Shown here: positions 1 through 64,000 of the stretch, piece after piece | Layout: every line of letters starts with the position of its first letter | Numbering within the stretch: the first letter of the stretch is position 1 | Assembly (NCBI GenBank): GCA_016185435.1 | Contig: JACPNN010000015.1 | Location: forward strand, 1-64,000 | DNA from: Candidatus Aenigmatarchaeota archaeon | GTDB taxonomy: Archaea > Aenigmatarchaeota > Aenigmatarchaeia > QMZP01 | Direction of reading: 5' to 3' | Length of the DNA stretch: 64,000 bases | Translations under genes and position numbers: made by a program | Notes under the pieces: generated by a model | Told to the model about the DNA's origin: nothing | Databases searched by the model: none | The model's input: the letters and a program-made list of their open reading frames with translations, nothing else

Positions 1-1
1 C

Positions 2-133
2 GGCACCACTCCCAGCAAAATCGGCAGGATTAAGTTTATATCTCCCAAAGATGAATACCATCTTGGGAGTAGGCTCATTCTACTCCCCATCCTAATCACC
101 CTCTTAATATTGTTGTCGAGGGATAATTTTTAG
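2..133 (+). CDS. partial ORF tail, possible C-terminal membrane segment
   Basis: An open frame enters from the window edge and stops at TAG 131-133. Its last residues are strongly hydrophobic (LILLPILITLLILL) followed by a short polar tail, as in a C-terminal membrane anchor. The same DNA contains a good hairpin at about 42-69 (CTCCCAA..GATG / CATC..TTGGGAG), so it might instead be a non-coding structured region. No family is recognisable. Confidence 0.3.
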   Translation, partial: GTTPSKIGRIKFISPKDEYHLGSRLILLPILITLLILLSRDNF

Positions 134-220
134 ACACGCTCGCGCTGCTCACCAATCCGATTATTCTGAACAGAACCGCGGAAAAGAATCTTTAAAAGGC
201 AAGAATACATATACCCATTC

Positions 221-760
221 ATGCGCATCATAATTCCTCTGGCCGACGGATTTGATGAGTTCCAGGCCTCTGCTGTCTTTTCTATACTGAGAAAGGCGAG
301 GATAGATGTGGTGACTGCAGGCGTGCCAGCGACAATTGTGAGAGGGAGGCATGGCATGAAGCTGATTGCGGACAAGCAGCTGGATGAGGCTGACTACAAG
401 ACAGCTGATGGCATGGTTCTTGTGGGCGGCGATTCCAATGAAAGCCTTGAGAGGAGCGAAAAGCTGAAGCAGGCGATTATAGAACTGGATGGCAGAAAAA
501 AGATCATCGGGGCAGTGGAAAATGCCCCCTATCTTCTGGCCAGGGCAGGCGTGCTTGACGACAGGGTGGCCACCATAGCCGCTGGCATGGAGAAGCATCT
601 TGCGAGGCCGAGGACAGGCAGGGTGATTGTGGACGGCCATGTGGTCACTGCCGCAGGAACCCCTGATTCTGTCGAGCTTGCCATCAGGATTGTGGAGATG
701 GCAGGGAAAAAGGCTGCTGCTTCAGACATCAGGAAGGAGTTCGAGAGGCACGGTAGCTGA
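221..760 (+). CDS. DJ-1/PfpI family protein lacking the usual nucleophile Cys
   Basis: A 179-residue protein with the class I glutamine amidotransferase-like fold of the DJ-1/PfpI family, which includes chaperones, glyoxalases and deglycases. The N-terminal strand (IIIPLADGFDEFQ) with its conserved acidic residue and the central VLVGGD strand are clear. The nucleophile elbow, usually A-I-C-A-x-P, reads GAVENAP (about residues 92-98), so the catalytic Cys position holds Glu. The fold is kept but the standard cysteine chemistry is unlikely. A TATA-like TTTAAAA lies about 27 bp upstream of the ATG, suggesting a leaderless transcript. Family assignment is firm; activity is unknown. Confidence 0.85.
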   Translation: MRIIIPLADGFDEFQASAVFSILRKARIDVVTAGVPATIVRGRHGMKLIADKQLDEADYKTADGMVLVGGDSNESLERSEKLKQAIIELDGRKKIIGAVENAPYLLARAGVLDDRVATIAAGMEKHLARPRTGRVIVDGHVVTAAGTPDSVELAIRIVEMAGKKAAASDIRKEFERHGS

Positions 761-867
761 GATTTTAATTTCTTTCCCTAGAGCTGATATGCATGGGAAT
801 GATGTCTGCAGGGGGATCCTATACGAAGACTATATGGGGACTCTGAGCAGCAAGCAAAGGGGGGGTA

Positions 868-3807
868 TCATATCGGCAGCTTCAGGCTTGTGAACTCCTT
901 CAGCTGATAATTGTACTTCTGCGACTGCCTTTTCTTGTAGATGTAAATGGCGGCGGCTATTATTATGATGACGATGACTGCAAGAACAAGCAAGAGATTG
1001 AATCCCTCCTGTTTCACTCCTGCTATGGCAAAGATGGAAAGGCTTTCAGAGACAGCTTCGTAGGATAGTGTCTCGTTTGTCTTGTTGAGAAGGGCTGTGG
1101 GTAGCCTTTCCCATTTCCTTTCCCTGTAGTGCATAAGCACTATCTCATTCAGCTTGTTCTCGGCCAGCCATGAGGCATTCACGCTGAACCTGATCGTCAC
1201 ATTGGCGAGAGAGAGATTGCTGCCTTCCATTGAGATATCAAGCAGCCTGTAAATCATATGGGGCGGCAGGCTGACATTTTCAGGGGGCTGGGAAAGCTCT
1301 GAAACAGTGAGTTTCGCGTCCTTGGTATCGTTTTTGACATAAATGACTATCTCCTGCACCCCCGCAACATTGACTGGTATTGACTTGGGCTCGCCTTTCC
1401 TTATCTCCCCCACTTCCTTGACTGCCTGCTTTTCCTGGGCAGGTTCAGTCTTGGGCTGGGTCTGGTTGGTCTTGTTTGCATCTTGTGATGAAGCATTAGC
1501 GCTTGCCATGGGTGTTGGACTGGGTGAACTACCGCCCCCTGAAGCCCCGCCAGAAGCAGGCGCGGCTGTTGCTGCCGCTGCAGGCCTGATGCTGAACGAG
1601 GATGTGCAGGATGCATTAGCTATTGTATAGTTCGAAAACAGGCCTGTGACCATTATCCTGACGGATGACGAATCAACGCTTGGATTGGTCCATGAGAGGG
1701 ATGTTGCTGTCACATTGTTCTCTACGCATGTCCAGCTTGAGACAGTGGAGCATGTTGTCTCATTGATGCCTGAGCAGGCTGCTGAAGCGCTGGTTGTATA
1801 GGCCACATGGAACCTGCTTATGTTCCCTCCATAGGCCCATATGATGGTGTTCTGTGTCCCGGATGTCCAGGAAGTGCTTGAAGTGGGATTGCTGATATTT
1901 ATCTGATAGGGAGGCTCAGGGTCTGTTATGTTGGTTATGTTTGCGCCGGTCCAGTTGACATTTCCGGCATAGTCGATGGTGTAAACTGTGATAAGGTATG
2001 CTGTGCTGCCTGAAAGGCCTGAGATATTATAGGGCTGGGAGGAGGCAGAAACATTGCCTTTCAGCGTGCCGTTTGTGTATACAGAGATGTTCATTATGTC
2101 TGAACTACTTGGAACGGTCCAGTTGATCCTTATCCATCTCCAGCCTATGTCTTTGACAGACAGGTTCTGGATGGATAGAGGAGCTGTCCTGTCTATGGTG
2201 AGGCTCCTGTTGGGCATAGAAAGGTTAGCTTCATTTTCGCTATTGAACGGAACGCAGCTCCAGATGAAATAGTTTTCAGGCATATTCAAAGTCCAGTTGC
2301 TGCTGTTTGTCGTGCCTGTGATGTTCGTGGTGCTGTTCGCCGAATATGTGCCCGTCATGTTGTGGTAGAGGGTTATGTTTGCCAGGCCTATTGTATCGAA
2401 GGCTGAACAGTTGAAATTAATGGTGCTGTTTGAGGAATTGAGGTAGCCGGCTGGGCTGTTGAGGGTGACTGTTGGCCCTGAATTGACGGTTATCAGATAT
2501 GTCGGAGATGTGCCTGAATTGCTTGCAGAGTCCAGGCATTGCATGCTCCAGTTGTAGTAGTTATCCCTCAGTGTGGAATTAATTGCAAGGCTTGTCGCAT
2601 TTGCGATATTTGAACTTGTGGAATTTGCTGTTCCATTGATAAGAAGGGAGCAGTTGGAGAGAAGGAAGTTGTCAGTCACATTATAGATGAAATATACTGT
2701 ATGGTTGGCCGTCCATATGGAATTGTTCTGGGGGGAGACGAGGTTTACAGCAGGAGGGGTTGCATCCACTGCAAGGCTGAAGTTGGAGGCGGCAAATGAA
2801 GTCTGGCTGAGGTTATCTGAAGCCATGCATGACCAGATATAATAGCCTTGGGAGAGGTTTGCTGCAAAAGCCGTTGAATTCGATGAGCCGGTGACATTTG
2901 TTGAGTTAAGCTGGGTGAAGTTTCCGGTCAGATTGATAAAAAGCGAGATTCCTGAAAGCATGGAATCATCCTGGGCTGAACAGTTGAACGTAATAAGGGT
3001 TGATGAGGAATTAAACATGTTTGCAGGTGAATTTAAGGTTACAGAGGGCCTCAGGTCGTTTGTTGTATTGCTCGCAGTAGCATTGTTGGCTTCCCCTATC
3101 GCATTATAGGCAGTGATATTGTAAATGTGGGTGATGTTATAGGCAAGGCCTGTATCCAGATATGAGGTGGTTCCGTTGGGCAGAGATGCTGCCAGGACTG
3201 ATCCGTTCCTGTATATCCTGTATCCAGTCCTCACCTCGGTTGGAGGGCCTGAGGACCATGAGAGGTTTATTGCCGAGGTATTCAGTTTGGCTGCCGTGAA
3301 ATTGGAGACCGGAGCCGGTATGGAGGCGACAGTGAAAACATTGTCAGAGCAGTCGACGCCCTGGGCTGTATGTGTTCCGTCATGGCCGACAACCCTGACC
3401 CGCACAGTTGTGCTGTTTACGGATATTGAAGCAGTCTTGGGGGAGCTGCAATCGGTAAGGTGGCATATGCATATCCAGCCGCCGTCATCACTGGTGCAGC
3501 TGTTTCCTGAAAAGTTTGAGCATGCGGCTGAGGCATTTGTAGTGTATCCGACCCAGTAATGGTTGTCAGAGCCTGTCCATGTCACATTGAAATTGGCCCC
3601 AGACGTAATATTATCGCCTCCATTGGGGGCTGTGACAGAAACAGCTGCCAGCGGCTGCAGGGCTGCGGACACGATGGGCAGGATATCCTGGAAAAGCGAA
3701 GACAGCCAGTCCATGGGCCCATGGGAATAGCCATCATGAGCGAGAACCGGCTGGACAGCAAGCAGTAAAGGTATGAGCATCAGGATTGGCCTTGTTCCAG
3801 CATGCAT
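868..3807 (-). CDS. secreted multi-domain surface protein, PGF-pre-PGF type, C-terminal anchor
   Basis: A 979-residue exported protein. It has a signal peptide (PILMLIPLLLAVQPVLA), then Ser/Thr/Asn-rich Ig-like and fibronectin type III-like modules rich in N-glycosylation sequons, then a Pro/Ser/Gly linker near residues 740-790. A PGF-pre-PGF-like module follows (from about VGEIRKGEPKSIPV to LSIFAIAG), and the end is a membrane helix (LLLVLAVIVIIIIAAAIYIY) with a basic cytoplasmic tail. Two segments with YTTNASAAC / YTTSASAAC motifs look like repeats of one binding module. A GGTG ribosome site sits 7 nt before the ATG. Probably part of the cell envelope or an adhesin; the ligand is unknown. 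Confidence 0.85.
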   Translation of the reverse strand: MHAGTRPILMLIPLLLAVQPVLAHDGYSHGPMDWLSSLFQDILPIVSAALQPLAAVSVTAPNGGDNITSGANFNVTWTGSDNHYWVGYTTNASAACSNFSGNSCTSDDGGWICICHLTDCSSPKTASISVNSTTVRVRVVGHDGTHTAQGVDCSDNVFTVASIPAPVSNFTAAKLNTSAINLSWSSGPPTEVRTGYRIYRNGSVLAASLPNGTTSYLDTGLAYNITHIYNITAYNAIGEANNATASNTTNDLRPSVTLNSPANMFNSSSTLITFNCSAQDDSMLSGISLFINLTGNFTQLNSTNVTGSSNSTAFAANLSQGYYIWSCMASDNLSQTSFAASNFSLAVDATPPAVNLVSPQNNSIWTANHTVYFIYNVTDNFLLSNCSLLINGTANSTSSNIANATSLAINSTLRDNYYNWSMQCLDSASNSGTSPTYLITVNSGPTVTLNSPAGYLNSSNSTINFNCSAFDTIGLANITLYHNMTGTYSANSTTNITGTTNSSNWTLNMPENYFIWSCVPFNSENEANLSMPNRSLTIDRTAPLSIQNLSVKDIGWRWIRINWTVPSSSDIMNISVYTNGTLKGNVSASSQPYNISGLSGSTAYLITVYTIDYAGNVNWTGANITNITDPEPPYQINISNPTSSTSWTSGTQNTIIWAYGGNISRFHVAYTTSASAACSGINETTCSTVSSWTCVENNVTATSLSWTNPSVDSSSVRIMVTGLFSNYTIANASCTSSFSIRPAAAATAAPASGGASGGGSSPSPTPMASANASSQDANKTNQTQPKTEPAQEKQAVKEVGEIRKGEPKSIPVNVAGVQEIVIYVKNDTKDAKLTVSELSQPPENVSLPPHMIYRLLDISMEGSNLSLANVTIRFSVNASWLAENKLNEIVLMHYRERKWERLPTALLNKTNETLSYEAVSESLSIFAIAGVKQEGFNLLLVLAVIVIIIIAAAIYIYKKRQSQKYNYQLKEFTSLKLPI

Positions 3808-3886
3808 GAAATAGCACCTGAATTAATTTAGGTGCCAAGAAATAAAAAGCATTTCTTTAGGGGAGATATAATGGAAGATCTGAAAT

Positions 3887-3899
3887 CTTTATATAAAGG
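3887..3899 (+). promoter_or_regulatory. TATA-like box for the CARF gene
   Basis: CTTTATATAAAGG is a strong archaeal TATA-like box about 37 bp before an ATGAAATACACAAT sequence at 3929. That sequence is the first of three copies of the CARF gene start. The promoter probably served a near-leaderless gene before insertions pushed the working start codon to 4114. Confidence 0.5.
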
Positions 3900-3928
3900 C
3901 CCATTTTAATAATTAATCCGAAAATTGC

Positions 3929-4153
3929 ATGAAATACACAATGCTACCCTTTCTTTGCAAAAGAAAGGGTAAGTTATCCAAAGAAAGCGGTTACATATAT
4001 CGAAGAGAATTTTAATATATGAAATACACAATAGTTGCGCCTGTTGGGGACAATATAGATAGGCTTTTCTTCCAAAGAAAAGCCCATACGGCAAAAGAAG
4101 GAAAATGCTAAATATGAAATACACAATAGTTGCGCCTGTTGGGGACAATATAG
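3929..4153 (+). repeat. three copies of the CARF gene 5' end separated by palindromic inserts
   Basis: ATGAAATACACAAT occurs at 3929, 4019 and 4114. Copies two and three agree over 42 bp (4017-4058 and 4112-4153), including the first 12 codons. The first gap holds a hairpin ACCCTTTCTTT..AAAGAAAGGGT; the second holds a 43-bp element (4059-4101) that is also found at 42587-42629. The upstream copies encode only short peptides ending in stops, so the third copy is the working start. This looks like two successive insertions, each with duplication of the target. Confidence 0.8.
4059..4101 (+). mobile_element. 43-bp palindromic element, copy A
   Basis: The unit begins ATAGGCTTTTCTTCC, folds as GGCTTTTCTT/AAAGAAAAGCC, and continues with CATACGGCAAAAGAAGG. 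It is identical over all 43 bases to copy B inside the tRNA-Thr intron (42587-42629). Here it lies between two 42-bp copies of the CARF gene start. It is far too short to encode its own mobility, so if mobile it must be moved in trans. Confidence 0.65.
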
Positions 4154-4776
4154 GAGCCCTTTTTGTGAGCATAAAGGAATTCCCTACGGAGAGGATCGTC
4201 CTTATCTCAGCCCAGGACAGGATGGCAGATGCTGAAAAAGCCATTGATGACCTGAAAAAATTCAGCATAGATTCTGAGGTGATCAGAATAGAGGGAAATG
4301 TGTGGGAAGAGCTGTTCAGGGTGGTGGGCCAGCTTTCGAAGGCAGGCAGAGAGAATATTGTTGTGAATGTCGCCACAGGGGACAGGAACATGCAATGCGC
4401 TGCCACAAGCGCTGCTTTTGTGAATGGCCTGAAAGCGGTTTCTGTCGAGAACAATGAAATTATGCCTCTGCCTGTGCTGAGATTCAATTATTATAAAATA
4501 TTGTCAGGCAGAAAGATGAAAATACTGGAGATCCTTCTCTCCCAGCCAGACTGCTGCTCCAGCCTTGAGCAGCTTTCGCAGCTTGCAGGCATGAGCCTGC
4601 CTCTTATCAGCTATCACATCAACGGCACGCCCAAGTCAGATGGCCTGAAGACGATGGGCCTCGCGGAGGCCGAGGAGAAGAAGGGCAGGGTAAGCCTCAG
4701 GCTCACTGCCCTGGGCAGGCTGCTGCTGAAGGGGTATGTGGGGCAGGAAACAGGAAAACAGAATCAGCCTGCTTAG
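4114..4776 (+). CDS. CARF-like domain HTH transcriptional regulator (Csa3/HFX_2341-like)
   Basis: A 220-residue protein. The N-terminal half is a Rossmann-like CARF-type domain: the first strand is YTIVAPVGDNIG, and NVATGDRNMQCAATSAA is the conserved loop and helix that in relatives contacts a cyclic oligonucleotide. The C-terminal half is a winged helix (about residues 130-215, LEQLSQLAGMSLPLISYH). Such proteins regulate transcription in response to a nucleotide signal, often near CRISPR loci, but no CRISPR array or cas gene is seen here. The ATG at 4114 is chosen because the duplicated unit begins there; 4105 is an alternative in frame. The stop overlaps the convergent rpiB end by 4 bp. Confidence 0.75.
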   Translation: MKYTIVAPVGDNIGALFVSIKEFPTERIVLISAQDRMADAEKAIDDLKKFSIDSEVIRIEGNVWEELFRVVGQLSKAGRENIVVNVATGDRNMQCAATSAAFVNGLKAVSVENNEIMPLPVLRFNYYKILSGRKMKILEILLSQPDCCSSLEQLSQLAGMSLPLISYHINGTPKSDGLKTMGLAEAEEKKGRVSLRLTALGRLLLKGYVGQETGKQNQPA

Positions 4777-5255
4777 TAATCTTCTATTTCCACCATATCT
4801 CTTCCGTATCTCTTTTCAAGTTTGCTTATTTTTCCTATGCGCCTCAGGTGCCTTTCTCCGGCAAAATCAGTCTCAAGCCACACTTTTATCATCTCTTTCG
4901 CATCATCTTCATTGGTCATTCTTCCGCCAAGCACAAGCACATTTGCATCGTTATGCTCCCTGCTCAGCCTGGCTGTCTCAGAGTTGTAGCACAAGGCGGC
5001 CCTAATTCCCTGAAACTTATTGGCGGCGATGCACATGCCTATTCCCGTCCCGCAGACCAATATGCCTCTTTCATATTCATTCCTTCTGACAGACTCTGCG
5101 ACCATGGCGGCATAATCAGGGTAATCGACAGATTCAGTGCTGTATGTGCCGAAATCATGGAACTGCAGGCCGGAGCTGTCCAGATATTTCCTTATGTCTT
5201 TCTTCAGCGGGAAGCCTGCATGATCAGATCCCAGTGCTATCCTTATCCGGCCCAT
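4773..5255 (-). CDS. rpiB: ribose-5-phosphate isomerase B
   Basis: A 160-residue RpiB/LacAB isomerase interconverting ribose 5-phosphate and ribulose 5-phosphate. The phosphate-binding GSDHAG motif is near the N terminus, and CGTGIGMCIAANK contains the active-site Cys and following loop. Length is normal. An in-frame GTG at 5264 lies inside a GAGGTGG ribosome site, so ATG 5255 is preferred. The gene overlaps the end of ribF by 13 bp, so the two are translationally coupled. Confidence 0.93.
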   Translation of the reverse strand: MGRIRIALGSDHAGFPLKKDIRKYLDSSGLQFHDFGTYSTESVDYPDYAAMVAESVRRNEYERGILVCGTGIGMCIAANKFQGIRAALCYNSETARLSREHNDANVLVLGGRMTNEDDAKEMIKVWLETDFAGERHLRRIGKISKLEKRYGRDMVEIEDY

Positions 5256-6193
5256 TCCTGCCACCTCACTTTGCTCGAGTTCAAAATCCTCCTCGCCTTC
5301 TCCACATCTTTCCTGATCTGGTCAATCAAATCTCCCTCATTTTTAAACCTCATGTCATCCCTTATCCTCTCTATTATTTGTACTTCCATTTTTTTTCCAT
5401 ATAATTCTTCTGAAAACCCTTCATCAATTATTGTTGCCTCAACTGTCGTTTTCTTTCCTCCGAAAGTCGGCCTCTTCCCGATATACAGGGCCCCTCTGAA
5501 TCTCTTTTCCTCAATCAGGACAAAGCAGGCGTATATCCCTTCTTTGGGTATCTGCATCGTGCTGTCTATGTGCAGGTTGGCCGTGGGAAAGCCCAGCTGC
5601 CTCCCTATCTTGAGGCCATGGACGACAGAGCCTTCCAGCACGGGGTTGTAGCCCAGCATTCCTCTGGCAGCTCTGATATTCCCGTCTTCAAGGGCCTGCC
5701 TGATGGCCGTGCTGCTTATTGTTTTTCCTGAAAGCTTTTTTATCCTGACTGAATATGCTTCAAAACCGTATTTCTTTGACAGCCTTTTCAGAAGATGCAT
5801 ATCGCCTTCCCTCTTCTTCCCGAACATGAATTTCCCGCTCACAACGACTGCTTTTGCCTTCAATCTTTCTGCCAGCAATCTTTCAATGAATTCTCCAGCC
5901 GACAAGCCCATTATTTCGGCAAAATCGACAGTTATCACATAATCTATTCCTGCCTTTTCCAGAAGCTCTGCCCTTTTTTCAAAGGGTATTATCAGCTTCT
6001 TTTTCCTGCCTGAGCTGAGAAAGTTCATTGGAGGTATGGGGAATGTCAGGACAGCAGATTTTATTTTTTTGGCCTTTGCTGTCTCAAGAAGCTTCCTTAT
6101 TACGGCCCTGTGGCCAAGGTGGACGCCGTCAAATGTTCCGATTGTGAGTGCAAGGCATTCTGAAGGCCTGAAGGCTGAAAGTTTGGACAGCAT
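5243..6193 (-). CDS. ribF: bifunctional riboflavin kinase / FAD synthetase, bacterial type
   Basis: A 316-residue protein with two domains. Residues 1-180 are a nucleotidyltransferase with the TFDGVHLGH motif and a late ISSTAIR motif. Residues 185-310 are the flavokinase domain (GLKIGRQLGFPTANL, with the PTAN metal/ATP site). It would make FMN and then FAD from riboflavin. Most archaea instead use separate CTP-dependent RibK and RibL, so this bacterial-type fusion is notable. First gene of the ribF-rpiB pair. Confidence 0.93.
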   Translation of the reverse strand: MLSKLSAFRPSECLALTIGTFDGVHLGHRAVIRKLLETAKAKKIKSAVLTFPIPPMNFLSSGRKKKLIIPFEKRAELLEKAGIDYVITVDFAEIMGLSAGEFIERLLAERLKAKAVVVSGKFMFGKKREGDMHLLKRLSKKYGFEAYSVRIKKLSGKTISSTAIRQALEDGNIRAARGMLGYNPVLEGSVVHGLKIGRQLGFPTANLHIDSTMQIPKEGIYACFVLIEEKRFRGALYIGKRPTFGGKKTTVEATIIDEGFSEELYGKKMEVQIIERIRDDMRFKNEGDLIDQIRKDVEKARRILNSSKVRWQEWAG

Positions 6194-6279
6194 ATTTCAC
6201 ATGGGCGGCTGTAATTAAATTTGCAGCTCATTAGTAAAAACTCAGATATTTAATCCTGCCTTCCAAGAAAGGGGAGGGG

Positions 6280-8976
6280 ATGATGAAAAGCAATCCGTTT
6301 GATACCGAGAAGATACTGGAGCTGGAAAAGGAAAGGCTGCTTTATCATAGCCTCAAGGAGCTGGAAAAGCATACAGGTTCTGTAGACCATCTTCCAATAT
6401 CCATCAGGATACTTCTCGAAGGCGCAATCAGGCTCTGCGACGGCTTCAGGGTGACAGAAGGTGATGTGGCCAATATCGCGGGGTGGAAACCAAGACCGAA
6501 GGATGTTGAAATCCCATTCATGCCCGCAAGAGTCCTGATGCAGGACCTGACTGGAGGGCCTGCTATAATCGATCTGGCCTCCATGCGCTCTGCAATAAGC
6601 AAACTTGGGGGAAATCCGGAAAGGATAAACCCGATAGTGAGGGCTGATCTTGTTATCGATCATTCCCTTCAGGTGGATGCTTTTGGCTATCCGGAGGCCT
6701 TGAAAATTAACACGAAAAGGGAATTTGAAAGGAATCTGGAGAGGTACAGGCTGTTCAAGTGGGCCCAGAAAGCATTTGATAATTTGCATATTGTCCCCCC
6801 AGAAAGCGGCATCTGCCATCAGGTGAATCTCGAATATCTGGCCACAGTTGTAGCCGAACAAAAAACAAATGGCCAGTCTGTCCTTTATCCTGACACATGC
6901 ATAGGAATGGATTCCCATACGCCGATGGTGAACGCCCTTGGAGTCCTCGGATGGGGGGTTGGCGGGATTGAGGCTGAGGCTGTCATGCTTGGCCAGCTCA
7001 TGAGGATCCAGATGCCTGAAGTGATTGGTTTCAGATTGAAGGGAAAGCTTAGGGAAGGGACAACAGCCACTGATCTTGTATTGGCCATAACAAGCATATT
7101 GAGAAAAAAGGGCGTGGTGAACAAGTTCGTGGAATTTTTCGGAGGCGGCCTTGATACCCTTTCTGTCCCTGACCGCGCAACAATAGCCAACATGGCCCCT
7201 GAGTGCGGCAGCACTGTCAATTTCTTCCCTGTGGATGAGCAGGTGATAAGATACCTTCTGCTGACTGGGAGAAAGGAAAGGCATGTCAGGCTGATTGAAC
7301 TGTATCTGAGGGCGCAGAACATGTTCAGAACGCCTGACATGAAAGAAGCTCATTACACAGACATAATAGAGCTGGATCTCTCCACCATAGAGCCTACAAT
7401 AGCAGGCCCAATGAGGCCTCAGGACTCTGTTCCTTTGTCCGGGGTCAAGTCAGCCTTTTCAAATATTCTGAAATCATCAGAAAACAATGGCTTCGGGCTT
7501 GATGAAAGGGAGATGGAAAAAGAAGTCCCTCTTCAGCCGGACGGGAAACAGGAATCACTCAGGCACGGCTCTGTTGTGATAGCGGCAATAACCAGCTGCA
7601 CCAACACCAGCAATCCGGCTGTCATGATAGGAGCTGGCCTGCTGGCCAAAAAGGCCGTTGAAAGGGGACTGAAGGTTCCCGGATATGTGAAAACCAGCAT
7701 GGCCCCAGGATCAAAGGTCGTCACTGAATATCTGTCAAAGGCCGGGCTGGACAGGCACCTGGAAAAGCTGGGCTTTTATACAGTGGGTTATGGCTGCACC
7801 ACTTGCATCGGCAATTCAGGCCCCCTTCCCGAAAATGTTTCGAATGCCATAGAAGAGGGCAGCCTTGTGGTCAGCTCTGTCCTGAGCGGCAACAGGAATT
7901 TCTCGGGAAGGATCCATCAGCAGACAGAGATGAACTGGCTCATGTCTCCCCTCCTTGTTGTCGCGTACGCCCTTGCAGGGAATATTGGAAAGGATCTGAT
8001 AAGTGAGCCTTTGGGGACAGGGAATGGTGGAAAAGAGGTGTACCTCCATGATATCTGGCCTTCCCAAAAGGAGATAGAAGAAACGATTTCAGCCCACATA
8101 AGCAGGGACATGTTCGTTGAAAAATACAGAAATATAATGGAGGGCCCTGAGGAGTGGAAATCGATAGATGTGAATGAAAGCCTGCTGTTTGATTTTGATC
8201 CGGCCTCAACATACCTGAGGGAGCCTGATTATTTTGAAGGCATGGGCCCTCATCCAGAGACCATAAAGCCCATAAAGAGTGCCAGATGCCTTGCCGTATT
8301 TGGAGATTCGGTAACAACAGACCATATCTCGCCTGCAGGGGCAATAGAGAGAAACGGCCCTGCGGCCCGATATTTACTGGAAAAAGGCGTCAAGGAAGAG
8401 GATTTCAACACCTACGGCTCAAGGAGAGGCAACCATGAGGTGATGGTGAGAGGAACTTTTTCCAATGTCAGGATAAGGAATCTTCTTCTGAAGGGAAAAG
8501 AGGGAGGCTATACTGTTCATTTCCGTTCAGGAAAAACAGAAAGCATCTTTGATGCCGCAATGAGATACAAATCAGAATCCGTGCCACTAATAATTGTTGC
8601 TGGTAATGAATATGGCAGCGGCTCGAGCAGGGACTGGGCGGCCAAAGGGCCTGCATTGCTTGGTGTGAAAGCCATACTTGCTGAAAGCTTTGAAAGGATA
8701 CACAGGAGCAACCTTATCGGGATGGGAATACTGCCCTTGGAGTTCAGGAAGGGGGAAAATATGATGGCTCTCGGCCTTACTGGAACAGAGACATTTGATA
8801 TTGAAATTGATGATAATATCAAACCAAAACAGGAGATAAAAATCACAGTTCATATGGAAAATGGCAGCATAAAGGAATTCGCAATGGTTTCGAGGATAGA
8901 CATGCAACTGGAGCTGGAGTATTTCAGGCACGGGGGCATACTCAAATATGTCCTCAGGCAGATGATGGGAGCGTGA
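6280..8976 (+). CDS. acnA: aconitate hydratase, AcnA/IRP type
   Basis: An 898-residue aconitase, full length for the AcnA family. It carries VPDRATIANMAPE, the [4Fe-4S] cysteines in TSCTNTSNP and GYGCTTCIGNSGP, and the C-terminal swivel domain (FGDSVTTDHISPAGAI, GSGSSRDWAAKGP). It catalyses citrate to isocitrate. A GGGGAGGGG ribosome site abuts the ATGATG start; 6283 is an equally possible start. The next gene on the strand is icd, 42 bp later, so citrate is carried to 2-oxoglutarate by one transcript. Confidence 0.96.
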   Translation: MMKSNPFDTEKILELEKERLLYHSLKELEKHTGSVDHLPISIRILLEGAIRLCDGFRVTEGDVANIAGWKPRPKDVEIPFMPARVLMQDLTGGPAIIDLASMRSAISKLGGNPERINPIVRADLVIDHSLQVDAFGYPEALKINTKREFERNLERYRLFKWAQKAFDNLHIVPPESGICHQVNLEYLATVVAEQKTNGQSVLYPDTCIGMDSHTPMVNALGVLGWGVGGIEAEAVMLGQLMRIQMPEVIGFRLKGKLREGTTATDLVLAITSILRKKGVVNKFVEFFGGGLDTLSVPDRATIANMAPECGSTVNFFPVDEQVIRYLLLTGRKERHVRLIELYLRAQNMFRTPDMKEAHYTDIIELDLSTIEPTIAGPMRPQDSVPLSGVKSAFSNILKSSENNGFGLDEREMEKEVPLQPDGKQESLRHGSVVIAAITSCTNTSNPAVMIGAGLLAKKAVERGLKVPGYVKTSMAPGSKVVTEYLSKAGLDRHLEKLGFYTVGYGCTTCIGNSGPLPENVSNAIEEGSLVVSSVLSGNRNFSGRIHQQTEMNWLMSPLLVVAYALAGNIGKDLISEPLGTGNGGKEVYLHDIWPSQKEIEETISAHISRDMFVEKYRNIMEGPEEWKSIDVNESLLFDFDPASTYLREPDYFEGMGPHPETIKPIKSARCLAVFGDSVTTDHISPAGAIERNGPAARYLLEKGVKEEDFNTYGSRRGNHEVMVRGTFSNVRIRNLLLKGKEGGYTVHFRSGKTESIFDAAMRYKSESVPLIIVAGNEYGSGSSRDWAAKGPALLGVKAILAESFERIHRSNLIGMGILPLEFRKGENMMALGLTGTETFDIEIDDNIKPKQEIKITVHMENGSIKEFAMVSRIDMQLELEYFRHGGILKYVLRQMMGA

Positions 8977-9018
8977 ATATATTGCGAATAAATATTGAAT
9001 TGGTTATGGTGACATGGG

Positions 9019-10230
9019 ATGCAGGGAGAAAAAATCACAAAAAATAAGGAAGGCCTGATTGTTCCTAACCGGCCAATGATAGGCCTCATTGAAGGCGATG
9101 GCATAGGGCCTGAAGTGTCCAGAGCGATGAGGCTTGTTGTTGACGCGGCTGTGAAGAAGGCCTATAAGGGGAAAAGAGAAATAATGTGGGACAGCCTTCT
9201 TGCCGGAGAGGCTGCATTCAGGAGAACTGGGGATTACCTGCCCGCGGAAACCATTGAAAAAATAAAAGGGAATGTGGTGTCAATCAAAGGGCCGCTGACA
9301 ACCCCTGTGGGAGGCGGCTTCAAAAGCCTTAATGTCACGATGAGGCAGGAGCTTGACCTGTTTGCCTGCTTCAGGCCGGTGAAATATATAAATGGCGTTC
9401 CCAGCCCCATGAAAAAACCTGAACTGGTTGACGCTGTCGTTTTCAGGGAGAACATTGAAGACGTGTACGCGGGAATCGAATGGAAGGCCGGATCAGAAGA
9501 TGCCAAAAGGGCTATAGAATTTTTCAATTCGAAAATGGGGACAAATATTGCGCATGAGGCCGCAATTGGCGTAAAACCCATGAGTTCCTTTAACTCAAAG
9601 AGGCTTGTCAGGGAAGCCATAAAATATGCGATAAGGAAGCAAAGGAAAAGCGTCACTCTGGTGCACAAAGGCAATATCATGAAATACACAGAAGGGGCCT
9701 TCAGGGAGTGGGGATATGAGGTCGCACGGGAAGAATTTCCTGATGAAACAATAACTGAGGCAGAAATTCTTAAAGGAGCAGACAGCAGCGGAAAAATTAT
9801 TATAAAGGACAGGATTGCTGATTCGATGTTCCAGCAGGTTCTGCTGAGGCCTGATGAGTACGATGTGATTGCATGTCCTAACCTGAACGGCGACTATTTG
9901 TCAGATGCCCTGACAGCCCAGACAGGGGGACTGGGGATGGCGCCCGGGGCCAATATAAATTTTGACACTGGCATAGCGCTTTTCGAAACGACACATGGGA
10001 CAGCGCCCAAATATGCGGGCCTTGACAAATCCAACCCCGGCTCCATGATTCTGTCGGCATGCCTGATGCTCGAGTATATCGGCTGGGAAGAGGCAGGCGA
10101 AATGATATTAAGGGCGCTTGAAAAGGCCATAATGGAAAAGACAGTCACTTATGACCTGGCAAGGCTGATGGAAGGCGCGAAAGAGGTTGGATGCAGCGGG
10201 TTTGCTGAAAGGATTATTGCAAATCTTTAG
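9019..10230 (+). CDS. icd: isocitrate dehydrogenase, NADP-type
   Basis: A 403-residue decarboxylating isocitrate dehydrogenase. It has [12 protein letters not shown] at the N terminus, the substrate loop [19 protein letters not shown], the active-site Lys region [14 protein letters not shown], and the cofactor loop [13 protein letters not shown] near the C terminus. Residues after that loop resemble NADP-dependent enzymes, but cofactor choice is inferred. GGTGA lies 6 nt before the ATG. It makes 2-oxoglutarate for biosynthesis and redox balance together with acnA just upstream. Confidence 0.95.
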
Positions 10231-10320
10231 AAGTGAACAGGTGAGATGGATAGTTATTGAACAGGTATTCATGATAAGAAGATGAACAATTATTCAACAA
10301 TCATCTTCCGCCGCAGAAAT
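10231..10320. other. short convergent spacer between icd and the PfkB gene
   Basis: A 90-bp AT-rich spacer between convergent genes. It contains repeats of TGAACA and ATTATTGAACA-like words and no open frame worth reporting. Termination of both transcripts probably occurs here. Confidence 0.3.
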
Positions 10321-11232
10321 TCAGAACCTTACAATCTTCTCAAACTCTTTATACCTCTGCTGAATATCAGGGTTTGTCAGCGATCTCAGCCTGTCGAGGC
10401 CGAAGCCCTCGACTGTGTATGAGGCTATGGCCGAGCCATAAACCATTGCCTTTCTGAGAGCCTTTTCATCCATTGCCCCTGCCTTGGCCAGAAAGCCGGC
10501 TAACCCGCCGGCAAAAGAATCGCCGGCCCCTGTGGGATCCCTCACTGTTTCCAGAGGATAGCCTGGCAGGGAGAATATCTCCTTTTCAGTGAACAGCAGG
10601 ACGCCGTGCTCGCCTTTCTTTATTATGCAGGCACCGGGGCCATAGGCCAGGGCACGCCTCCCTGCCGCTATCAGATTGGGCGTGCTGAAAAGCTGCCTCG
10701 CCTCGGCATCGTTCAGGAGCAGTATGTCGATTTTTTTTATTAAATTCATCAGCTTTTCTTTTTCATTTGTTATCCAGTAGTTCATCGTATCCAGAATGGA
10801 CAGTCTTGGATTATCCATCTGGTCCAGCACATGAAGCTGCTGCTCAGGATGGAGGTTGGCCAGGAAGACATAAGGCGCTTTCCTGTAGCTGCCAGGCAAC
10901 TCAGGCATCAGCCCTTCCATCACGTTCAGTTCTGTAGATACTGTATGCGCCGAGGCCATGTCGTATTCGTAATAGCCCTTCCACCTGAACGTTTTTTCGC
11001 CCGCTATTTTCAGTCCTTCTGTTGATATATTCCTTTTTCTGAGAAGCTCCGTCCATTCCTTTGGAAAGTCTTTTCCTATGCCGGATACGATGCCGGCATG
11101 TGTAAAGAAGCTTGCGGCAACAGACGCATAGACTGCGGCCCCTCCAAGAACCTCATTGGCCTCGCCGAAAGGCGTCCTTATGCTGTCAAAGGCCACAGAG
11201 CCGAAGACGACGAGCTTTGGCATTGCTTCCAT
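10321..11232 (-). CDS. PfkB/ribokinase family sugar kinase
   Basis: A 303-residue PfkB-fold kinase. VLGGAAVYASVAASFF is the N-terminal glycine-rich sugar-binding segment, LLLNDAEARQL the middle motif, and DPTGAGDSFAGG the C-terminal signature with the catalytic Asp. A GGTG site lies 7 nt before the ATG. The substrate cannot be read; close homologues in archaea are annotated as ribokinase- or nucleoside kinase-like. It stands alone, convergent with icd. Confidence 0.9.
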   Translation of the reverse strand: MEAMPKLVVFGSVAFDSIRTPFGEANEVLGGAAVYASVAASFFTHAGIVSGIGKDFPKEWTELLRKRNISTEGLKIAGEKTFRWKGYYEYDMASAHTVSTELNVMEGLMPELPGSYRKAPYVFLANLHPEQQLHVLDQMDNPRLSILDTMNYWITNEKEKLMNLIKKIDILLLNDAEARQLFSTPNLIAAGRRALAYGPGACIIKKGEHGVLLFTEKEIFSLPGYPLETVRDPTGAGDSFAGGLAGFLAKAGAMDEKALRKAMVYGSAIASYTVEGFGLDRLRSLTNPDIQQRYKEFEKIVRF

Positions 11233-11339
11233 GGATATGGCACCAGTTTATTATTGGCCTCGGCCATTAAAAGATTCCATAATAAGGCTTTTCATGCACG
11301 GGAACTCAAGCATATATCCGAGGGAAAACAAGATTCATC

Positions 11340-11585
11340 ATGCCTTTGAAGATAACGCCCCTTGGGGACGGCCGGATAGAGGTGATTTTCGACCATCCGA
11401 TTGCTCCGCTTTCAGGCCAAACCCTGTCAACGCTGTTTGCCCTTGAAAAGGGAGATGAGATGATAAGCAAAGGGAAGGGAGTAGTAGGCATAAGGGCATT
11501 TGAGCAGAATGTGGAAAAGTTCCTTAACAAGCTGGACAAAAGCGGAAAGGCCAGAAGGGAATATGCTGAAAGGGGAAAAGGTTGA
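11340..11585 (+). CDS. small hypothetical protein
   Basis: An 81-residue soluble protein (MPLKITPLGDGRIEV...). It has two beta-like N-terminal strands and a charged helical C-terminal half. No ribosome site is obvious. No family is recognised. It is kept because the frame is compositionally protein-like and lies in an otherwise empty 475-bp stretch upstream of the pilin genes. Confidence 0.4.
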   Translation: MPLKITPLGDGRIEVIFDHPIAPLSGQTLSTLFALEKGDEMISKGKGVVGIRAFEQNVEKFLNKLDKSGKARREYAERGKG

Positions 11586-11708
11586 TGGTTTATTGGCTGG
11601 CAAATGGGCGAAATCTGGTAGAATAGGCAAAATACATTTATATATGCGCCCACAATATAGTAATTATCTGCAAGAAATTGCGATTGAGAGCATCAAAGTG
11701 AATTCATA

Positions 11709-12131
11709 ATGGCTAAGAAAGGAATCGAATCCATCATTTCGGTTGTCGTTTTAGTATTCATAACAATTGCTTTCCTTGGAGTCGCTTATACGCTCTTTTC
11801 CGGCCAGTTTTCTTCATATTCGACAGAAAAGTTCAATGTGCCGGAGACACTGGCGGAGTGCCAGTATGGCAAGATAAAGGTGTATGCCACCACCACTGAC
11901 GAGGTGCTGAATATTGACAGGTTCATAAAAAAGGATATCATTTATCCCGGAGGGAGCCCGGTTGTGTCAGTCACTTTGACGGCGGCAAATTTCCCCCTTA
12001 AGAGAGGCCAGCAGGCAAAGTCGATTATAGATTATGACTGCGGGAATTCTACTTCAGGGTGCGGGAATGGAGCATACACAGTGGTGCTTGCTACAAGCAC
12101 ACAGCAGGTGGAAAGGCCCGTAGTGTGCTGA
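11709..12131 (+). CDS. type IV pilin-like protein, class III signal
   Basis: A 140-residue pilin-like protein. AKKGIESIISVVV is a class III (prepilin) signal with cleavage expected after KKG, followed by a hydrophobic helix (VVLVFITIAFLGVAYTLF) that forms the filament core. Two Cys pairs in the globular head (YDCGNSTSGCG and a terminal VVC) suggest disulfides. It is the first of a tandem pair; the second begins 13 bp later. Likely assembled into a pilus by a system encoded elsewhere. Confidence 0.8.
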   Translation: MAKKGIESIISVVVLVFITIAFLGVAYTLFSGQFSSYSTEKFNVPETLAECQYGKIKVYATTTDEVLNIDRFIKKDIIYPGGSPVVSVTLTAANFPLKRGQQAKSIIDYDCGNSTSGCGNGAYTVVLATSTQQVERPVVC

Positions 12132-12144
12132 AATGAGTGTGCTT

Positions 12145-12567
12145 ATGATGAGAAAAGGGATTGAATCGATAATTTCGGTCATTGTATTGGTTTTCATTAC
12201 TATCGCATTTCTGGGCATCGCTTATACCCTCCTTTCAGGGCAATTCTCAACATATACCACAGAGAAATTCAACGTTCCTGAGACACTGGCGGAGTGCAAG
12301 CTAGGGAAGATAAAGGTGTATGCCACCACCACTGATGAAGTGCTTAATATTGACAGGTTCATAACAAAGGATATCATTTATCCAGGAGGAAGCCAGGTTG
12401 TGTCAGTCAATCTGACGGCGGCAAATTTCCCCCTGAAGAGAGGCCAGCAGGCAAAGTCGATTATAGATTATGACTGCGGGAATCCCACTTCAGGGTGCGG
12501 GAATGGAGCATACACAGTGGTGCTTGCTACAAGCACACTAAAACTGGAGAGGCCTGTAATTTGTTAG
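12145..12567 (+). CDS. type IV pilin-like protein, tandem paralogue
   Basis: A close copy of the preceding gene: the same MRKGIESIIS prepilin signal, hydrophobic helix, YATTTDEVLNIDRF segment and terminal Cys. Differences cluster at the helix and the last ten residues. An upstream ATG at 12133 would place five extra residues before the signal; ATG 12145 or 12148 gives the usual short leader. The pair probably forms one operon and a heteropolymer. Confidence 0.8.
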   Translation: MMRKGIESIISVIVLVFITIAFLGIAYTLLSGQFSTYTTEKFNVPETLAECKLGKIKVYATTTDEVLNIDRFITKDIIYPGGSQVVSVNLTAANFPLKRGQQAKSIIDYDCGNPTSGCGNGAYTVVLATSTLKLERPVIC

Positions 12568-12598
12568 GAATATTTGTGGTCAAGCGCTATTTAATATT

Positions 12599-13009
12599 TT
12601 ATTTCAACACTTCCCCGGCCTTTTTCAGTATCTCCCTCGAATTCTTGAACTTCAGCAGGAGAAGGGCCTGTTCCAGGGGGGCCCATATGTAGTCCTTATG
12701 CTCCCACGATATCCTTACACGGCTATCCATTGCCTCGGCAAGGAAATATGTGACCTTCTTGTCTATCAGCTTCCCCTCTCTCCTGTACATATATATTATT
12801 TCCTTCCTGAAGCCTTCGACAAAGGATATATTTTCGAGGCCTGTCTCTTCCTTTATTTCCCTTGTTGCAGCCTGCTTCTCATCTTCCCCTTTCTCAATGT
12901 TGCCTTTCGGGAAGTCCCAGTGGCCCGCTGTATGGAGGAGAAGAAGGAATTCTATGCCCCTGCCTGATTTCCTGAAGACAGCAGCCCCCGCAGATCTTTC
13001 CTTTTCCAT
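12599..13009 (-). CDS. Nudix hydrolase, Ap4A-hydrolase-like
   Basis: A 136-residue Nudix protein. The box GNIEKGEDEKQAATREIKEETGL fits GX5EX7REUXEEXGU exactly. The compact single domain and GHWDFPKG before the box resemble asymmetric diadenosine tetraphosphate hydrolases. It would clean up damaged or signalling nucleotides. Divergent from the next Nudix gene, sharing a 66-bp promoter region. Confidence 0.85.
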   Translation of the reverse strand: MEKERSAGAAVFRKSGRGIEFLLLLHTAGHWDFPKGNIEKGEDEKQAATREIKEETGLENISFVEGFRKEIIYMYRREGKLIDKKVTYFLAEAMDSRVRISWEHKDYIWAPLEQALLLLKFKNSREILKKAGEVLK

Positions 13010-13075
13010 AGCGCAGACCTTATCATTTTATAGCAAACCTACATAAATGCAGATATTCAATAAGACCACAAAACT

Positions 13076-13624
13076 ATGGAAGCGGCCGGAAAGTGGAAGG
13101 TTCTGGGAGAAAAGGTTATAGATTCAAGCAAGTGGATGGACTATGTCAAGTCGAAGATAGAATTGCCTGACGGGAAGATAATAGATTACTTCCATGTCCG
13201 CTACCATGATGCAGTGGCAGGCGTCCTTGCCATAGACAAGAATGGCCGCATCCTGATGGTCAAGAGCTACCGGTTCACAGTAGACCGCACACAATGGGAG
13301 ATAATTGCCGGCAGCGCCGAGAAGGATGAAAGAATGGAGGATGCTGCCCGGCGTGAGCTGAAGGAGGAGACCGGCTATACGGCCAAAAGGCTTGAGAAGC
13401 TTGTGGAATACTACCCTTCTGCGGGAAAGGGGGACCACAGATTCGTGCTTTTTGTCGCAAGAGGCCTCAGGAAGGCCAGCAGGAGGATAGATACAAATGA
13501 GATAATGGGAGTCAGGTTTTTCCCGGTGTCGAGAATAAGGAAGATGATTGAAAGGGGAGAGATCATGGAAGGGATGACGCTTACAGGGCTGCTTATTGCG
13601 TTCTTTAAGGGGATGATAAGATAG
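13076..13624 (+). CDS. Nudix hydrolase, ADP-ribose pyrophosphatase-like
   Basis: A 182-residue Nudix protein with the box starting GSAEKDERMEDAARRELK (continuing EETGY). The N-terminal beta domain and the YYPSAG segment after the box match the ADP-ribose/NDP-sugar pyrophosphatase group. Likely hydrolyses ADP-ribose to AMP and ribose 5-phosphate. Divergent from the Ap4A-type gene. Confidence 0.85.
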   Translation: MEAAGKWKVLGEKVIDSSKWMDYVKSKIELPDGKIIDYFHVRYHDAVAGVLAIDKNGRILMVKSYRFTVDRTQWEIIAGSAEKDERMEDAARRELKEETGYTAKRLEKLVEYYPSAGKGDHRFVLFVARGLRKASRRIDTNEIMGVRFFPVSRIRKMIERGEIMEGMTLTGLLIAFFKGMIR

Positions 13625-13695
13625 GCCTGCTCCCCCTGCAGGACGCTTGTCGGCCATTCTTAATATTGGAACAGAAACAGGAGAAAGCTACTGCG

Positions 13696-13823
13696 AATCA
13701 AGTTCAGACTGCTCCACAGGGGAGGAATGCTGTGTCAATCTGTGCAGGCCGGCGGCCGAAGGCGTCTGCGACGACATTGACAGCGACGGCATACTTGATA
13801 CATGGGTGCCGAAGAACGGATGA
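13696..13823 (+). pseudogene. 3' tail of a Cys-rich secreted-type gene, copy 1
   Basis: An open segment without its own start encodes SDCSTGEECC, then Cys-rich sequence and DDIDSDGILDTWVP before a TGA. It is about 80% identical to 15253-15377. The DxDSDGxxD motif is a calcium-binding (dockerin/thrombospondin-3-like) loop. Both copies stop a few codons after WVP. They bracket the ATPase gene and look like broken ends of a surface-protein gene. Confidence 0.65.
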
Positions 13824-13938
13824 ATTGCCGCCCCTTAGATGGGCCATTTGCTTCTGTGCTTCCATTTCCCGTGCCATAAAGCTTATAAATTCTAAGTCAA
13901 ATATAATTAACGTAAAATAGATTCTGGGTTGTTCAGAT

Positions 13939-15219
13939 ATGACAAAAATCAGACAGGCTCTCGTGGACATGAACCCGTGGTGGGAGGGCGGGTTCAGGGC
14001 AGGATACAAAGAGAGGGAAATCTATGGCACGCTCCAGAAATTCATGCGCCTGCCGCAGATCATGGCCCTCACAGGCCTGAGGAGGGTAGGAAAAACAACC
14101 CTCATGCTCAAGATGGCTGAGGATGCCATAAGGAGGGGCCTGGACCCGAGAAGCATAGTCTATTTCTCCTTTGACGAATTCGGGGAGGCAAATATAAGGG
14201 GCATACTGGAGGAGTATGAGGCTGCTTCCGAAAACAGTCTGAGGAAGGGGAAATATCTGGTCATGCTCGATGAAATACAGAAGGTGGAGAACTGGGAGGA
14301 CCAGCTGAAGGCCATATACGACCTTTTCAAGGGAACTGTCAAGATAGTCATTTCAGGCTCAGAATCGCTGTTCATAAGGAAGAAATCAAAGGAAACGCTT
14401 GCAGGCAGGATTTTCGAATTCAAGGTTGAGCCCCTTTCCTTCCGGGAGTTCCTCATTTTCAGGGGTTTTGATTTCAGGCCGATAGGCCTCCACGAGAGGG
14501 AGTTAAGAAGGCTGTTTGACGACTTCATCCTGACACTCGGCTTCCCTGAGCTTGCGGATGTCAGGGACAAGGATGTGATAAAGAAGTATGTCAAGGAGAG
14601 CATTGTGGAGAAGGTTGTCTACAGGGACATACAGGGGCTTTTCAGGGTGAAGGATGTCTCTGTCATTGAATCACTTCTCAACATCATGATGGAGGAGCCG
14701 GGCCAGATCATGGAGGTTTCCGAGATAGGCAGACAGCTCGGCGTCTCGAGGCAGACCGCATCAATATACCTGTCATATCTCGAGAAATCCTTCCTTATCC
14801 GGAAGCTGTACAACTATTCGAAAAGCAGGAGGAAAGTCGAGAGGAAGCTGAAAAAATATTACCCGGCCATCGTTTCTGCCGAACTCCTCTTCAAAGACGA
14901 CGACCAATCGAAGTCAAAGGTGTTCGAATGGGCCATAGTGAATGAAATGAGGCCTGACTTCTTCTGGCGTGACCCCTACAAGAACGAGGTGGACATCATA
15001 TTGCCCGGCAGAAAGCCCCTGCCCATTGAAATAAAGTATGGAAAGACCGGCACGAAGGGATTGCTGCCCTTCATGGAGAAAACAGGCGCAAAGGAAGGCT
15101 ATGTTGTTTCCCGAAAGGAGGAAGGAATGCAGAAAGCCGGCAACAAAACAATACACATAATACCTGCTTTCAGGTTTCTTCTGGAGAGGCCATGGCTGAA
15201 ACAGGCGAAATCTGCCTGA
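13939..15219 (+). CDS. P-loop ATPase, AAA_14 plus DUF4143 family
   Basis: A 426-residue ATPase. Walker A is LTGLRRVGKTTL near residue 45 and Walker B is YLVMLDEIQ near 115. A sensor segment KIVISGSES follows. The C-terminal region has a winged helix (about 255-290, IGRQLGVSRQTASIYL) and a DUF4143-type segment with a degenerate restriction-like D..E.K pattern (NEVDIILPG..PIEIKYG). This large family is common in archaea and often mobile; function is unknown. The gene lies exactly between the two Cys-rich tail remnants. Confidence 0.85.
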   Translation: MTKIRQALVDMNPWWEGGFRAGYKEREIYGTLQKFMRLPQIMALTGLRRVGKTTLMLKMAEDAIRRGLDPRSIVYFSFDEFGEANIRGILEEYEAASENSLRKGKYLVMLDEIQKVENWEDQLKAIYDLFKGTVKIVISGSESLFIRKKSKETLAGRIFEFKVEPLSFREFLIFRGFDFRPIGLHERELRRLFDDFILTLGFPELADVRDKDVIKKYVKESIVEKVVYRDIQGLFRVKDVSVIESLLNIMMEEPGQIMEVSEIGRQLGVSRQTASIYLSYLEKSFLIRKLYNYSKSRRKVERKLKKYYPAIVSAELLFKDDDQSKSKVFEWAIVNEMRPDFFWRDPYKNEVDIILPGRKPLPIEIKYGKTGTKGLLPFMEKTGAKEGYVVSRKEEGMQKAGNKTIHIIPAFRFLLERPWLKQAKSA

Positions 15220-15252
15220 AACAGCAATATCCGGCTTTATTAGCGCATTGAT

Positions 15253-15377
15253 AATCATGTTCAGACTGCTCCACAGGGGAGGAATGCTGCGCCAGCCTGT
15301 GCAGGATCGCTTCTGAGGGCGTGTGTGATGATATTGACAGCGACGGGATACTCGACACCTGGGTTCCTTTTGGCTAG
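15253..15377 (+). pseudogene. 3' tail of a Cys-rich secreted-type gene, copy 2
   Basis: The second copy of the segment at 13696-13823. It encodes CSDCSTGEECC, then DDIDSDGILDTWVPFG and a TAG. In-frame stops immediately upstream show it is not a functional gene. Identity is nearly complete over the first 36 bases and falls to roughly three quarters later. Confidence 0.65.
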
Positions 15378-15390
15378 TGAGTATCAATCT

Positions 15391-15460
15391 TTTCCTCCGC
15401 AAAAGCTTTATAAGCAAGTATTACCAAAAATAGTAATAACTATTATAAAAAGTGGTAATA
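15391..15460 (+). promoter_or_regulatory. promoter and inverted-repeat operator of the HEPN-MNT module
   Basis: A TATA-like AGCTTTATAAGC is followed by TATTACC..GGTAATA and a nested ATAGT-AATA-ACTAT palindrome right before the start codon. TA operons usually repress themselves, and the MNT protein here has a helix-turn-helix, so this is a likely autoregulatory site. Confidence 0.55.
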
Positions 15461-15967
15461 ATGAAAATTGAAGGCCTCAGGCCAAAGGTGCCGAAGGATG
15501 GCGAACCCCTGAAGAACTTTTTCCTCAACTGCGAGGGCAGAAGGAAATTCGTCCATGACACAAAAGACCACTACAAGCAGCACCTGAAGAAGTCGAAGCA
15601 CGATTTTTACAGGGCCGAGGCCGAATTCAGGGACATGTGCTGGGATTGGACAATAATCAAAGCGTATTATTCGATACACCATGCGGGAAATGCCATGTTG
15701 TCAAGGGAGAAAGGCGTGTTCTCCAAGGACCACTCGTGCCTGATAGTTGCGCTGAATTACTGGAAGTTCATAGATGAGAGCCTGTTTGAAAAGCTGGTTG
15801 AGGCCTATGAGCACTTCTCAGGAATACTCAGCCTTGACATTGCATTCCAGCTGAGGAAGATAGGGCAGTATTCCGTCGATGAGTGGGAGGAGCTGTCAAA
15901 GGAGGATGCGGAACTTATCCTTAACCTCGCAAGGGAATTCGTAAGGTTTGCGGAGGGGAAAATATGA
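15461..15967 (+). CDS. HEPN domain protein of a HEPN-MNT module
   Basis: A 168-residue helical protein of the HEPN superfamily, with the CWDWTIIKAYYSIHHAGNAM helix typical of HEPN proteins paired with nucleotidyltransferases. The long frame opens at GTG 15452, but ATG 15461 fits the palindromic leader. The next gene overlaps by 4 bp (ATGA). In characterised pairs HEPN proteins are RNases neutralised by AMPylation; the usual RX4-6H motif is not obvious here, so it may be a substrate-binding or non-RNase variant. Confidence 0.75.
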   Translation: MKIEGLRPKVPKDGEPLKNFFLNCEGRRKFVHDTKDHYKQHLKKSKHDFYRAEAEFRDMCWDWTIIKAYYSIHHAGNAMLSREKGVFSKDHSCLIVALNYWKFIDESLFEKLVEAYEHFSGILSLDIAFQLRKIGQYSVDEWEELSKEDAELILNLAREFVRFAEGKI

Positions 15968-16590
15968 CAGAGGTGTCAGAGATAATACCCGGAACAAGGG
16001 CAAAGATGAGGATAGCCACGGCCATATACGAGAATCCCGGCATACACCTGACTGCGCTCATAAGGGAAGTGAAGGCTTCCCCAAACACAGTCCTGGATTA
16101 TGTGAACAAGCTGAGCAGCATGCATGTGGTGAAGCAGGCTGGTTTGGGGGGAAGGAAGAAAGTCCACATACGGACACTGTTTCCTGACCTCTCCTCGGAG
16201 CGCTCCGTGATCATATTCTCCCTTGTCGAAGAGGAGAAGAGATTAAGATTTCTGGAAAAGTACAGGCATCTGATGCCATATGTCGGGCAACTGTGCGACC
16301 TGCTGGGCAAAAAGGCAGAGTTTGCCCTCATATACGGCAGCTATGCCAGGCTTGCTGCTGACAAAACAAGCGATATCGACCTGCTGGTTGCAGGCGGTTT
16401 GGACAGCAAAGTAAGGGAAAGGATAAGGGAAATATTTGCCACATCTGATGCCGAGCTGAGCATGAAAATCGAGACCCTGAGGCAGTTCCGCAGAAACAGG
16501 GATAAGCCCCTTTATCAGAATATAATGAAGGAGCATGTTGTCGTTTTCGGAAGCTTTAATTTTGTCCGGCAGCTCTCCCCTCCTGCCTGA
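15964..16590 (+). CDS. MNT-type nucleotidyltransferase with N-terminal HTH
   Basis: A 208-residue protein. Residues 10-70 form a winged helix (HLTALIREVKASPNTVLDYV). Residues 115-200 form a minimal nucleotidyltransferase with YGSYARLAADKTSDIDLL, matching GSX10DXD. It probably AMPylates and silences the upstream HEPN partner and represses the operon. ATGA overlap with the HEPN gene. It is convergent with radA, 29 bp away. Confidence 0.85.
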   Translation: MTEVSEIIPGTRAKMRIATAIYENPGIHLTALIREVKASPNTVLDYVNKLSSMHVVKQAGLGGRKKVHIRTLFPDLSSERSVIIFSLVEEEKRLRFLEKYRHLMPYVGQLCDLLGKKAEFALIYGSYARLAADKTSDIDLLVAGGLDSKVRERIREIFATSDAELSMKIETLRQFRRNRDKPLYQNIMKEHVVVFGSFNFVRQLSPPA

Positions 16591-16619
16591 TGCATGGGAC
16601 AGGCCTTGCCGAGGAAAGA

Positions 16620-19145
16620 CTACTCATCGGCATCCTTCTCGTCAATATCCCTTACTCCGTCCAGGCAGACCCTGAAGACAGTCTCGCCTTCGGGCAGGTG
16701 AGGCGAATCGATAAGCTTGGCAATCCTCTTCTCCCCCTTGCTCTTCCTGAGGTAAAGCCTGTATGTGGCCTGGTGGCCGACTATATGGCCTCCTATGGGT
16801 GCCGTGGGATCCCCGAACAGTATGTCAGGCCTCGCCATCACCTGGTTTGTGACATAAACGGCCAGATTGTAAACGTCTGCAAGCCTCTGGAGATAGTGTA
16901 TGTGCTTATTGAGCTTCTGCTGGCGGTCAGCAAGCGTGCCTCTGCCTGTATAATCGCTCCTGAAGGTGGATGTCAGGGAATCGATAACAAGCAGCCTGAC
17001 ATTGTTCTTCTTGACCATCTCCTCGGCCTTCTGAAGAAGCAGGATCTGATGGTCGGAATTGTAAGCCCGGGCGGCGAATATCCCTTCAAGCGCCTTGGCG
17101 ACATCCATTCCCAAAGCCTTTGCCATGTGCTCTATCCTCTCGGGCCTGAAGGTGTTATGCAATATAATGCCCCCATAGCCGCCTATGAAGTTCTGAATCT
17201 CCTTGCCTTCAGGCATGACTTCAATATCATAAACAGCCTCAAAGCCAGCCTTTTCAATGGATTCTACAGAATCAAACCAAATGTCACCTTCAACCAGCCG
17301 CCTGAGACTCTCAAGCTGAGGCTCACCTGCTTTGAGGTTTTCAAGAACCCTCTTCAGTGTCCTTTTCCTAACTTCCTGTATATGGCTGCTCTCGATATGA
17401 TGGATGACAGAACTATTGATCCCGCTTAGTTTTGCAAGTTCGCTGTGAGACATTTTTTGCTTTTCTCTAGCCCTTCTTATTATATTTCCCACCTCACCCC
17501 TCTCATTGGGAAACTGTTCAAGCTTTGTGTCTTTAATGGATACAGGCCAGTGCACATTAAAGCTCTTGAGAGGCTTCCTTTTTCCAGAATTTGCATATCT
17601 CAATATTGTGGTGTTCCTGGCTGGAACAGACAGGCAAGAGGTCATATACAGCAAGCTATCGGCAAGCTCCTGGCTTGTGGTATCACAATTGATGGTTCCT
17701 GTTATCATGTCAATTGAACCATCACCCTCGATATACCCATCGAGGAAGGATTTGATGCCTTTCTTTCCCACTCTGAGAATGAATTCCGGCGGCCTCTTTT
17801 CTCTGGCATCTTCTCCAAGCTGAAGCTTCTTTATTAGGAGAGCAAATGCTTTTGATGAGGCATAAATGTCGTGCTTCGACCTTCTGAATTCTATTCCAAG
17901 ATGTTTGCCGAATTTCTTGACACTTCTTTCAACATCCCCTGAGATAGAAGTGATTATAACCCTGTTTGAGTAGCTGTCAATACTATATTTTTTGCATATG
18001 CAGCTCCCTTCGGCAACATAGAGGCCAAGGAAATTCAAGAACTGCCTATCAACCTTTATGATGAGGGGTATGCTTCCTATTCTTGACCAGCCTCCAATCA
18101 CTAGTTGAGGCAAAATATCCTCAAAATGATTCTTGAATTTGTCAAAAACATCTAAAGGCAGGCAGCTTCTTCTAATCCAATTGTGTGCTCTGCCTCTGCC
18201 GCCATATTTATTTTCAGCGACAGCCTTCAGTTCACTTTTTAGCCTTACAAGATAGGGCCTTAATGAATCTCCTCTTACCCACAGCCTCTCTCCCCTTAAA
18301 ATATCGGAAAGGTCCAATTCCTCAACAGTATGGTTTGCTGGGATATTCCCGCACACAGCTATTTTTCTATCTTTTTCAAGGGCGATAGTTTTTACAGGTT
18401 CCAATAGGCCGTTTTTCAGTGCAAAAAAATTGTGGTGTTGGGTAACCCTGACCTTTCTTCCGCTCTTAAGCTTTACGAGAAATACATCTTGGGGCCTGTG
18501 CTTCATGAACCCTGTTATCAGGAAACTCTTGACTTTAAAATCTTCCGGATCAAAAGCCATGGCCTTTATAGCTTTGGGATTCAGAGATGTGGATAAGGTT
18601 TCCCCAATTTTTTCATAGCCATACTGCAATGCCTCCTCCACAAGCTGGCCTATCTGCACCCTCTCTGTCCCATTTTCACCCTCTATCAGTATTTTTTCAC
18701 CAAATGGGAGGCTTTGTTCGGTGTCGATAAAAAGGACCTTTCCATCCAGCCCCCCTTTGGCCTTGGGCAGCTGGGCAGTGACAGACAGCTGATGCGCAAG
18801 CTGGCTCTTTCCCGAGCCGAAGGCTCCATGGGCCTCAAGTATGGCCTGGGTTTCAACCCCGCCTCCAAGGAGGGCGTCAAGTGTCTTGCTCCCTGTCGTC
18901 AGCTTCCCTATTGTCTTCCTTTTCTCCAGAACCTTAGTGGCAGGCTCAAAGCCGAGCTTCATCTTGCCCCTTGCCGCATTGATTATCTTGTTGGCCGTAT
19001 CCTCCCCGATGGCAGCAGCTCCAGCCACTTCAGAAGCAGAAGCGGCTGCCAGGGCCATCATGTCCGTATAGCCGGCCTCCCTCAGCTTGACAGCAATCTT
19101 GTCACCCACTCCAGGCAAGTTCTCTATGGTATCTTCGGTCATCAT
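16620..19145 (-). CDS. radA: DNA repair recombinase RadA precursor with intein
   Basis: The reading frame encodes an N-extein, an intein and a C-extein. Counting from the in-frame GTG at 19151, residues 1-146 carry the helix-hairpin-helix domain ([15 protein letters not shown]) and Walker A (GAFGSGKSQ, 109-117). Residues 147-666 are the intein. Residues 667-843 complete the ATPase core, with [15 protein letters not shown] as Walker B and [12 protein letters not shown] as the L2-side motif. Spliced RadA is about 323 residues, the normal archaeal size. The join is within IDTEQ/TFRPERI at the ATP-binding core. GGTG lies just upstream of ATG 19145; 19142 is also possible. Confidence 0.95.
17154..18713 (-). 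mobile_element. RadA intein with LAGLIDADG endonuclease and internal HTH
   Basis: A 520-residue intein. It begins with Ser ([15 protein letters not shown]) and ends IILHN before Thr, the canonical His-Asn plus nucleophile junction. Two LAGLIDADG-like helices ([10 protein letters not shown] and [11 protein letters not shown]) show a homing endonuclease domain with acidic residues kept. Between the endonuclease and the C-terminal splicing blocks sits an XRE-like helix-turn-helix ([20 protein letters not shown]). The endonuclease may still be active. Confidence 0.9.
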
Positions 19146-19335
19146 TTCCACCAGCAGTTACAATACTAAATTGCCTTGGAGGTTTTTAAGCTTTGGCGAA
19201 GAGAAGATGGCCGCTATGCCGGTATCATTCAAGAATGCTGCAATAGAGTCGCTTGCTGTGCTTTTTATTGCTTAGCCATAAACAGATACTAAATCCAAAT
19301 GCGTCAAAATTCTCTGAAAAGCAATATTCTTCTCC

Positions 19336-19947
19336 CTATCTTATTCCGAATCTGTAAAGTAGGCTTCCAAAAGGCTTTGAGACTTTCTTTAGCGGGGTCC
19401 AGTACTCTTCTGGCCGTTCCCCGTAACCATCTTCTATTGCACTTTCAATTTCTCTTTTGTCTGAGGGAACTGCGATGAGTGCTGTGGTGAAAAGGGCTGA
19501 GAGGTCGCCTTTCTTTCCTCCTCTATCTGTATGCTCGAAATCAATCGCATATATGCGTTTCCCCACAAGGAAATTGCCTATATAAGGATCCCCATGCTCT
19601 CCTAATTCGTGTATCATCCTTAGTGTCTCAGCGCATTTTGAGAGGAAGATCAAAGCATGCTGTCCATCAACGTTGTGATCTGCCAGCTCAAGCCAGAAAT
19701 TCTTTGCATTCTCTATCCTCTGCATTGTCGTCTCAAGTCTCTCAAGGTTGCTGGAAATAAGCCGAGGGACAGGCAGGCCTGCCCTGCTGTATTTGTCAAG
19801 CCTCTCCAGTTCTGTTTTATATCTCTCCGCCCTTCCAAGGTAAGATTTGTTATCAAGTTTGGCAGAAATGAATGTCGAAAAGTTACCCGAAAGCGGATAA
19901 CTCTTGATAACAGTGTCCCCCCTGTACTCTATGCTGTTTAAGGTCAT
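19336..19947 (-). CDS. small protein-kinase-like (Bud32/APH fold) protein
   Basis: A 203-residue protein of the kinase-like fold. HELGEHGDPYIGNFLV matches the catalytic loop HGDxxxxN, and IYAIDFEHTDRGGKKGDL is the metal-binding DFx segment, as in Bud32, RIO and aminoglycoside phosphotransferases. The glycine-rich loop is poorly kept. It could be a small atypical kinase for proteins or sugars; a true Bud32 would carry IDFGL. It is divergent from the SDR gene. Confidence 0.6.
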   Translation of the reverse strand: MTLNSIEYRGDTVIKSYPLSGNFSTFISAKLDNKSYLGRAERYKTELERLDKYSRAGLPVPRLISSNLERLETTMQRIENAKNFWLELADHNVDGQHALIFLSKCAETLRMIHELGEHGDPYIGNFLVGKRIYAIDFEHTDRGGKKGDLSALFTTALIAVPSDKREIESAIEDGYGERPEEYWTPLKKVSKPFGSLLYRFGIR

Positions 19948-19994
19948 ACTTCTGGATGGAGGCAGATATTATATTAGGCTTTATATTAGATATT

Positions 19995-20690
19995 ATGAGG
20001 CTGGACAAAAAAACAGCTCTGGTAACAGGCGGCTCGAGCGGGATAGGTAAAGCTGTTGCGCAGAGATTCATCAGGGAAGGCGCAAATGTTATTGTTTTTG
20101 ACATCAAAAGGCCGGATTATGCGGTGGAATTTTACCAGGTCGATGTCACAAAGGAGGATCAGATACAGAAGGCATTTTCCGGCATCAGGCAACTGGACGT
20201 GCTGGTGAACAATGCCGGCATCTATTTTCAGGCATCCGTAGAAAAAACGACCAAGGAAGAGCTGGATCAAATGACAGACATAAACTGGAAAGGCGTCTAT
20301 CTTATGTCGAAGCATGCGCTGCCTCTGCTGAAAAGGAGTAGGGGAAACATAATAAACATCTCTTCAGGTCTCGGCCTTGTCCCCGAGCCGCAGTCATCCT
20401 TATATTGCTCCACAAAGGCGGCGGTAATAATGCTCACGAAATGCATGGCACTCGAAAACGCATCCATAGGTGTGAGGGTGAATGCTATTCTCCCCGGCCC
20501 TATTGACACGCCTCTGCTGAGGAACACACACACCCAGAAAGAAATGGAAGAGATTGCGGCAGGGAACCCGATGAGAAGGATAGGGAAGCCTGAAGAGGTT
20601 GCGGCTGTTGCATCCTTTCTGGCCTCGGATGAGGCAGGCTATGTCACAGGCGGCCTGTATTCAGTCGATGGCGGCGAGACTGCCTTATAG
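19995..20690 (+). CDS. short-chain dehydrogenase/reductase
   Basis: A 231-residue SDR. TGGSSGIGKAVAQRF is the cofactor-binding glycine motif, VLVNNAGIY the NNAG motif, and SS..YCSTKAA supplies the Tyr-Lys pair. The acid in FDIKRPD after the second strand suggests NAD(H) preference. A longer frame opens at 19956, but AT-rich TATA-like sequence lies there and the family starts at MRLDKKTAL, so ATG 19995 is used. Substrate unknown. Confidence 0.9.
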   Translation: MRLDKKTALVTGGSSGIGKAVAQRFIREGANVIVFDIKRPDYAVEFYQVDVTKEDQIQKAFSGIRQLDVLVNNAGIYFQASVEKTTKEELDQMTDINWKGVYLMSKHALPLLKRSRGNIINISSGLGLVPEPQSSLYCSTKAAVIMLTKCMALENASIGVRVNAILPGPIDTPLLRNTHTQKEMEEIAAGNPMRRIGKPEEVAAVASFLASDEAGYVTGGLYSVDGGETAL

Positions 20691-20733
20691 AACAATGATC
20701 CGGCTTTAAAAACACAGCCTGTCCAAACATATT

Positions 20734-21669
20734 ATGAAAATCCTTGTCGCCTCTCCAGAGTATTTCCCAACGGACATACTCTCCGAACTGGAAGAGATAG
20801 GAGATGTTGATTGTGAAAAATTGTCTTATGAAGAGCTTTTGGATAGAATAGGGGATTACGATGCTGTTCTCACACGAGTTGATGTAAAACTGGACAAAAA
20901 GATATTGGAAAAGGCCGCAAAATTGAAGGCAATAGGTTCTGCGACAACCGGTTTGGATCATATTGACATGAAATATGCAGCTTCCAAGGGTATAAAGATA
21001 TTCAGCTTATCTGGATCCCATACAGTTCCGACAGCGGAACACACCTTTTCCCTCATCCTTGCCCTTGCCAAAAAAGTGCCATGGGCCTTTGATTCCCTGA
21101 AAAAAGGCGAATGGGAGAGGAACAGGTTCTTTGGTCTGGAGCTTGATGGAAAGACTCTTGGGATTATCGGGTTCGGCAAGATAGGGAGCAGGGTGGCTGT
21201 TTATGCCAAAAGTTTCGGGATGAGAATACTGACTTATGACCCATACATAAACAAGGAACTGGCGGAATCTGTCGGGGCGGAAATCGTATCGCTTGATGAG
21301 CTGCTGAAAGATTCCGACATCATAACTATCCATGCTTTCCTCTCGCCTGAAACAAGGAAGATGATCAATTCTGAAACAATCTCAAAAATGAAGAAGACAG
21401 CCTTTCTGGTAAATGTTGCCAGAGGAGAGATAATTGATGAAGCTTCTCTTCTGGAAGCGCTAAAAAACAAAAAAATAGCAGGCGCAGCCCTTGATGTCTT
21501 CATCGAAGAGCCTCTGCCGCCAAATTCCGAACTGATAAAATATGCAAAAAAGAATAGCAATCTGATAATCACGCCCCACATGGCGGCCTCAACCGGAGAG
21601 GCCATCAGAAGATCGGCCAAGGAGATCGTGGGGAAGGTGAAAGAGTTTCTCAGTAGCAATAACATATAG
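20734..21669 (+). CDS. D-isomer 2-hydroxyacid dehydrogenase
   Basis: A 311-residue enzyme of the phosphoglycerate/glyoxylate/lactate dehydrogenase family. It has LGIIGFGKIGSRVA for NAD(H), the catalytic Arg in LVNVARGEIID, Glu in ALDVFIEEPLP and His in ITPHMAAST. There is no C-terminal ACT domain, so it is not a full SerA. It follows the SDR gene by 43 bp in the same direction. The substrate could be glyoxylate, pyruvate or 3-phosphoglycerate. Confidence 0.9.
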   Translation: MKILVASPEYFPTDILSELEEIGDVDCEKLSYEELLDRIGDYDAVLTRVDVKLDKKILEKAAKLKAIGSATTGLDHIDMKYAASKGIKIFSLSGSHTVPTAEHTFSLILALAKKVPWAFDSLKKGEWERNRFFGLELDGKTLGIIGFGKIGSRVAVYAKSFGMRILTYDPYINKELAESVGAEIVSLDELLKDSDIITIHAFLSPETRKMINSETISKMKKTAFLVNVARGEIIDEASLLEALKNKKIAGAALDVFIEEPLPPNSELIKYAKKNSNLIITPHMAASTGEAIRRSAKEIVGKVKEFLSSNNI

Positions 21670-21699
21670 CCGGAAGTTAGTTGCAATCGGCGGGCTCGC

Positions 21700-21942
21700 T
21701 TATACTCTCTGAGGAGCAGAAATATTTCTTATCATTTTAACAGGAACATATAAATCTCCAATTGATTCTCTATCTTCCATACCCATGGCTAATTTTGCCA
21801 AGTTTAATTTTGTTGTACCTCTCAACTTTACCTTATCATCCTCTATTCCTTCAAACGTGCCATGGTATCCACAGTTCATAAATCCACGACATGAAACTTG
21901 GACAAGATATTCTTTACCTGGTTCCATTTCTTGATATTTCAT
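21700..21942 (-). CDS. small hypothetical protein, beta-barrel-like
   Basis: An 80-residue protein with alternating beta-like segments (PGKEYLVQVSCRGF, YHGTFEGIEDDKVKLRG, LYVPVKMIRNI). This resembles small SH3- or Sm-like barrels. No family is recognised. Convergent with the dehydrogenase gene. Confidence 0.5.
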   Translation of the reverse strand: MKYQEMEPGKEYLVQVSCRGFMNCGYHGTFEGIEDDKVKLRGTTKLNLAKLAMGMEDRESIGDLYVPVKMIRNISAPQRV

Positions 21943-21979
21943 CTTCAGTTCTATACATGTTATCTTTAAAAATCTTCGC

Positions 21980-22033
21980 TCGCCCGCAGAGTTTCTCGCC
22001 TTCGGCTCGAACTTTTCCTTCGGAAAAGGCCTA
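21980..22033. repeat. hairpin-rich spacer, possible diverged palindromic element
   Basis: Two adjacent hairpins with TTCG loops: GAGTTTCTCGCC-TTCGG-CTCG and CTTTTCC-TTCG-GAAAAG, followed by GCCTAG. On the minus strand it reads TAGGCCTTTTCCGAAGGAAAAG, similar in layout to the TAGGCTTTTCTT element at 4059 and 42587. It may be a terminator of the upstream gene or a distant copy of the element. Confidence 0.4.
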
Positions 22034-22051
22034 GATTCGGCAGGAATAGGC

Positions 22052-22843
22052 TTGAGGTATCCGATTATAGCTGTCCACCAGATACATGTGAAAGATCTGA
22101 TTGAAAAACCGTCTTCCGGGCCAGGGGATGGCCTTCAGATTCCAAAATGGCTGCATGAAAAAGCCGGCCTGAAATATGGGGAGAAGATAGTCCTGACAAG
22201 GGAGCATTGCAGGGGAAGGGATGCCGAGGCCCTGAGAAACAGGACGATAACTCCGGTCTTCCCATGTGAAGAAGATCATGCAAGAGCCATTGGGCCTGCA
22301 GCCTTGTTTTTGGGGAAGCCCGGGCCAAGCTGCCTCATAGCCTACGGCTCAGTTGATCCCCATAAAGACGGGGGCGGGCTGGATGAGGCCGCAAGCGTGG
22401 ACTTAAGCTTTCCTTACGGAAACACAGAAAACAATGATCTTGAAATCAGGGCAAGAATAGGGGCAAAAAGGTTCAGCGATATGGATGGCAGAATCTACAG
22501 CGCCATGAGGAAGGCCCGAAGGGAGGTGCTGGTGTCATCCATTAGCGGGCTGGTTGTCGAGGAAGGCGACTCATATTGCAACCCTCTATTGGCGCAGATT
22601 CCGGCCAGGCTGATGGAAAGGACAGGGCTGCCGAAGCAGAACATAGAGGCCTTCTTCAGCAGCAATTCAAAGGGCATGCCTGCATTGGTGAGCTATGCGG
22701 TGCCTAGCAATCGCCCGAGTGTGACCATGTCAGGAGCGCTGTTCGGCGCCTTTCCCGTGGGGGATGAGTTCGTCATAAACGTATACGGCAGCATTGATGG
22801 AAACATGATCCATGCGCCTACCCTGCTGCATCTGGAAAGGTAG
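22052..22843 (+). CDS. uncharacterised protein with two possible PanD-like halves
   Basis: A 263-residue protein starting at TTG (GGAATAGG upstream). Residues 5-105 loosely follow aspartate decarboxylase PanD: HQIHVKDLIE, LKYGEKIVLTR, then GPAALFL..PGPSCLIAYGSVD. Residues 185-255 repeat the end pattern: SGALFGAFPVGDEFVINVYGSID. The GS self-cleavage site of PanD is not seen at the expected place, so a pyruvoyl enzyme is doubtful. The fold call is inference; function unknown. Confidence 0.55.
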   Translation: MRYPIIAVHQIHVKDLIEKPSSGPGDGLQIPKWLHEKAGLKYGEKIVLTREHCRGRDAEALRNRTITPVFPCEEDHARAIGPAALFLGKPGPSCLIAYGSVDPHKDGGGLDEAASVDLSFPYGNTENNDLEIRARIGAKRFSDMDGRIYSAMRKARREVLVSSISGLVVEEGDSYCNPLLAQIPARLMERTGLPKQNIEAFFSSNSKGMPALVSYAVPSNRPSVTMSGALFGAFPVGDEFVINVYGSIDGNMIHAPTLLHLER

Positions 22844-22893
22844 CGAATCAGTCACTGCCCACCTTTATTAATACTCCGTCCCTACAGATTCCT

Positions 22894-23487
22894 ATGATTG
22901 TGGCATTCGACCTCAGCGGCGTGTTCTTCAATAACGGCATGAAGATTGCTGTAGCAGAAATCAGCAGGGCGTACAACCTGAATCCGAAGGATGTTGAATT
23001 TGTCCTCGACGGCTCCTTTGCACGGAAGTACAGGACAGGCCTGGAGAGCCCGGAAGCATACTGGAGGCGTGCCAAAGAGCGCCTGAAAGCGGGGGATATA
23101 GGCAGAATAAGGGGCATCTTCTTCAATTCATATCATCCTCATAGAAAAACTATCACTTTTATCGAAAAGCTGAGGAAAAAAGGCATAAAGACGGCCTATA
23201 TCTCAAACAACCCTGAGGACAGGACAATCTACCTTGACAGGAAGTTCAGTTTCCTCAGCTTGTTTGATTTCGGCCTCTGCTCATTCGAGGCCCATGTCTG
23301 GAAGCCTGAAAAGGAGATCTACCGGAAATTCCTGGAGAAGTTCAGCCTCAGGCCGGATCAGGTGATATATATCGACGACAAGGAGGACAACCTTGGGCCT
23401 GCGGCAGGGCTGGGGATGAAGACGATACTGTTCAGGGATATCGGGCAGCTGGAGGAGGATTTGAAGAAAGCGGGATTGAAGTTCTAG
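22894..23487 (+). CDS. HAD-superfamily hydrolase
   Basis: A 197-residue HAD protein. Motif I is AFDLSGVFF with the nucleophile Asp but Ser at the second (acid/base) Asp position. The cap is helical (residues 15-75). Motif II is TAYISNN, motif III the Lys in VWKPEKEIY and motif IV IYIDDKEDN. Other members of the DxxGV group also lack the second Asp. Likely a phosphatase or dehalogenase-like enzyme of unknown substrate. Confidence 0.8.
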   Translation: MIVAFDLSGVFFNNGMKIAVAEISRAYNLNPKDVEFVLDGSFARKYRTGLESPEAYWRRAKERLKAGDIGRIRGIFFNSYHPHRKTITFIEKLRKKGIKTAYISNNPEDRTIYLDRKFSFLSLFDFGLCSFEAHVWKPEKEIYRKFLEKFSLRPDQVIYIDDKEDNLGPAAGLGMKTILFRDIGQLEEDLKKAGLKF

Positions 23488-23890
23488 GAAGGCCAAGGAA
23501 TCAGCATGCTTGCGAACCTGCTGTCATGGCAGCATGCAACGCTGAATACGAACCTCAGGGGCATTCCAAGCTGGTTCACAGCCCAGCGGTGCTTGAAGCC
23601 GCAGAACCACCTCTTGAGTTATTGGAAAGATCAAACGCCAGAGGGAGCTGCACGGGCATCAGCTGTTGTCCGGCGGGAAATCACCCAATGAACGGCCTAT
23701 GAGAATTGCCGACGGAATCAGAATTACTGAAATTAGATTCAGTACAGATAAAAAAGTCCCTTTTGGAAACTATTAGCCAATATCAACTCCTTTCTGGCCT
23801 GACAAGGATATGGCAAAGGAGCCTGCACCGCCTCTGGCCCTGAACCTTTGGCAGCGCAGGCCCCTTTCCATTTTCAGCCTCTAGATCTCG
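23488..23890. other. 403-bp intergenic stretch without a convincing gene
   Basis: The longest frame (23506-23691, 61 codons) has no ribosome site and no recognisable motif. The stretch has short Ser/Cys-poor fragments in several frames, as in a decayed gene, and separates the HAD gene from the convergent secreted-protein gene. Confidence 0.3.
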
Positions 23891-24982
23891 CTATTTCTTT
23901 GAATCCACCTCTTCCGTCAGCTCCTCTTTCAATGGATTCCTTACGCGCTCAACGTTCAAGGAATCGGGTTTGCCATATTCCTTGGGGTGCATGTAGTACC
24001 CTCGTTCTTTTTCCGGTTTCAGTTCTTCCACAGGCTTAACATTAGCCAAAGCCCATGGATCCCTCCGCGCGCCCGTCACCTGCCACGAGACCTTCTTGCC
24101 CGACACCCCACCAGCAATCTGGAACCGATTGTCTTTCACTTCCTGGGCTATGTACAGGTTTGGCATGGGGGCGCCGATGGGGGTGAGTTGGTAACGGAAA
24201 TCCTTGTTAAGCGCCTCAAAGTATGAAGGAAGCTCGACCCAGGCTTCTCCTTTGGAATCAAGAGTGGCTATGCCATTATAGATGTTCTGCATCTCAGGGC
24301 TCTCGACAAAGGAGTGGTTCAGGTATTTGTTTTCAGGGTTGAGAGGATGGTCGATAGTGAAGCCTCCACCGGATTTCGTCAGGTAGCCGCTGAAGTAGCC
24401 AGTGCCGTTGAAATAACCAGCGTAACTGCCGCTACTCGTGCCATAAACTCCATAACTGTCGCGGCTGGAACCGAGAATGCCGATATTAGTAGAGCTATCT
24501 CCTCGGACAGCCGCATAACCGGGGCATCCTGTGCTTCCACCCCATACAGCATGGAGGCTGGCATCGCACGGCGGTGATGTTCGTATACCAACGGATGATG
24601 AGAAGTATCCCTTCCCCTCAAAGAATCCGCCATAGCCACTATCACTTCTGCCATATACGCCACTGCCGCTGCTACTTTCGCCACGAATGCCTGACTCGTT
24701 ACCATTGCCTCGTCCATATATAGCAGGCCCACTATTGCCAAAAACGTATATGCCGCTGCCGTCATCGTCTATTTGCATTACGAAATCACCAGCACATGAA
24801 TCACTGTTAGCTCTGAATACCAACTGTCCAGAAGAATTGAGACATATGCTGAATTCATCTCCGTTATCAAAGCCTATATGGGAATATGAGCTAGTCTGTT
24901 GAGCGTTTGAGCTGCTTACCAAGATGACGACGCCGAACACCACCACCAAAGCTGCAATTCTGAACCCTTTGAAACCTTTCAT
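23891..24982 (-). CDS. secreted glycine-repeat protein of bacterial-like type
   Basis: A 363-residue exported protein. A signal peptide (FRIAALVVVFGVVILVSSSNA) precedes beta-helix-like repeats built on G-x-Y-G-x-S (GSGVYGRSDSGYGGFFEG, YGVYGTSSGSYAGYFNG). The C-terminal domain (IDHPLNPENKYLNHSFVES to GYYMHPKEYGKP) is, as I recall it, a module found mostly in bacterial fibre-like secreted proteins. The perfect AAGGAGGT site 5 nt before ATG 24982 decides the start over the longer frame at 25030. Likely acquired from a bacterium. Confidence 0.75.
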   Translation of the reverse strand: MKGFKGFRIAALVVVFGVVILVSSSNAQQTSSYSHIGFDNGDEFSICLNSSGQLVFRANSDSCAGDFVMQIDDDGSGIYVFGNSGPAIYGRGNGNESGIRGESSSGSGVYGRSDSGYGGFFEGKGYFSSSVGIRTSPPCDASLHAVWGGSTGCPGYAAVRGDSSTNIGILGSSRDSYGVYGTSSGSYAGYFNGTGYFSGYLTKSGGGFTIDHPLNPENKYLNHSFVESPEMQNIYNGIATLDSKGEAWVELPSYFEALNKDFRYQLTPIGAPMPNLYIAQEVKDNRFQIAGGVSGKKVSWQVTGARRDPWALANVKPVEELKPEKERGYYMHPKEYGKPDSLNVERVRNPLKEELTEEVDSKK

Positions 24983-25231
24983 TTCAACCTCCTTATGGTG
25001 TTTGAAAGGTTGTTGGAAATTGAAAAACAACTGCCAAAATCACAGCAAAGACATCATATCTCAAAATGCTTTGCCTCCAACTCCGCCCTTTAGCGTCGAG
25101 AACTGTAATATTAAAACTTACAGTCCTGCCGATCCGATTGTTTTGAAAAGAGCATGATTGCTTCAAATGGAAAGCATAAGCTCCTTTGACGATAAGCAAT
25201 TTAAGCTTTCGTTACTATATGGCCCGTTTTA

Positions 25232-25257
25232 GCCTATAGGGCACCCCCCTATAGGGC
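25232..25257. terminator. CCTATAGGG hairpin between two minus-strand genes
   Basis: GCCTATAGGG and CCCTATAGGGC form an inverted repeat of about nine pairs with a C-rich loop. It lies 28 bp after the stop of the EamA gene, so it is a plausible terminator. Each arm is itself palindromic, so a protein-binding site is also possible. Confidence 0.4.
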
Positions 25258-25284
25258 CTTTCCCATCCATGAACTGACAAGCGT

Positions 25285-26211
25285 CTAAGTTTTGCCTCTG
25301 CCCTCTTTCTTCTCCTGCCCTAGGCCCGCTATCTTGTATATAGAGAATATGAGTATGGCCGTGCCGAGCCACTGGCCTGCTGACAATACCTTCCCGTTGA
25401 TGACGAAGTCGAGCAGGATGGCCGTTGCCGGGTATGCCAGCTCATATATTGTGGATTGCGAGGCCATGACGCGCTTCAGGCCGTAATAGTAGATGAACAT
25501 GGCGACAGCTCCTGAGGTGAAGACGATAATCAGGAAGAATCCGATGTCCTGCATGGCCACCTTCCCGAAGAAGCTGAAGCTGCCTGTAAGCAGGATGACA
25601 AGGAACATTATCACTGAAGTCATCCCGAACCTGATATATGCGCCTGTCTTGTAGCTGACCTTCCGTAGGGCGTATTTGCCGAAGGATGTCGAGGAGCCGA
25701 ATGCGAACGCGGCCAGTATGGCAAACAATGCCGACAGGAACACATCATTTCCTGCAAATACAGGCTTCTCAAAGCCGAACGTGACGAAATAGCTTCCTGC
25801 CAATGCGAGAGCGGCCCAGAAATAGAAAATCCTCTTCGGCATCTCTTTCAGAAGGAAGATTGCAGCGATTATGGCGAAAACAGGCTGGAGCTTCTGCAGG
25901 AGAGCGACAATCGAAAGCTGGTGGAACTGCACAAGGATAAGGGCCTGCACGATGGCCATCGTGCCAATAGCTCCTCCGAAAAGGCTGACCCAGAAAAACG
26001 AGGCCCAGTCCTTCCTGTTGAGCTTCTTCACCTCTTTGATTCCATGCAGGCAGACAAAACCCATCAGAGCGAAGGCCAGAATATGCTCGATGAAAACTAT
26101 GACAGCGACATTCTCTATATGGAACAGGTTGGGCCTTATCACCACCTGGTCGATGCCCCACAGTGATGATGCGACGATGATTGCTAATGCCCCCATTATG
26201 GCTGGTTTCAC
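25285..26211 (-). CDS. EamA/DMT-family transporter
   Basis: A 308-residue integral membrane protein with about ten hydrophobic helices in two EamA repeats. The WGIDQVVIRP segment in helix 1 and the ELAYPATAILLDF segment near the end are typical. A longer frame begins at 26388, but a GGTGG site precedes GTG 26211 and the preceding residues are not hydrophobic, so GTG is chosen. Exports or imports a small metabolite; substrate unknown. Confidence 0.85.
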   Translation of the reverse strand: MKPAIMGALAIIVASSLWGIDQVVIRPNLFHIENVAVIVFIEHILAFALMGFVCLHGIKEVKKLNRKDWASFFWVSLFGGAIGTMAIVQALILVQFHQLSIVALLQKLQPVFAIIAAIFLLKEMPKRIFYFWAALALAGSYFVTFGFEKPVFAGNDVFLSALFAILAAFAFGSSTSFGKYALRKVSYKTGAYIRFGMTSVIMFLVILLTGSFSFFGKVAMQDIGFFLIIVFTSGAVAMFIYYYGLKRVMASQSTIYELAYPATAILLDFVINGKVLSAGQWLGTAILIFSIYKIAGLGQEKKEGRGKT

Positions 26212-26368
26212 CCTTCCACCTTTCTGCCTATATTTGCCATCGGCGGTATAAAAATGGAAAGAGCTGCCAACACGCTTCCGTCTTAAGGCCATATGCAAGA
26301 GAAAGAATGATACAGGGCTGGTAAAGCTGCTCAAAGAATCAGGAAAGGCCAGAAGGCGGATAAAGGAA

Positions 26369-26773
26369 TCAAGGGCAAGGCTCTTCAATTATTTCTTTCC
26401 AAGCTTCAGGGGATATTTTTACACCGTCGAGAAGATGCGACAGTTTTTCTATCGCCTCATTTACAATATCCCTCCCCCTTTTTTTGCCTGCTCTGAAATA
26501 TGCGCCTTTAAAATACCCCTCTTCCATCAGAGGCTTCCTGAGTTCTTCGGTCTCTGCATATTCAGGGCTGTTTCTCGCCCGTTGTTGATAGAGAACCCTC
26601 AAATATCCTTCTGCCACATTACGTCGGTCAAAATCACTTCCATCGAATACAATATTCCAAAGTGTTTCTTCATAGTGTTCCGCAAGTTCAAGATACCTCC
26701 TTAAGTCGTTTGTCCTGTTCCCCCTCAAAAGCTCCATTTCCAGTTCCCTCAACGTAGACGGGTCGTAAGCCAT
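26369..26773 (-). CDS. hypothetical helical protein
   Basis: A 134-residue, charged, largely helical protein (RNVAEGYLRVLYQQRARNSPEY in the middle). No signal or membrane segment. No family recognised. Composition and length suggest a real gene; it precedes the EamA gene on the same strand. Confidence 0.55.
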   Translation of the reverse strand: MAYDPSTLRELEMELLRGNRTNDLRRYLELAEHYEETLWNIVFDGSDFDRRNVAEGYLRVLYQQRARNSPEYAETEELRKPLMEEGYFKGAYFRAGKKRGRDIVNEAIEKLSHLLDGVKISPEAWKEIIEEPCP

Positions 26774-27139
26774 GATTAGATTTTAGAACAATAGATTTAT
26801 AATGGAATGCCCTTTATGTAATGTCTCACATAGACAGGAAAGAGAAGCGTTTTCATAGACATAGACACTCCCCTTCCGTCTTGGAGCCACACGCAAGTTG
26901 AAAAGGTCACATCTCATCTAGTAGCGAAATTCAGTTAGGCGATAATTGTCAAAAAAGGCGAAAAGGTGACCCTCCTTGTAGCACCAATGGATGGTTTCTA
27001 CAATGGGGGGCAGAGGAGAGGACAACTCAGGCAAAACCCAGATGAGGCTTGCCCTTGTCGCGCCTGAGGAAGAGATGGCCCTTGTCCCGGGGCTGTTTGC
27101 GGAGCTGTTCAGGGGATATGAGGGGCAGAGATAGACAGT
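26774..27139. other. intergenic region with small ORF fragment ending in ELFRGYEGQR
   Basis: A possible 43-codon frame from about 27003 to 27134 encodes VAPEEEMALVPGLFAELF then RGYEGQR and stops. The last nine codons are the 27-bp repeat also present at 28350-28376. No ribosome site and no recognisable family; it may be a gene tail left by rearrangement. Confidence 0.35.
27102..27128 (+). repeat. 27-bp direct repeat, left copy flanking HEPN-MNT
   Basis: GAGCTGTTCAGGGGATAT followed by GAGGGGCAG is identical at 27102-27128 and 28350-28376. The copies bracket the minus-strand HEPN-MNT operon and its promoter with only 11 bp left over on the MNT side. Confidence 0.8.
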
Positions 27140-27793
27140 TTACCGCTTTTGCTGTCCGTACTCTTTTACCCATATCTCCCTGATCTCCGGCGTCAGCCTG
27201 AAGGAGACAAAAAGCTTCTGCAATTCCCGGGATTTTTCTATGGGGCAGAGGATTGCATTCTTGCCTATTTTCAGCCCGCCTGCCTCCTGCAGGTAGCCTG
27301 CTGTCCTGTATTCCTTTCCCTTCCTTTTCTGGGAGTAACCGAAAAGCCTTCTGACGAACAGGGATTTGTCCCTGCCGCTGAGCTCTGACATGTCATACGA
27401 AAAGAGGGAGAAATGCCTCAATCCTTCTTTAATTCCGCTATATTTTCCGTATAGGCTTATGCCTGTGCTAATTATTTCATTCCTTATCGCCTGCCATCTG
27501 TAGGTTCCAAGGCTGCCGACTATGCATTTGATCGGCATTTCCATCCCCATCAGGGACCACTTCTTCTCAACAATTGCATAGAACCTCTTCTCCGCATCTT
27601 TGATAATGCTTTCCGCCTTCGTTATGACTTCTTCTGAACTGACATCTATGAAGACGTCTATGTCGCTTTCCTTATCGTACTCCCCTGTGGCCACAGAGCC
27701 GAAAAGTATCGCATTTTTTATGTACCTTCTGGCCTCCGTATTGCTGAAAACAATTTCCAGGAAGTTATACACATAAGGAAGAGGGTCTTTCAT
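27140..27793 (-). CDS. MNT-type nucleotidyltransferase
   Basis: A 217-residue protein. LFGSVATGEYDKESDIDVF matches GSX10DXD of minimal nucleotidyltransferases, early in the protein. The C-terminal half is unusual and lysine-rich (RRLFGYSQKRKGKEYR). A longer frame opens at 27853, but ATG 27793 overlaps the HEPN stop as ATGA. It pairs with the HEPN gene upstream and probably modifies it. Confidence 0.8.
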   Translation of the reverse strand: MKDPLPYVYNFLEIVFSNTEARRYIKNAILFGSVATGEYDKESDIDVFIDVSSEEVITKAESIIKDAEKRFYAIVEKKWSLMGMEMPIKCIVGSLGTYRWQAIRNEIISTGISLYGKYSGIKEGLRHFSLFSYDMSELSGRDKSLFVRRLFGYSQKRKGKEYRTAGYLQEAGGLKIGKNAILCPIEKSRELQKLFVSFRLTPEIREIWVKEYGQQKR

Positions 27794-28194
27794 ATTGTTT
27801 CTCCTATTATCTCCTCGACAATCTCTCTGATTTTGTAGGCAGCCTTTATGCAATCCTCAACGATCTGCCTTTCCCTTTCCCTGCCATAGCACAGGATAGA
27901 TCTAAACCTTTCCTGATTCACAAGCAGAGGCAATAGTTTTGCCTTGTGCGGAAAATCAAAGCTGAATTTTTCGCTTGCAATTTTCTCAGATGCGAAGAAC
28001 CTGTGATTTACATTGAAGCCTGGGGATATGAGATTCTTTCTGTGCAGCATGAGTGCAAATAGGTCGCATGCAGCCTCTGAGCACGCAAAGCCTACAAGCT
28101 TCTGCATCTCGACTAGTGTGCCTGCCTTTATCTTGTCTTCCACATCTCTGAACAGGCTTTTGATGCTCTTGATATGTTCATCTGCGCTTGGCAT
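27790..28194 (-). CDS. HEPN-like partner of the MNT gene
   Basis: A 134-residue helical protein with GFACSEAACDLFALMLHRK and a C-terminal helix KAAYKIREIVEEII, consistent with the HEPN fold. First gene of the two-gene module; its stop overlaps the MNT start. The RX4-6H RNase motif is not obvious. Assignment rests partly on the pairing. Confidence 0.6.
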   Translation of the reverse strand: MPSADEHIKSIKSLFRDVEDKIKAGTLVEMQKLVGFACSEAACDLFALMLHRKNLISPGFNVNHRFFASEKIASEKFSFDFPHKAKLLPLLVNQERFRSILCYGRERERQIVEDCIKAAYKIREIVEEIIGETI

Positions 28195-28204
28195 GGTTTA
28201 ATTT

Positions 28205-28300
28205 TGGGCATAGGGATTTATAAACTTTACATAATAGATTACATAATTTACATAATTCGTTACATAAATTTATGCAATGAATTTCATAAAATATGTAATT
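28205..28300 (-). promoter_or_regulatory. AT-rich promoter with repeated TTACATAA words
   Basis: On the minus strand the HEPN gene is preceded by a TATA-like GTTTATAAATC (28216-28226 region) and then iterated ATTATGTAA/TTACATAAT words (at least four between 28229 and 28300). Such iteration close to a TA promoter suggests a cooperative autoregulatory operator. Confidence 0.5.
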
Positions 28301-28349
28301 TATCACATACTGCACAATCACCTTTGCATCCTCAAAAAAAGCTCCTGAA

Positions 28350-28376
28350 GAGCTGTTCAGGGGATATGAGGGGCAG
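28350..28376 (+). repeat. 27-bp direct repeat, right copy flanking HEPN-MNT
   Basis: Identical to 27102-27128. Both are followed within ten bases by GCAGAGATA. See the left copy. Confidence 0.8.
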
Positions 28377-28475
28377 TGGATGCAGAGATAAGCTTGCCTT
28401 CTGATTTTTGCATAACTGATTTCCTGCGTTTACAAAAAAATCATAAAACAAGCAACTCATTTCATGCTGCCTTTG

Positions 28476-29765
28476 TCACTTGTATTTCCTTTTCCCTCCT
28501 GCATACAGGTTTTTGGTGACATATGTTGATTTCGACACATATGTGCCTGATCCTTCATCAAGGAATGTATGCGAAGCCGGGGGCCTGTATATCTCCATTT
28601 CCCCGGTTTCGGCTACAGAAGCTGATGGAAGGGAAAAGGCGACATTGGGAGGCGTGTAAGGGGTTATTGGGGCAGGCGTGCTGATGCTTGTCGGAAATGT
28701 CCAGAGGAGCTCGCCCCTGGTGTTTATGGCATACAGGTTGCAGTCCCATGAGCCGAAGTAGAGGACGCCTTCATGTGGCACAGGCCTGTTGATCACTTTT
28801 CCCTGGGTGGGGAATTTCCACTTCAGCTTGCCGTCAAGGGTGAGGGCATACACGTTGAAGTCTGCACAGCCGAAATATATCCCGCCTTCATAGACTGTCG
28901 GCGGATATACCACATAATCTTCTATCGGGAATTTCCACAGGAGCTTCCCGTCAAGGGAAAATGCATAGAGGCTATCGTCCTGCGAGGAAAAATAGACAAT
29001 GCCGCCCTCTATTCCTGTAGCCCTTGACCTGATTATCCCCTTTGTCGCGTATTGCCACAGGATTCTGCCATTAGAATCTATCGCATAAAAATTGCCGTCA
29101 GACGAGCCGAAATAGATGATGCCGTTTGCGGCCCTTGGAGAGCCCACGACACCACCCGTCGGGAAGCTGAAAATCTCATTCCCTTTCACGTCAACCGCAT
29201 ACAGGTTCCTGTCGAAAGAGCCTATGTATATGGCATTCTCATGCACAGCAGGATCGCTTATTATGGGGCCCTTTGTGGCAAATTTCCACAGAAGCTTTCC
29301 TTTCCTGTCCAGGCAGTACAGCTGGTGATCCTCGCATCCGAAATAGATTCTGCCATCATGCAGGAGCGCCTTCGAAGCTATGCTGCCTCCGGCCTCAAAT
29401 TTCCAGAGGAGCCTGCCTTTCAGGTCCAGAGCATACACATTCCTGTCCAGTGACCCGAAGACTATCATCTCGTTTGACACCGATATGTCTCCCACATTGG
29501 GTCCGTTGGTCGAAAACCTCCAGATCTCCTTTCCCTTCAGGCTTACCGCATACAGATTGTGGTCGCAGCAGGAGAAATATATCACATCCCTGTGGATTGC
29601 AGGAAGGCAGTCTATGCTGCCTCCCGTGCCTGTGTTGAAAAGGATCGACTGGTCAGGATATTCCCTCGCATGGGCCAGCAGCTTGACGGATTCAAGCCTG
29701 TTCATTATCTCGCTGCTCTCGCCGGGCACACTGGCTGTAAAACGGCTCTCCATATACCTGGACAT
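28476..29765 (-). CDS. eight-bladed PQQ-type beta-propeller, paralogue 1
   Basis: A 429-residue protein made of eight repeats of about 38 residues, each with the tryptophan-docking pattern G-K-x-L-W-K-F (GKEIWRF, GRLLWKF, GKLLWKF and so on) and Y-F-G-S/C-x-D. No signal peptide or membrane segment, so it should be cytoplasmic, unlike classical PQQ enzymes. A conserved tail follows the propeller: GTYVSKSTYVTKNLYAGG then KRKYK. Two more copies lie at 32371 and 34042. Possibly a scaffold; ligand unknown. Confidence 0.85.
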   Translation of the reverse strand: MSRYMESRFTASVPGESSEIMNRLESVKLLAHAREYPDQSILFNTGTGGSIDCLPAIHRDVIYFSCCDHNLYAVSLKGKEIWRFSTNGPNVGDISVSNEMIVFGSLDRNVYALDLKGRLLWKFEAGGSIASKALLHDGRIYFGCEDHQLYCLDRKGKLLWKFATKGPIISDPAVHENAIYIGSFDRNLYAVDVKGNEIFSFPTGGVVGSPRAANGIIYFGSSDGNFYAIDSNGRILWQYATKGIIRSRATGIEGGIVYFSSQDDSLYAFSLDGKLLWKFPIEDYVVYPPTVYEGGIYFGCADFNVYALTLDGKLKWKFPTQGKVINRPVPHEGVLYFGSWDCNLYAINTRGELLWTFPTSISTPAPITPYTPPNVAFSLPSASVAETGEMEIYRPPASHTFLDEGSGTYVSKSTYVTKNLYAGGKRKYK

Positions 29766-29868
29766 ATTAAAGGTATACGATGTCTCTTTAAATCATTGCT
29801 TGTGCTTCTTTCCTGTATAAAGGCTCTTGGAAATCAAAATCCGAATTCCCTGAAATTCCAGTCAAAGC

Positions 29869-30519
29869 CTACTTTTTTCCCAGCCTCTCCATAAATTCCC
29901 TGCACATACTTCTCGTCTCCTTCAGCGTCTTCTCAGGCACATCGATATGGAAATCGTGCACAAGGTCGTCAAGGAAATCGTGGAGGTACAGGGAAAAGCG
30001 GAAGTCGCCATGCTCAGACTGCCATCTGCATTCCTTGATAATGATGTCCCAGTTCACGTTTATTTCATTGATAATGGAAGCAGCATCCTGCCTGTCGCCT
30101 GGCCTGTCTGTCATGCATTTCGAGATAATAATGTCTTCAGGGGAAATGACAGATACTGTAAGGCTGCCGAACTCTATTTTTTCCCTTATCCTGTCCAGCA
30201 TCCCCTGCGATATTGTGAGCCTGAAGACTTTGCCATCGAAAATATCCACCACATATTCCCCCATCTCCAGCCTGCAGGGTTCCCTCTCATTCTCTTTTCC
30301 TGGCACGAATGTTTGCCTGAAACCTGCCCTTTCAAGGACGCTGGCCAGATACTTCCTTTCATTCTCAAAAAGCGCCACTAAGTCTATGTCCTTTGTTGCC
30401 TTTTTCGAGAAATTGTAGAAAAGCATGGCCGATCCGCCTATCACAAGCACTTCAACCTTCTTCTTGCACTGCTCAGCCATCAGCTTGAACAGCTTAAGCT
30501 GGCGATCCAAGTTAATCAT
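29869..30519 (-). CDS. AbiEii-like nucleotidyltransferase (toxin)
   Basis: A 216-residue protein. VEVLVIGGSAMLFYNFSKK followed by ATKDIDLV is the nucleotidyltransferase core of the AbiEii/DUF6036-like group, and SPEDIIISKC plus the DRQDAASII segment fit the same group. It begins one base after the stop of the upstream regulator. In type IV TA systems such transferases are toxins repressed and neutralised by the partner. Confidence 0.7.
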   Translation of the reverse strand: MINLDRQLKLFKLMAEQCKKKVEVLVIGGSAMLFYNFSKKATKDIDLVALFENERKYLASVLERAGFRQTFVPGKENEREPCRLEMGEYVVDIFDGKVFRLTISQGMLDRIREKIEFGSLTVSVISPEDIIISKCMTDRPGDRQDAASIINEINVNWDIIIKECRWQSEHGDFRFSLYLHDFLDDLVHDFHIDVPEKTLKETRSMCREFMERLGKK

Positions 30520-30520
30520 T

Positions 30521-31147
30521 CTATCTCCTGAGCCTGTCAAAATCTGACATACTGAAAGGTATGAAGACCCCCCATTTGTGCTGTATATCAGCAAAGTCAG
30601 ACGACTTCATTGGAGGGATTATGTATTTCTTCTTTAACGGGGCTCTCATCATGCTCTTCAATATCCTCCCGTCAATTCTTGGCAGCCTGAAGAATTTCCT
30701 TGCAAGGGCATATAATGCTCCGACATGCCTTTCCAGCCTCTCATGCTTTGCAAGCCTATAAAGCAGGCTGAAATCCCCAACTTTTCTGAAAAGCTCCAGG
30801 GATGCCAGAACCACCCTGTAATCTTTTGTGAGAAGGGCCCATATGATCACTTCTTCTGCCCTGACATCTCTTCCGTATACCTTCTGGACATAGGGAAACT
30901 GTATTCCAATGGATGAATTCTCATTCAATACCTCAAAAAAGCCCTTGCTGCCCACAGGCCTCAGCTGCAGGGGGGATATCTCATACAGCCTTTTGCCCCT
31001 CTTTCCCCGGCTTGTCTTTACATATCCTTCCTTTCTCATCAGATGTAGATAGACTGCAGCAGTCTTCTTATGGATATTCATAAGGCTGGCAAAGCCCTCA
31101 AGCGTGTGCAGGCCTTCTGCCTTTTTTGCCATTTTCCTCCAGTCCAT
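30521..31147 (-). CDS. AbiEi-like winged-helix protein (antitoxin/repressor)
   Basis: A 208-residue protein. The N-terminal 65 residues are a winged helix (LEGFASLMNIHKKTAAVYLH, KEGYVKTSRGKRGKRLYEI). The rest is helical and carries EEVIIWALLTKDYRVVLASL, as in AbiEi-type partners. First gene of the pair with the nucleotidyltransferase at 29869. It likely binds its own promoter at 31150-31220. Confidence 0.65.
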   Translation of the reverse strand: MDWRKMAKKAEGLHTLEGFASLMNIHKKTAAVYLHLMRKEGYVKTSRGKRGKRLYEISPLQLRPVGSKGFFEVLNENSSIGIQFPYVQKVYGRDVRAEEVIIWALLTKDYRVVLASLELFRKVGDFSLLYRLAKHERLERHVGALYALARKFFRLPRIDGRILKSMMRAPLKKKYIIPPMKSSDFADIQHKWGVFIPFSMSDFDRLRR

Positions 31148-31149
31148 AC

Positions 31150-31225
31150 TGCTTCTCCTTATAGAGTTTAGATTATTTTTTGTTATTCTGATAAATAATG
31201 TAGATTTACATATATATAAAGATTA
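31150..31225 (-). promoter_or_regulatory. AT-rich promoter upstream of the AbiE-like pair
   Basis: The minus strand upstream of 31147 has TTTATATATATGTAAATC (about 31202-31221), a TATA-like box, and several AT-rich words. No clear palindrome is seen. Confidence 0.4.
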
Positions 31226-31272
31226 AGATCCAGAAATGACATTCCTTTGGCCATCAATCGGAAAAAAATAGA

Positions 31273-31356
31273 TTACTTGTACTTCCTCTTCTTGCCTGCA
31301 TACAGGCTCTTGCTGACGTATGCCGGCTTTGAAATGTATGTGCTTTCGCCTTTTTC
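31273..31356 (-). pseudogene. detached 3' tail of a PQQ-propeller gene
   Basis: On the minus strand this encodes GESTYISKPAYVSKSLYAGK then KRKYK and a TAA. It matches the last 27 codons of the propeller genes (GSSTYVSKSTYVSKSLYAGK). No propeller coding sequence precedes it. With the intact tail at 32371 it brackets the HTH-MNT/HEPN module. Confidence 0.75.
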
Positions 31357-31365
31357 TGAGTTGCG

Positions 31366-31402
31366 ATAAATTTATATAGCAGGTGATATAAAAATATATC
31401 AG
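31366..31402 (+). promoter_or_regulatory. TATA box and perfect palindromic operator for HTH-MNT/HEPN
   Basis: GATAAATTTATATAGC holds the TATA-like box. TGATATA-AAAA-TATATCA at 31384-31401 is a perfect 7-bp inverted repeat ending one base before the ATG. Its place between TATA and start suits repression by the HTH of the first gene product. Confidence 0.6.
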
Positions 31403-31927
31403 ATGATAAAAAATTATACCACCTACAGGATTTTGCAGCTTTTTTTCGACTGTCCTACAAAGAGCTTTCATCTGAGGGAGATATGCAGGCTGACCAAGCT
31501 GGGCATGCCTTCTGTAAGGAACCATGTAAAAAAGCTGGAAAAATGGGGCTTCATAATGAGAAAGAAATCAGGTGTTTATGAGGGCTATATATCAGATAGG
31601 AGCGAAATGTTCAAAATTTACAAGAGGAATGACATGCTGATTAGGCTGAAGGAATCAGGATTAATTGAATTCTTGGTGGAGACTTTCATACCGGATGCCG
31701 TGGTGCTCTTCGGCTCTGCTGCAAGAGGAGAGGACATCGAAAGCAGCGACATAGACCTCCTTTTGATAGCAAAGGAGAAGGAAGTTGATCTGAAAAGATT
31801 CAAGAAGGATCTCAAAAGGAATATAAGCCTCCATTTTGAAGGAAAGGTCTCGTACATACCCAAAGAACTGCTTAACAATATAATCAATGGTATTGTGGTT
31901 TACGGCTATTTGAGAGTGTTTGAATGA
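31403..31927 (+). CDS. HTH-MNT nucleotidyltransferase
   Basis: A 174-residue protein. Residues 1-70 are a winged helix (FHLREICRLTKLGMPSVRNHV). Residues 95-165 are a minimal nucleotidyltransferase with LFGSAARGEDIESSDIDLL (GSX10DXD). It is likely the antitoxin and repressor of the module. Stop overlaps the HEPN start as ATGA. Confidence 0.85.
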   Translation: MIKNYTTYRILQLFFDCPTKSFHLREICRLTKLGMPSVRNHVKKLEKWGFIMRKKSGVYEGYISDRSEMFKIYKRNDMLIRLKESGLIEFLVETFIPDAVVLFGSAARGEDIESSDIDLLLIAKEKEVDLKRFKKDLKRNISLHFEGKVSYIPKELLNNIINGIVVYGYLRVFE

Positions 31928-32352
31928 AATTGTGGTCTGAAGCACAGGAAGATGTAAGGAAAGTAAAGCCTGACAGAGAGATGGCCAGATCGATGGTGAA
32001 GATGATTGAGGTCAGGATGAAAGAACTGGAACCCAAGGATAGGAAGGAGTTCGCATCCCTTGTTGTGGAAGACTACTATGAGATTATCAAGGAGGCTGTA
32101 ACGGCCCTGATGGCGACTGATGGCTACAAAACATTGAGTCATGATGTCCTGATAGGATATCTGAAAGAATTCTTCCCACAATTTTCGGAATACGAAATCA
32201 GTCTGGCAGACCATCTCAGGCAACTGAGAAACAAAATTGCCTACAAAGGATTCTTTGTCAATCCGGACTTTCTTGAAAGGAACGAGGAAAAAATTAAGGC
32301 ACTTGCGCTCAAGCTGATAGCTATCTTAAGGGAGAGGCTGGCATCGGAGTGA
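31924..32352 (+). CDS. HEPN-domain partner
   Basis: A 142-residue helical protein, HEPN-like, with EDYYEIIKEAVTALMATDGY and HLRQLRNKIAYKG. The last segment aligns with the HEPN RNx(L/I)xH loop but has Tyr where the catalytic His should be, so RNase activity is doubtful. It stops 19 bp before the end of the convergent propeller gene. Confidence 0.75.
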   Translation: MKLWSEAQEDVRKVKPDREMARSMVKMIEVRMKELEPKDRKEFASLVVEDYYEIIKEAVTALMATDGYKTLSHDVLIGYLKEFFPQFSEYEISLADHLRQLRNKIAYKGFFVNPDFLERNEEKIKALALKLIAILRERLASE

Positions 32353-32370
32353 ATTTTTGAGGTATGCGTG

Positions 32371-33657
32371 TTATTTATACTTCCTCTTCTTCCCGGCATA
32401 CAGGCTCTTGCTGACGTATGTTGATTTCGACACATATGTGCTGGAGCCTTCGTCGAGAACTATTTGTGAAGTTTGGGGCTTGTAGATTTCAAGAGACTCT
32501 GTTTCCAAAGATTGTGTTTTGGGAACGTTGAAGGCCACGTTTTCAGGCGTGTATGGAGCAAATGGCGCTGGCGTTCCGATGCTGCTGCTGAATGTCCACA
32601 AAAGCTTGCCTTCGGTTGTCACAGCATATAATCTGCAGTCCCACGAACCGAAATACAGCACACCATCCAATGCAGAGGGCTGGTTGACAACAGGCCCATG
32701 GGTTGGGAATTTCCATTTCACCCTTCCGACAAGGGAAAGGCAATACAAATTGTGGTCCTGGCAGCCTATGTAAAGATGGCCTTTGTAAAGAATTGGAGGA
32801 TAAACGCAGTAGTCATCAAGCATGATTTTCCATAAAAGTCTTCCATCTGGGGCCAATGCATACAGGTTGTCGTCGAGGGAGGAAAAATATATTATGTCGC
32901 CAATGATTCCCAAAGCCCTTGGTCTTATAGGGCCATTTGCGCTGAACTTCCACAATAAATTTCCTTCACAGCTTACTGAATAAACATTTCCATCTGCAGT
33001 TGGAAAGATAATAGAATCTTTAGCTTCTTTCGGAGAGCCTACCGGGCTCGAGGCTGGGAATTTGAAGACTTCTTTCCCATCAATTGTCAGGCAGTAAAGG
33101 TTCCTGTCAAATGAGCCGAAATAAACTTTTCCGTCATGGATGCACGGATCGCTTACTATCGGCCCATTGGTATTGAATGTCCACAAAAGCCTTCCTTTAA
33201 GGTCCAGGCAGCAGAACTTACCATCCCCTCCGCCGAAAAAGATTTTTTCTCCATTAATCACTACTTTTGATCCTAATGGCCCATTGGCCGCAAATTTCCA
33301 CAACAGAGTCCCATTAAGGCCAACTGCATAAATGTTCTTGTCAAGGGAGGGAAAAACAACCATTTTTTCAGTCACGCTAAAATCGCCAACTATCGGCCCG
33401 TTAGTATTGGCACGCCATAGTTCCTTTCCCCTCAAGGTCAAAGCGTATAGGTTATGATCGCATGACGCGACATATATAATGCGATTGTGGACAACAGGCA
33501 AAGTCTCGATGCTGCCTCCTGTTCCTATATTAAGAACCACAGAAAAATCAGGATATTCTCTGGCATGAGTCTTTGCCTCAACCGCCATTAATCTCAACAT
33601 CATATCGTCTGGTTTATCCTGGCTATACGTGAACTGGGTTTTGACATATTTCGACAT
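32371..33657 (-). CDS. eight-bladed PQQ-type beta-propeller, paralogue 2
   Basis: A 428-residue close paralogue of the gene at 28476, again eight blades (GKELWRANTNGP, GTLLWKFAANGP, GRLLWTFNTNGP and others), no signal peptide, and the tail TYVSKSTYVSKSLYAG then KKRKYK. One blade has lost its Trp (GKEVFKF), as does the same blade in paralogue 1, so the copies descend from one ancestor. Cytoplasmic; function unknown. Confidence 0.85.
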   Translation of the reverse strand: MSKYVKTQFTYSQDKPDDMMLRLMAVEAKTHAREYPDFSVVLNIGTGGSIETLPVVHNRIIYVASCDHNLYALTLRGKELWRANTNGPIVGDFSVTEKMVVFPSLDKNIYAVGLNGTLLWKFAANGPLGSKVVINGEKIFFGGGDGKFCCLDLKGRLLWTFNTNGPIVSDPCIHDGKVYFGSFDRNLYCLTIDGKEVFKFPASSPVGSPKEAKDSIIFPTADGNVYSVSCEGNLLWKFSANGPIRPRALGIIGDIIYFSSLDDNLYALAPDGRLLWKIMLDDYCVYPPILYKGHLYIGCQDHNLYCLSLVGRVKWKFPTHGPVVNQPSALDGVLYFGSWDCRLYAVTTEGKLLWTFSSSIGTPAPFAPYTPENVAFNVPKTQSLETESLEIYKPQTSQIVLDEGSSTYVSKSTYVSKSLYAGKKRKYK

Positions 33658-33698
33658 GATAAAGTCTTGAAAAATGTATTTTTAAACTTAGCTTTGCT

Positions 33699-33765
33699 TT
33701 ATTTGTACTTCCTCTTCTTGCCCGCATACAGGCTCTGGCAATGCATGCTGATTTCGGACAAATGA
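33699..33765 (-). pseudogene. second detached PQQ-propeller tail
   Basis: On the minus strand SLYAGKKRKYK and a TAA are intact; upstream of that the match to the tail coding region decays after about 65 bp. It sits 42 bp before the start of paralogue 2 and, with the end of paralogue 3 at 34042, brackets a broken PIN-domain fragment. Confidence 0.6.
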
Positions 33766-33886
33766 CAGCTTTATAGGCCTTTATGGCAATAACTAATTAT
33801 GAAGCCGAAAGACATCTTTATCAGCCACCGTCTGGATATGATGGTGAAGAGAATAAGATCAAGAAAACTGGTTACAGATGAGATTG

Positions 33887-34045
33887 TCAGATCAGTTCTT
33901 TAGGATGCATTATCCTAATTTCCAGCAGCGTTTCCAGAACCTCATTGTGCACAAGTCTGCTGTCTATGGTGACAAATGTTTTGACATGTTTCTGCCTGGA
34001 ACAGGCAAGGTGGAAAGCATCCATGAAATCAGTCCTGATAGTCAT
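33887..34045 (-). pseudogene. C-terminal fragment of a PIN-domain (VapC-like) toxin
   Basis: The minus strand encodes TDFMDAFHLACSRQKHVK then TFVTIDSRLVHNEVLE and stops at 33887. The D-A-x-H-L-A and F-V-T-x-D motifs are the third and fourth acidic motifs of PIN nucleases. The N-terminal half, with the first acidic residue, is missing. It follows the stop of propeller paralogue 3 directly. A short plus-strand frame at 33799-33903 is probably not coding. Confidence 0.65.
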
Positions 34046-35337
34046 CTATAGCCTTTTCTTCTCCCCAAGTATTCCTTTTTGGTGCCCCCATATGTTGGTT
34101 CCATGGGACCGTATACAACGGCTTCATTCAAGCTTCTGGCAGAGCCGTACTTTTCCTCCTTCCTGTAGGTTTCAGGCGTCCACGTAAAGGAGTGAAGCGC
34201 ATTGTCTGCCTTCTGCTGAAGATCAGCTTCGAAAGGCGCCTGGCTGCTGATGCTTGTCATAAAGTCCCAAAGGATGTCCCCATCTTTCGCATTGAAAGCA
34301 TAGAATTTTGCTCCCCAGTTCCCTAGGAGAAGTATTTTCCTATGAATGGCAGGAGCAGCCCATATAGGGCCTATGGTGGGAGCCTTCCATGCAAGGGAAT
34401 GATCCTTTAGGACTACAGCATATACATTCCCGTCAGCAGAGCCGAAATAGATCTTTTCCCTGTCGAAAGCAGGTTCTACCGAAGTTGCATCATTGGCATG
34501 GAAACCCCAGAGGAGCTTTCCTTCTAGGGATATGGCTTTCATTATGCCATCCCTTCCGCCCAGGTAGAGAACGTCATCGTGAAGAGCGGCATTAGCCCAG
34601 ATGTCGGCCTTCAGGCCGAGGGTCCATAAAAGCCTTCCTTCTTCCGTGACAGCGTAAAGTCTCTTGTGGAATGAAGGGAAATAGATGATTCCATTGCTGA
34701 AAATGGGGTTAGACATTATAAGGCTGTTAGTCTCGAAAGTCCAGTTCAGGCTGCCATCAAGGTTGACGGAATAGAGGTTCTTGTCGTAGCTGCCGAAGTA
34801 TATGGATCCTTTGCCCAGCGCAGGCCCGCTTGCTATTGGACCCTTCGTTGCGAACTTCCATAGAAGTTCCCCTTCCTTCGAAAGCGCATACAGGTTCTGG
34901 TCCTCTGAGCCGAAAATTATCCTGTCATGGAGGACAAGAGGCCGGGAAAAGATCTTGCCTTCTGTGGCAAATTTCCACAAAATCTCCCCGTTAAGGGAAA
35001 CGGCATACATGTTCCTATCATGCGAGCCTACATACAGGGCTTTTCTCTCTGCTGCCATGTAGCCGCTTATAGGTCCTTCTGTCTCGATGTGCCACATTTC
35101 CTTCCCTTTGAAGTCGAGGCAGTAAATTCTCCTGTCGCATGCGCCAAAAAATATTTTGTCCCCCATCACTATCGGCACGCCGTTCATTATGCTTCCGCCT
35201 TCGCCTATGCTGAAAAGGCCGGGATCGCTTGCCTGCCTTACTGCCTCGAACATTCCAACTATCTGCAGGCTATCAAACTGGGATGGAAGGTGTGCGCTAA
35301 CAGTTTCAGCGTGGTAATCGGCTATATTGTATGGCAT
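34042..35337 (-). CDS. eight-bladed PQQ-type beta-propeller, paralogue 3
   Basis: A 431-residue propeller, more diverged than the other two, with eight docking motifs (GKEMWHIETEGP, GEILWKFATEGK, GELLWKFATKGP and others). Its tail is related but altered (PTYGGTKKEYLGRRKGYR). No signal peptide. The 5' end faces the phosphomannomutase gene, 62 bp away, across a divergent promoter. Confidence 0.82.
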   Translation of the reverse strand: MPYNIADYHAETVSAHLPSQFDSLQIVGMFEAVRQASDPGLFSIGEGGSIMNGVPIVMGDKIFFGACDRRIYCLDFKGKEMWHIETEGPISGYMAAERKALYVGSHDRNMYAVSLNGEILWKFATEGKIFSRPLVLHDRIIFGSEDQNLYALSKEGELLWKFATKGPIASGPALGKGSIYFGSYDKNLYSVNLDGSLNWTFETNSLIMSNPIFSNGIIYFPSFHKRLYAVTEEGRLLWTLGLKADIWANAALHDDVLYLGGRDGIMKAISLEGKLLWGFHANDATSVEPAFDREKIYFGSADGNVYAVVLKDHSLAWKAPTIGPIWAAPAIHRKILLLGNWGAKFYAFNAKDGDILWDFMTSISSQAPFEADLQQKADNALHSFTWTPETYRKEEKYGSARSLNEAVVYGPMEPTYGGTKKEYLGRRKGYR

Positions 35338-35399
35338 CTTGAAATAATATGTCAGGAGGTTTAATAGACATTTTTATTCCAGATAGCCTCTTTCTAATT

Positions 35400-36767
35400 A
35401 TGCCCAGCCCGAACATCTTCCGTGCGTATGATATAAGAGGTGTGTATCCTGAAGAGATTGATGAAGAATCAGCATACAGGATAGCCTTGGCTTATTCAAA
35501 GATATTTCATGATGCAAAAGAAATAGCAGTAGGCCATGACGGAAGAAAATCAAGCATAAGGTTATATGAAAATATATCAAAAGGGCTTTCGGATTCAGGG
35601 ATAAATGTGATGAATATAGGCCTCGTCCCAACCCCTTTGATGTACTTTTCAGTCTGCCATTACGGCCTCTCAGGAGGGATAGAAGTTACAGGCAGCCACA
35701 ACCCGAAGGAATGGACTGGACTAAAGCTGCAGGGGAAAGATGCAGTACCTATAACATGGGAGAAGGGGATTGGAAGAATCAAGGAATTTGTTCTTTCAGG
35801 AAAAATTGGAAAATCCGATAAGAAAGAAAAAGGGAAAATAAAAAGCCATGATCCTGTCCCTGATTACATAAGGCATCTGTCTGGAAGGGCAAAACTGAAA
35901 AGAAAATTGAAAATAATCCTTGATTCTGGAAACGGCTCCTGCGGCCTCATACCTGAAAGGATTTTCAAAAAATTAGGGTGCGATGTAAAGACAATTTTTG
36001 GAAATGTTGACACAGATTATCCGAACCATGCTCCAGACCCTCACCAGAAAGATACGCTAAGTCATCTCCGGCAGACAGTGATCAAAGAAAAAGCCGATGT
36101 GGGCTTTGCATTCGACGGCGATGGCGACAGGGTAGGAATGGTGGATGAGAAAGGAGAAATAGTGGAAACAGACTCCATCCTCATCATGCTTGCAAGGAAG
36201 GCCCTGGCCATGAAAAAAGGGGATGTGGTTGTGGAGGTCAGGTCCAGCATGGCCCTGCTTGAAGACATCAAAAGGCATGGGGGCAGGCCAATAATGGGCA
36301 GGGCCGGCCATGCGTATGTTCTGGAGGAAGTGATGAAAAGGAAGGCAGTTTTTGGGGGAGAGGTGACAGGCCATCTGTATTTCCCTCTTGAATATTATCC
36401 GTATGATGATGGCATATTTGTTGCCCTTAAACTGGCAGAAATAGTTTCTGAATATGGAAAAATTTCTGGATATATTTCTGCTTTACCTGAAGCATTTGCA
36501 AGCGAAGAAGTGTTTATAGAGTCTTCCGATGAAGAAAAATTCCAAATAATCAAAAGAATAGTAAAATATCTGAAAAAAGAAAATTATAAAGTTCTTGATA
36601 TTGACGGCGCAAGGATCGATTTCGGCAACGGCTGGGGCCTGATACGGGCAAGCAATACGACGCCTCATATAAAGGTGAGGTGGGAAGGGAAGACGGAAAA
36701 AGACAGAAAGGAAATCGGCAAGAGGCTTAAGGGAATTCTGGAGGGGTATAGGTTGGAATTGAGATGA
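35400..36767 (+). CDS. phosphomannomutase/phosphoglucomutase
   Basis: A 455-residue alpha-D-phosphohexomutase. It has FRAYDIRGVYPEEI, the phosphoserine loop GSHNPKEWTGLKL, the metal loop FDGDGDRVGMVD, the sugar loop GEVTGH, and the phosphate-binding RASNTTPHIKVR near the C terminus. The frame opens at 35349, but the family start and spacing favour ATG 35400. It supplies mannose 1- or glucose 1-phosphate for surface glycans made by genes at 38-41 kb. Confidence 0.93.
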   Translation: MPSPNIFRAYDIRGVYPEEIDEESAYRIALAYSKIFHDAKEIAVGHDGRKSSIRLYENISKGLSDSGINVMNIGLVPTPLMYFSVCHYGLSGGIEVTGSHNPKEWTGLKLQGKDAVPITWEKGIGRIKEFVLSGKIGKSDKKEKGKIKSHDPVPDYIRHLSGRAKLKRKLKIILDSGNGSCGLIPERIFKKLGCDVKTIFGNVDTDYPNHAPDPHQKDTLSHLRQTVIKEKADVGFAFDGDGDRVGMVDEKGEIVETDSILIMLARKALAMKKGDVVVEVRSSMALLEDIKRHGGRPIMGRAGHAYVLEEVMKRKAVFGGEVTGHLYFPLEYYPYDDGIFVALKLAEIVSEYGKISGYISALPEAFASEEVFIESSDEEKFQIIKRIVKYLKKENYKVLDIDGARIDFGNGWGLIRASNTTPHIKVRWEGKTEKDRKEIGKRLKGILEGYRLELR

Positions 36768-36928
36768 AAAATTGGAGTTTTGAACAGGCAGCAAAGTTTT
36801 TCCATAAGTTTGTTGCGTCTCTTGGATCTAATAATCAGGATAAGGATTTATTTGATAAACAGCTAAGTTATTAGCAAGGGGTTAAATCTGATCCCCGGAA
36901 ATAGCTAAGACAAAGGGTAGCTGATATA

Positions 36929-38143
36929 ATGCGTAATACAGAAAAAACGAGATACATTGCAGCATCATTTATCACACTTACTCTAGCCTCTGCACTCATT
37001 CTTCTATCAGTCTTTACGTTTCCCTGTGGAGATACGGAATTCAAAACCAATTACTATTCCTCCAAAGAAAATCCTTATTACAACTCCAACGTTGTTTTTT
37101 TCTTTTATAATGGCAGAGAATACCGTTTTGAGACGAATATAAGCCAGCCAGCTTTCAGGAAGAAATACGGAGATGAGATTCTTATAAAAGGTTTTAATGA
37201 CTGCATTAAAAACCAAGGATATTTCTATTTTGAGGATGCTGAGGTACAGAGTAGTGAATTGATTTCCGAGAATATGATTGATTGGAACTTCGGCTCTGTA
37301 TGCTCTAGGGATCCTGCAGAAGACTATGAAAATTGCAATAGGATCTACAAGTTGGCCTTATCAAAGAAGGACATATTCTATTGTGGTTTTTTACCTGGCG
37401 AGTGGATGGGAGATTGCCATGGCGAACTAGCAATCACGAAGAACGACAAAAATCTGTGCAAGAAAGCCGGAACAGCGCAGTCAGGCCATAGCGAAGAAAT
37501 TCCGTGCTATTATGCCTTCGCTTTAGCTTACGATGACGAGAACCTCTGTGAACTATTCGAGAGCAAGGATTACTGTTATTATAGGATAGCTTTTAGCGAA
37601 TCAAACCCATCTGTCTGCGGAAAAATAGCTAGCCAAGAGGAGAGAGATAGTTGCCTGTCGTCAGTAAATTTCAAGCTGAAGGAAGAAAATATTTGTGAAC
37701 AGATCTCATCAATAGGAATTAGGAGCGGATGCTATTATCGCTTGGCAGAGAACAATTTGGATCCAGAGTTATGCCAAAAAGTGGAAACCGAGCCTTACAT
37801 GACAGGTTGGAATGAACTGAGTTATGATGGAACAAAATATGAGTGCATAATAAAGCTTGTAATGGCCCTGAAAAACGAGACTCTCTGCGAAAGTGCAGGA
37901 ATTCTAAAGGAAACCTGTTACAAATCGGTCTGCAGGAGTTGGGAAACATGCAGTAATATAGGAAATTATACCTTCAGCCTCGGCTGTAACGAAGAAGAAA
38001 TTGATAATGGGCCTTATTTTAATTGCATTGCACGGGGAGGATATTATACCGGTCATGACTGGACTTGTCCTAGCACACGCTCAGGTGGCTCCCCATGTGG
38101 TCCACCGTTCTGCAGGTGTCCCTTGGAATCGGAGTTGAAATGA
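36929..38143 (+). CDS. membrane-anchored Cys-rich repeat protein
   Basis: A 404-residue exported protein. The N-terminal helix (YIAASFITLTLASALILLSV) is a signal anchor. Residues 130-345 are repeats of about 30 residues of the form E-x-L-C-x8-12-C-Y-x-x-A (DENLCELFESKDYCYYRIA, PSVCGKIASQEERDSC), probably helical hairpins stapled by disulfides. The C-terminal 50 residues are Cys/Gly/Pro-rich. AT-rich composition differs from the neighbours. A lineage-specific envelope protein. Confidence 0.75.
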   Translation: MRNTEKTRYIAASFITLTLASALILLSVFTFPCGDTEFKTNYYSSKENPYYNSNVVFFFYNGREYRFETNISQPAFRKKYGDEILIKGFNDCIKNQGYFYFEDAEVQSSELISENMIDWNFGSVCSRDPAEDYENCNRIYKLALSKKDIFYCGFLPGEWMGDCHGELAITKNDKNLCKKAGTAQSGHSEEIPCYYAFALAYDDENLCELFESKDYCYYRIAFSESNPSVCGKIASQEERDSCLSSVNFKLKEENICEQISSIGIRSGCYYRLAENNLDPELCQKVETEPYMTGWNELSYDGTKYECIIKLVMALKNETLCESAGILKETCYKSVCRSWETCSNIGNYTFSLGCNEEEIDNGPYFNCIARGGYYTGHDWTCPSTRSGGSPCGPPFCRCPLESELK

Positions 38144-38256
38144 ATGGAATGTTGCATCTTGCACCCAACCAATTATAGTTAATGACACGAATAAGCGGTC
38201 ATATAAGGCCTGAAGTTCCTTGTCTTATGTGGCCTACCTTTTTTTCTTCACCATGG

Positions 38257-38400
38257 CTACCGGCTTAGAGCATGCCCAATTATCTCCAAACTGCAGCTCT
38301 TATGCTTCCTGCAGTAGGCCTCGCATCTTTCTGCCCACTTCCTTTCCCTGTAAAGGAGGCCGCATTCTTCGCATTTTAAAAGCGATTTGGCGTGTTTCAT
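38257..38400 (-). CDS. small Cys-rich zinc-ribbon-like protein
   Basis: A 47-residue protein, MKHAKSLLKCEECGLLYRE then KWAERCEAYCRKHKSC and SLEIIGHAL. Cys and His spacing (CEEC, CEAYC, H, C) suggests one zinc site. This small protein type recurs in archaea. A longer frame opens at 38487; ATG 38400 gives the compact form. Confidence 0.6.
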   Translation of the reverse strand: MKHAKSLLKCEECGLLYRERKWAERCEAYCRKHKSCSLEIIGHALSR

Positions 38401-38483
38401 ATATGCCCTTATTCCGGCATCTGCCTGCTGTAATATTCTATGGGGGTAAATAAATGCATTTCCCTTTTCTGGAAGACGGGTGT

Positions 38484-39851
38484 TCACTTCCTGCAGTCAA
38501 AGACTATCACAGCGTTCGAAAAATAATCCTTTTTCGCATCATATGTCTTTGCTATTCTGCATTCTGAGAGATATTTTTTGTCCACGAAATCCTCGTTTAT
38601 TATTATCCGGCCTTCCGAAACAACGGCCTTTGAGATTATATATCTGGCCTTGCCTTTTATCTCTTCTGTCCTTCTGGCTGTGCTGATTGTGCCTGTCATG
38701 AAGAGCTTCCTGTTTGTGTCAGCATAATGGTTCGTTATTTCTCTTTCTGAAAGGATAGATATCAAAGGCGTTATTTCAGCTGAACCGTAGATTGTTTCAT
38801 TCCCCAATGTTGTCATTTTCACGAAATCTGACAAATCCTGCGCAAAATCTATCCTGGCTGCCGGGCCATGGTCGGCAACATAGAAATAGGAGTGGTATGC
38901 TGAAATAAGAAGAATTGCAGAAAACAAGAAATAACGTGATTTTGGGATCTTGGAAACCAAAGACCATAGCCCATGGCCGCCGATCCAGGCAAGATACGGC
39001 ATGGCCAAAGCAAAATAGAGGTAGTAGATGTCCGAAAAAAGGATATAGGAAATCAGTGTTGGGAGAAGAATGGACAAAGGAAGCATCATGTTTTCTTTTT
39101 TTCCGAAAAGAAATGATAGTAAAACAAAGAATAAGGCAGGGAAATCCCAATAGACAAAAAATTCAACGATTCTCGATTTCTCGATGCCTTCTGGCTTCAG
39201 GAGATGGTAGAAAAATATTTCATTGGGGTAAGCCTGGCCTGCAAGGATGAAAAATGCCAGATGGGTGATTGCCGAAACAATTATGAAAGGCACCAGAAAA
39301 TCAAAAAATTTCTTCCTTCTGGCCAAAAACAGATAGATAAGGAGGCCGATTGCTGCAGGGGCTGCATATTGCTTGGTGAGAACAGAGAGGGCCGCAAAGA
39401 GGCCTGCATGATGGTATTTTTCATTGGAAATGAGATAAACTGAAATTACGAGGAGAAGTGAAGTCAAATGAACTCCTGTTGAATAATCACTGGTCGTTAT
39501 TATAGCAAAGGAAAAGAGGTAAAGCAGGGAGGCTGCCAAGGCCTGCCATTTGCCCGCTTTCCTGAGGATGAGAAACAGCATGACCGATATTAAAATAGAC
39601 TCAAGTATCGGAAACAGTTTAAGGGCAAATATATTTGAATCAAAAACCTTCACCAGAAGCGAGATGAAATATATGTGGAAGGGAGGGTTCGCATAGAAAA
39701 AGTCCCTGTATGGCATGAGGCCTTCTGCTATCATCTTGCCCATGTAGAAATACACATTCTCGTCGCTGAACTTGTAGTAGACAAAAGGGAGCTTTATGGC
39801 AAGGAAAAAGGCTATGAACAGTATCAGGATCAGTTTGTCCGGATGCTTCAT
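38484..39851 (-). CDS. GT39-like membrane glycosyltransferase (GT-C fold)
   Basis: A 455-residue integral membrane protein with 10-12 helices. The first loop has FSDENVYFYMGKMIAEG and MPYRDFFYANPP, the D-E and P-x-R-D-x patterns of dolichyl-phosphate-sugar dependent GT-C enzymes. The C-terminal soluble part is about 100 residues. Its start overlaps the stop of the Dpm1-like gene (ATGA), so it probably uses the lipid-linked sugar made by that enzyme to glycosylate envelope molecules. Confidence 0.82.
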   Translation of the reverse strand: MKHPDKLILILFIAFFLAIKLPFVYYKFSDENVYFYMGKMIAEGLMPYRDFFYANPPFHIYFISLLVKVFDSNIFALKLFPILESILISVMLFLILRKAGKWQALAASLLYLFSFAIITTSDYSTGVHLTSLLLVISVYLISNEKYHHAGLFAALSVLTKQYAAPAAIGLLIYLFLARRKKFFDFLVPFIIVSAITHLAFFILAGQAYPNEIFFYHLLKPEGIEKSRIVEFFVYWDFPALFFVLLSFLFGKKENMMLPLSILLPTLISYILFSDIYYLYFALAMPYLAWIGGHGLWSLVSKIPKSRYFLFSAILLISAYHSYFYVADHGPAARIDFAQDLSDFVKMTTLGNETIYGSAEITPLISILSEREITNHYADTNRKLFMTGTISTARRTEEIKGKARYIISKAVVSEGRIIINEDFVDKKYLSECRIAKTYDAKKDYFSNAVIVFDCRK

Positions 39852-40570
39852 CTAACCCGTATGGTTTTATGGCTAAAAAGATTTCCCATGGTGAGCCTGA
39901 ACAGTGCAAGAAGGAATTTTGCCATCTCCGCCTTTCCCAACTTTGATTTCCCCTCCCTCCTGTCGGAAAAGAATATCGGAACTTCCCTTATCGAAAATCC
40001 TTTTTTATGGCATATGAAAAGGATCTCGAGGAGAAATGAGTAGCCTGTCGAGGATATGGAGCCGAAGCCTATATTTTCCAGGACCTCTTTTCTATAGCAC
40101 CTGTAGCCGCTGGTGCAGTCATGGACAGGCATTCTGAGAAGGGCAAGGGCAAAGGCATTTGCTGATCTGCTTATAAGACTTCTCAGATAATTCCAGCTTG
40201 TTCCGCCGCCTTTAACATATCTTGACCCTATCACAAGGCCGCATTTGCTTCTTGCCATCTTCAACATTTCTTCCATGCATTCCGGATCATGGGAGAGATC
40301 GGCATCCATGGTGAATATGAAATCATATCCGAGATGAATAGCCTTTCTGAAGCCTGCTATATAGGCTGTTCCCAGACCCAGTTTTTGCCGCCGGTGAATC
40401 ACTCTCAGCCTGCCGCCGTATCTTCTTCTGAGGCCTTCAAGAAGCCTGCCTGTTCCGTCAGGAGAGCTGTCATCGACCGCTATTAGATCGATCTGGAACG
40501 GAATCTTTGCGATAAGATTCTCTATGTTTTCGATTTCATTGTATGTGGGTAATACCGCTGCTGTTTTCAT
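39848..40570 (-). CDS. dolichol-phosphate mannosyltransferase-like GT2
   Basis: A 240-residue GT-A fold enzyme. VLPTYNEIENIENLI, AVDDSSPDGTG and FTMDADLSHDPE (DxD-type site) are the Dpm1 signatures, followed by GSRYVKGGG and TSGYRCYRKEVL. There are no C-terminal membrane helices, so it acts at the cytoplasmic membrane face. It transfers a sugar from a nucleotide to a polyprenyl phosphate. Operon: peptidase-like, Dpm1-like, GT39-like. Confidence 0.92.
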   Translation of the reverse strand: MKTAAVLPTYNEIENIENLIAKIPFQIDLIAVDDSSPDGTGRLLEGLRRRYGGRLRVIHRRQKLGLGTAYIAGFRKAIHLGYDFIFTMDADLSHDPECMEEMLKMARSKCGLVIGSRYVKGGGTSWNYLRSLISRSANAFALALLRMPVHDCTSGYRCYRKEVLENIGFGSISSTGYSFLLEILFICHKKGFSIREVPIFFSDRREGKSKLGKAEMAKFLLALFRLTMGNLFSHKTIRVR

Positions 40571-40571
40571 A

Positions 40572-41009
40572 TCATTCCAGCCGGAAAAGTATCCTGCAGA
40601 ATATATCGGCCTTGCTAACGGTATCCACAGGCCTGTTATTGTCCCCCTTTATCCTGTAAAAGCCGTTGCTGATCGATATTATCCTGTGTGCGGCCAGGAC
40701 ATACCCTTTGGCCGTCTGCTCCTTTGTCGGATTTCTGATGAAATTCAGGCTGCCATTATACGCAACTATATCCCCTGCCGCATACCCGTTCTGCTCCAGA
40801 CAGAGGTAAAACTTACCGTCTTCCAGCGCAGGCCTCATGCTGTCCCCTTTGCCTTCAAATACATAGGCCTTGACAACAGACATGCCAGTGGAATTATCGA
40901 GGGTTATGCGAAGGTCCTGCAGGGTGGCATTTGCCTCCGGATGCTCATCATTGATTCCTGACATGCAGCCTGAAACTGCAATCACCAGGAAAAGGTGATA
41001 AAGCTTCAT
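40572..41009 (-). CDS. S24/S26 peptidase-like lipoprotein
   Basis: A 145-residue protein with a short export signal and possible lipobox (LFLVIAVSGC). GDSMRPALEDG holds a catalytic Ser, AGDIVAY follows, AHRIISI gives a His and YRIKGDNN an Asp, matching the Ser-His-Asp order of archaeal signal peptidases. It ends 1 bp before the Dpm1-like gene. It may cleave exported or glycosylated substrates; a lipid-anchored S26 enzyme is unusual. Confidence 0.7.
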   Translation of the reverse strand: MKLYHLFLVIAVSGCMSGINDEHPEANATLQDLRITLDNSTGMSVVKAYVFEGKGDSMRPALEDGKFYLCLEQNGYAAGDIVAYNGSLNFIRNPTKEQTAKGYVLAAHRIISISNGFYRIKGDNNRPVDTVSKADIFCRILFRLE

Positions 41010-41137
41010 GGCCCTATTTTGGCGGCGGGGTTAAATAGTCTTCCAGCAGACTTAATGCCGCTTCAGGCCATATGCTGGCAAGCCCGGAATATTGATGCAA
41101 ACCCATATTTATTTGCAATAAGGCAAAAAGGGGGTAT

Positions 41138-41494
41138 ATGCTGAAAGGTTTCTGGAGCATAGCAGAGGCTTCAATAGCCATAATACTGATATTTTCGTTC
41201 CTTTTTGCAGTCATGCCAGGCCTGGAAAAAGAGGAAAAGGCCCAGACGGGAACGGCATACAAAGCTCTTGACCAGCTAAACGCAAGCGAGCTGAGAAGGC
41301 TTGCTGAGGCTTATGACTTTGCCTCCATAGCAGGAAACATCACAACTGCCGGCTGGAGCCATTCTGTCGTGGTATGCGGCTACTCATATTGTGCCGGCGA
41401 AATGCCGGAAGGCGAGACTTATGCAGCAACCCGGATTTCTGCGGGCTACTCATCGTATTCTCCAAGGACGGTCAAGGTTTATGTATACAAATAA
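41138..41494 (+). CDS. pilin-like membrane-anchored protein
   Basis: A 118-residue protein. MLKGFWSIAEASIAIILIF is a short basic leader and hydrophobic helix like a prepilin (cleavage after KG possible). The head has two Cys (VVCGYSYC). It is followed 18 bp later by another short exported protein; both may belong to a pseudopilin set. Confidence 0.6.
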   Translation: MLKGFWSIAEASIAIILIFSFLFAVMPGLEKEEKAQTGTAYKALDQLNASELRRLAEAYDFASIAGNITTAGWSHSVVVCGYSYCAGEMPEGETYAATRISAGYSSYSPRTVKVYVYK

Positions 41495-41512
41495 GGCAGG
41501 AAAAATGCCCAT

Positions 41513-42043
41513 ATGAAAGGCCAGATGTATATGATTGCGGCTTTCGCCCTGATACTGCTCTTTTCCATAGGGATTGCCGGCCTCAAGCCTTCTGTGCTTG
41601 ACAACAGCAGCCCATTGGACAGCTTTCTGGAAAACGCAGCGTCTGAATTTCCAAGGGCATACAATCTTGAAAAGGATGCTTCGGATATCCATAACTTCAC
41701 AGAATACCTGAAATCAGCAGCCTCTGAAAAGAACATCAACCTGAAAGGCATCTGGCTTGTTTCCATTCACAGGAAGAGCGGCATTGTCCTGAATGCCGGC
41801 AATCTCCTTGGCTCAAGGGAAGCGATTGCAATAAATATAGGCTCCAGAAATGCGACGATTGAGCTTGATGAGGGGGGAATGGGTTCAGCGGAATTCGACA
41901 ATGTCGGGGAATCATTCCTGATTGAAATAGCATATCAGGGAAGGGCGGTAAAACTGCCCTGGAAAAGGGACAAGGACAACATGTATGCCGAATTGATCGC
42001 CGAGAGCGGCTCAAATGTCGCCAGGAAGGCGATAAACGCATAA
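41513..42043 (+). CDS. pilin-like membrane-anchored protein
   Basis: A 176-residue protein. MKGQMYMIAAFALILLFSIG is a pilin-type leader and helix, common to small DPANN and other archaeal envelope proteins. The globular part has no Cys. Paired with the preceding gene. Convergent with the gene at 42046. Confidence 0.6.
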   Translation: MKGQMYMIAAFALILLFSIGIAGLKPSVLDNSSPLDSFLENAASEFPRAYNLEKDASDIHNFTEYLKSAASEKNINLKGIWLVSIHRKSGIVLNAGNLLGSREAIAINIGSRNATIELDEGGMGSAEFDNVGESFLIEIAYQGRAVKLPWKRDKDNMYAELIAESGSNVARKAINA

Positions 42044-42045
42044 TT

Positions 42046-42372
42046 CTATTTCACTTTTCTGATGGCCTTTGAAGGCACATCCTTGAAGAGCTTCTTGAAC
42101 GGCTTCAGAATGAGATTGGCTATCTTCAGGCCCCTGTATATGGAGGAAAATGCAAGATATATGCTTACCCCTCCTGTCATGTAAGCCATCAGGGCCGGCG
42201 CATCAGTGGGCAAGGAGTGGCCCATGCTGTTGGCTATGAAGGGCAAGGAAAGCGCGCCTATCCCGAAAAGGAAGGCCCTGTTGAAATGCTCGAGCGTCTT
42301 TGAGATGAAAAAGAAAAGGATTATGCCAGCTCCGAGGACAAGATATATCTCCACTGGAAATGCTGAAGGCAT
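42046..42372 (-). CDS. small integral membrane protein
   Basis: A 108-residue protein with three to four hydrophobic helices (YLVLGAGIILFFFI, AFLFGIGALSLPFI, YMTGGVSIYLAFSSIYRG) and a lysine-rich C terminus. No family recognised. Ends 2 bp from the convergent pilin-like gene. Confidence 0.55.
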   Translation of the reverse strand: MPSAFPVEIYLVLGAGIILFFFISKTLEHFNRAFLFGIGALSLPFIANSMGHSLPTDAPALMAYMTGGVSIYLAFSSIYRGLKIANLILKPFKKLFKDVPSKAIRKVK

Positions 42373-42503
42373 ATTAAATATTGCCCTGGCCTGAATAAAT
42401 CCTAAAGCATGGACCAGCCAGCCAGTGGAGGGGATTTAAAAGCCTTTTGCGTCATATAAATTAGTAAGCCTCGGTGGCTCAATGGTAGAGCAGCTGACTT
42501 GTA

Positions 42504-42550
42504 GCTGCTGATATTGCAATCTTCCACGGGGAAGAAATGAGCGGCAGGAT
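42504..42550 (+). other. tRNA-Thr intron 1, canonical position 37/38
   Basis: A 47-nt archaeal tRNA intron after A37. It starts GCTGC and ends GGCAGGAT. Inner helix CTGC/GCGG extends the bulge-helix-bulge. A competing pairing of CTGCTGATAT with ATATCAGCAG across the 3' site could affect splicing. Confidence 0.8.
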
Positions 42551-42572
42551 ATCAGCAGGTTGAGGGTTCAAG

Positions 42573-42716
42573 GCCAAGCCCTTTCAATAGGCTTTTCTTC
42601 CAAAGAAAAGCCCATACGGCAAAAGAAGGCATTACAGAGGCCGTATGTAATCAGAGGGGTGTAGACCCGTAGAGGGGATACATCCCCTCTGGGGAAAGAA
42701 AGGGGTGCGCTGGAAA
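42573..42716 (+). other. tRNA-Thr intron 2, T-loop position 59/60, carrying the 43-bp element
   Basis: A 144-nt intron in the T-loop. It contains copy B of the palindromic element (42587-42629), a second long pairing CATACGGC/GCCGTATG, a hairpin AGAGGGGATACATCCCCTCT and a closing CCCTTTC/GAAAGGG helix. The junction helix TTCA/TGGA with three-base bulges fits the archaeal splicing endonuclease; the inner extension is weaker than in intron 1. Confidence 0.75.
42587..42629 (+). mobile_element. 43-bp palindromic element, copy B
   Basis: Identical to 4059-4101. It begins ATAGGCTTTTCTTCC and ends CGGCAAAAGAAGG. Here it is embedded in the T-loop intron of tRNA-Thr, where it is removed by splicing and so does no harm. 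Confidence 0.7.
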
Positions 42717-42769
42717 TCCCTCCCGGGGCTTTTGATTTTTTCTCCGCCAGATAATTTCCATGAACAACG

Positions 42770-43876
42770 CTACAACGGCCGGACTTCCTCGATTGACGGG
42801 AGAATGCGATCAGGGGCAGGGGCCACCATTCCTGAGATCTTCTCTGCCGTCAGATACATCAGCTGCTTGTCTATTTTCATTATCCTCTCGTCAAGCACCT
42901 TCCTCATGAAGAAGGGGAAGACAAGAGAATTATTGATCTGGTTCTCAAAGTCGCCTCTGCCCGTCGCAACAATTCTGGCCTCTGCTGCTTTAGCGTCAGC
43001 AGGCATGATTTCCGGGTCAGGGTTGGAGAGGGCAAAAACAATCGCATCCTTGTTCATATCCTTCACCATATTGCCTGAAACAATACCTTTCCGGCCTGAC
43101 ACGCCTATGAACACATCGCTTCCCTGAATGGCGTCTTCCAGCGTCCCTGATTCCTGTCTTTGATTTGTGATTTCCGCCAATTCCTGCTTATACTTATTGA
43201 GGGAATCCCTTTTTCTGTGAATAATTCCATTGCTGTCAAGGACAAGCAAATTTCTCGCCCCTGCATGGACAAGAAGCTTTGCTATGCCGTAGCCTGCGGC
43301 CCCCGAGCCAAGGATCACTATCCTTGCCGTCTCCATGCTCTTATTCACAATCTTCAATGCGTTCATGAGACCCGCTGTGACAATTATTGCTGTCCCATGC
43401 TGGTCATCATGGAAGACAGGTATGTCAAGCCTTTCTGAAAGTTTTTCCACTATTTCAAAGCATTTTGGCGCCTCTATGTCCTCTATATTGATTGCTCCGA
43501 AATTTGGGGAAATGTTCTCCACAATGCTTATTATCTCCTCTGTTTTCTGGGTCTTCAGGCAGACAGGATAGGCATCCACATTCCCATAGGCCTTGTATAG
43601 CATGGCCTTGCTTTCCATCACGGGCAGAGCCGCTTCAGGCCCGAGATTCCCGAGGCCCAGTATCCTTGAGCCGTCTGAGACTATTGCGATCGAATTTCCT
43701 TTTCCAGTATATCTGTACACGTCTGGCTTGTTCCTGGCAATAATCCTTACTATTTCTGCCACTCCGGGAGTGTACAGGAGTCTGAGAACCTCCCTGCTTA
43801 TCTCTGCCTTCGGCCTGATCTCTATCTTCCCCTTCAGCTTTTCGTGAAGCTCGATGGCTTCTTTTTTTATGTCCAT
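42770..43876 (-). CDS. NAD(P)-dependent malic enzyme
   Basis: A 368-residue short-form malic enzyme. YTPGVAEIVR, the substrate Lys region in ESKAMLYKAYG, the metal residues in INIEDIEAPKCFEI, DDQHGTAIIV, and the cofactor loop VILGSGAAGYGIAKLL are all present. It decarboxylates malate to pyruvate. ATG 43876 follows a GGGGC site; an in-frame start at 43918 is possible. Complements acn and icd as a partial TCA set. Confidence 0.95.
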   Translation of the reverse strand: MDIKKEAIELHEKLKGKIEIRPKAEISREVLRLLYTPGVAEIVRIIARNKPDVYRYTGKGNSIAIVSDGSRILGLGNLGPEAALPVMESKAMLYKAYGNVDAYPVCLKTQKTEEIISIVENISPNFGAINIEDIEAPKCFEIVEKLSERLDIPVFHDDQHGTAIIVTAGLMNALKIVNKSMETARIVILGSGAAGYGIAKLLVHAGARNLLVLDSNGIIHRKRDSLNKYKQELAEITNQRQESGTLEDAIQGSDVFIGVSGRKGIVSGNMVKDMNKDAIVFALSNPDPEIMPADAKAAEARIVATGRGDFENQINNSLVFPFFMRKVLDERIMKIDKQLMYLTAEKISGMVAPAPDRILPSIEEVRPL

Positions 43877-44106
43877 ATTGGCGCCCCTTTGCTTATTCCT
43901 GCCTCCGCTGTCCAGCAATAGAAATAGTGATTATAGGCGTATGTCTTTTATTAATGCTTTTCCTGAAACAGATTGCCTCTGAAAACGCCTCTTTCTGCTC
44001 CCTGTTCCTTATGCCCTTGTGCTGCTCAAATCGGCATCTGAAGCAAGTGAAAGCGGAACAGTAAGCCTGAAACGGCTTTAAATTTTTAACGCTCTATTTT
44101 AAACTG

Positions 44107-44577
44107 ATGGATATGCGGTACCGCACCAATGACGATGTAAAAATTGTTGCAGGGTCTGTTTTAGATGAAATCAGAAAAAGGGGGCAGGACGGCATGCCTT
44201 TGAAGGATTTGCTGGACTATACGCTACAGGTTATTGAAACACAGCGAATCAGAGATATATCTGCGCGAGATGTTGTTCGGTATCTGACGGTAGGAGAATT
44301 CGTCACCTCAAATTTAACAACAGGAGTCTATGTTCCCACTGACGAGAGCATGGAGCTGCTGCTGGGATGTATGGAAGATGAAATAAAGAAGAGAGGCAAG
44401 GAGGGTATGGGAATCAGGGATGCTGGCAAATATCTTCTGGAAGCCAGGAGAGAACTGGAGGTTGATGTCGCGCCTATCCATGTTTTCGAAATTCTTACGA
44501 AGAGGGACCTTATTCAGGATGATTTGAGGGACCAGAAGACCGTTTATGTGCATACCGACGTGGCCAGATCGTATTGA
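44107..44577 (+). CDS. hypothetical protein with internal tandem repeat
   Basis: A 156-residue soluble protein of two similar halves: VLDEIRKRGQDGMPLKDLL..VVRYLTVGEFVTSNLTTGVYV and MEDEIKKRGKEGMGIRDAG..VFEILTKRDLIQDDL..KTVYV. Each half looks like a small winged helix of about 70 residues. Possibly a DNA-binding dimer in one chain. No family recognised. Confidence 0.65.
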   Translation: MDMRYRTNDDVKIVAGSVLDEIRKRGQDGMPLKDLLDYTLQVIETQRIRDISARDVVRYLTVGEFVTSNLTTGVYVPTDESMELLLGCMEDEIKKRGKEGMGIRDAGKYLLEARRELEVDVAPIHVFEILTKRDLIQDDLRDQKTVYVHTDVARSY

Positions 44578-44610
44578 AAGCCTTTCAGAAAGATTAGGAT
44601 ATGCCCATTG

Positions 44611-45441
44611 TCATTGGCATTTTGGCCCAGTAGATGCGCAAACCTGATACGTTCCCCTGCATTCCTGCGTGTATAAATTGCTGTACCATGAGCATCCGTC
44701 TTTCGCTATGCAGGAGCTCTGCGAAATTATGGCATTGCAGCTTTTTGTATCGCAGCTTTCAGAAGTTTGGCATGTTTGTGAGCAGCACTGGCTGTTGCTG
44801 CTGCATGTGGAGCCTGAAGAAAGGCATGAAGAGCCTGATGAGCATTGTCCATTGGAGCATGTCTGGCCAGAGGGGCATCCTGTAGGAGGGCCGTATTCAA
44901 GGCAGCTGTCTGAATCAAAATTGCCGCAGACGCTGTAGCCTGAAGAGTCAGAACAGATGCTGCTGCCTGCTGTGCACTCATCAGTGCAGGAGAGACCTTG
45001 AGTGGAGCTTTCGCCTGTGCATTTTGGCCCAGTAGTTGTGCAAACCTGATACGTTCCCCTGCACTCCCGTATGAAGAAATTGCTGTACCACTGGCAGCCG
45101 TTCTTTGAGATGCATGCTGATTGGGAGATTATGCCCTTGCAGCTCTTGGACTCGCAGCTTTGTGATGTCTGGCAGCTCTGGGAGCAGCACTGGACGCTGC
45201 TTGTGCAGGCGGAGCCGGCAGAAAGGCATGCTGTGCCTGAACAGAGCCCACTGGTGCATGTCTGACCGCTGGAGCATGCTGTAGCTAACCCGTACTCAAG
45301 GCAGCTGTCTGAATCGAAGTTGCCGCATATCCTGTATGCTGTTGAGCTGGAGCAGACCCTGCCCCCAACGCTGCAATCATCAGTGCATGAGCTTCCCCCA
45401 TTGTCACTCGAGGCTCCTTGACTTTTCGAGCAGGCTGTCAT
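44611..45441 (-). pseudogene. Cys-rich repeat part of a frameshifted secreted protein
   Basis: A frame encoding two tandem repeats of about 125 residues very rich in Cys (SCTDDCSVGGRVCSSSTAYR.., ICGNFDSDSCLEYG, CSQSCQTSQSCESKSC, QWYSN..ECRGTYQVC). The ATG at 45441 lacks any signal peptide although such Cys-rich modules are normally exported. It overlaps the end of the signal-bearing frame 45404-45979 in another register, so it is best read as the second half of one gene split by a frameshift. Confidence 0.65.
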
Positions 45442-45979
45442 ATTCCTGCTGGGCCTTTCCAAGCTTGGTGTACAGCCCAGTGAGGTTCTCTTCCTGAGAG
45501 CTGTTGGGCGGAGGAAATTTGAGATCGCAGGGAACGATATTGGAAACAGGCCCATTAGCATCGATATTGATCTCGCTGTCTATGGTGGAAAAGCCTGCCT
45601 CCCCCGGATGCGTGAATGTCACAGCGACAGTCCCCATATATAGCCTTGACTGGGAGATGCATGCCTTGAAGTCTATATAGCGCGTTTCAGAAGGCTTCAG
45701 GGTGAAATTTGATGCAGAGAGATTGGATATGCCCTTTATGTCTCCGCCTATCTTGAGCGACACGTCAATATTTGCATCCCCTGTGTTCCTGAAGCCCAGA
45801 GGCACGGCCCCTGGAGGCTTGTGGGCAGACGTATCAACCAAATAGGTGCTGCCGGTGAGATTCACCTTGAATGTCTGCTTGTAAACGAGTATCTGCCCTA
45901 TGCCTCTCGCATCGGCATAGCCCTGAATGAAGAGGACTGCCAGAATAGCTGCAACTGCAAGAAATGCCAGTGATTTCAT
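45404..45979 (-). CDS. N-terminal part of frameshifted Cys-rich secreted protein
   Basis: A 191-residue frame from ATG 45979 with a signal peptide (SLAFLAVAAILAVLFIQGYADA), then a beta-sandwich-like region (TFKVNLTGSTYLVDTS, VSLKIGGDIKGISNLS) and a coiled-coil-like end (LYTKLGKAQQEYDSLLEK). It stops at 45404, about 37 bp after the Cys-rich frame opens. It may also be a complete protein by itself. A one-base change near 45405-45440 would join both parts into about 455 residues. Confidence 0.65.
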   Translation of the reverse strand: MKSLAFLAVAAILAVLFIQGYADARGIGQILVYKQTFKVNLTGSTYLVDTSAHKPPGAVPLGFRNTGDANIDVSLKIGGDIKGISNLSASNFTLKPSETRYIDFKACISQSRLYMGTVAVTFTHPGEAGFSTIDSEINIDANGPVSNIVPCDLKFPPPNSSQEENLTGLYTKLGKAQQEYDSLLEKSRSLE

Positions 45980-46070
45980 CAGACTAAACTTGTCCGGGAA
46001 GAATTTAATTGGTTTGCATTTTTCAGTACGGAGCAAGTACGTCTGTATTTGTTTTATACCATTGCATTGC

Positions 46071-46151
46071 GTTTTCTTTGCCGTTTGGGTATGAAGCATG
46101 CAAAGCATGCTTCTGCCTCCCACGGGCTTTCTTTTCTGAAAAGAAAGCCTA
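46071..46151 (-). repeat. longer relative of the palindromic element at the end of ogg
   Basis: On the minus strand it begins TAGGCTTTCTTTTCAG then AAAAGAAAGCCC, like the 43-bp element, continues with a palindrome GAAGCATGCTTTGCATGCTTC, and ends ACGGCAAAGAAAA, matching the element end ACGGCAAAAGAA. Its first three bases supply the stop codon of the glycosylase gene. Confidence 0.5.
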
Positions 46152-46778
46152 CTTGAAGATAAAGCCTGTCTCCTTCGACCACAAAAGGAGGTCAAGTTCA
46201 GCCAGGCCAATGCCCAATCTTGAGGCAAACTCCCTCATCCTGCCTTCTATTTCCATGTATTTCCTTCGCGTCATGCTTTTGGGGCTTTCTTCTATTACCC
46301 CAAGGCCTTCAAGGTTCCTTAAAATATGCCTGTCAAGTATGGCCAGATCCTCTCCATATCCTATGTTCCTCAGGAAATGGCTGGCCTCCTTGTATCCCAT
46401 GCCCTTTATGCTATCCACAAGCCATTCCCTTGATTCTATAGGCTGGCCTATAGGGAACCTGAGGTCATTCTTCATGTGCCTGTCTCTTGCCAGCGAAAGA
46501 CAGGCTGACTTGTTTTTGTGGAACCTTACCCCTGAATTTTTCAGTATCTTTCCTGACAGCCTGATATCAAAATTATGCGGGAAACCGTGCTGAACAAGCT
46601 GCTTCATGGCCTTGTCTGCCGCCAAGGCTTTTGACTGGGGAGTGAGGAGACAGAAGCAGAGTTCAAGGAAAATGTCATCTTTTGTCTTGCTTTTGAATGC
46701 TCTGAAAGAATCTAATTTTGCTCGTATATCTTCCTTCTTCAGCCTGTATAAGTCGAGCAGATGGCCTATGTTTTCCAT
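46149..46778 (-). CDS. N-glycosylase/DNA lyase, Ogg2-like
   Basis: A 209-residue helix-hairpin-helix glycosylase. DSIKGMGYKEASHFLRNIG holds the HhH and catalytic Lys, and DLAILDRHILRNL the catalytic Asp. Length and motif spacing match archaeal Ogg2, which removes 8-oxoguanine. ATG 46778 with GAGAAGG upstream is preferred to TTG 46805. Downstream of dph6 in one operon. Its stop is provided by the palindromic element. Confidence 0.88.
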   Translation of the reverse strand: MENIGHLLDLYRLKKEDIRAKLDSFRAFKSKTKDDIFLELCFCLLTPQSKALAADKAMKQLVQHGFPHNFDIRLSGKILKNSGVRFHKNKSACLSLARDRHMKNDLRFPIGQPIESREWLVDSIKGMGYKEASHFLRNIGYGEDLAILDRHILRNLEGLGVIEESPKSMTRRKYMEIEGRMREFASRLGIGLAELDLLLWSKETGFIFK

Positions 46779-46791
46779 ATTATCAGCCTTC

Positions 46792-47478
46792 TCATTTATC
46801 GGCAAGCCTGGCGCTTTTGACTTTCAGCCAGCCTGCCTCGGACTGGCTGTTCCATATGACTTCCCTCTCTCCTATTTCTATTCTGTGCCTGAAGAAAGGG
46901 CAATCAATTACAAGAGTCTCGTATTCCCCTCCCTCCCCTGAAAGGTGGAAATCATATTTTCTGGACAATTCTTTCAGCTTTCCAAAATTGTTTTCATCTA
47001 TTTCCTTTCCAAGCCACTCTTTCGTCAAGCCTTCTGCTGAAACACCTGTTATAACAACCCTGAAATTATATTTGAAAAGCATTTTCCACTCATCTTCAGG
47101 TTCAATATGCCATAAAGGAGTGTATACCTTCAATTTAAGTTTTTTGCAGATCCTTTTTACCCTTTCATACTGGTACTGACTTGCCAGAGCGCCTGCCGCT
47201 ATTCCCTGTGCCCCATCCTTTTTGGCGATTTTCAGCAGGTTTTCCAGATCCTTCAGCTCCTTTTCCTTGATTCCTTTTGTTTCAGAAGTGAGAAGCCTTT
47301 TATGCATGGCCGCTGCCTGCAGCTTTGTCAGCCATGTGTTGGGATAGTGGAACATATAGCTCTCCTCGCTGGAGGAGTGCATGGTTGCAAGCGAAAGGAT
47401 CTCATGGCCTTCCTTCTCTGCAAGACAGGCCGCAAGGGTTGAGTCCTTGCCTCCTGAGAAGAGAACTGATAGTTTCAT
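46792..47478 (-). CDS. diphthine-ammonia ligase Dph6-like
   Basis: A 228-residue PP-loop ATPase. SVLFSGGKDSTLAA is the PP motif, and LSGEGGEYETLVIDCPFF the C-terminal Dph6 signature. It performs the final amidation of diphthamide on elongation factor 2, a trait of archaea and eukaryotes. Length is standard for the archaeal single-domain form. Confidence 0.92.
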   Translation of the reverse strand: MKLSVLFSGGKDSTLAACLAEKEGHEILSLATMHSSSEESYMFHYPNTWLTKLQAAAMHKRLLTSETKGIKEKELKDLENLLKIAKKDGAQGIAAGALASQYQYERVKRICKKLKLKVYTPLWHIEPEDEWKMLFKYNFRVVITGVSAEGLTKEWLGKEIDENNFGKLKELSRKYDFHLSGEGGEYETLVIDCPFFRHRIEIGEREVIWNSQSEAGWLKVKSARLADK

Positions 47479-47555
47479 GATAACATTATGGAAAGCATGA
47501 TTTATACGGCAAGCAGGCAGATGGTGAAGGAAACTCGTACCTCATACCAGAGGCT

Positions 47556-47945
47556 TTACTGCTTAACAATGGAGGATCGTTTATAAGGAATCTCAGTACA
47601 CTCACTACCGGAATTGGGAATCATCCTAGAGAGGCCCCATGCATATAGTTCACCATCCCAGTGATACCAGATTTTACCTCCTTTCATGACATTGTCATAT
47701 GCTCTGCTAAAAGATGATTTTTCTTCAAGACCGGCACCATCGTCGCCAATTGTACCGCTTGTCTGAACTGCGACACCTAAGGCAGCTTCATTTTCTATTC
47801 GCTCCCTTATTCTTTTAATTATTCCGGATGCCTTTCTTGTGCCTGAATATCGTCTCAAATTATCAAATCTCACATAAGTGTTATGGCTATCGTTAAAAAA
47901 ATTTCCAAGATGCTCATCAGGGGTCAATCTCCAGCTTCGGGGCAT
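47556..47945 (-). CDS. hypothetical protein
   Basis: A 129-residue soluble, basic, AT-biased protein (SGTRKASGIIKRIRERIENEA, KGGKIWYHWDGELYAWGLSR). No family recognised. The codon pattern differs slightly from its neighbours, so a laterally acquired gene is possible. Confidence 0.45.
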   Translation of the reverse strand: MPRSWRLTPDEHLGNFFNDSHNTYVRFDNLRRYSGTRKASGIIKRIRERIENEAALGVAVQTSGTIGDDGAGLEEKSSFSRAYDNVMKGGKIWYHWDGELYAWGLSRMIPNSGSECTEIPYKRSSIVKQ

Positions 47946-48019
47946 ACAACCTATCCCAATACAATAGATAATCAGAAAAGATATTTAAAAGCATAAGATG
48001 GAATTATAATTGTGGGACC

Positions 48020-48346
48020 TTGGCATTCGAAAGCATACTGAACCCTATAATCATTTTTCTTGATGTAGTGGGAGGTATAATCTTGGTGTACGGCTCCCTG
48101 ATGGCCGCTTATAATGTCTTCCTCCATGAGGCGAGGGAGCTGGCAGGCAAAAAGGCCGCTGATTTCAGGAGGATAAAGCACGGCTTCACCCACAGGATTG
48201 TCTTTGCCCTCGAGTTCTTCATAGCCGCAGACATCCTGAAGACCATACTCGTGCCCACATTAGAGGATCTCATACAGCTTGCTATCATAGTTGCGATAAG
48301 GACTGTGCTCGCGTATTTTCTGGAGAGGGATATGGGGAAAGTGTAA
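48020..48346 (+). CDS. DUF1622 membrane protein
   Basis: A 108-residue protein with three hydrophobic segments. IIFLDVVGGIILVYG, RIVFALEFFIAADILKTIL and LIQLAIIVAIRTVLAYFLERD are characteristic of DUF1622. Starts at TTG. Function unknown; widespread in bacteria and archaea. Confidence 0.8.
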   Translation: MAFESILNPIIIFLDVVGGIILVYGSLMAAYNVFLHEARELAGKKAADFRRIKHGFTHRIVFALEFFIAADILKTILVPTLEDLIQLAIIVAIRTVLAYFLERDMGKV

Positions 48347-48388
48347 GTAGTCAAAAGGGTATTTCAATCTTTGGGTTACAAATGTCAT

Positions 48389-49666
48389 ATGTCGTCTCAA
48401 ACTTTACAGAAATACCTTCAGGCAGAACTTGTCATTGATGCCGATATAGCAATCCACATGGGGCTACAAAAGCACCTTTCAAGATGCATTGGAAGGTCCC
48501 CTTGGAAGGCTGAAATCCGTGTGGATCGTAGCAATAAGAAGGTGGTGATTTATTCCATAGTATCACAGAAACCTGATGGTGAAATCGAGGGAAAAATACC
48601 CAAAGGCGTCATTGAAAAACTCACTGATCACTATATGGAGACTCATAGGAACTATCCAGTTCGTTTGACATATTTGGACAATCCGATCCAGCAAACGGAT
48701 TTTCAGGATGTCGAGACCTTGAAGTCAGAACTGAAAAAGGCCAGAACTGAAAATGCAACCCTTAAGCAGCATTTGAACACTTCAAGAAATGAATTCAAGG
48801 AGCTTGGAATAGAGGTTGAGAAGCAAAAAAAGTTGATAGAAAAAAATATAATAATTGACAAGAAAAGAGCCGATGATGATTTTGCAGTGCTTTACCTCGA
48901 ATTTCTGAAGCAGGTTCAAGCTCCCAGAATCAGAGAATTATCAAGTGAATATTCAAATGTGGCGGCTGAAGTTGATGATAACCTGAAAAGATTAAATGAA
49001 CTTTATGGAGAAGCTATTGATTTTCCAGTTATCGCTACGATAGGGGAAGGGAAGCTTGAGGATTTTGAAGCTTACCGGAGGATTAGAGAGCAATATGGAA
49101 AACTAAAAGAGTTTTCCGACACAGAGAAGACACTTGCAAAGATGGGGGGAAAACTTGATATTCGTCTCTCCATTGAGTTAGGACAGAAGAAGACAAAAAG
49201 CATTGATGAAGCGCTGAAAATGATAGAAGAGCTTTACAGGCTCTGCAGGGATATATATCATGCACAGCAGATATTTGGGAAGCATGAGATTGTTTACGTT
49301 CTTGACCAAGGTATTGTGGAAGGCAGACTTCTTCAAAGGCTGATAATGCCAATAGAATATGCGGCGGGTGGAAAAGGACGTGAAAGGCTTGATAAAGATC
49401 TCATTGCACATGCTGAATCCGCCTGCCCAAAATATTGCAAAAATTATACGTCTGAACCAAAACAAGTCGAACAGGACGGCCTCGTAGCATTTGAGATGAG
49501 TCTGAAGATTGATGAAAAGGATGTGGCTAAGACAATGAGACAATTCGCTCACAGCATATTAACTGAGCAGAACAAGCAGCTTTTTTATGGACTGGGAATA
49601 AGCATCCGCGGACAATGCATTTATGGCTTTGAGGCGAATTATTACATCCGTCGATCACTTTCTTAA
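48389..49666 (+). CDS. coiled-coil protein of unknown function
   Basis: A 425-residue protein. Residues 115-160 form a coiled coil (LKSELKKARTENATLKQHL). The flanking N-terminal domain is mixed alpha/beta and the C-terminal domain has Cys residues (SACPKYCKNY). The frame opens at TTG 48371; ATG 48389 is preferred. No family recognised. Its stop overlaps the convergent Trm5-like gene by 12 bp. Confidence 0.65.
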   Translation: MSSQTLQKYLQAELVIDADIAIHMGLQKHLSRCIGRSPWKAEIRVDRSNKKVVIYSIVSQKPDGEIEGKIPKGVIEKLTDHYMETHRNYPVRLTYLDNPIQQTDFQDVETLKSELKKARTENATLKQHLNTSRNEFKELGIEVEKQKKLIEKNIIIDKKRADDDFAVLYLEFLKQVQAPRIRELSSEYSNVAAEVDDNLKRLNELYGEAIDFPVIATIGEGKLEDFEAYRRIREQYGKLKEFSDTEKTLAKMGGKLDIRLSIELGQKKTKSIDEALKMIEELYRLCRDIYHAQQIFGKHEIVYVLDQGIVEGRLLQRLIMPIEYAAGGKGRERLDKDLIAHAESACPKYCKNYTSEPKQVEQDGLVAFEMSLKIDEKDVAKTMRQFAHSILTEQNKQLFYGLGISIRGQCIYGFEANYYIRRSLS

Positions 49667-50485
49667 TTGAGCATCCACGCACACCTTCCACACCCTCGGC
49701 GCATAGGGCAGGGCCATTGTTTTTGACAGTATTTTCAGTTTTGCTTTTTTCTTCTTGCAGGCCTTCTCGAAAAGCCTTATCGTCTCTGAATACGGGTCTG
49801 ATTCGTGGCCCGTACTGTAGAAGTGGATTATCCCCTTCTTCTTAAGGCAATTGATTGCCATATCCAGATAGTCATGGCCATGGAGTGGGAGAGGCATCAC
49901 TATTCTATTGAACTTATTTTTATATTTTGGGCATATTTTCCTTACATCGCCATGTATAGCCTCTATTTTATCCTGGACTTTGTTCAGTTCTATATTTTTT
50001 TTCATGTAATCAAAAGCATTCTTGTTCAGCTCAACGGCAACAATCCTCTTGACAAGGGGCTGCCTCTTCGCTATCTGTATCGCAAAGGGCCCTATTCCAG
50101 CGAACATCACAAGGACCTCCTCGCCCTTCTTGACAAGAGACGCTATCCTCTGCCTCTCGGTCAGCTCCCTCGGGGAAAAATATGTCTTTTTTAAGTCGAG
50201 AAAGAATTTGCATCCATATTCGGTATGTATAGTCTCTGTTTTCCTGCCTATTATGGCAATTATTTTCCTCAGCCTCAGTTTTCCCTTCCTCTCATCTGCT
50301 TTCATACATACTGTCTCGATGCTCTTGTGCAGCCTGAGGAGGGCCTCTGCTATCAGTTTCCTTTTTTTGTATAATGTCTGGGGGATCTCGAGTATGGCTA
50401 TATTGCCAATAATTTCAAAACTGCCTCTGAAATCTCCCATCTCTTTTTCTGATAATTTTTCTTTCAGAAGCCCTTTCAGATTCAT
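49655..50485 (-). CDS. Trm5-like tRNA (guanine37-N1)-methyltransferase
   Basis: A 276-residue class I methyltransferase. The N-terminal region fits Trm5 D2 (FEIIGNIAILEIP, TYFSPRELTERQRI), followed by the SAM site VLVMFAGIGPFAIQIAK and VAVELNKNAFDYMKKN. The motif usually MNLP reads MPLPLHG. It methylates G37 next to the anticodon in archaea and eukaryotes. Starts 1 bp after thpR stops. Confidence 0.88.
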   Translation of the reverse strand: MNLKGLLKEKLSEKEMGDFRGSFEIIGNIAILEIPQTLYKKRKLIAEALLRLHKSIETVCMKADERKGKLRLRKIIAIIGRKTETIHTEYGCKFFLDLKKTYFSPRELTERQRIASLVKKGEEVLVMFAGIGPFAIQIAKRQPLVKRIVAVELNKNAFDYMKKNIELNKVQDKIEAIHGDVRKICPKYKNKFNRIVMPLPLHGHDYLDMAINCLKKKGIIHFYSTGHESDPYSETIRLFEKACKKKKAKLKILSKTMALPYAPRVWKVCVDAQLRK

Positions 50486-50486
50486 C

Positions 50487-51041
50487 TTACACCTGCCCCA
50501 GCTTTATTGATGCCGCATCCCCGTATTCTGCTCCATCCCTCGAAAGCGTGCTCTTCTTCAGCTTTATCCCATTTACAGTCATTTTTCCGAATTCATAATT
50601 TTCAAAATTCTTCAAGGAAGAGAGAAGCCTTTCTGAGTTTCTGGGCGACTTTATCCTCGCTATAGTAAGATGCGGCTCCGGCTCCCTTTCTTCTTTCCTT
50701 ATATAATCCAGCTTTTCATTCAGTCTTTTTGATATCTCGGCCATCATTCCATTGTCCTGAACTCCTATCCATATGACTTTCGGGAAGCGGGGGCTGCCGA
50801 AATATCCCATCCCTTTGAAAAGGGCATCAAAATGATTCATGCTCCTGACGGCTTCAGAGCCTTTTGAAGCAATTTCATCAGCCAGGGAATCTTCAACCTC
50901 TCCCAGAAACTTGAGCGTCACATGAAGGCTTTCTTTTTTGACAAATTTGGCATCTGCATTCGTTTTTTCCAATATTTGACTTGCCTCTGCGATTTTCTCT
51001 TTGATATTCTCATCTATATCAGCAGCGAAGAACAGTCTCAT
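50487..51041 (-). CDS. thpR: RNA 2',3'-cyclic phosphodiesterase ThpR
   Basis: A 184-residue 2H phosphoesterase. The two active-site motifs are HVTLKFLGE (about 45) and HLTIARIKS (about 130). Normal length. Opens and repairs cyclic phosphate RNA ends. Operon with the Trm5-like gene. Confidence 0.93.
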   Translation of the reverse strand: MRLFFAADIDENIKEKIAEASQILEKTNADAKFVKKESLHVTLKFLGEVEDSLADEIASKGSEAVRSMNHFDALFKGMGYFGSPRFPKVIWIGVQDNGMMAEISKRLNEKLDYIRKEEREPEPHLTIARIKSPRNSERLLSSLKNFENYEFGKMTVNGIKLKKSTLSRDGAEYGDAASIKLGQV

Positions 51042-51194
51042 CTTATTTGTTAGGCCATGGAATAATAACCTTTTCAGCAGCTTCTGGCTGCCCTTTATAA
51101 TAGTGCATGCCAGCCCGGATTAGACTTCACGCCAACTTCACATTCGCTTCACAATCACAGGAATCTTTTTAAACCGTTTCCATAATAGAATTGT

Positions 51195-52235
51195 ATGGTC
51201 TCCTCCCAGTTCGGCTGGAAAAAGAACCCGTTCTCCTTCAGGCTCATGTCCGATTTCTTCATAGGATACAACAAGGAAAAGATGGAGGTATACCAGGGCC
51301 TCAACAACGGGGACAAATTCGCTTTACTCCTTGGCCCGACAGGCTCCGGCAAGACAACATTCATGATGTACATCCAGAGGGCATTCAGGAATTACAAGCT
51401 GCTATTCCTCCCAAAGCCCCCAAAAAACCCCTCTGACTGGATCGAGATTTTCAATCCTGTCCTGGGGAGGCCTTTCCCTTTCTTCAAAAGGAACATAAGC
51501 CTGTACAATCTTCATGAGAGACTGAACAAAAAGCTGGGCAGCAAAAGGTGCCTTGTCTTTGTCGATGAATGCCATGAGGCAAGCGTGGAGAGCCTTGAGT
51601 GGATAAGGAGCATAGCGGACCAGACAGAGAACCTTTCAGTCATGATTGCCGGCCTGCCTGTGCTTGAGAAGAACCTTAAGGACAGCCTTGAGACGCTGCT
51701 GAAGAGGGTCACTATCAATGTCAGGCTGACAAACCTGACAAAGAGCGAGACCAGGGAGCTGATAAAGAAGAGGATAGAAAGCCATGGAGGGACAGACATC
51801 TATCCGTTCACAAACGAGGTCGTGGACGAAATATATGAAAAAACAGCAGGCTTCCCGAGGGAAATACTGAGGATATGCGACGATCTCGTGAAGAAGGCCG
51901 TTGAAAAGAACATGACCACAATAGACATCAATTTCATGAAGGAGATGGACACAGAGACGACAGCAAGGGTGGCCATAGAGACAGTGGACAGGCTCCCGGA
52001 GAGGCAGAAGACCATCTTAAAGCTACTTTCATCAAGGGGCGCTATGACGCCCAATGAGATAGCTGATTCTGCAGGCGGCATGCAGGAATACAAGGACAAG
52101 GGGAATGCGATCAGGGCCATGAACAACATACTGAAGAGGCTCATGGACGACGGCTTTGTCGAGAGGGACAGGCAGGGCAAGGTGTACGTTTACAAGGTCT
52201 CTGGAAAGCTGAAGACCATACTGGTGACGGCCTGA
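51195..52235 (+). CDS. AAA ATPase with C-terminal winged helix (ExeA/Orc-like)
   Basis: A 346-residue protein. Walker A is LLLGPTGSGKTTFM, Walker B is CLVFVDECHEAS, and VMIAGLPVLEK resembles sensor 1. The C-terminal 75 residues form a winged helix (MTPNEIADSAGGMQEYKDKG, LKRLMDDGFVERD). Similar to AAA_22/ExeA proteins and distant from Orc1/Cdc6. Role unknown; it may regulate or load a complex. Confidence 0.8.
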   Translation: MVSSQFGWKKNPFSFRLMSDFFIGYNKEKMEVYQGLNNGDKFALLLGPTGSGKTTFMMYIQRAFRNYKLLFLPKPPKNPSDWIEIFNPVLGRPFPFFKRNISLYNLHERLNKKLGSKRCLVFVDECHEASVESLEWIRSIADQTENLSVMIAGLPVLEKNLKDSLETLLKRVTINVRLTNLTKSETRELIKKRIESHGGTDIYPFTNEVVDEIYEKTAGFPREILRICDDLVKKAVEKNMTTIDINFMKEMDTETTARVAIETVDRLPERQKTILKLLSSRGAMTPNEIADSAGGMQEYKDKGNAIRAMNNILKRLMDDGFVERDRQGKVYVYKVSGKLKTILVTA

Positions 52236-52434
52236 AGGATGGCAAAAGAGGCGAAGGCGCTACTTCCCGTCTTTCTTCAATGAAGTCAGCTCGAATTTCT
52301 TTTTGTTCCTTTTCACAATAAGGGCTTGTTTTCCATTCTAATAAAGACCTGAAGGCCTGGCTATGCACTCTTGCGGGAAATCATGATTCCTGCATTTACC
52401 CGTTTCAAAAGGGAATAAGGACAGAAATCAAAGC
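52236..52434. other. short spacer with no gene seen
   Basis: About 200 bp between convergent genes. No frame or structured element is convincing. Confidence 0.3.
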
Positions 52435-52701
52435 CTACAATATATCCTTCTCCGCCACTATCACGAAGTCTCCCACAGACTTCACTGCAGAGAAAGGCAC
52501 AAGAGACCTCTTCTTCTCGTTCTGCTGAAGGTTCAGGGCTTCTGAATGGGTCGTTGTCTCCGAGAGGACAAGGTTTATCAGCTCTCCTGACTCGACTATG
52601 TACTCGACATCCCCTACAACGCCGAACTTCCTGCCCGACTCCTCAGAAACGAGCATCTTCCCTATAAGATCCTTCGCCCTTATCTTTTCTTCCTCGGCCA
52701 T
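52435..52701 (-). CDS. PRC-barrel domain protein
   Basis: An 88-residue PRC-barrel (EKIRAKDLIGKMLVSEESG, KFGVVGDVEYIVES, LVPFSAVKSVGDFVIV). In archaea such small proteins occur near RNA-processing, photosystem-like or cell division factors; here it is alone. Confidence 0.85.
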   Translation of the reverse strand: MAEEEKIRAKDLIGKMLVSEESGRKFGVVGDVEYIVESGELINLVLSETTTHSEALNLQQNEKKRSLVPFSAVKSVGDFVIVAEKDIL

Positions 52702-52759
52702 AATGTATTACATATGCTTCTGTTCTTTTTAAGCTTTTAGAGGCCGTAGAAGCTTATGC

Positions 52760-53269
52760 ATGCAACACTCTCCTTTATTTAGAATGCTGTTGACTATTAA
52801 TATGGATGCATTTGGAAGGGGCAGGGAGCTGATTAAAAAGGGGGGCAAAGAGTTTCATGAGAAAGAAGGCACAGATCTCAAGGGCGTTCGACCTGAACTC
52901 CAATATGCTGCTGAAGCGCTCTATCAGCTGGGGGAAGATTTACGTGAAATATGCTCCGGAAGCGGGCATCGGCCGTCTGTTGTTACTAACCTTGGAAAGG
53001 AGTGGCCATTGAAGACGTTGAAAGAGAATATCAGTGCCCCGGATGATTTCATTGACATGTTTGTTCATTCAATTGAACAGCTTCAATGGTACAAGGAAAG
53101 CGAGATGGAGGAAATACAGACATATATGATCTCGAATGGATATGTTGACTCAGCTGGCTATGAATTGCTTCTCAACGAGATCAGAAGAAGACGTGGGGCG
53201 CTAGGTTACCTATCTTGGAATTCTCCTGGCGAAAAATGGGGAAGGGAGCATAGAAAACAAAAATTATGA
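52760..53269 (+). CDS. hypothetical protein
   Basis: A 169-residue soluble protein, mainly helical (PELQYAAEALYQLGEDLREI, EEIQTYMISNGYVDS). Starts at 52784 and 52802 are also possible. Its stop overlaps nnrE as ATGA, so it is co-translated. No family recognised. Confidence 0.5.
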   Translation: MQHSPLFRMLLTINMDAFGRGRELIKKGGKEFHEKEGTDLKGVRPELQYAAEALYQLGEDLREICSGSGHRPSVVTNLGKEWPLKTLKENISAPDDFIDMFVHSIEQLQWYKESEMEEIQTYMISNGYVDSAGYELLLNEIRRRRGALGYLSWNSPGEKWGREHRKQKL

Positions 53270-54015
53270 AAGCGCGCTCATCTTATATCGAGTGGCCGGC
53301 ACTCACAGCCTCCCAGATGGCCAAGATAGATTCTCTCGCACCGCAATACGGGATAAGCCTTGAAAGCATGATGGAGAAGGCCGGCCTTCATACCGCTGAA
53401 CTGGCCAGGAGGCTTTTGGGGAAGGATTATAAGAGCAAGACTGTCTGCCATCTTGCCGGGAAAGGCAACAATGGAGGGGATGCTGTCGCCTCTGCAAGGC
53501 ATCTGGCCCTGTCGGGGGTAAAGAACATCCTCCTTTTTTCCCACCCCTTTCATGAGCTCAAGGAGGCTGTGAAAGCGCAGATCCTGGCTTTGCCAAAGGA
53601 AAATGTCATGGCCATAGGAATTGATGAGTCCAAAAGCGATAGCGATATAATGTCCATAATCAGGCCTTCAGACCTGATAATAGACGGCCTGATAGGCTAC
53701 AATCTCAAAGGCGAGCCGCGTGGGGAGGCGGCAAGGCTCATTGAAGCCGCAAACAATTCAGGAAGGACTGTCCTTTCAATAGACGTCCCTTCCGGCCTGG
53801 ATTCCGACACTGGAAGGCCTTCAAAGCATACAATAAAGGCCAGAGCCACCCTCACGCTTGCCCTGCCGAAAAGGGGCCTCATGGAAAAGGAAGCAAGGAA
53901 GCACATCGGAAACCTTTATGCGGGCGACATTGGCATTCCCCCATGGCTTTACAGGCAAATAGGAGTTGACGTCGGAGCCATTTTCTCTGCCAAAAGCGTA
54001 GTGAAGATATATTGA
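53266..54015 (+). CDS. nnrE: NAD(P)H-hydrate epimerase, standalone
   Basis: A 249-residue YjeF_N-type epimerase. GKGNNGGDAVASARHL is the signature, LIIDGLIGYNLKGEPRG holds the catalytic Asp, and VLSIDVPSGLDSDTG follows. It repairs hydrated NAD(P)H by epimerising it. The dehydratase domain usually fused in archaea is absent and must be elsewhere. Confidence 0.88.
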   Translation: MKARSSYIEWPALTASQMAKIDSLAPQYGISLESMMEKAGLHTAELARRLLGKDYKSKTVCHLAGKGNNGGDAVASARHLALSGVKNILLFSHPFHELKEAVKAQILALPKENVMAIGIDESKSDSDIMSIIRPSDLIIDGLIGYNLKGEPRGEAARLIEAANNSGRTVLSIDVPSGLDSDTGRPSKHTIKARATLTLALPKRGLMEKEARKHIGNLYAGDIGIPPWLYRQIGVDVGAIFSAKSVVKIY

Positions 54016-54073
54016 GCCTTGGCCTCTGAACCCCATGATTTCTATTTATATTTCCTCCTTACCATGACTTTCT

Positions 54074-54640
54074 ATGATACTGCCGGACCATGAAATAAGG
54101 GAGAGGCTGAAGGAGAAAAGCATTGTTGTCGAGCCGCTTGATGACCCTGAAATGCAGATACAGCCTGCCGGAATAGACCTGAGGCTTGGGAACGAGTTCA
54201 GGATATTCAAGATCACTTCTACTCCCTATATTGATGTCAGGAGGAAGGTGGAGGATTATACTGAAGTGGTTCAGAAAAAGGACGATGAGCATTTCATACT
54301 TCACCCTCATGAGTTTGTCCTGGCCAATATCAAGGAATACATAAAAATGCCGGCAGACCTTGTAGGGGCTGTAGACGGAAGGAGCAGCCTTGGGAGGCTT
54401 GGCATTGTGGTGCATGCTACTTCTGCAAGCATAAACCCTGGTTGGGAAGGGAGGCTTGTCCTTGAGATGACAAACATAGGCAAGATGCCTGTCGCGCTAT
54501 ATCCGGGCATGAGGATAGCCAAATTGGCCTTCCACAAGCTGTCCTCGCCAGCTGAAAGGCCGTATGGCAAGAGGGAAGGGGCCAAATACCAGAAGCAGGA
54601 CGGCATTTCAGAGGCGAAGATATATGAGGAAGGGAAATGA
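54074..54640 (+). CDS. dcd: dCTP deaminase
   Basis: A 188-residue trimeric deaminase. QPAGIDLRLGNEF, DGRSSLGRLGIVVHATSA with the catalytic Arg/Ser region and INPGWEGRLVLEMTN with the catalytic Glu are clear. It produces dUTP from dCTP on the way to dTTP. The bifunctional Dcd-Dut option cannot be excluded by reading. Confidence 0.9.
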   Translation: MILPDHEIRERLKEKSIVVEPLDDPEMQIQPAGIDLRLGNEFRIFKITSTPYIDVRRKVEDYTEVVQKKDDEHFILHPHEFVLANIKEYIKMPADLVGAVDGRSSLGRLGIVVHATSASINPGWEGRLVLEMTNIGKMPVALYPGMRIAKLAFHKLSSPAERPYGKREGAKYQKQDGISEAKIYEEGK

Positions 54641-54949
54641 ATGAGGCTTTGCCTCTCTGAACCTCTCTTCGATTACAAGGGGAGGCCAAGGGGCAGCGCA
54701 TCGACAAGCACTGGTGTCGCTGTCTTCAGCAGCCTGCAGCTTGGCTAGTATACCGCGACAAGTAGTTAGGCAGTTCACGCCTTTTTCGCTAAATGAGTTT
54801 GAAGTTCCACAATTTTTCCTGAAACTATTTTCAGTACCAAAAAGAGAAGCGGAATGGTGTTCCCCCAGACCACTTCTCTTCCGCATCGCTGAGGCTTCTA
54901 CAGGGCACCGTATATCCCGGAGTACGCCTCAATTAAACCTTCAGCGCTT
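54641..54949. other. 309-bp gap with a short fragment and no firm gene
   Basis: A 35-codon frame from ATG 54641 (MRLCLSEPLFDYKGRPRG...) overlaps the dcd end and stops at 54748; it could be a broken gene start. The rest shows no supported frame. Confidence 0.3.
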
Positions 54950-55243
54950 TCAATTTGCGCCACCTCTTTCCTTGGCCCTTTTGCTCATTTTCTTGATTTT
55001 GCTGAATACCAAATCAAACGCTTCAAGCATCTTCCGTGGCCTCCTTGAGCAATTGGCGGCCTTGTTCGGAGCGATTCCGCCAAGCGCCTCCCCGACTTCT
55101 TTCGGCCTTCTCCTTCTGCCGTCCAGCACTCCGTGCATCAGGAGGAAGCATTTCATGTCTAATCCGTCCGTTTTTCTGACGAACTTCTCGACAGCCTCCG
55201 GCGGCATGGACCTCAAAATACTGAGAGGTCCTTTTCTCTTCAT
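54950..55243 (-). CDS. small basic hypothetical protein
   Basis: A 97-residue protein, very basic (DGRRRRPKEVGEALGG and a terminal KKMSKRAKERGG). A strong GAGGAGGAG site precedes the ATG by 4 nt, which supports coding. No family recognised. Last of three minus-strand genes. Confidence 0.5.
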   Translation of the reverse strand: MKRKGPLSILRSMPPEAVEKFVRKTDGLDMKCFLLMHGVLDGRRRRPKEVGEALGGIAPNKAANCSRRPRKMLEAFDLVFSKIKKMSKRAKERGGAN

Positions 55244-55302
55244 GTTCTCCTCCTCATAAGTTCTATGAAATGTGTATAGCTCGCCTAAGACAACCTCCTA
55301 TC

Positions 55303-55530
55303 TTAACCCCTGTACTTTTCCCCGTCCCTTTCCTCCTCAATTTGCCTAGAGTACATTTTCCTTCTCTTCTCTCTTGCTGTCCAGTCTTCCTGCCTAATTC
55401 TCCTCAAGTAACTTTCTCTCCTCCTCTCTTTTGAATCTGTTGATGCCGCAATCACCGCAAACAACATTATCACTACAACTACGAAAAACCCAATGACTCC
55501 GATTCCTATGCTTTCCCCTGCACCTTCCAT
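55303..55530 (-). CDS. small single-span membrane protein
   Basis: A 75-residue protein with an N-terminal membrane helix (IGVIGFFVVVVIMLFAVIAA) and an Arg/Glu-rich helical tail. AAAGGAGG lies 7 nt before the ATG. Follows the membrane protein at 55551 by 20 bp. Confidence 0.6.
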   Translation of the reverse strand: MEGAGESIGIGVIGFFVVVVIMLFAVIAASTDSKERRRESYLRRIRQEDWTAREKRRKMYSRQIEEERDGEKYRG

Positions 55531-55550
55531 TTGATTCCTCCTTTCTCTAA

Positions 55551-56165
55551 TCAGTTGTTTTTGTCTTCTTTTTCCGATGATTTATGATCTGTTCTCCGCC
55601 CTCTTATCGACAGAAAGAATATCGAGCCGTTCAGTGCTGCAACATTGAGGGTGAACCATGGTTCCACAAACATGGTCCAGTCCTCTATTGCAAAGATGCT
55701 GACAATGGTGCCGAAATTGAAGAAGCCCCATGCAAGCCTGTTTTCAGATTTCGGATCGAGAAAGGCCTGCCTTATTGTCGGAACTGCGCCTATCCATGCT
55801 ATAATCCTGTTCATTATCACTGTGGAGATAGGATTATAGGTAACAGCCCACAGAAGGAGGCTGATTATGGCTCCTGCAAAGCATATCTTGTCCAAAGGGC
55901 TGAATCCGCTCCTTCCGTATCGCAAGATCAAAGCTAGCATCACAATATTGCCGGTCAAAAATGCCATGGGAAGGTATATTGTGTTCCTGGCCCCGGCAAA
56001 CCAGTAGCTCACGGTGAGTATCAGCATATTGATCGTCCATATGAGCCATGTGGACTTGGTAGCTTTGCTCTGATCTTTCAGCCTGAGGAGATCAAATATA
56101 TAGGCCACAAACCCTAAAAGCGCGCATGCCCCGCCCAGCAGGCCAAAGACCTGATGGCTATCCAT
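55551..56165 (-). CDS. integral membrane protein, PQ-loop/SWEET-like
   Basis: A 204-residue protein with seven hydrophobic helices. LLGGACALLGFVAYIFDLL..STWLIWTINMLILTVSYW and the later WIGAVPTIRQAF..LAWGFFNFGT segments have the P-x-x and W-x-x-W features of PQ-loop-like proteins, but the family call is tentative. GGAGG before ATG 56165 decides the start over 56204. First of three genes. Confidence 0.6.
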   Translation of the reverse strand: MDSHQVFGLLGGACALLGFVAYIFDLLRLKDQSKATKSTWLIWTINMLILTVSYWFAGARNTIYLPMAFLTGNIVMLALILRYGRSGFSPLDKICFAGAIISLLLWAVTYNPISTVIMNRIIAWIGAVPTIRQAFLDPKSENRLAWGFFNFGTIVSIFAIEDWTMFVEPWFTLNVAALNGSIFFLSIRGRRTDHKSSEKEDKNN

Positions 56166-56542
56166 GAATAAAGCCTCCTTCGAGTGGTTAAAATCGGAAG
56201 ACATCGCCAGATAAGAGCTCCCACTACTAGGAACTATGCCAGAGACAATGTCGACTTCATTTGAACTGTATCCATTGCCTCCGGATTCTTTCTGAAGACC
56301 TTTGTCCTTCCTATAGATCTACATAAAAAATCATGCAGACCTTTCCTATAGTGATGAATAGATGAGCATTATGCGCTTCTGTAAAGCTGATAGGACAGGA
56401 AGGCATTTAAAGGGTTCTGCTGCCTATATGGCATGACTTTCCTGCGCTATATGCGACCAGATCCGGAAATGTGAAAAAGCACCCGACTGCGCATATTTAA
56501 GCCTTCAGGCGGATATTGATTGTATAAATTCAGGGTGAAACT
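56166..56542. other. 377-bp divergent intergenic region
   Basis: The spacer between the minus-strand membrane gene set and L10e. A TATA-like CATATTTAAGCC (56492-56503) fits L10e. The middle contains two CTTTCCTATAGTG/CCTTCCTATAGATC repeats (about 56308 and 56340) and no gene. Confidence 0.4.
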
Positions 56543-57070
56543 ATGGGACTCCGTCCGGCAAGGTGCTACAGGACCCTCAAGAGGGCCTATACAAGGTTTA
56601 GCAGGGCCAACAAGAGCAAGGACTATGTCAAAGGAATCCCTGAGTCCAAGATACACAGATTTGAATTCGGGAATGCGAAGAGGCCTTACCAATATTCGCT
56701 TTGCCTTACAGTCAGGGACACTGTCCAGATAAGGCATAACGCCCTGGAGGCCTGCAGGGTTTCCCTGAATAAGAATTTGGATAAAAGAGTAGGAACTGAT
56801 GCATATTTCGGAAAAGTGCTTGTCTACCCGCACCAGATACTCAGGGAAAAGATGCTTGCCACAGGCGCGGGGGCAGACAGGTTCCAGTCAGGCATGCGCC
56901 TGGCTTTTGGCAAACCTATAGGGACTGCCGCAAGGGTTTATTCCGGGCAGAGCGTAGTTGAGGTGAGGGTTGACGAGGCTGGCCTGGAGGCCGCAAAGAA
57001 GTCTATGCACATAGCCGGGAGCAAGCTGCCCTGCCCTAGCAGTATTTTGGTGAAGAGAATAGCTGGCTGA
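56543..57070 (+). CDS. rpl10e: large-subunit ribosomal protein L10e (uL16)
   Basis: A 175-residue archaeal/eukaryotic L10e. MGLRPARCYRTLKRAYTRFS, GADRFQSGMRLAFGKPIGTAAR and the LPCPSSILV end are conserved. It sits at the ribosomal peptidyl transferase side near the P-site tRNA. Independent confirmation of archaeal origin. Confidence 0.96.
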   Translation: MGLRPARCYRTLKRAYTRFSRANKSKDYVKGIPESKIHRFEFGNAKRPYQYSLCLTVRDTVQIRHNALEACRVSLNKNLDKRVGTDAYFGKVLVYPHQILREKMLATGAGADRFQSGMRLAFGKPIGTAARVYSGQSVVEVRVDEAGLEAAKKSMHIAGSKLPCPSSILVKRIAG

Positions 57071-57092
57071 TTTTGGCTTCTTGATGTCGAAT

Positions 57093-57920
57093 TCATTTCT
57101 GGAGCAGAAGATGCAGCCTGTACAAATCAGTGGCAGGAGGCGCAAGATAGAACTCAATCCTGTCCGAATAGTTTCTGACGATTTTCAAAAATTCCTCATA
57201 TGGCTCTTCAAGCTGGTAGGCCTTCCAGTTGAGTGCCAGGACAGGCCTTCTGCCTGTCTTTTTCTTTTCAGAAGACTGCACAATTGCCTCTGAAATCAAT
57301 TTTACCCACACAACTTTCGTTCCGGCTGAACCAAGAATGAAGCCGTCAATGTCCTCCAATGGCATGATGTCCTTGGCTCTTTCAGGAGACATGCTGCCGC
57401 CATAGATTATCCTTATTTTATTTGCAGCTTCTTCTGAATATTCTTCTTCAAAGGCCTTTCTCATTGCTGCTGCCATCGGCCCGATCTGCTCAGGCCCGGG
57501 AGGATGAACATCTGCTTTTCCGCTGCCCCTTACCGCCCACCCGGGCTCGTAGCTGAATACGGTTTTCAAGGCAGTTTCTTCGCCTATTTCCTTCAGGATT
57601 TCCCTGAGCCTGTTTTTGAGAATTTCGGCTATTTTCAGCTTTTGTTTCCCGTCAAGAAGGCTCCAGGGCTTGCCTATATCCTCCCATTTCTCGCCAAAAA
57701 GGACAATATTGTCCTCCAGGCCTGCATCAATAGCAGGGATGAGTTTTCTCGGAATGATTTCAAAAGGCTCCTCATGCTCGGAGTGACATATTAGTACGCC
57801 AGCCGCCCCTGCAGCCTTCAGGTGGTGGAAGGCAAGCTGGCCTGTCCTTGCGAACTGGTGCTTGCCGTCTGAAGGAAATATATCCACTTTCTGGGCGATG
57901 AGCTTTATTGGGGTCATCAA
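57093..57920 (-). CDS. tpiA: triosephosphate isomerase, circularly permuted order
   Basis: A 275-residue enzyme with every TIM motif but in rotated order. The protein starts at the third strand (KLIAQKVDIFPSDGKHQF). His46 is in ICHSEHE, Glu125 in FSYEPGWAVRGSG and the phosphate loop in IIYGGSMSPE. After the last canonical helix (VKLISEAIVQSS) and a lysine-rich linker, the first strand PVLALNWKAYQLE appears with catalytic Lys233, then the second strand FYLAPPATDLYRL. In normal TIM this lysine is near residue 12. The start is confirmed by the duplicated 5' end at 58689. Confidence 0.85.
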   Translation of the reverse strand: MMTPIKLIAQKVDIFPSDGKHQFARTGQLAFHHLKAAGAAGVLICHSEHEEPFEIIPRKLIPAIDAGLEDNIVLFGEKWEDIGKPWSLLDGKQKLKIAEILKNRLREILKEIGEETALKTVFSYEPGWAVRGSGKADVHPPGPEQIGPMAAAMRKAFEEEYSEEAANKIRIIYGGSMSPERAKDIMPLEDIDGFILGSAGTKVVWVKLISEAIVQSSEKKKTGRRPVLALNWKAYQLEEPYEEFLKIVRNYSDRIEFYLAPPATDLYRLHLLLQK

Positions 57921-58002
57921 TATTTATCGGCTATATGCTTTAAATGTACAGGCTTTCTCTGGCTGCCCGTTGGCTGATGCTGCAAGCCTCTATCAGACCG
58001 AT

Positions 58003-58018
58003 AGCTTTTTATATAGTG
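58003..58018 (+). promoter_or_regulatory. TATA-like box of vapBC
   Basis: AGCTTTTTATATAGTG lies about 30 bp before the antitoxin start. It is immediately inside the cassette bracketed by tpiA 5' copies. Confidence 0.45.
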
Positions 58019-58044
58019 GAAACAAAATTTCCATGGTGAAAAAA

Positions 58045-58269
58045 ATGGAAAAAATAAGACTGGAAAAGCAGGGGAGAATTCTCATACCGAAAGGCGTGAG
58101 GGAGAAGCTTGGCGTAAGGGCAGGGGAGGAAATGAGCATTCAGGTGGAGCGGAGGGGAATAGTTCTGAGGGCCTTCAAGTCGCCAAAGGATTTCTCCGCC
58201 GAGCTCAAGGGCTGCGTGAAGGAGAGCAGGATAGATCCCCTTACCCTGAAGAAGATATGGGAGATGTGA
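58045..58269 (+). CDS. vapB: AbrB/MazE-like antitoxin
   Basis: A 74-residue swapped-hairpin antitoxin. KIRLEKQGRILIPKGVRE is the AbrB/SpoVT DNA-binding signature, and the tail (SAELKGCVKESRIDPLTL) wraps the toxin. GGTGA lies 5 nt before ATG 58045; an upstream ATG at 58033 is possible. The stop and the toxin start are adjacent (TGAATG). Confidence 0.88.
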   Translation: MEKIRLEKQGRILIPKGVREKLGVRAGEEMSIQVERRGIVLRAFKSPKDFSAELKGCVKESRIDPLTLKKIWEM

Positions 58270-58677
58270 ATGATATTCATCGACAGCAACATATGGTGCT
58301 ACTATTTTGACAGCTCATCAAAAGAGCATGCATCAATATCATCCTATATAGACGGCATTCTGGGCAGGAAAGAAATAGCGATGAACACTCTGGTGCTGAT
58401 GGAAGTCTCCCATTATCTGATAAAGAACCTGGGCTCGATAAAAGGCAAGGAGAAGGTTGAGGCCATGCTTGGTTTCCCTTTTGCTGTCAGGAATTTTGAT
58501 TATGACCTCCTGCTTGAATCGGTAGAAATGCTTTCCAGCTACACCCACACAGGCATTGGAGGGAGGGACGCCACAATACTGGCCACGATGAAGATGCTGA
58601 ACATAAGGCAGCTTGTCACGCATGACAAGTCATTCAGGAAGATTGATTTCATTGAAGTCATTGATCCTGCGGATTAG
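58270..58677 (+). CDS. vapC: PIN-domain toxin VapC
   Basis: A 135-residue PIN nuclease. FIDSNIWCYYF holds the first acidic residue, NTLVLMEVSHYL the second, TGIGGRDATILATM the third, and QLVTHDKSFRKID the fourth. An RNase that probably cleaves tRNA or rRNA when the antitoxin is lost. The module lies between tpiA and a copy of its 5' end. Confidence 0.9.
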   Translation: MIFIDSNIWCYYFDSSSKEHASISSYIDGILGRKEIAMNTLVLMEVSHYLIKNLGSIKGKEKVEAMLGFPFAVRNFDYDLLLESVEMLSSYTHTGIGGRDATILATMKMLNIRQLVTHDKSFRKIDFIEVIDPAD

Positions 58678-58688
58678 GGGGTTTTCGC

Positions 58689-58798
58689 GCCGCTTTCAGG
58701 TGGTGGAAGGCAAGCTGGCCTGTCCTTGCGAACTGGTGCTTTCCGTCTGAAGGAAATATATCCACTTTCTGGGCGATGAGCTTGATGGGGAACATCAT
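58689..58798 (-). pseudogene. 110-bp copy of the tpiA 5' end
   Basis: On the minus strand it starts ATGATGTTCCCCATCAAG and runs into the same residues as tpiA (IKLIAQKVDIFPSDGK, QFARTGQLAFHHLKAA) before leaving the frame. It matches 57811-57920 at more than 90% of positions. It lacks all later coding sequence. Both copies have the same orientation, so vapBC is bracketed by direct repeats. Confidence 0.85.
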
Positions 58799-58819
58799 TT
58801 ATATCCATCCTGAATCTTA

Positions 58820-60082
58820 TTAAGCTGATGGGAGTTTACTCAAACGTGCCATGAATTCATTTAACTCTTTTCTCAATCTGCTCTGCCCATAAGGAGGTTC
58901 TATTCCCTCGTTTTCTAGTGTTGCCTGCATTAAGTCGTATATGGCCAGAACCGCAATTGGCGTGAATGCATTTCTGGAGATCCTGTAGCTTTCATGCTCT
59001 TTGCCGATATATTCTTTCGTACATTCTTTCCAAAGGAGTCCTGCAGCATCTCGCATCTGCTTTCTGTATCCGTTTGTATGGAGATTGTTAAGATAGCCTG
59101 TGAGAAAGTGATAGTACAGGTTCGGCTCTTCCTGCCTGACATAGAGAAAGCATAAGGCCGACATGCATATTGCTTCATGTATTCCTCTCATGGAGCTCAT
59201 TACATCAAAAGCCTGGGAAAGGAATTGTTTTCCTTTTGGGAGTGAAGCCTTCCTTATGCTGGTGTCAAGGTCCAGTATGACCAATTCTCCTGTTCCCTCA
59301 TCTATCTGGTAGTTGTCCAGATGACCTGCATGCCTAAGGAAACCACCATCGTGGAAAAGCCTGAGGCATTTTCCCATATCGAAAAAAAGGCATTCAAAAT
59401 ATGATTCTACTGATCCGATGGCTTGATGTCCTGCTTTGGCCGTCATCCTCTCAAAAAGGTAATCTGGGAATTTAACCTGAGTCCTGCCTTTATCCTGACC
59501 GACCTTGGCCAGTGTTAAATCTCTGACTCTTCTTCCAAGGCCATCTCTTTCTCCTAAGACAACAATCCCTATTTCCTCATCTACAAGCCTTTGGCTGTAC
59601 TTGCCAAAGGCCACAGGCAGGCAGACAGAAGCCTCATTGTCCATGGCTTCGTTAGTTATATCATATTCGTTTCTTGCATTGGAAGCCTTGAGAGCTCCTG
59701 TGAATCTTGAGCCGCCAACAACAGGGACTATTTTTCCATAATCATCAATAGTCATGTGGGCTGTTACGACTTGCTTTCCAGATATTTGGGGGCCAAGATA
59801 AATGTCAGAAGATGGTGGTCTGGCTTCAAGCCTATTTCCAGTCTTGACTACATGACCAGTACCTTTTATCTTGAGGCATCCGGAAGGTATTCCTCTGTAT
59901 TTCAAAGGAGGAAACCCATATTTCTGCAATAACATGTACCTGTTTCTGCCTTCTCTCAGCAGGTCGCCTTCTGTTTCCCAGTTTATGACATCAATGATGG
60001 CATCTTTAATTTCCGAAAGGTTTTCGATTTCCTCATTGAATGTGATGTCTTCTATCGCCGGATATTCTCTTCCAAGAGGCAT
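58820..60082 (-). CDS. uncharacterised protein with a kinase-like catalytic segment
   Basis: A 420-residue soluble protein. LRLFHDGGFLRHAGHLDNYQ followed by LVILDLDTSI has the H-x-x-D-N and later D-L-D spacing of protein-kinase-like folds (the catalytic and metal sites). GSRFTGALKASNAR upstream could form the phosphate-binding part. It does not match a named family by eye. It may be an atypical kinase or AMPylase. Confidence 0.55.
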   Translation of the reverse strand: MPLGREYPAIEDITFNEEIENLSEIKDAIIDVINWETEGDLLREGRNRYMLLQKYGFPPLKYRGIPSGCLKIKGTGHVVKTGNRLEARPPSSDIYLGPQISGKQVVTAHMTIDDYGKIVPVVGGSRFTGALKASNARNEYDITNEAMDNEASVCLPVAFGKYSQRLVDEEIGIVVLGERDGLGRRVRDLTLAKVGQDKGRTQVKFPDYLFERMTAKAGHQAIGSVESYFECLFFDMGKCLRLFHDGGFLRHAGHLDNYQIDEGTGELVILDLDTSIRKASLPKGKQFLSQAFDVMSSMRGIHEAICMSALCFLYVRQEEPNLYYHFLTGYLNNLHTNGYRKQMRDAAGLLWKECTKEYIGKEHESYRISRNAFTPIAVLAIYDLMQATLENEGIEPPYGQSRLRKELNEFMARLSKLPSA

Positions 60083-60148
60083 AGAGAATATAGAACCGAA
60101 AAGCAGTTAAGCCTTTATAATTCCCAAGAGAATGCTGTTAGTGCCCTA

Positions 60149-60649
60149 TCATCCAATATATCCAGTATCCTCCTTCTCAAAGCCATCCACAAGCGTCACA
60201 TAGGCCTCCTCTGGCGGCCGGTAGCCTGGGTCTGAGTGCTTCAGGCCAGGCACATATTCCTCAAACCTCTTTGCTATCCTTGTGAGCGCATGATCCGGGC
60301 CGAATGCCTTTTCAGTGACTATTTCGGCAAGGGCCCTCGTAGTGTTTTCATCAACGACGCCAAGGCTATGCAAATACTCATGGAGAAGAAGGTGGAAGAC
60401 ATGGTATTTCAGAAGCTCAGGCTTCTCCTCCCTGATTTTTTCAAGCAGGTTCTGGTTCAGGACAATGAGATTGGAGCCAAGCTGGTGGTATGCCCCAATA
60501 AATCCTCTTTCTGCAAAGCCCAATGGGGAGAGGCCTAACATCAGTCCGGCCCTGCTTCTGCCTATAGCATCGTATACGCATTTCTTTACCAGATCAAATA
60601 TCCCTCCGAAACTTTCTGCATTTTCCAATTCGAAATCAATATTTTCCAT
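60149..60649 (-). CDS. small HExxH metalloprotease-like protein
   Basis: A 166-residue protein with a zinc site in HVFHLLLHEYLHSLG (HEYLH), and a downstream region VDENTTRALAEIV that could give a third ligand. Resembles small minigluzincin-like proteases. GGTG lies just before ATG 60649; a GTG at 60658 is part of that site. Follows padR in the same direction by 15 bp, so it may be in the PadR regulon. Confidence 0.65.
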   Translation of the reverse strand: MENIDFELENAESFGGIFDLVKKCVYDAIGRSRAGLMLGLSPLGFAERGFIGAYHQLGSNLIVLNQNLLEKIREEKPELLKYHVFHLLLHEYLHSLGVVDENTTRALAEIVTEKAFGPDHALTRIAKRFEEYVPGLKHSDPGYRPPEEAYVTLVDGFEKEDTGYIG

Positions 60650-60664
60650 AGCAAGCACCTCAAA

Positions 60665-60988
60665 TCAGCCTGAAACAACATCCACAAAGGCCCTGCAGAA
60701 CTTCTCTTTTGCGGTTTTCAGGGTTTTTTTCCCTTCCTTTGTGAGGCTGTATGTAATCGTCTTGCCTTCCTTTTTTTCCTTTATCATTCCTGCCTCCTTA
60801 AGGCACTTCAACGCCGGATATATTGTCCCCGGGCTCGGTCTGCCCCCTTTTCTTCTCCCTATCTCATCCGCTATTTCCGTCCCGCTCATGGGCTTCTTCG
60901 ACAGCAGGAAAAGTATCAGAAAGGACAGCATTCCTCTCATGTCGCAGCAGTATCCATAAACCCTTCCTGAACCCATGCCTTTTCCCAT
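60665..60988 (-). CDS. PadR-family transcriptional repressor
   Basis: A 107-residue winged-helix PadR protein. MRGMLSFLILFLLSKKPMSG, TEIADEIGRRKGGRPSPGTIYP and the second-wing segment KEGKTITYSLTKEGK are typical. A Cys pair in YGYCCDMR is uncommon and could sense redox or metal. ATG 60988 fits; a longer frame opens at 61054. It lies next to matching operators, so it is autoregulated. Confidence 0.85.
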   Translation of the reverse strand: MGKGMGSGRVYGYCCDMRGMLSFLILFLLSKKPMSGTEIADEIGRRKGGRPSPGTIYPALKCLKEAGMIKEKKEGKTITYSLTKEGKKTLKTAKEKFCRAFVDVVSG

Positions 60989-60993
60989 TCTAT

Positions 60994-61052
60994 ATATTGG
61001 ACAACCGATATATTTAAATATTAGCCTGCCCAATATATCGCATGGCCGATAC
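60994..61052. promoter_or_regulatory. paired PadR operators upstream of padR and the LUD gene
   Basis: ATATTGG-ACAA-CCGATAT at 60994-61011 and ATATCGC-ATGG-CCGATAC at 61035-61052, both inverted repeats, flank an AT-rich TATTTAAATATT box. Their starts are 41 bp apart. The second overlaps the ATG of the LUD gene, so binding would block initiation in both directions. Confidence 0.7.
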
Positions 61053-61677
61053 AATGATGAAGGCGAACGAGAAGTTTGGCAGACTGGCCGATGAGGAACG
61101 ATTGGAAAAGACAGCTTCTGCCCTGGAAAAAAATGGGATCAGGGCTATGATTGTTGATTCAGGAGAGGAGGCCAAAAAGAAGGTTCTGGAGCTGATTCCT
61201 GAGGGCGCTGAAGTGATGTCTATGACATCCACTACTACTGATTCAATATCACTTTCAAAGGAGATAGAGGAATCAGGAAGGTTTGTTTCAGTCAGGAAGA
61301 AGCTCTATTCAATGGACAGGAATACCCAAAAGGCTGAAATGAGAAAACTTGGAGCAGCGCCTGAATGGGCTGTAGGCAGCGTGCATGCTGTCACTGAGGA
61401 CGGGCAGGTGTTTGTCGCCTCTGCAAGCGGCAGCCAGCTGCCAGGCTATTCGTATGGGGCCGGAAAAGTGATATGGGTTGTCGGCTCCCAAAAGATAGTC
61501 AGGAACGTTGATGAGGGGTTAAAAAGACTTTACGAGTACAGCCTTCCGTATGAGAACGAGAGAGCCAAGAAGGTATACGGTATGGGGAGCGCAGTGAACA
61601 AAATACTGATAGTCAACAAGGAGTTTGAGCCTGAGAGGATTACAATGATTCTTGTAAAGGAAAAATTAGGCTTCTAG
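61042..61677 (+). CDS. LUD-domain (LutC/YkgG-like) protein
   Basis: A 211-residue LUD-domain protein (VMSMTSTTTDSISLSKEI, PEWAVGSVHAVTEDGQVFV, GAGKVIWVVGSQKIV). Related domains act in lactate oxidation or electron-transfer complexes, but no lutA/lutB partner is present. The ATG lies inside an operator, so translation is likely leaderless and repressed by PadR. Confidence 0.8.
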   Translation: MADTMMKANEKFGRLADEERLEKTASALEKNGIRAMIVDSGEEAKKKVLELIPEGAEVMSMTSTTTDSISLSKEIEESGRFVSVRKKLYSMDRNTQKAEMRKLGAAPEWAVGSVHAVTEDGQVFVASASGSQLPGYSYGAGKVIWVVGSQKIVRNVDEGLKRLYEYSLPYENERAKKVYGMGSAVNKILIVNKEFEPERITMILVKEKLGF

Positions 61678-61697
61678 GCGATTGTTTCACTGTCTGT

Positions 61698-61756
61698 ATA
61701 TCGGGCAACCGATAGATTTATATATAAGCTTGCACAATATATCGTATGACCGATAT
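61698..61756 (+). promoter_or_regulatory. second pair of PadR operators, same 41-bp spacing
   Basis: ATATCGG-GCAA-CCGATAG at 61698-61715 and ATATCGT-ATGA-CCGATAT at 61739-61756 flank a TTTATATATAAGC TATA-like box. The start-to-start distance is 41 bp, exactly as in the first pair. They control the small gene at 61788. Confidence 0.7.
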
Positions 61757-61787
61757 TTGAGAAGTATAGGGAACAGGAGGTGAAAAC

Positions 61788-61928
61788 ATGACATACGGAT
61801 GCTGCGGAGAAAGAAGCTTCCTTACAAAAGAAGAGAAGATAGAAATGCTTAAAGAATATCAGGAGAACCTGCAAAAGGAAGCGAAAGGCGTGGCGGAAAG
61901 GATAAAGGAACTGGAAAAGAACCACTAA
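61788..61928 (+). CDS. 46-residue small protein, DUF5320-like
   Basis: A short protein, MTYGCCGERSFLTKEEKIEM followed by a helical LKEYQENLQKEAKGVAERI tail. A Cys-Cys near the N terminus and the F-x-T-K/R-E-E-K-I-E-M-L pattern match a family of small proteins often next to PadR regulators. AGGAGGTGA lies 6 nt before the ATG, a perfect ribosome site. Too short for most gene finders. Confidence 0.75.
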   Translation: MTYGCCGERSFLTKEEKIEMLKEYQENLQKEAKGVAERIKELEKNH

Positions 61929-61961
61929 GAGCCTGTGCCATCATTTTTTTGTTTTTATCCC

Positions 61962-62063
61962 TTATTCAAGATGCGAGTTCAGGTAGCTTATGCGGCAATT
62001 CATGCACGTCATTGCGGAACCGGTAAGCTCCTTCAGTTTCCTTGTGCACTTGGGACATTTCAT
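61962..62063 (-). CDS. 33-residue zinc-ribbon peptide
   Basis: An ORF of 33 codons: MKCPKCTRKLKELTGSAM then TCMNCRISYLNSHLE and TAA. CPKC and CMNC form a plausible zinc knuckle. GGGGGA lies 6 nt before the ATG. No other gene overlaps it. Small rubredoxin-like zinc ribbons of this kind are common in archaea. Confidence 0.6.
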   Translation of the reverse strand: MKCPKCTRKLKELTGSAMTCMNCRISYLNSHLE

Positions 62064-62110
62064 AGATTTCCCCCTTACTTCCTTATCAATCCCCCCACAG
62101 CTAATCCTTC

Positions 62111-62530
62111 TCATCTATTGTCTCTTATAATGCTCTTCCTCTCAGCGACAGCAGGGTCATAGGCCGGCACAAAAAGGGTGCGGGGGAAGCCCCTGCCAAC
62201 AAGGTATTCCCTGAACCTGAGGGATTCGTCCCTTGTCATGTGAAGCTGGAGGGTGTTCCACTGTTTGTTGTATATTTCGAAAACTGTCCTGTCGTCCTTG
62301 TACAGTGTCACATCAGTATACTCGCCCTGCTTGACCCTCTTGATGAGTTCGAACATCCTCTCCTGATTCAGCCTTTTTCTGGCCTCCTTTTCCGCAGGGT
62401 TCAGGGGAAAGGTATAGAGATTGCAGAACATGCAGAGGTGCTCGAGCATTTCCCCTATGGCCACGTTCTCCTTTCCCTTGAGGTTTTTCTCGAAGAAGAA
62501 CCTGTCGGGCAGGAAGGTTTCGACGGGCAT
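62111..62530 (-). CDS. hypothetical protein
   Basis: A 139-residue soluble, charged protein (VAIGEMLEHLCMFCNLYTF, RTVFEIYNKQWNTLQLHMT). A CMFC pair could bind metal. No family recognised. Confidence 0.55.
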   Translation of the reverse strand: MPVETFLPDRFFFEKNLKGKENVAIGEMLEHLCMFCNLYTFPLNPAEKEARKRLNQERMFELIKRVKQGEYTDVTLYKDDRTVFEIYNKQWNTLQLHMTRDESLRFREYLVGRGFPRTLFVPAYDPAVAERKSIIRDNR

Positions 62531-62579
62531 GATTATATATTGGCAAGGATGTTTATCAGCTTTTTGGGGCGTGTTTTGC

Positions 62580-63002
62580 TCATATTTCGTCTTCCAGCAG
62601 GAGTTCTGCCTGAAGGCTTCCCATCTTCGTGACCTGCCCCTTCAATTGCTCTATGAGGCCTTCAAGACTGCTGGCTGAAATCGGCTGCAATTGAGGATGC
62701 TTAAGCGTGTATTGTTCGCCTACCCTGTTGACTTTTGCGTTTACCTTAGCAGCGCCCTGCAGATTAGGGTTTATCACGGTCGTGAACGAGATTCTTATGG
62801 GTGCTCCTGCAGACATATTGTATGCATTGGGCTGATCTTCCAGATAGAAATCGACAGCCTCCCTGACACTCTCTCTAAGTTCCTCATAGGTGCTGCTCTC
62901 AGTGGTTATGAAGCCGTCTTTAGCGTGCACTATATAGGTGCCATCTTCATTAATCCATGCTTCCATGGCAATATAAGCAGCTTTTGTGCTTCCCTTGCTC
63001 AT
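62580..63002 (-). CDS. HicB-like antitoxin-type protein
   Basis: A 140-residue protein. MEAWINEDGTYIVHAKDGF and ESSTYEELRESVREAVDFYLE follow the HicB partial RNase H-like pattern (ExDGxYxaxxpxlxgxxsxGxTxEEAlxxxxEAi). No HicA mRNA interferase is adjacent. The C-terminal region is unrelated. ATG 63002 is preferred to 63089. Confidence 0.55.
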   Translation of the reverse strand: MSKGSTKAAYIAMEAWINEDGTYIVHAKDGFITTESSTYEELRESVREAVDFYLEDQPNAYNMSAGAPIRISFTTVINPNLQGAAKVNAKVNRVGEQYTLKHPQLQPISASSLEGLIEQLKGQVTKMGSLQAELLLEDEI

Positions 63003-63387
63003 AAGTCTGTTTGTGCCGGCAGTTTTTAAATTGATATACAAGCTTTCCCAATAAACAATCATAGGCTGGCTGTTCGCAGAAGTGTACAACTACAAGCTGG
63101 CCAAGTTTAAGTGAGGCTCCTGCATCGCATTTTGCTTTTGCCGGCCTTGAAAGCCGGGTGTTTTTGTTAGACGATAATACATTTCACTCGGCTGCCCTTC
63201 TATGAGAGCCCTGGCCCAGGGATATCTCGACCTGCCGTTTGAAGAACAAATCACTTCCTCAGAGCCACTCTTTTCATGAAGGGATATTTTGAACAGTTAT
63301 CAGCCTATCCTCTCCCACCTGCCCTTCAGCCCCTTTGTAATATCCGGCACATTCTTTCTTTTTATAAGCACAATCCAAAAATAGACT
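63003..63387. other. 385-bp intergenic stretch
   Basis: Contains a short gene-tail-like frame WLFAEVYNYKLAKFK ending at 63114 on the plus strand and a TATA-like TTTTTATAAGC at about 63359 for the MNT gene. Nothing else is supported. Confidence 0.3.
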
Positions 63388-63792
63388 ATGGGACAGATGA
63401 GGATGAAGATTCTTGGAGTGCTGAAGAAGGCAGGCAGTTTTGGCAGGCTGAAGTTTGCCTGCATCTACGGCTCTGCCGCGGAAGGAAAGGCAGGCAGGCT
63501 TTCTGACATAGATGTCTGCCTTTACTACGACATTAAGAAGGAGGACAGGCTAAGGAAGCTGCTTTACACGATAAGAGGCATGATGCCTGGGAAGTATGAT
63601 GTTCAGCTTTTCCAGATGCTGCCGGTTGTTGTGAGGAAGGAGGTCTTCAGGGGCAAATTCATATACTGCGCAGACAAGGGCCTCGTGTACGACCTCGCCT
63701 TCAGGACATTCAAGGAGTATGACGATTTCGAGCCAAGATACAAATTCAACGTGATGAACACAAGGCTGAAGCCTCACAGGGTTCTGCTATGA
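63388..63792 (+). CDS. MNT-type nucleotidyltransferase
   Basis: A 134-residue minimal nucleotidyltransferase with IYGSAAEGKAGRLSDIDVC (GSX10DXD). No HTH is present. Its stop overlaps the next start (ATGA), as in HEPN-MNT pairs. Likely the AMPylating antitoxin of the broken partner downstream. The start is close to the TATA-like box, giving a leaderless mRNA. Confidence 0.85.
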   Translation: MGQMRMKILGVLKKAGSFGRLKFACIYGSAAEGKAGRLSDIDVCLYYDIKKEDRLRKLLYTIRGMMPGKYDVQLFQMLPVVVRKEVFRGKFIYCADKGLVYDLAFRTFKEYDDFEPRYKFNVMNTRLKPHRVLL

Positions 63793-64000
63793 CATACAGG
63801 GAAAGGATGCTTTCAAAGTTGCAGGAGGCACCCGGTTCCAAAGGAAGAGGCTGACATCTTCAGGGAGCTTGAGAATCACAAGATAATCAGCAGGGCGATA
63901 GTGGCCATTATTGTCCGGATGAGGGGCTTCAGGAACTTTCTTGTCCACAGGTACGGCAGCATAGATGACAGGAAGGCCTATAAAGACATAAAGGAAGGGC
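63789..64000 (+). pseudogene. broken HEPN partner, runs off the window
   Basis: The ATG overlaps the MNT stop, but the frame (MTYRERMLSKLQEAPGSKGRG) stops after 21 codons. Another register downstream encodes PVPKEEADIFRELENHK and then RMRGFRNFLVHRYGSIDD, a good HEPN with RX4H and the AMPylated Tyr motif (RNFLVHRY). About 20 codons between are missing, so a deletion has broken the gene. The true end lies outside the window. Confidence 0.65.

Follow-up and report, generated by a model that had tools for sequence, protein, structure and literature searches.

Cassettes and copies of gene ends in the window

In the window, that is, the whole analysed stretch of 64,000 nucleotides, small gene cassettes lie between direct copies of the end of a gene. 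An intact tpiA-like gene encoding a circularly permuted TIM (57093–57920, minus strand; Pfam TIM, E = 7.5e-31) adjoins a VapBC cassette; the best PDB score of its product rises from 76 to 84 bits once the TIM sequence is un-permuted, and single-sequence AlphaFold gave a pLDDT of only 34. The cassette is represented by a predicted VapB-like antitoxin (58033–58269, plus strand), annotated from an open reading frame with a start codon picked by eye and from its place directly upstream of vapC, and by a predicted VapC toxin with a PIN domain (58270–58677, plus strand; PF01850, E = 2.6e-13). The 109-bp 5' end of the tpiA-like gene (57811–57919, minus strand) is repeated with 94% identity as an orphan copy on the other side (58689–58797, minus strand), which keeps the start codon and a TATA-like sequence upstream; the codon differences between the copies are five synonymous and one nonsynonymous.

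An ATPase cassette (AAA_14/DUF4143 by domain search; 13939–15219, plus strand) is flanked by two tail fragments of a Cys-rich, TSP3-like gene on the plus strand. The left fragment (13696–13810) is in frame and has 95% amino acid identity to the tail of the intact gene, located on another contig (C1, 4494–5873); the right one (15253–15367, 115 bp) is 82% identical to the left copy and has 87% amino acid identity to the intact tail. Directly after the right fragment lies a HEPN and HTH-MNT pair (15452–16590, plus strand; PF05168 and PF18765/PF01909). The Cys-rich tail occurs at least seven times in the genome.

The HEPN-MNT cassette at 27140–28194 (minus strand) comprises an MNT gene (27140–27853; NTP_transf_2, E = 1.8e-9) and an ORF at 27790–28194, without a Pfam match, assigned as HEPN-like from pairing and paralogy alone. 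It lies between two identical 27-bp gene-tail remnants on the plus strand (27102–27128 and 28350–28376), the left of which reads ..AELFRGYEGQ; neither is joined to an intact gene.

Propeller tails lie at 28476, 31273, 32371 and 33699. The intact beta-propeller gene P1 (28476–29765, minus strand; PF13570/PF13360) is separated from an orphan tail fragment by a TA-like pair (29869–31147, minus strand), formed by a DUF6036 nucleotidyltransferase (29869–30594; PF19502, E = 1.2e-12) and an upstream ORF. This 80-bp orphan fragment (31273–31352, minus strand) is in frame and 81% identical to the tail of the second propeller gene, P2 (32371–33657, minus strand; intact by its propeller repeat and ORF), from which it differs by seven synonymous and four nonsynonymous codons. 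Between them is a plus-strand cassette (31403–32352) with an HTH-MNT gene (31403–31927; PF18765, E = 1.4e-8) and a HEPN-like ORF without a Pfam match (31924–32352). Another orphan tail (33699–33756, minus strand), 85% identical to that of P2, adjoins a decayed PIN remnant at about 33800–34040, whose PIN-like C-terminus was read by eye. At this locus, with its three paralogues, tandem duplication may contribute to the 3' fragments.

The leader of the CARF gene (4016–4153, plus strand) was also considered as a gene-end cassette and was rejected: its 41-bp exact repeats (4016–4058 and 4112–4153) surround a dispersed 43-nt hairpin element (4059–4101), the core of which has 11 exact genomic copies, several within intron-bearing tRNA-like genes, and represent a separate event. 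A preliminary description of this DNA had placed five loci and the CARF leader under one pattern with the neighbouring gene, where identifiable, intact; four of the six are as described, with the 27-bp pair and the CARF leader falling outside. The neighbour is intact at tpiA and the propellers, but not at the Cys-rich tails, both of which are fragments, or at the 27-bp pair.

Genome-wide occurrence and toxin–antitoxin content

The scan covered 665 kb, about half, of the 1.35-Mb genome, a draft of 23 contigs, and yielded 22 pairs of a gene end and an orphan copy, with at least 12 good loci, mostly at 3' ends. Three pairs (C17 147961, C13 8710 and C22 8017) were left out of the good loci as likely paralogues or spurious, and the pair at C23 178711, where the ORF was called on the wrong strand, probably belongs to a 5' end instead. 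In 665 kb of order-1 Markov control sequence, no repeat pair with a score of 48 bits or more occurred at the same spacing, and 700 kb scanned in relatives contained two pairs. The preliminary description was right in proposing a recurrent insertion architecture at gene ends. The same scar was found at genes of RNR, NrdD, RtcB, a helicase, an IleRS-like protein, a Zn-ribbon protein and an HTH protein.

Repeat length ranges from 27 to about 300 bp, varying even inside one gene family, and, as had been suggested, exceeds that of ordinary target duplications. The cassettes are 0.5–1.9 kb in size, often consisting of a single operon with margins of 0–120 bp; such compactness would also suit a mobile unit, which counts against capture of donor DNA as their origin. 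On contigs C1 and C7, cassettes form arrays with orphan ends between them; on C17 (105189) and C1, it is upstream of the intact gene that the orphan tail is found. Apart from the Cys-rich tail and the hairpin element, little emerged when the sampled half of the genome was searched for truncated gene ends at dispersed sites; accordingly, orphans sit beside their own parent gene.

Cargo genes carry PIN, HEPN, NTP_transf_2 or AbiEii domains above the curated cut-off and are predicted to represent VapBC, HEPN-MNT and AbiE toxin–antitoxin (TA) modules; some partners, including the ORFs 27790–28194 and 31924–32352, have no Pfam match. Local direct repeats span 9 of 42 PIN/MNT genes and 16 of 464 other ORFs, an approximately sevenfold difference (Fisher P = 6e-5), which bears out the proposed over-representation of TA genes. 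Cassette proteins are mostly 25–45% identical or unrelated, so a single family of mobile elements was rejected. An integron cassette array was rejected as well: the repeats differ from gene to gene, and no integrase is present in the arrays.

Divergence of the copies and the far joint

Across the copy pairs of 10 loci, 58 synonymous and 16 nonsynonymous codon differences were counted (synonymous fraction 0.78), with 35, 29 and 127 changes at the first, second and third codon positions in a set that includes the Cys-rich pairs, which are not independent. In simulations of a neutral local duplication, the synonymous fraction was 0.22 ± 0.05 with all changes placed in the orphan and 0.34 ± 0.05 with half of the changes being synonymous changes in the gene; the observed value was reached in 0 of 500 runs in each case. 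The ratio of synonymous to nonsynonymous differences is 8/0 at RNR, 3/0 at RtcB and 2/0 at the Zn-ribbon gene. The NrdD copies are identical at 47 of 48 positions, the sole difference being nonsynonymous, and the 30-bp helicase copies are identical, so neither locus argues for a foreign copy.

Similarity usually ends at the start or stop codon, with unrelated sequence past it, the Zn-ribbon locus being an exception. A duplicate that arose on the spot would be expected to decay neutrally, yet the differences are mainly synonymous; judging from these codon patterns, the gene and orphan copies are homologues that have diverged rather than products of a local duplication, and they probably acquired their differences while functional, each in a genome of its own. 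Termination of similarity at the gene terminus likewise fits orthologues of different genomes rather than a cut made without regard to genes.

The other side of the insert can be seen at NrdD. Over 1,674 bp, the cassette there is an 88% identical copy of the HTH-MNT/HEPN/arcC locus at C23 119.6–121.3 kb; it breaks off within the foreign arcC at the 7-bp sequence AAGGCCA, common to the NrdD tail. The far joint at this locus is therefore arbitrary. It is at this arcC/NrdD junction, the one with a known donor sequence, that microhomology was shown. The final ORF of the cassette reads into the orphan at the loci of RtcB, the helicase and the IleRS-like gene.

The arrangement was also found in G025, a genome of a different family assembled independently, where RtcB is followed by a racemase-like ORF and an orphan RtcB tail, with 30 synonymous and 2 nonsynonymous differences. 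Neither genome collection yielded a genome of the same genus, and searches with tpiA and NrdD among the genome contigs turned up no close relative that could show an empty site or a donor site.

Origin of the cassettes

The loci probably, if by no wide margin, arose when donor DNA was captured at gene ends in a one-sided, homology-anchored manner and the far side was closed illegitimately; TA cargo may then have been retained because its loss would be punished. DNA taken up from a related organism would comprise the end of a gene together with an adjacent TA or defence operon. The donor gene end would pair with the recipient's own copy of that gene, and the recipient would copy or receive the donor end plus the operon past it, either through end invasion and joining or through integration of a circle. 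The far, non-homologous side would be closed by an illegitimate, microhomology-mediated joint back into the recipient gene. The expected order of the product is an intact gene with a donor-type end, the TA operon, the orphan end of the other copy and the old neighbourhood. Repeated hits at the same gene end could produce arrays like those on C1 and C7. A cassette between direct repeats would easily be lost, and TA cargo would kill the cells losing it, which may account for the TA enrichment.

Several observations sit less comfortably with capture. The strong 3' polarity requires an additional argument, namely that a 5' insertion parts the gene from its promoter, and the upstream orphan tails on C17 and C1 fit only if the donor flank was truncated or a paralogue has been lost. 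A search for a Ku gene was negative, so the ends would have to be joined by some other route. The sequence of steps is reconstructed rather than observed, as no empty or donor locus turned up in a close genome.

The main rival, possible but unlikely, is a set of small integrative elements inserted at att sites in gene ends. Their attP would carry a replacement gene end, and the tyrosine recombinase would work in trans or have disappeared since. The 3' polarity, the intact gene, the displaced gene-end fragment and the compact cassettes all agree with such elements, as does synonymous divergence, since selection would favour an attP that restores the gene. The genome has integrase-family genes at C6 6305 and C17 90.6 kb, but these are its only Phage_integrase (PF00589) matches, and none lies in a cassette. 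Moreover, a separate specificity would be needed for each of about a dozen unrelated gene ends, no common core is apparent by eye at 18 orphan starts, repeat length is not fixed, and the NrdD cassette stops inside arcC. It is improbable that the orphan ends are remains of deleted tandem copies of the neighbouring gene, with cassettes in or replacing the deleted bodies. The three propeller paralogues and the recurrent Cys-rich tail favour such an origin, old functional paralogues would also give synonymous divergence, and orphan tails upstream of intact genes are best explained in this way; the same scar is present, however, at RtcB, RNR, IleRS-like and tpiA genes, normally single-copy housekeeping genes, and a full copy would have to be long retained and then lose all but one end every time.

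Target-site duplication by fill-in of long staggered breaks, put forward in the preliminary description, is very improbable. The identical helicase and 27-bp pairs and the nearly identical NrdD copies agree with it, and for the identical pairs alone it could survive; at most loci it is contradicted by the synonymous excess over the simulated fractions, by repeats ending at gene termini and by a tenfold variation in length where a roughly constant one is expected. Least probable of all is an assembly artefact, in which misjoined contigs of co-occurring strains place the gene end of one strain after the cassette of another. The draft is presumably metagenomic, and the copies differ at strain- to species-level divergence, but the joints are gap-free, with an overlap of at most a few base pairs, presumably shorter than a k-mer assembler would need; the affected loci number more than a dozen, the scar reappears in the independent G025 assembly, and other drafts of the phylum show almost none.

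Capture at gene ends has its closest counterpart in homology-facilitated illegitimate recombination, known from conjugation in E. coli (PMC3240628) and used to explain the orphan arrays of the V. cholerae T6SS (PMC5361080). There, as proposed here, one homologous anchor and one illegitimate far joint place new cargo beside a conserved gene, with displaced native remnants downstream and arrays arising through repetition. An anchor from a diverged donor agrees with the codon differences described above, and a far side lacking long homology, often with microhomology, was seen at the NrdD locus only. The archaeal case differs in involving many unrelated housekeeping genes of one genome, gene-end stubs only and TA-enriched cargo. 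Tyrosine-recombinase elements of Thaumarchaeota sit in 3' ends of protein-coding genes, where the 3' end supplied by the element keeps the gene intact and direct repeats flank the insert (PMC6563490); they are larger, generally have short sites and mostly carry an integrase, whereas the repeats here measure 27 to about 300 bp and are diverged, with no integrase or common core visible. Fungal mitochondrial introns of Tremella fuciformis carry duplications of host-gene ends (PMC7315562): the insert brings a foreign gene end, displaces the original and takes extra truncated genes along, but the process is driven by mobile introns, N-terminal and organellar, and in the present cassettes, with TA and defence cargo, no homing endonuclease was seen. 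Chromosomal integrons share arrays of small cassettes between similar repeats, often with TA genes; here there is no integron integrase or attC-like common site, and every repeat consists of the coding end of a gene at that locus.

It is also conceivable, though rather doubtful, that TA operons act as self-perpetuating addiction cassettes, for which host gene ends are interchangeable attachment sites without a dedicated integrase; a circle of TA genes and one gene end would pop out by recombination between the flanking ends and re-enter that gene elsewhere, in a different cell or species.

The roughly one dozen datable scars in this genome bear on how TA modules may move between chromosomes when no mobile element is visible; they point to ordinary homologous recombination at conserved gene ends combined with a sloppy joint. 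The synonymous-divergence test distinguishes donor-borne gene ends from target duplications within a single genome, with no need for empty-site comparison. The scars also suggest that selection through addiction may be the reason why unstable, repeat-flanked inserts persist.

Gene-end repeats and their cargo

The direct repeats listed in the preliminary description were confirmed at their positions in the window: copies of the tpiA 5' end (57811-57919 and 58689-58797, 94% identity), copies of a Cys-rich tail (13696-13810 and 15253-15367, 82% identity), propeller tails at 28476, 31273, 32371 and 33699, and an identical 27-bp pair at 27102 and 28350. The enclosed cargo is represented by VapBC, an AAA_14/DUF4143 ATPase, an HTH-MNT/HEPN-like pair and an HEPN-like/MNT pair. 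The region 28476-35337 (-) encodes three paralogous PQQ-like beta-propellers that share a conserved, basic C-terminal tail (..AGKKRKYK), and a further paralogue lies at 105863-107146 of contig C17 of this genome; paralogue loss may have contributed in part at the propeller and Cys-tail loci.

RpoH, ribosomal and archaellin-like proteins point to an archaeal origin of the genome, a draft assembly of 1.35 Mb in 23 contigs, among which the window corresponds to contig C9. Unbiased self-comparison revealed the same layout at many genes beyond the window, named here from their sequence: a ribonucleotide-reductase-like (RNR) gene of 1532 aa (repeat of 102 bp, 91% identity; two unknown ORFs as cargo), NrdD-like (48 bp, 98%; HTH-MNT/HEPN), RtcB (78 bp, 96%; HTH-MNT/HEPN), a DEAD-type helicase (30 bp, 100%; MNT-HEPN), a Zn-ribbon gene (168 bp, 98%; VapBC and two membrane ORFs), a small HTH gene (213 bp, 91%; MNT-HEPN), IleRS-like (59 bp, 86%; membrane ORF) and another propeller gene (63 bp, 94%; a RelBE-like pair, assigned by eye).

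Arrays were found on two contigs. On C1, three orphan Cys tails, i.e., gene-end fragments separated from the intact gene, lie between an ATPase, AbiEi/AbiEii and a DUF5678/protease-like pair, adjoining the intact parent gene; on C7, a caspase-like ORF, a PIN-like ORF (both by eye) and HTH-MNT are set apart by two orphan tails. The Cys-tail parent (4494-5873 of stretch L050) encodes a secreted-looking protein of 459 aa with a Cys-rich, Ca-binding-like C-terminal tail, of which at least six further genomic copies, without the rest of the protein, lie beside toxin-antitoxin (TA) cassettes. A Phage_integrase gene with two adjoining PIN genes (3523-6820 of the 15-kb contig C6, L069) is a candidate intact element.

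Permuted TIM and the hairpin element

The product of the tpiA-like gene beside the VapBC cassette (57093-57920, -) is a natural circular permutant of triosephosphate isomerase, which starts near strand 3, carries the canonical N-terminus (NWK motif) at its end and retains the catalytic-motif residues. Un-permuting the sequence raised the best PDB match from 76 to 84 bits, now as a single uninterrupted alignment. The same permutation was found in a second genome of the class (33% identity, residues 2-270), with no match in the other 154 of 156 phylum genomes searched; the literature search found no report of a natural circularly permuted triosephosphate isomerase.

The CARF leader, previously assigned to the same pattern, is treated separately, since its 41-bp repeat encloses a 43-nt hairpin element. 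This element is present at 4059-4101, 42587-42629 and about 10 further genomic places, its 23-nt core in 11 exact copies. Many copies occupy the intron position (T- or D-loop) of intron-bearing tRNA-like genes; the others are intergenic or in leaders, flanked by direct repeats of 12-41 bp. The element looks like a mobile derivative of a tRNA intron. A tRNA gene at 42470-42730 (+) is apparently split by anticodon-loop and T-loop introns; ARAGORN detected zero tRNAs in the window, and the Rfam tRNA match there (E 0.0025) was below threshold.

Origin of the copies and of the joints

A duplicate made on site is expected to decay regardless of codons. At ten loci, 58 codon differences between copies were synonymous and 16 nonsynonymous (78% synonymous), against 22% in simulations placing every change in the orphan and 34% where half of the changes were synonymous changes in the gene; neither reached the observed value in any of 500 runs, which contradicts local duplication. 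Differences at codon positions 1, 2 and 3 numbered 35, 29 and 127 in a larger, partly non-independent pair set, and even the frameshifted RNR orphan differs from its gene synonymously. Both copies thus evolved within working genes, most simply, to judge from these differences, in different genomes; the identical helicase and 27-bp pairs are uninformative here. Similarity mostly stops at the start or stop codon, as in orthologues with differing intergenic regions, except in the Zn-ribbon copies, which reach beyond.

Over 1,674 bp, the NrdD cassette matches the HTH-MNT/HEPN/arcC locus elsewhere on contig C23 at 88% identity, and it stops within arcC exactly at AAGGCCA, also present in the NrdD tail; this is the one joint with a known donor continuation. 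At the RtcB, helicase and IleRS-like loci the final cassette ORF reads into the orphan. Together, these breaks argue against a fixed site at the far end.

We favour one-sided homologous pairing at the gene end, after which donor DNA past that end would be copied or integrated and rejoined to the recipient illegitimately. Circle formation followed by a single crossover would give the same final structure, and the data fit both equally. The closest precedent is homology-facilitated illegitimate recombination, as modelled for the effector/immunity arrays of V. cholerae (PMC5361080). Parts of the layout are also seen where thaumarchaeal tyrosine recombinases integrate at gene ends (PMC6563490) and where mitochondrial introns exchange host-gene ends (PMC7315562).

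Frequency and TA enrichment

A mechanical count gave 22 gene-end/orphan pairs, nearly all at 3' ends, per 665 kb of this genome against 2 per 700 kb in six relatives, a contrast somewhat inflated by a sample partly picked around TA genes. The Markov control gave 0 repeat pairs. In G025, a genome from another family of the order, a racemase-like ORF separates RtcB from an orphan RtcB tail downstream (81% identity; 30 synonymous vs. 2 nonsynonymous differences); accordingly, the process is confined neither to TA cargo nor to this genome. TA cargo is nevertheless enriched here: repeats span 9 of 42 PIN/MNT genes and 16 of 464 other ORFs in the same stretches (P = 6e-5), several of these 16 being TA-like themselves. 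A possible reason for this enrichment is that inserts between repeats are normally lost, whereas loss of a TA insert would be punished.

Follow-up and report, generated by a model that had tools for sequence, protein, structure and literature searches.

Triosephosphate isomerase (TIM) is the archetype of the commonest enzyme fold and serves as a standard against which enzyme perfection is measured. The closest described relatives of the protein reported here are the bacterial/eukaryotic-type TIMs (PF00121), such as those of Thermotoga maritima (1b9b) and Verrucomicrobium (7rmn), with which it shares approximately 30% identity, the NWK, HSE, YEPxW and YGGS motifs and the eight β/α units. It differs from them, however, in that the units follow each other in the order β3-β8-β1-β2, loops 3 and 6 are longer, loop 4 is shorter and GS takes the place of GG in loop 8. 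Some likeness is also seen to the archaeal-type TIM that is normal for the phylum (NCBIfam PRK04302), in β1-β4 (e.g., the KAY and HSE motifs), whereas β5-β8 of the permuted protein remain unmatched and the archaeal-type enzyme is shorter and has the canonical order. A natural permutation of the β/α barrel, also by a two-unit shift, separates transaldolase from the class I aldolases (PMC2213659; Jia et al. 1996, cited in PMC7092467), but it lies between enzyme families rather than within one enzyme and does not concern TIM. Engineered permuted β/α barrels fold with moved termini (Luger et al. 1989, cited in PMC3747059; sTIM11, PMC13105402), but these are laboratory-made and not natural TIM genes. 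No natural permuted TIM was found in the open-access literature searched and none stood out among the PDB sequences; the first-pass annotation of this locus, which knew of no such enzyme, is to that extent supported, although the statement rests on these searches only.

The stretch of DNA analysed, here called the window, comprises positions 1 to 64,000 (64,000 nucleotides) of contig JACPNN010000015.1 of Candidatus Aenigmatarchaeota archaeon (GCA_016185435.1), an assembly of 1.35 Mb that is 95% complete. The features referred to below are the following (residues are numbered from the ATG).

57093-57920, minus strand: permuted TIM gene; stop codon 57095-57093; 274 residues from ATG 57917-57915, 275 from TTG 57920
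57285-57917 (end approximate), minus strand: strands β3-β8 with His45, Glu47, Glu124, loop 6, YGGS loop 7 and GS loop 8; from the match to Pfam TIM 54-241 and the model strands
57252-57284 (bounds approximate), minus strand: linker IVQSSEKKKTG from helix α8 to strand β1; at the rotation-scan peak, between predicted helix 202-218 and strand 226-230
57096-57251, minus strand: C-terminal strands β1-β2 (RRPVLALNWKAY...FYLAPPATDLYRLHLLLQK) with Asn230 and Lys232; aligns to the canonical TIM N terminus, model strands 226-230 and 255-259
57938-57944, minus strand: TATA-box-like TTTAAAG, approximately 21-27 nt above ATG 57917; read from the sequence
58046-58677, plus strand: VapBC-like pair of an AbrB/MazE-type antitoxin and a PIN-domain protein, flanked by the permuted TIM gene and the truncated copy; from Pfam
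58689-58797, minus strand: 109-bp direct copy of the 5' end of the TIM gene, truncated after 37 codons, with its own ATG and an in-frame stop just above it
contig 64736-65815 (L055:724-1818), same strand as the permuted TIM: archaeal bifunctional FBP aldolase/phosphatase, approximately 7 kb away and just outside the window

The gene is a single open frame of 274 (275) codons on the minus strand (57917-57093), and stops are present in the corresponding frame of the plus strand at 57093-57920. The ATG at 57917, with an in-frame TAA three codons upstream, is probably the start in preference to the directly adjacent TTG at 57920. Judged from the sequence alone, the TTTAAAG element might be the promoter of a leaderless mRNA. 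At the other end only 22 bp lie between the stop codon and that of the convergent L10e gene.

The canonical order from β1 to β8, which is typical of the TIM family although not required for homology, is not followed in this protein: strands and helices run from β3 to β8, through the linker, to β1-β2. As encoded, residues 4-208 match only positions 54-241 of the PF00121 profile (107.9 bits, cut-off 20.1). When the sequence is rotated at the linker, one continuous match covers positions 1-241 of 245 and scores 122.0 bits, a gain of 14 bits. In a scan in which all rotations were scored against a profile made of canonical bacterial-type TIMs alone, the best start fell in the linker (residues 217-222; 92.7 bits, vs. 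78.8 as encoded), and three canonical controls, themselves members of that profile, peaked at their natural start without rotation. Likewise, solved structures align to the encoded order as two out-of-order segments and to the rotated sequence in a single alignment.

The same arrangement is found in a second, distantly related genome, which marks it as a natural form of long standing. PF00121 matches are present in 88 of the 156 Aenigmatarchaeota genomes searched, and in only two of the 156 is the start of the profile missing despite a full-length frame: the window genome and Candidatus Aenigmatarchaeota archaeon RIFCSPHIGHO2_02_FULL_35_12 (contig JAGVVZ010000003.1), which belongs to a different family of the same class and is hereafter called the relative. 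Its frame also encodes β3-β8 and then β1-β2, and its score in the rotation scan rises in the same manner (from 64.9 to 78.9 bits). Over their full length the two proteins share 32-33% identity, and in a phmmer search with the rotated window protein the relative, the best one found, scored 117 bits vs. 25 for the highest-scoring canonical TIM of the phylum. Common to both are the cut point, a Met directly before β3, as well as a loop 3 longer by approximately five residues, a loop 4 shorter by four, one extra residue at the tip of loop 6 with four more after the loop, and a loop 8 in which GS replaces GG. Since the Pfam rotation, the rotation scan with its controls and the second genome all agree, the permuted order is taken as real and is not an effect of chance. 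Thus the proposal of the first-pass annotation, a permuted TIM at 57093-57920, held with the reading frame on the minus strand, and so did its motif order (His, Glu, phosphate loop, Lys), with the first two strands behind a lysine-rich linker at the C terminus. The residues it named, His46, Glu125 and Lys233, are right when counted from the TTG and are 45, 124 and 232 from the ATG. The search it suggested for homologues of the same order yielded one, that of the other family.

No third full-length permuted TIM was recovered when the genomes of the phylum were searched again with the permuted alignment, and the few other short PF00121 matches are weak or come from short frames or contig ends. 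A query with only the window protein found no close relative in the genome contigs or viral contigs; the two-sequence alignment retrieved only the second case from the genome contigs and nothing from the viral contigs. These scans relied on a small number of short patterns and would miss distant permutants. Within the Aenigmatarchaeota genomes searched the permuted order was seen in two; its rarity beyond the phylum is not established, the search there being inadequate.

AlphaFold2, given the two permuted sequences as input, predicted an eight-stranded β/α barrel (mean pLDDT 81, pTM 0.83) with strands at 4-9, 40-43, 70-74, 119-123, 169-173, 192-195, 226-230 and 255-259 and a helix after each of them. 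In the model His45 and Glu47 come after the second strand, Glu124 after the fourth, the YGGS loop after the fifth, GS196-197 after the sixth and Asn230/Lys232 at the end of or after the seventh. All these residues are thereby predicted to lie at the C-terminal ends of the strands, i.e., on the active-site side of a TIM barrel. The first-pass annotation had expected Lys beside His and Glu; the predicted barrel is consistent with this, although the placement is inferred and no distance was measured. Loops 3 and 6 are of low confidence in the model, and the protein of the relative folded alone, as a single sequence, gave a poor model (pTM 0.48). In a Foldseek search against the PDB the 50 best matches were all TIMs, with approximately 193-235 aligned columns and TM-scores of 0.52-0.66; such partial alignments are expected because an aligner that keeps to sequence order can match no more than six of the eight units.

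Five catalytic residues are kept in both permuted proteins, namely Asn230 and Lys232 (β1), His45 and Glu47 (β4) and Glu124 (β6). Loop 6 of the window protein reads PGWAVRGSGK, with one inserted residue compared to PxWAIGTGK, Ser replaces the second glycine in the phosphate site of loop 8, and Ser211 of loop 7 is Arg in the relative. All NCBIfam equivalog cut-offs are missed (e.g., TIGR00419, 45.6 bits, or 52.2 rotated, vs. 130.6). Apart from the truncated copy, no other TIM was found in the 95%-complete window genome, which encodes PGK, with GAPDH directly before it, in addition to the FBP aldolase/phosphatase listed above. Enzymes of the latter family condense DHAP and GAP. As the genome offers no TIM candidate other than the permuted protein, DHAP/GAP isomerisation in gluconeogenesis is its likeliest role, the activity itself being inferred. 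No PGK, GAPDH or FBPase_3 match was obtained in the genome of the relative, and for this reason its protein may possibly have drifted to another role. Absence of the DeoC-type aldolase and of the Fe-ADH_2 family from both genomes searched is of little informative value.

When a tree was built from rotated sequences, the permuted pair formed one group (100/96) that joined the bacterial-type TIMs (100/100) and was not placed with the archaeal-type TIMs of their own phylum. Because both are on long branches, the common cut point and loop changes carry as much weight in pairing them as the tree does. The simplest reading, which is inferred, would be that the permutation happened once and that horizontal transfer or scattered loss came afterwards. 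By segment, β5-β8 are clearly bacterial-like (63.6 vs. -2.8 bits for the archaeal type), β3-β4 lean towards the archaeal type in the window protein (27.0 vs. 11.5) and are unclear in the relative (16.8 vs. 15.2), and β1-β2 are undecided between the two. A chimera of archaeal-type β1-β4 and bacterial-type β5-β8 was considered and could not be established; in separate trees of the two parts the permuted proteins fell both times with the bacterial-type set.

The truncated copy forms a direct repeat of 109 bp with the 5' end of the full gene (57811-57919 and 58689-58797), 94% identical, with seven base changes of which five are synonymous. As the copy starts at the permuted N terminus with a stop above its own ATG, the gene was already permuted when it was duplicated. 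The repeat pattern would fit integration of foreign DNA, such as a circle that bore a diverged 5' end of the gene and entered by a single crossover, although this is inferred. It was also observed that the outer copy keeps what appears to be the original upstream neighbour, and that the region upstream of the full gene is different.

On this evidence the gene is most likely a naturally occurring circular permutant of TIM, with isomerase activity inferred. The chain begins at β3, continues to β8, crosses the short lysine-rich linker, situated where the former C and N termini were side by side, and finishes with β1-β2. In the explanation we propose, barrel closure would then bring Asn230 and Lys232, now near the C terminus, into one site with His45, Glu47 and Glu124, the base, where the strands have their C-terminal ends, and the enzyme would interconvert DHAP and GAP, supplying the archaeal FBP aldolase/phosphatase in gluconeogenesis. 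As to its origin, the usual route, in which a gene is duplicated in tandem, the copies fuse and both ends are trimmed, is assumed and not demonstrated; no fused intermediate was found.

Several other readings were weighed. TIM-like erythrulose-phosphate isomerases are TIM relatives with another phosphorylated-sugar substrate, and the permuted protein could be a family member that has likewise come to use such a substrate. The altered loops 4 and 6, the change of GG to GS in loop 8, the Arg at Ser211 of the relative, the lack of PGK and GAPDH matches in the genome of the relative and the long branches speak for this. The five catalytic residues are, however, intact in both proteins, and the window genome has no other TIM, yet it has PGK, GAPDH and the FBP aldolase/phosphatase, so this alternative is considered unlikely. 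An assembly or binning artefact exchanging the ends of an ordinary TIM gene, which the first-pass annotation had named as grounds for refutation, might be suspected from the truncated 5' copy 0.9 kb away, a spot where assemblers can go wrong. It is contradicted by an independent assembly, whose protein is 32-33% identical and has the same order and the same cut point, as two assemblies so divergent would hardly share one misassembly, and by the truncated copy itself, whose start is the permuted N terminus, preceded by an in-frame stop; an artefact is very improbable. Hardly more credible is a pseudogene or inactive remnant of the rearrangement: the nearby truncated duplicate could suggest it, but the open frame and the catalytic residues have been kept in two lineages, each approximately 1.1 changes per site from their common node.

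A bolder reading holds that the pair represents an ancient TIM lineage in its own right, which underwent permutation a single time, was then spread or retained among distant Aenigmatarchaeota and has a quaternary structure or substrate unlike that of every known TIM. The new termini beside interface loop 3 and the altered loops 3, 4 and 6 are the proposed cause of such a difference. We do not exclude this but are inclined against it, and retain the circularly permuted isomerase as the preferred reading. Such a natural permutant means that evolution passed through a rearranged TIM without losing the gene, and it offers a direct test case of whether chain order matters in TIM for folding, closure of loop 6 and the dimer, the last because the N terminus adjoins loop 3 of the dimer interface; the oligomeric state of the permutant is itself a matter of inference. 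Annotation by equivalog models misses genes of this kind.

Two observations concern other genomes of the phylum. In three Aenigmatarchaeota genomes, all from a single genus, a bacterial-type TIM with the canonical order stands in place of the archaeal type. In the relative, judged by eye only, a gene for a HisA-like barrel protein (L064:4830-5558) directly follows the permuted TIM, and an IMP-dehydrogenase-like gene lies on the opposite side.
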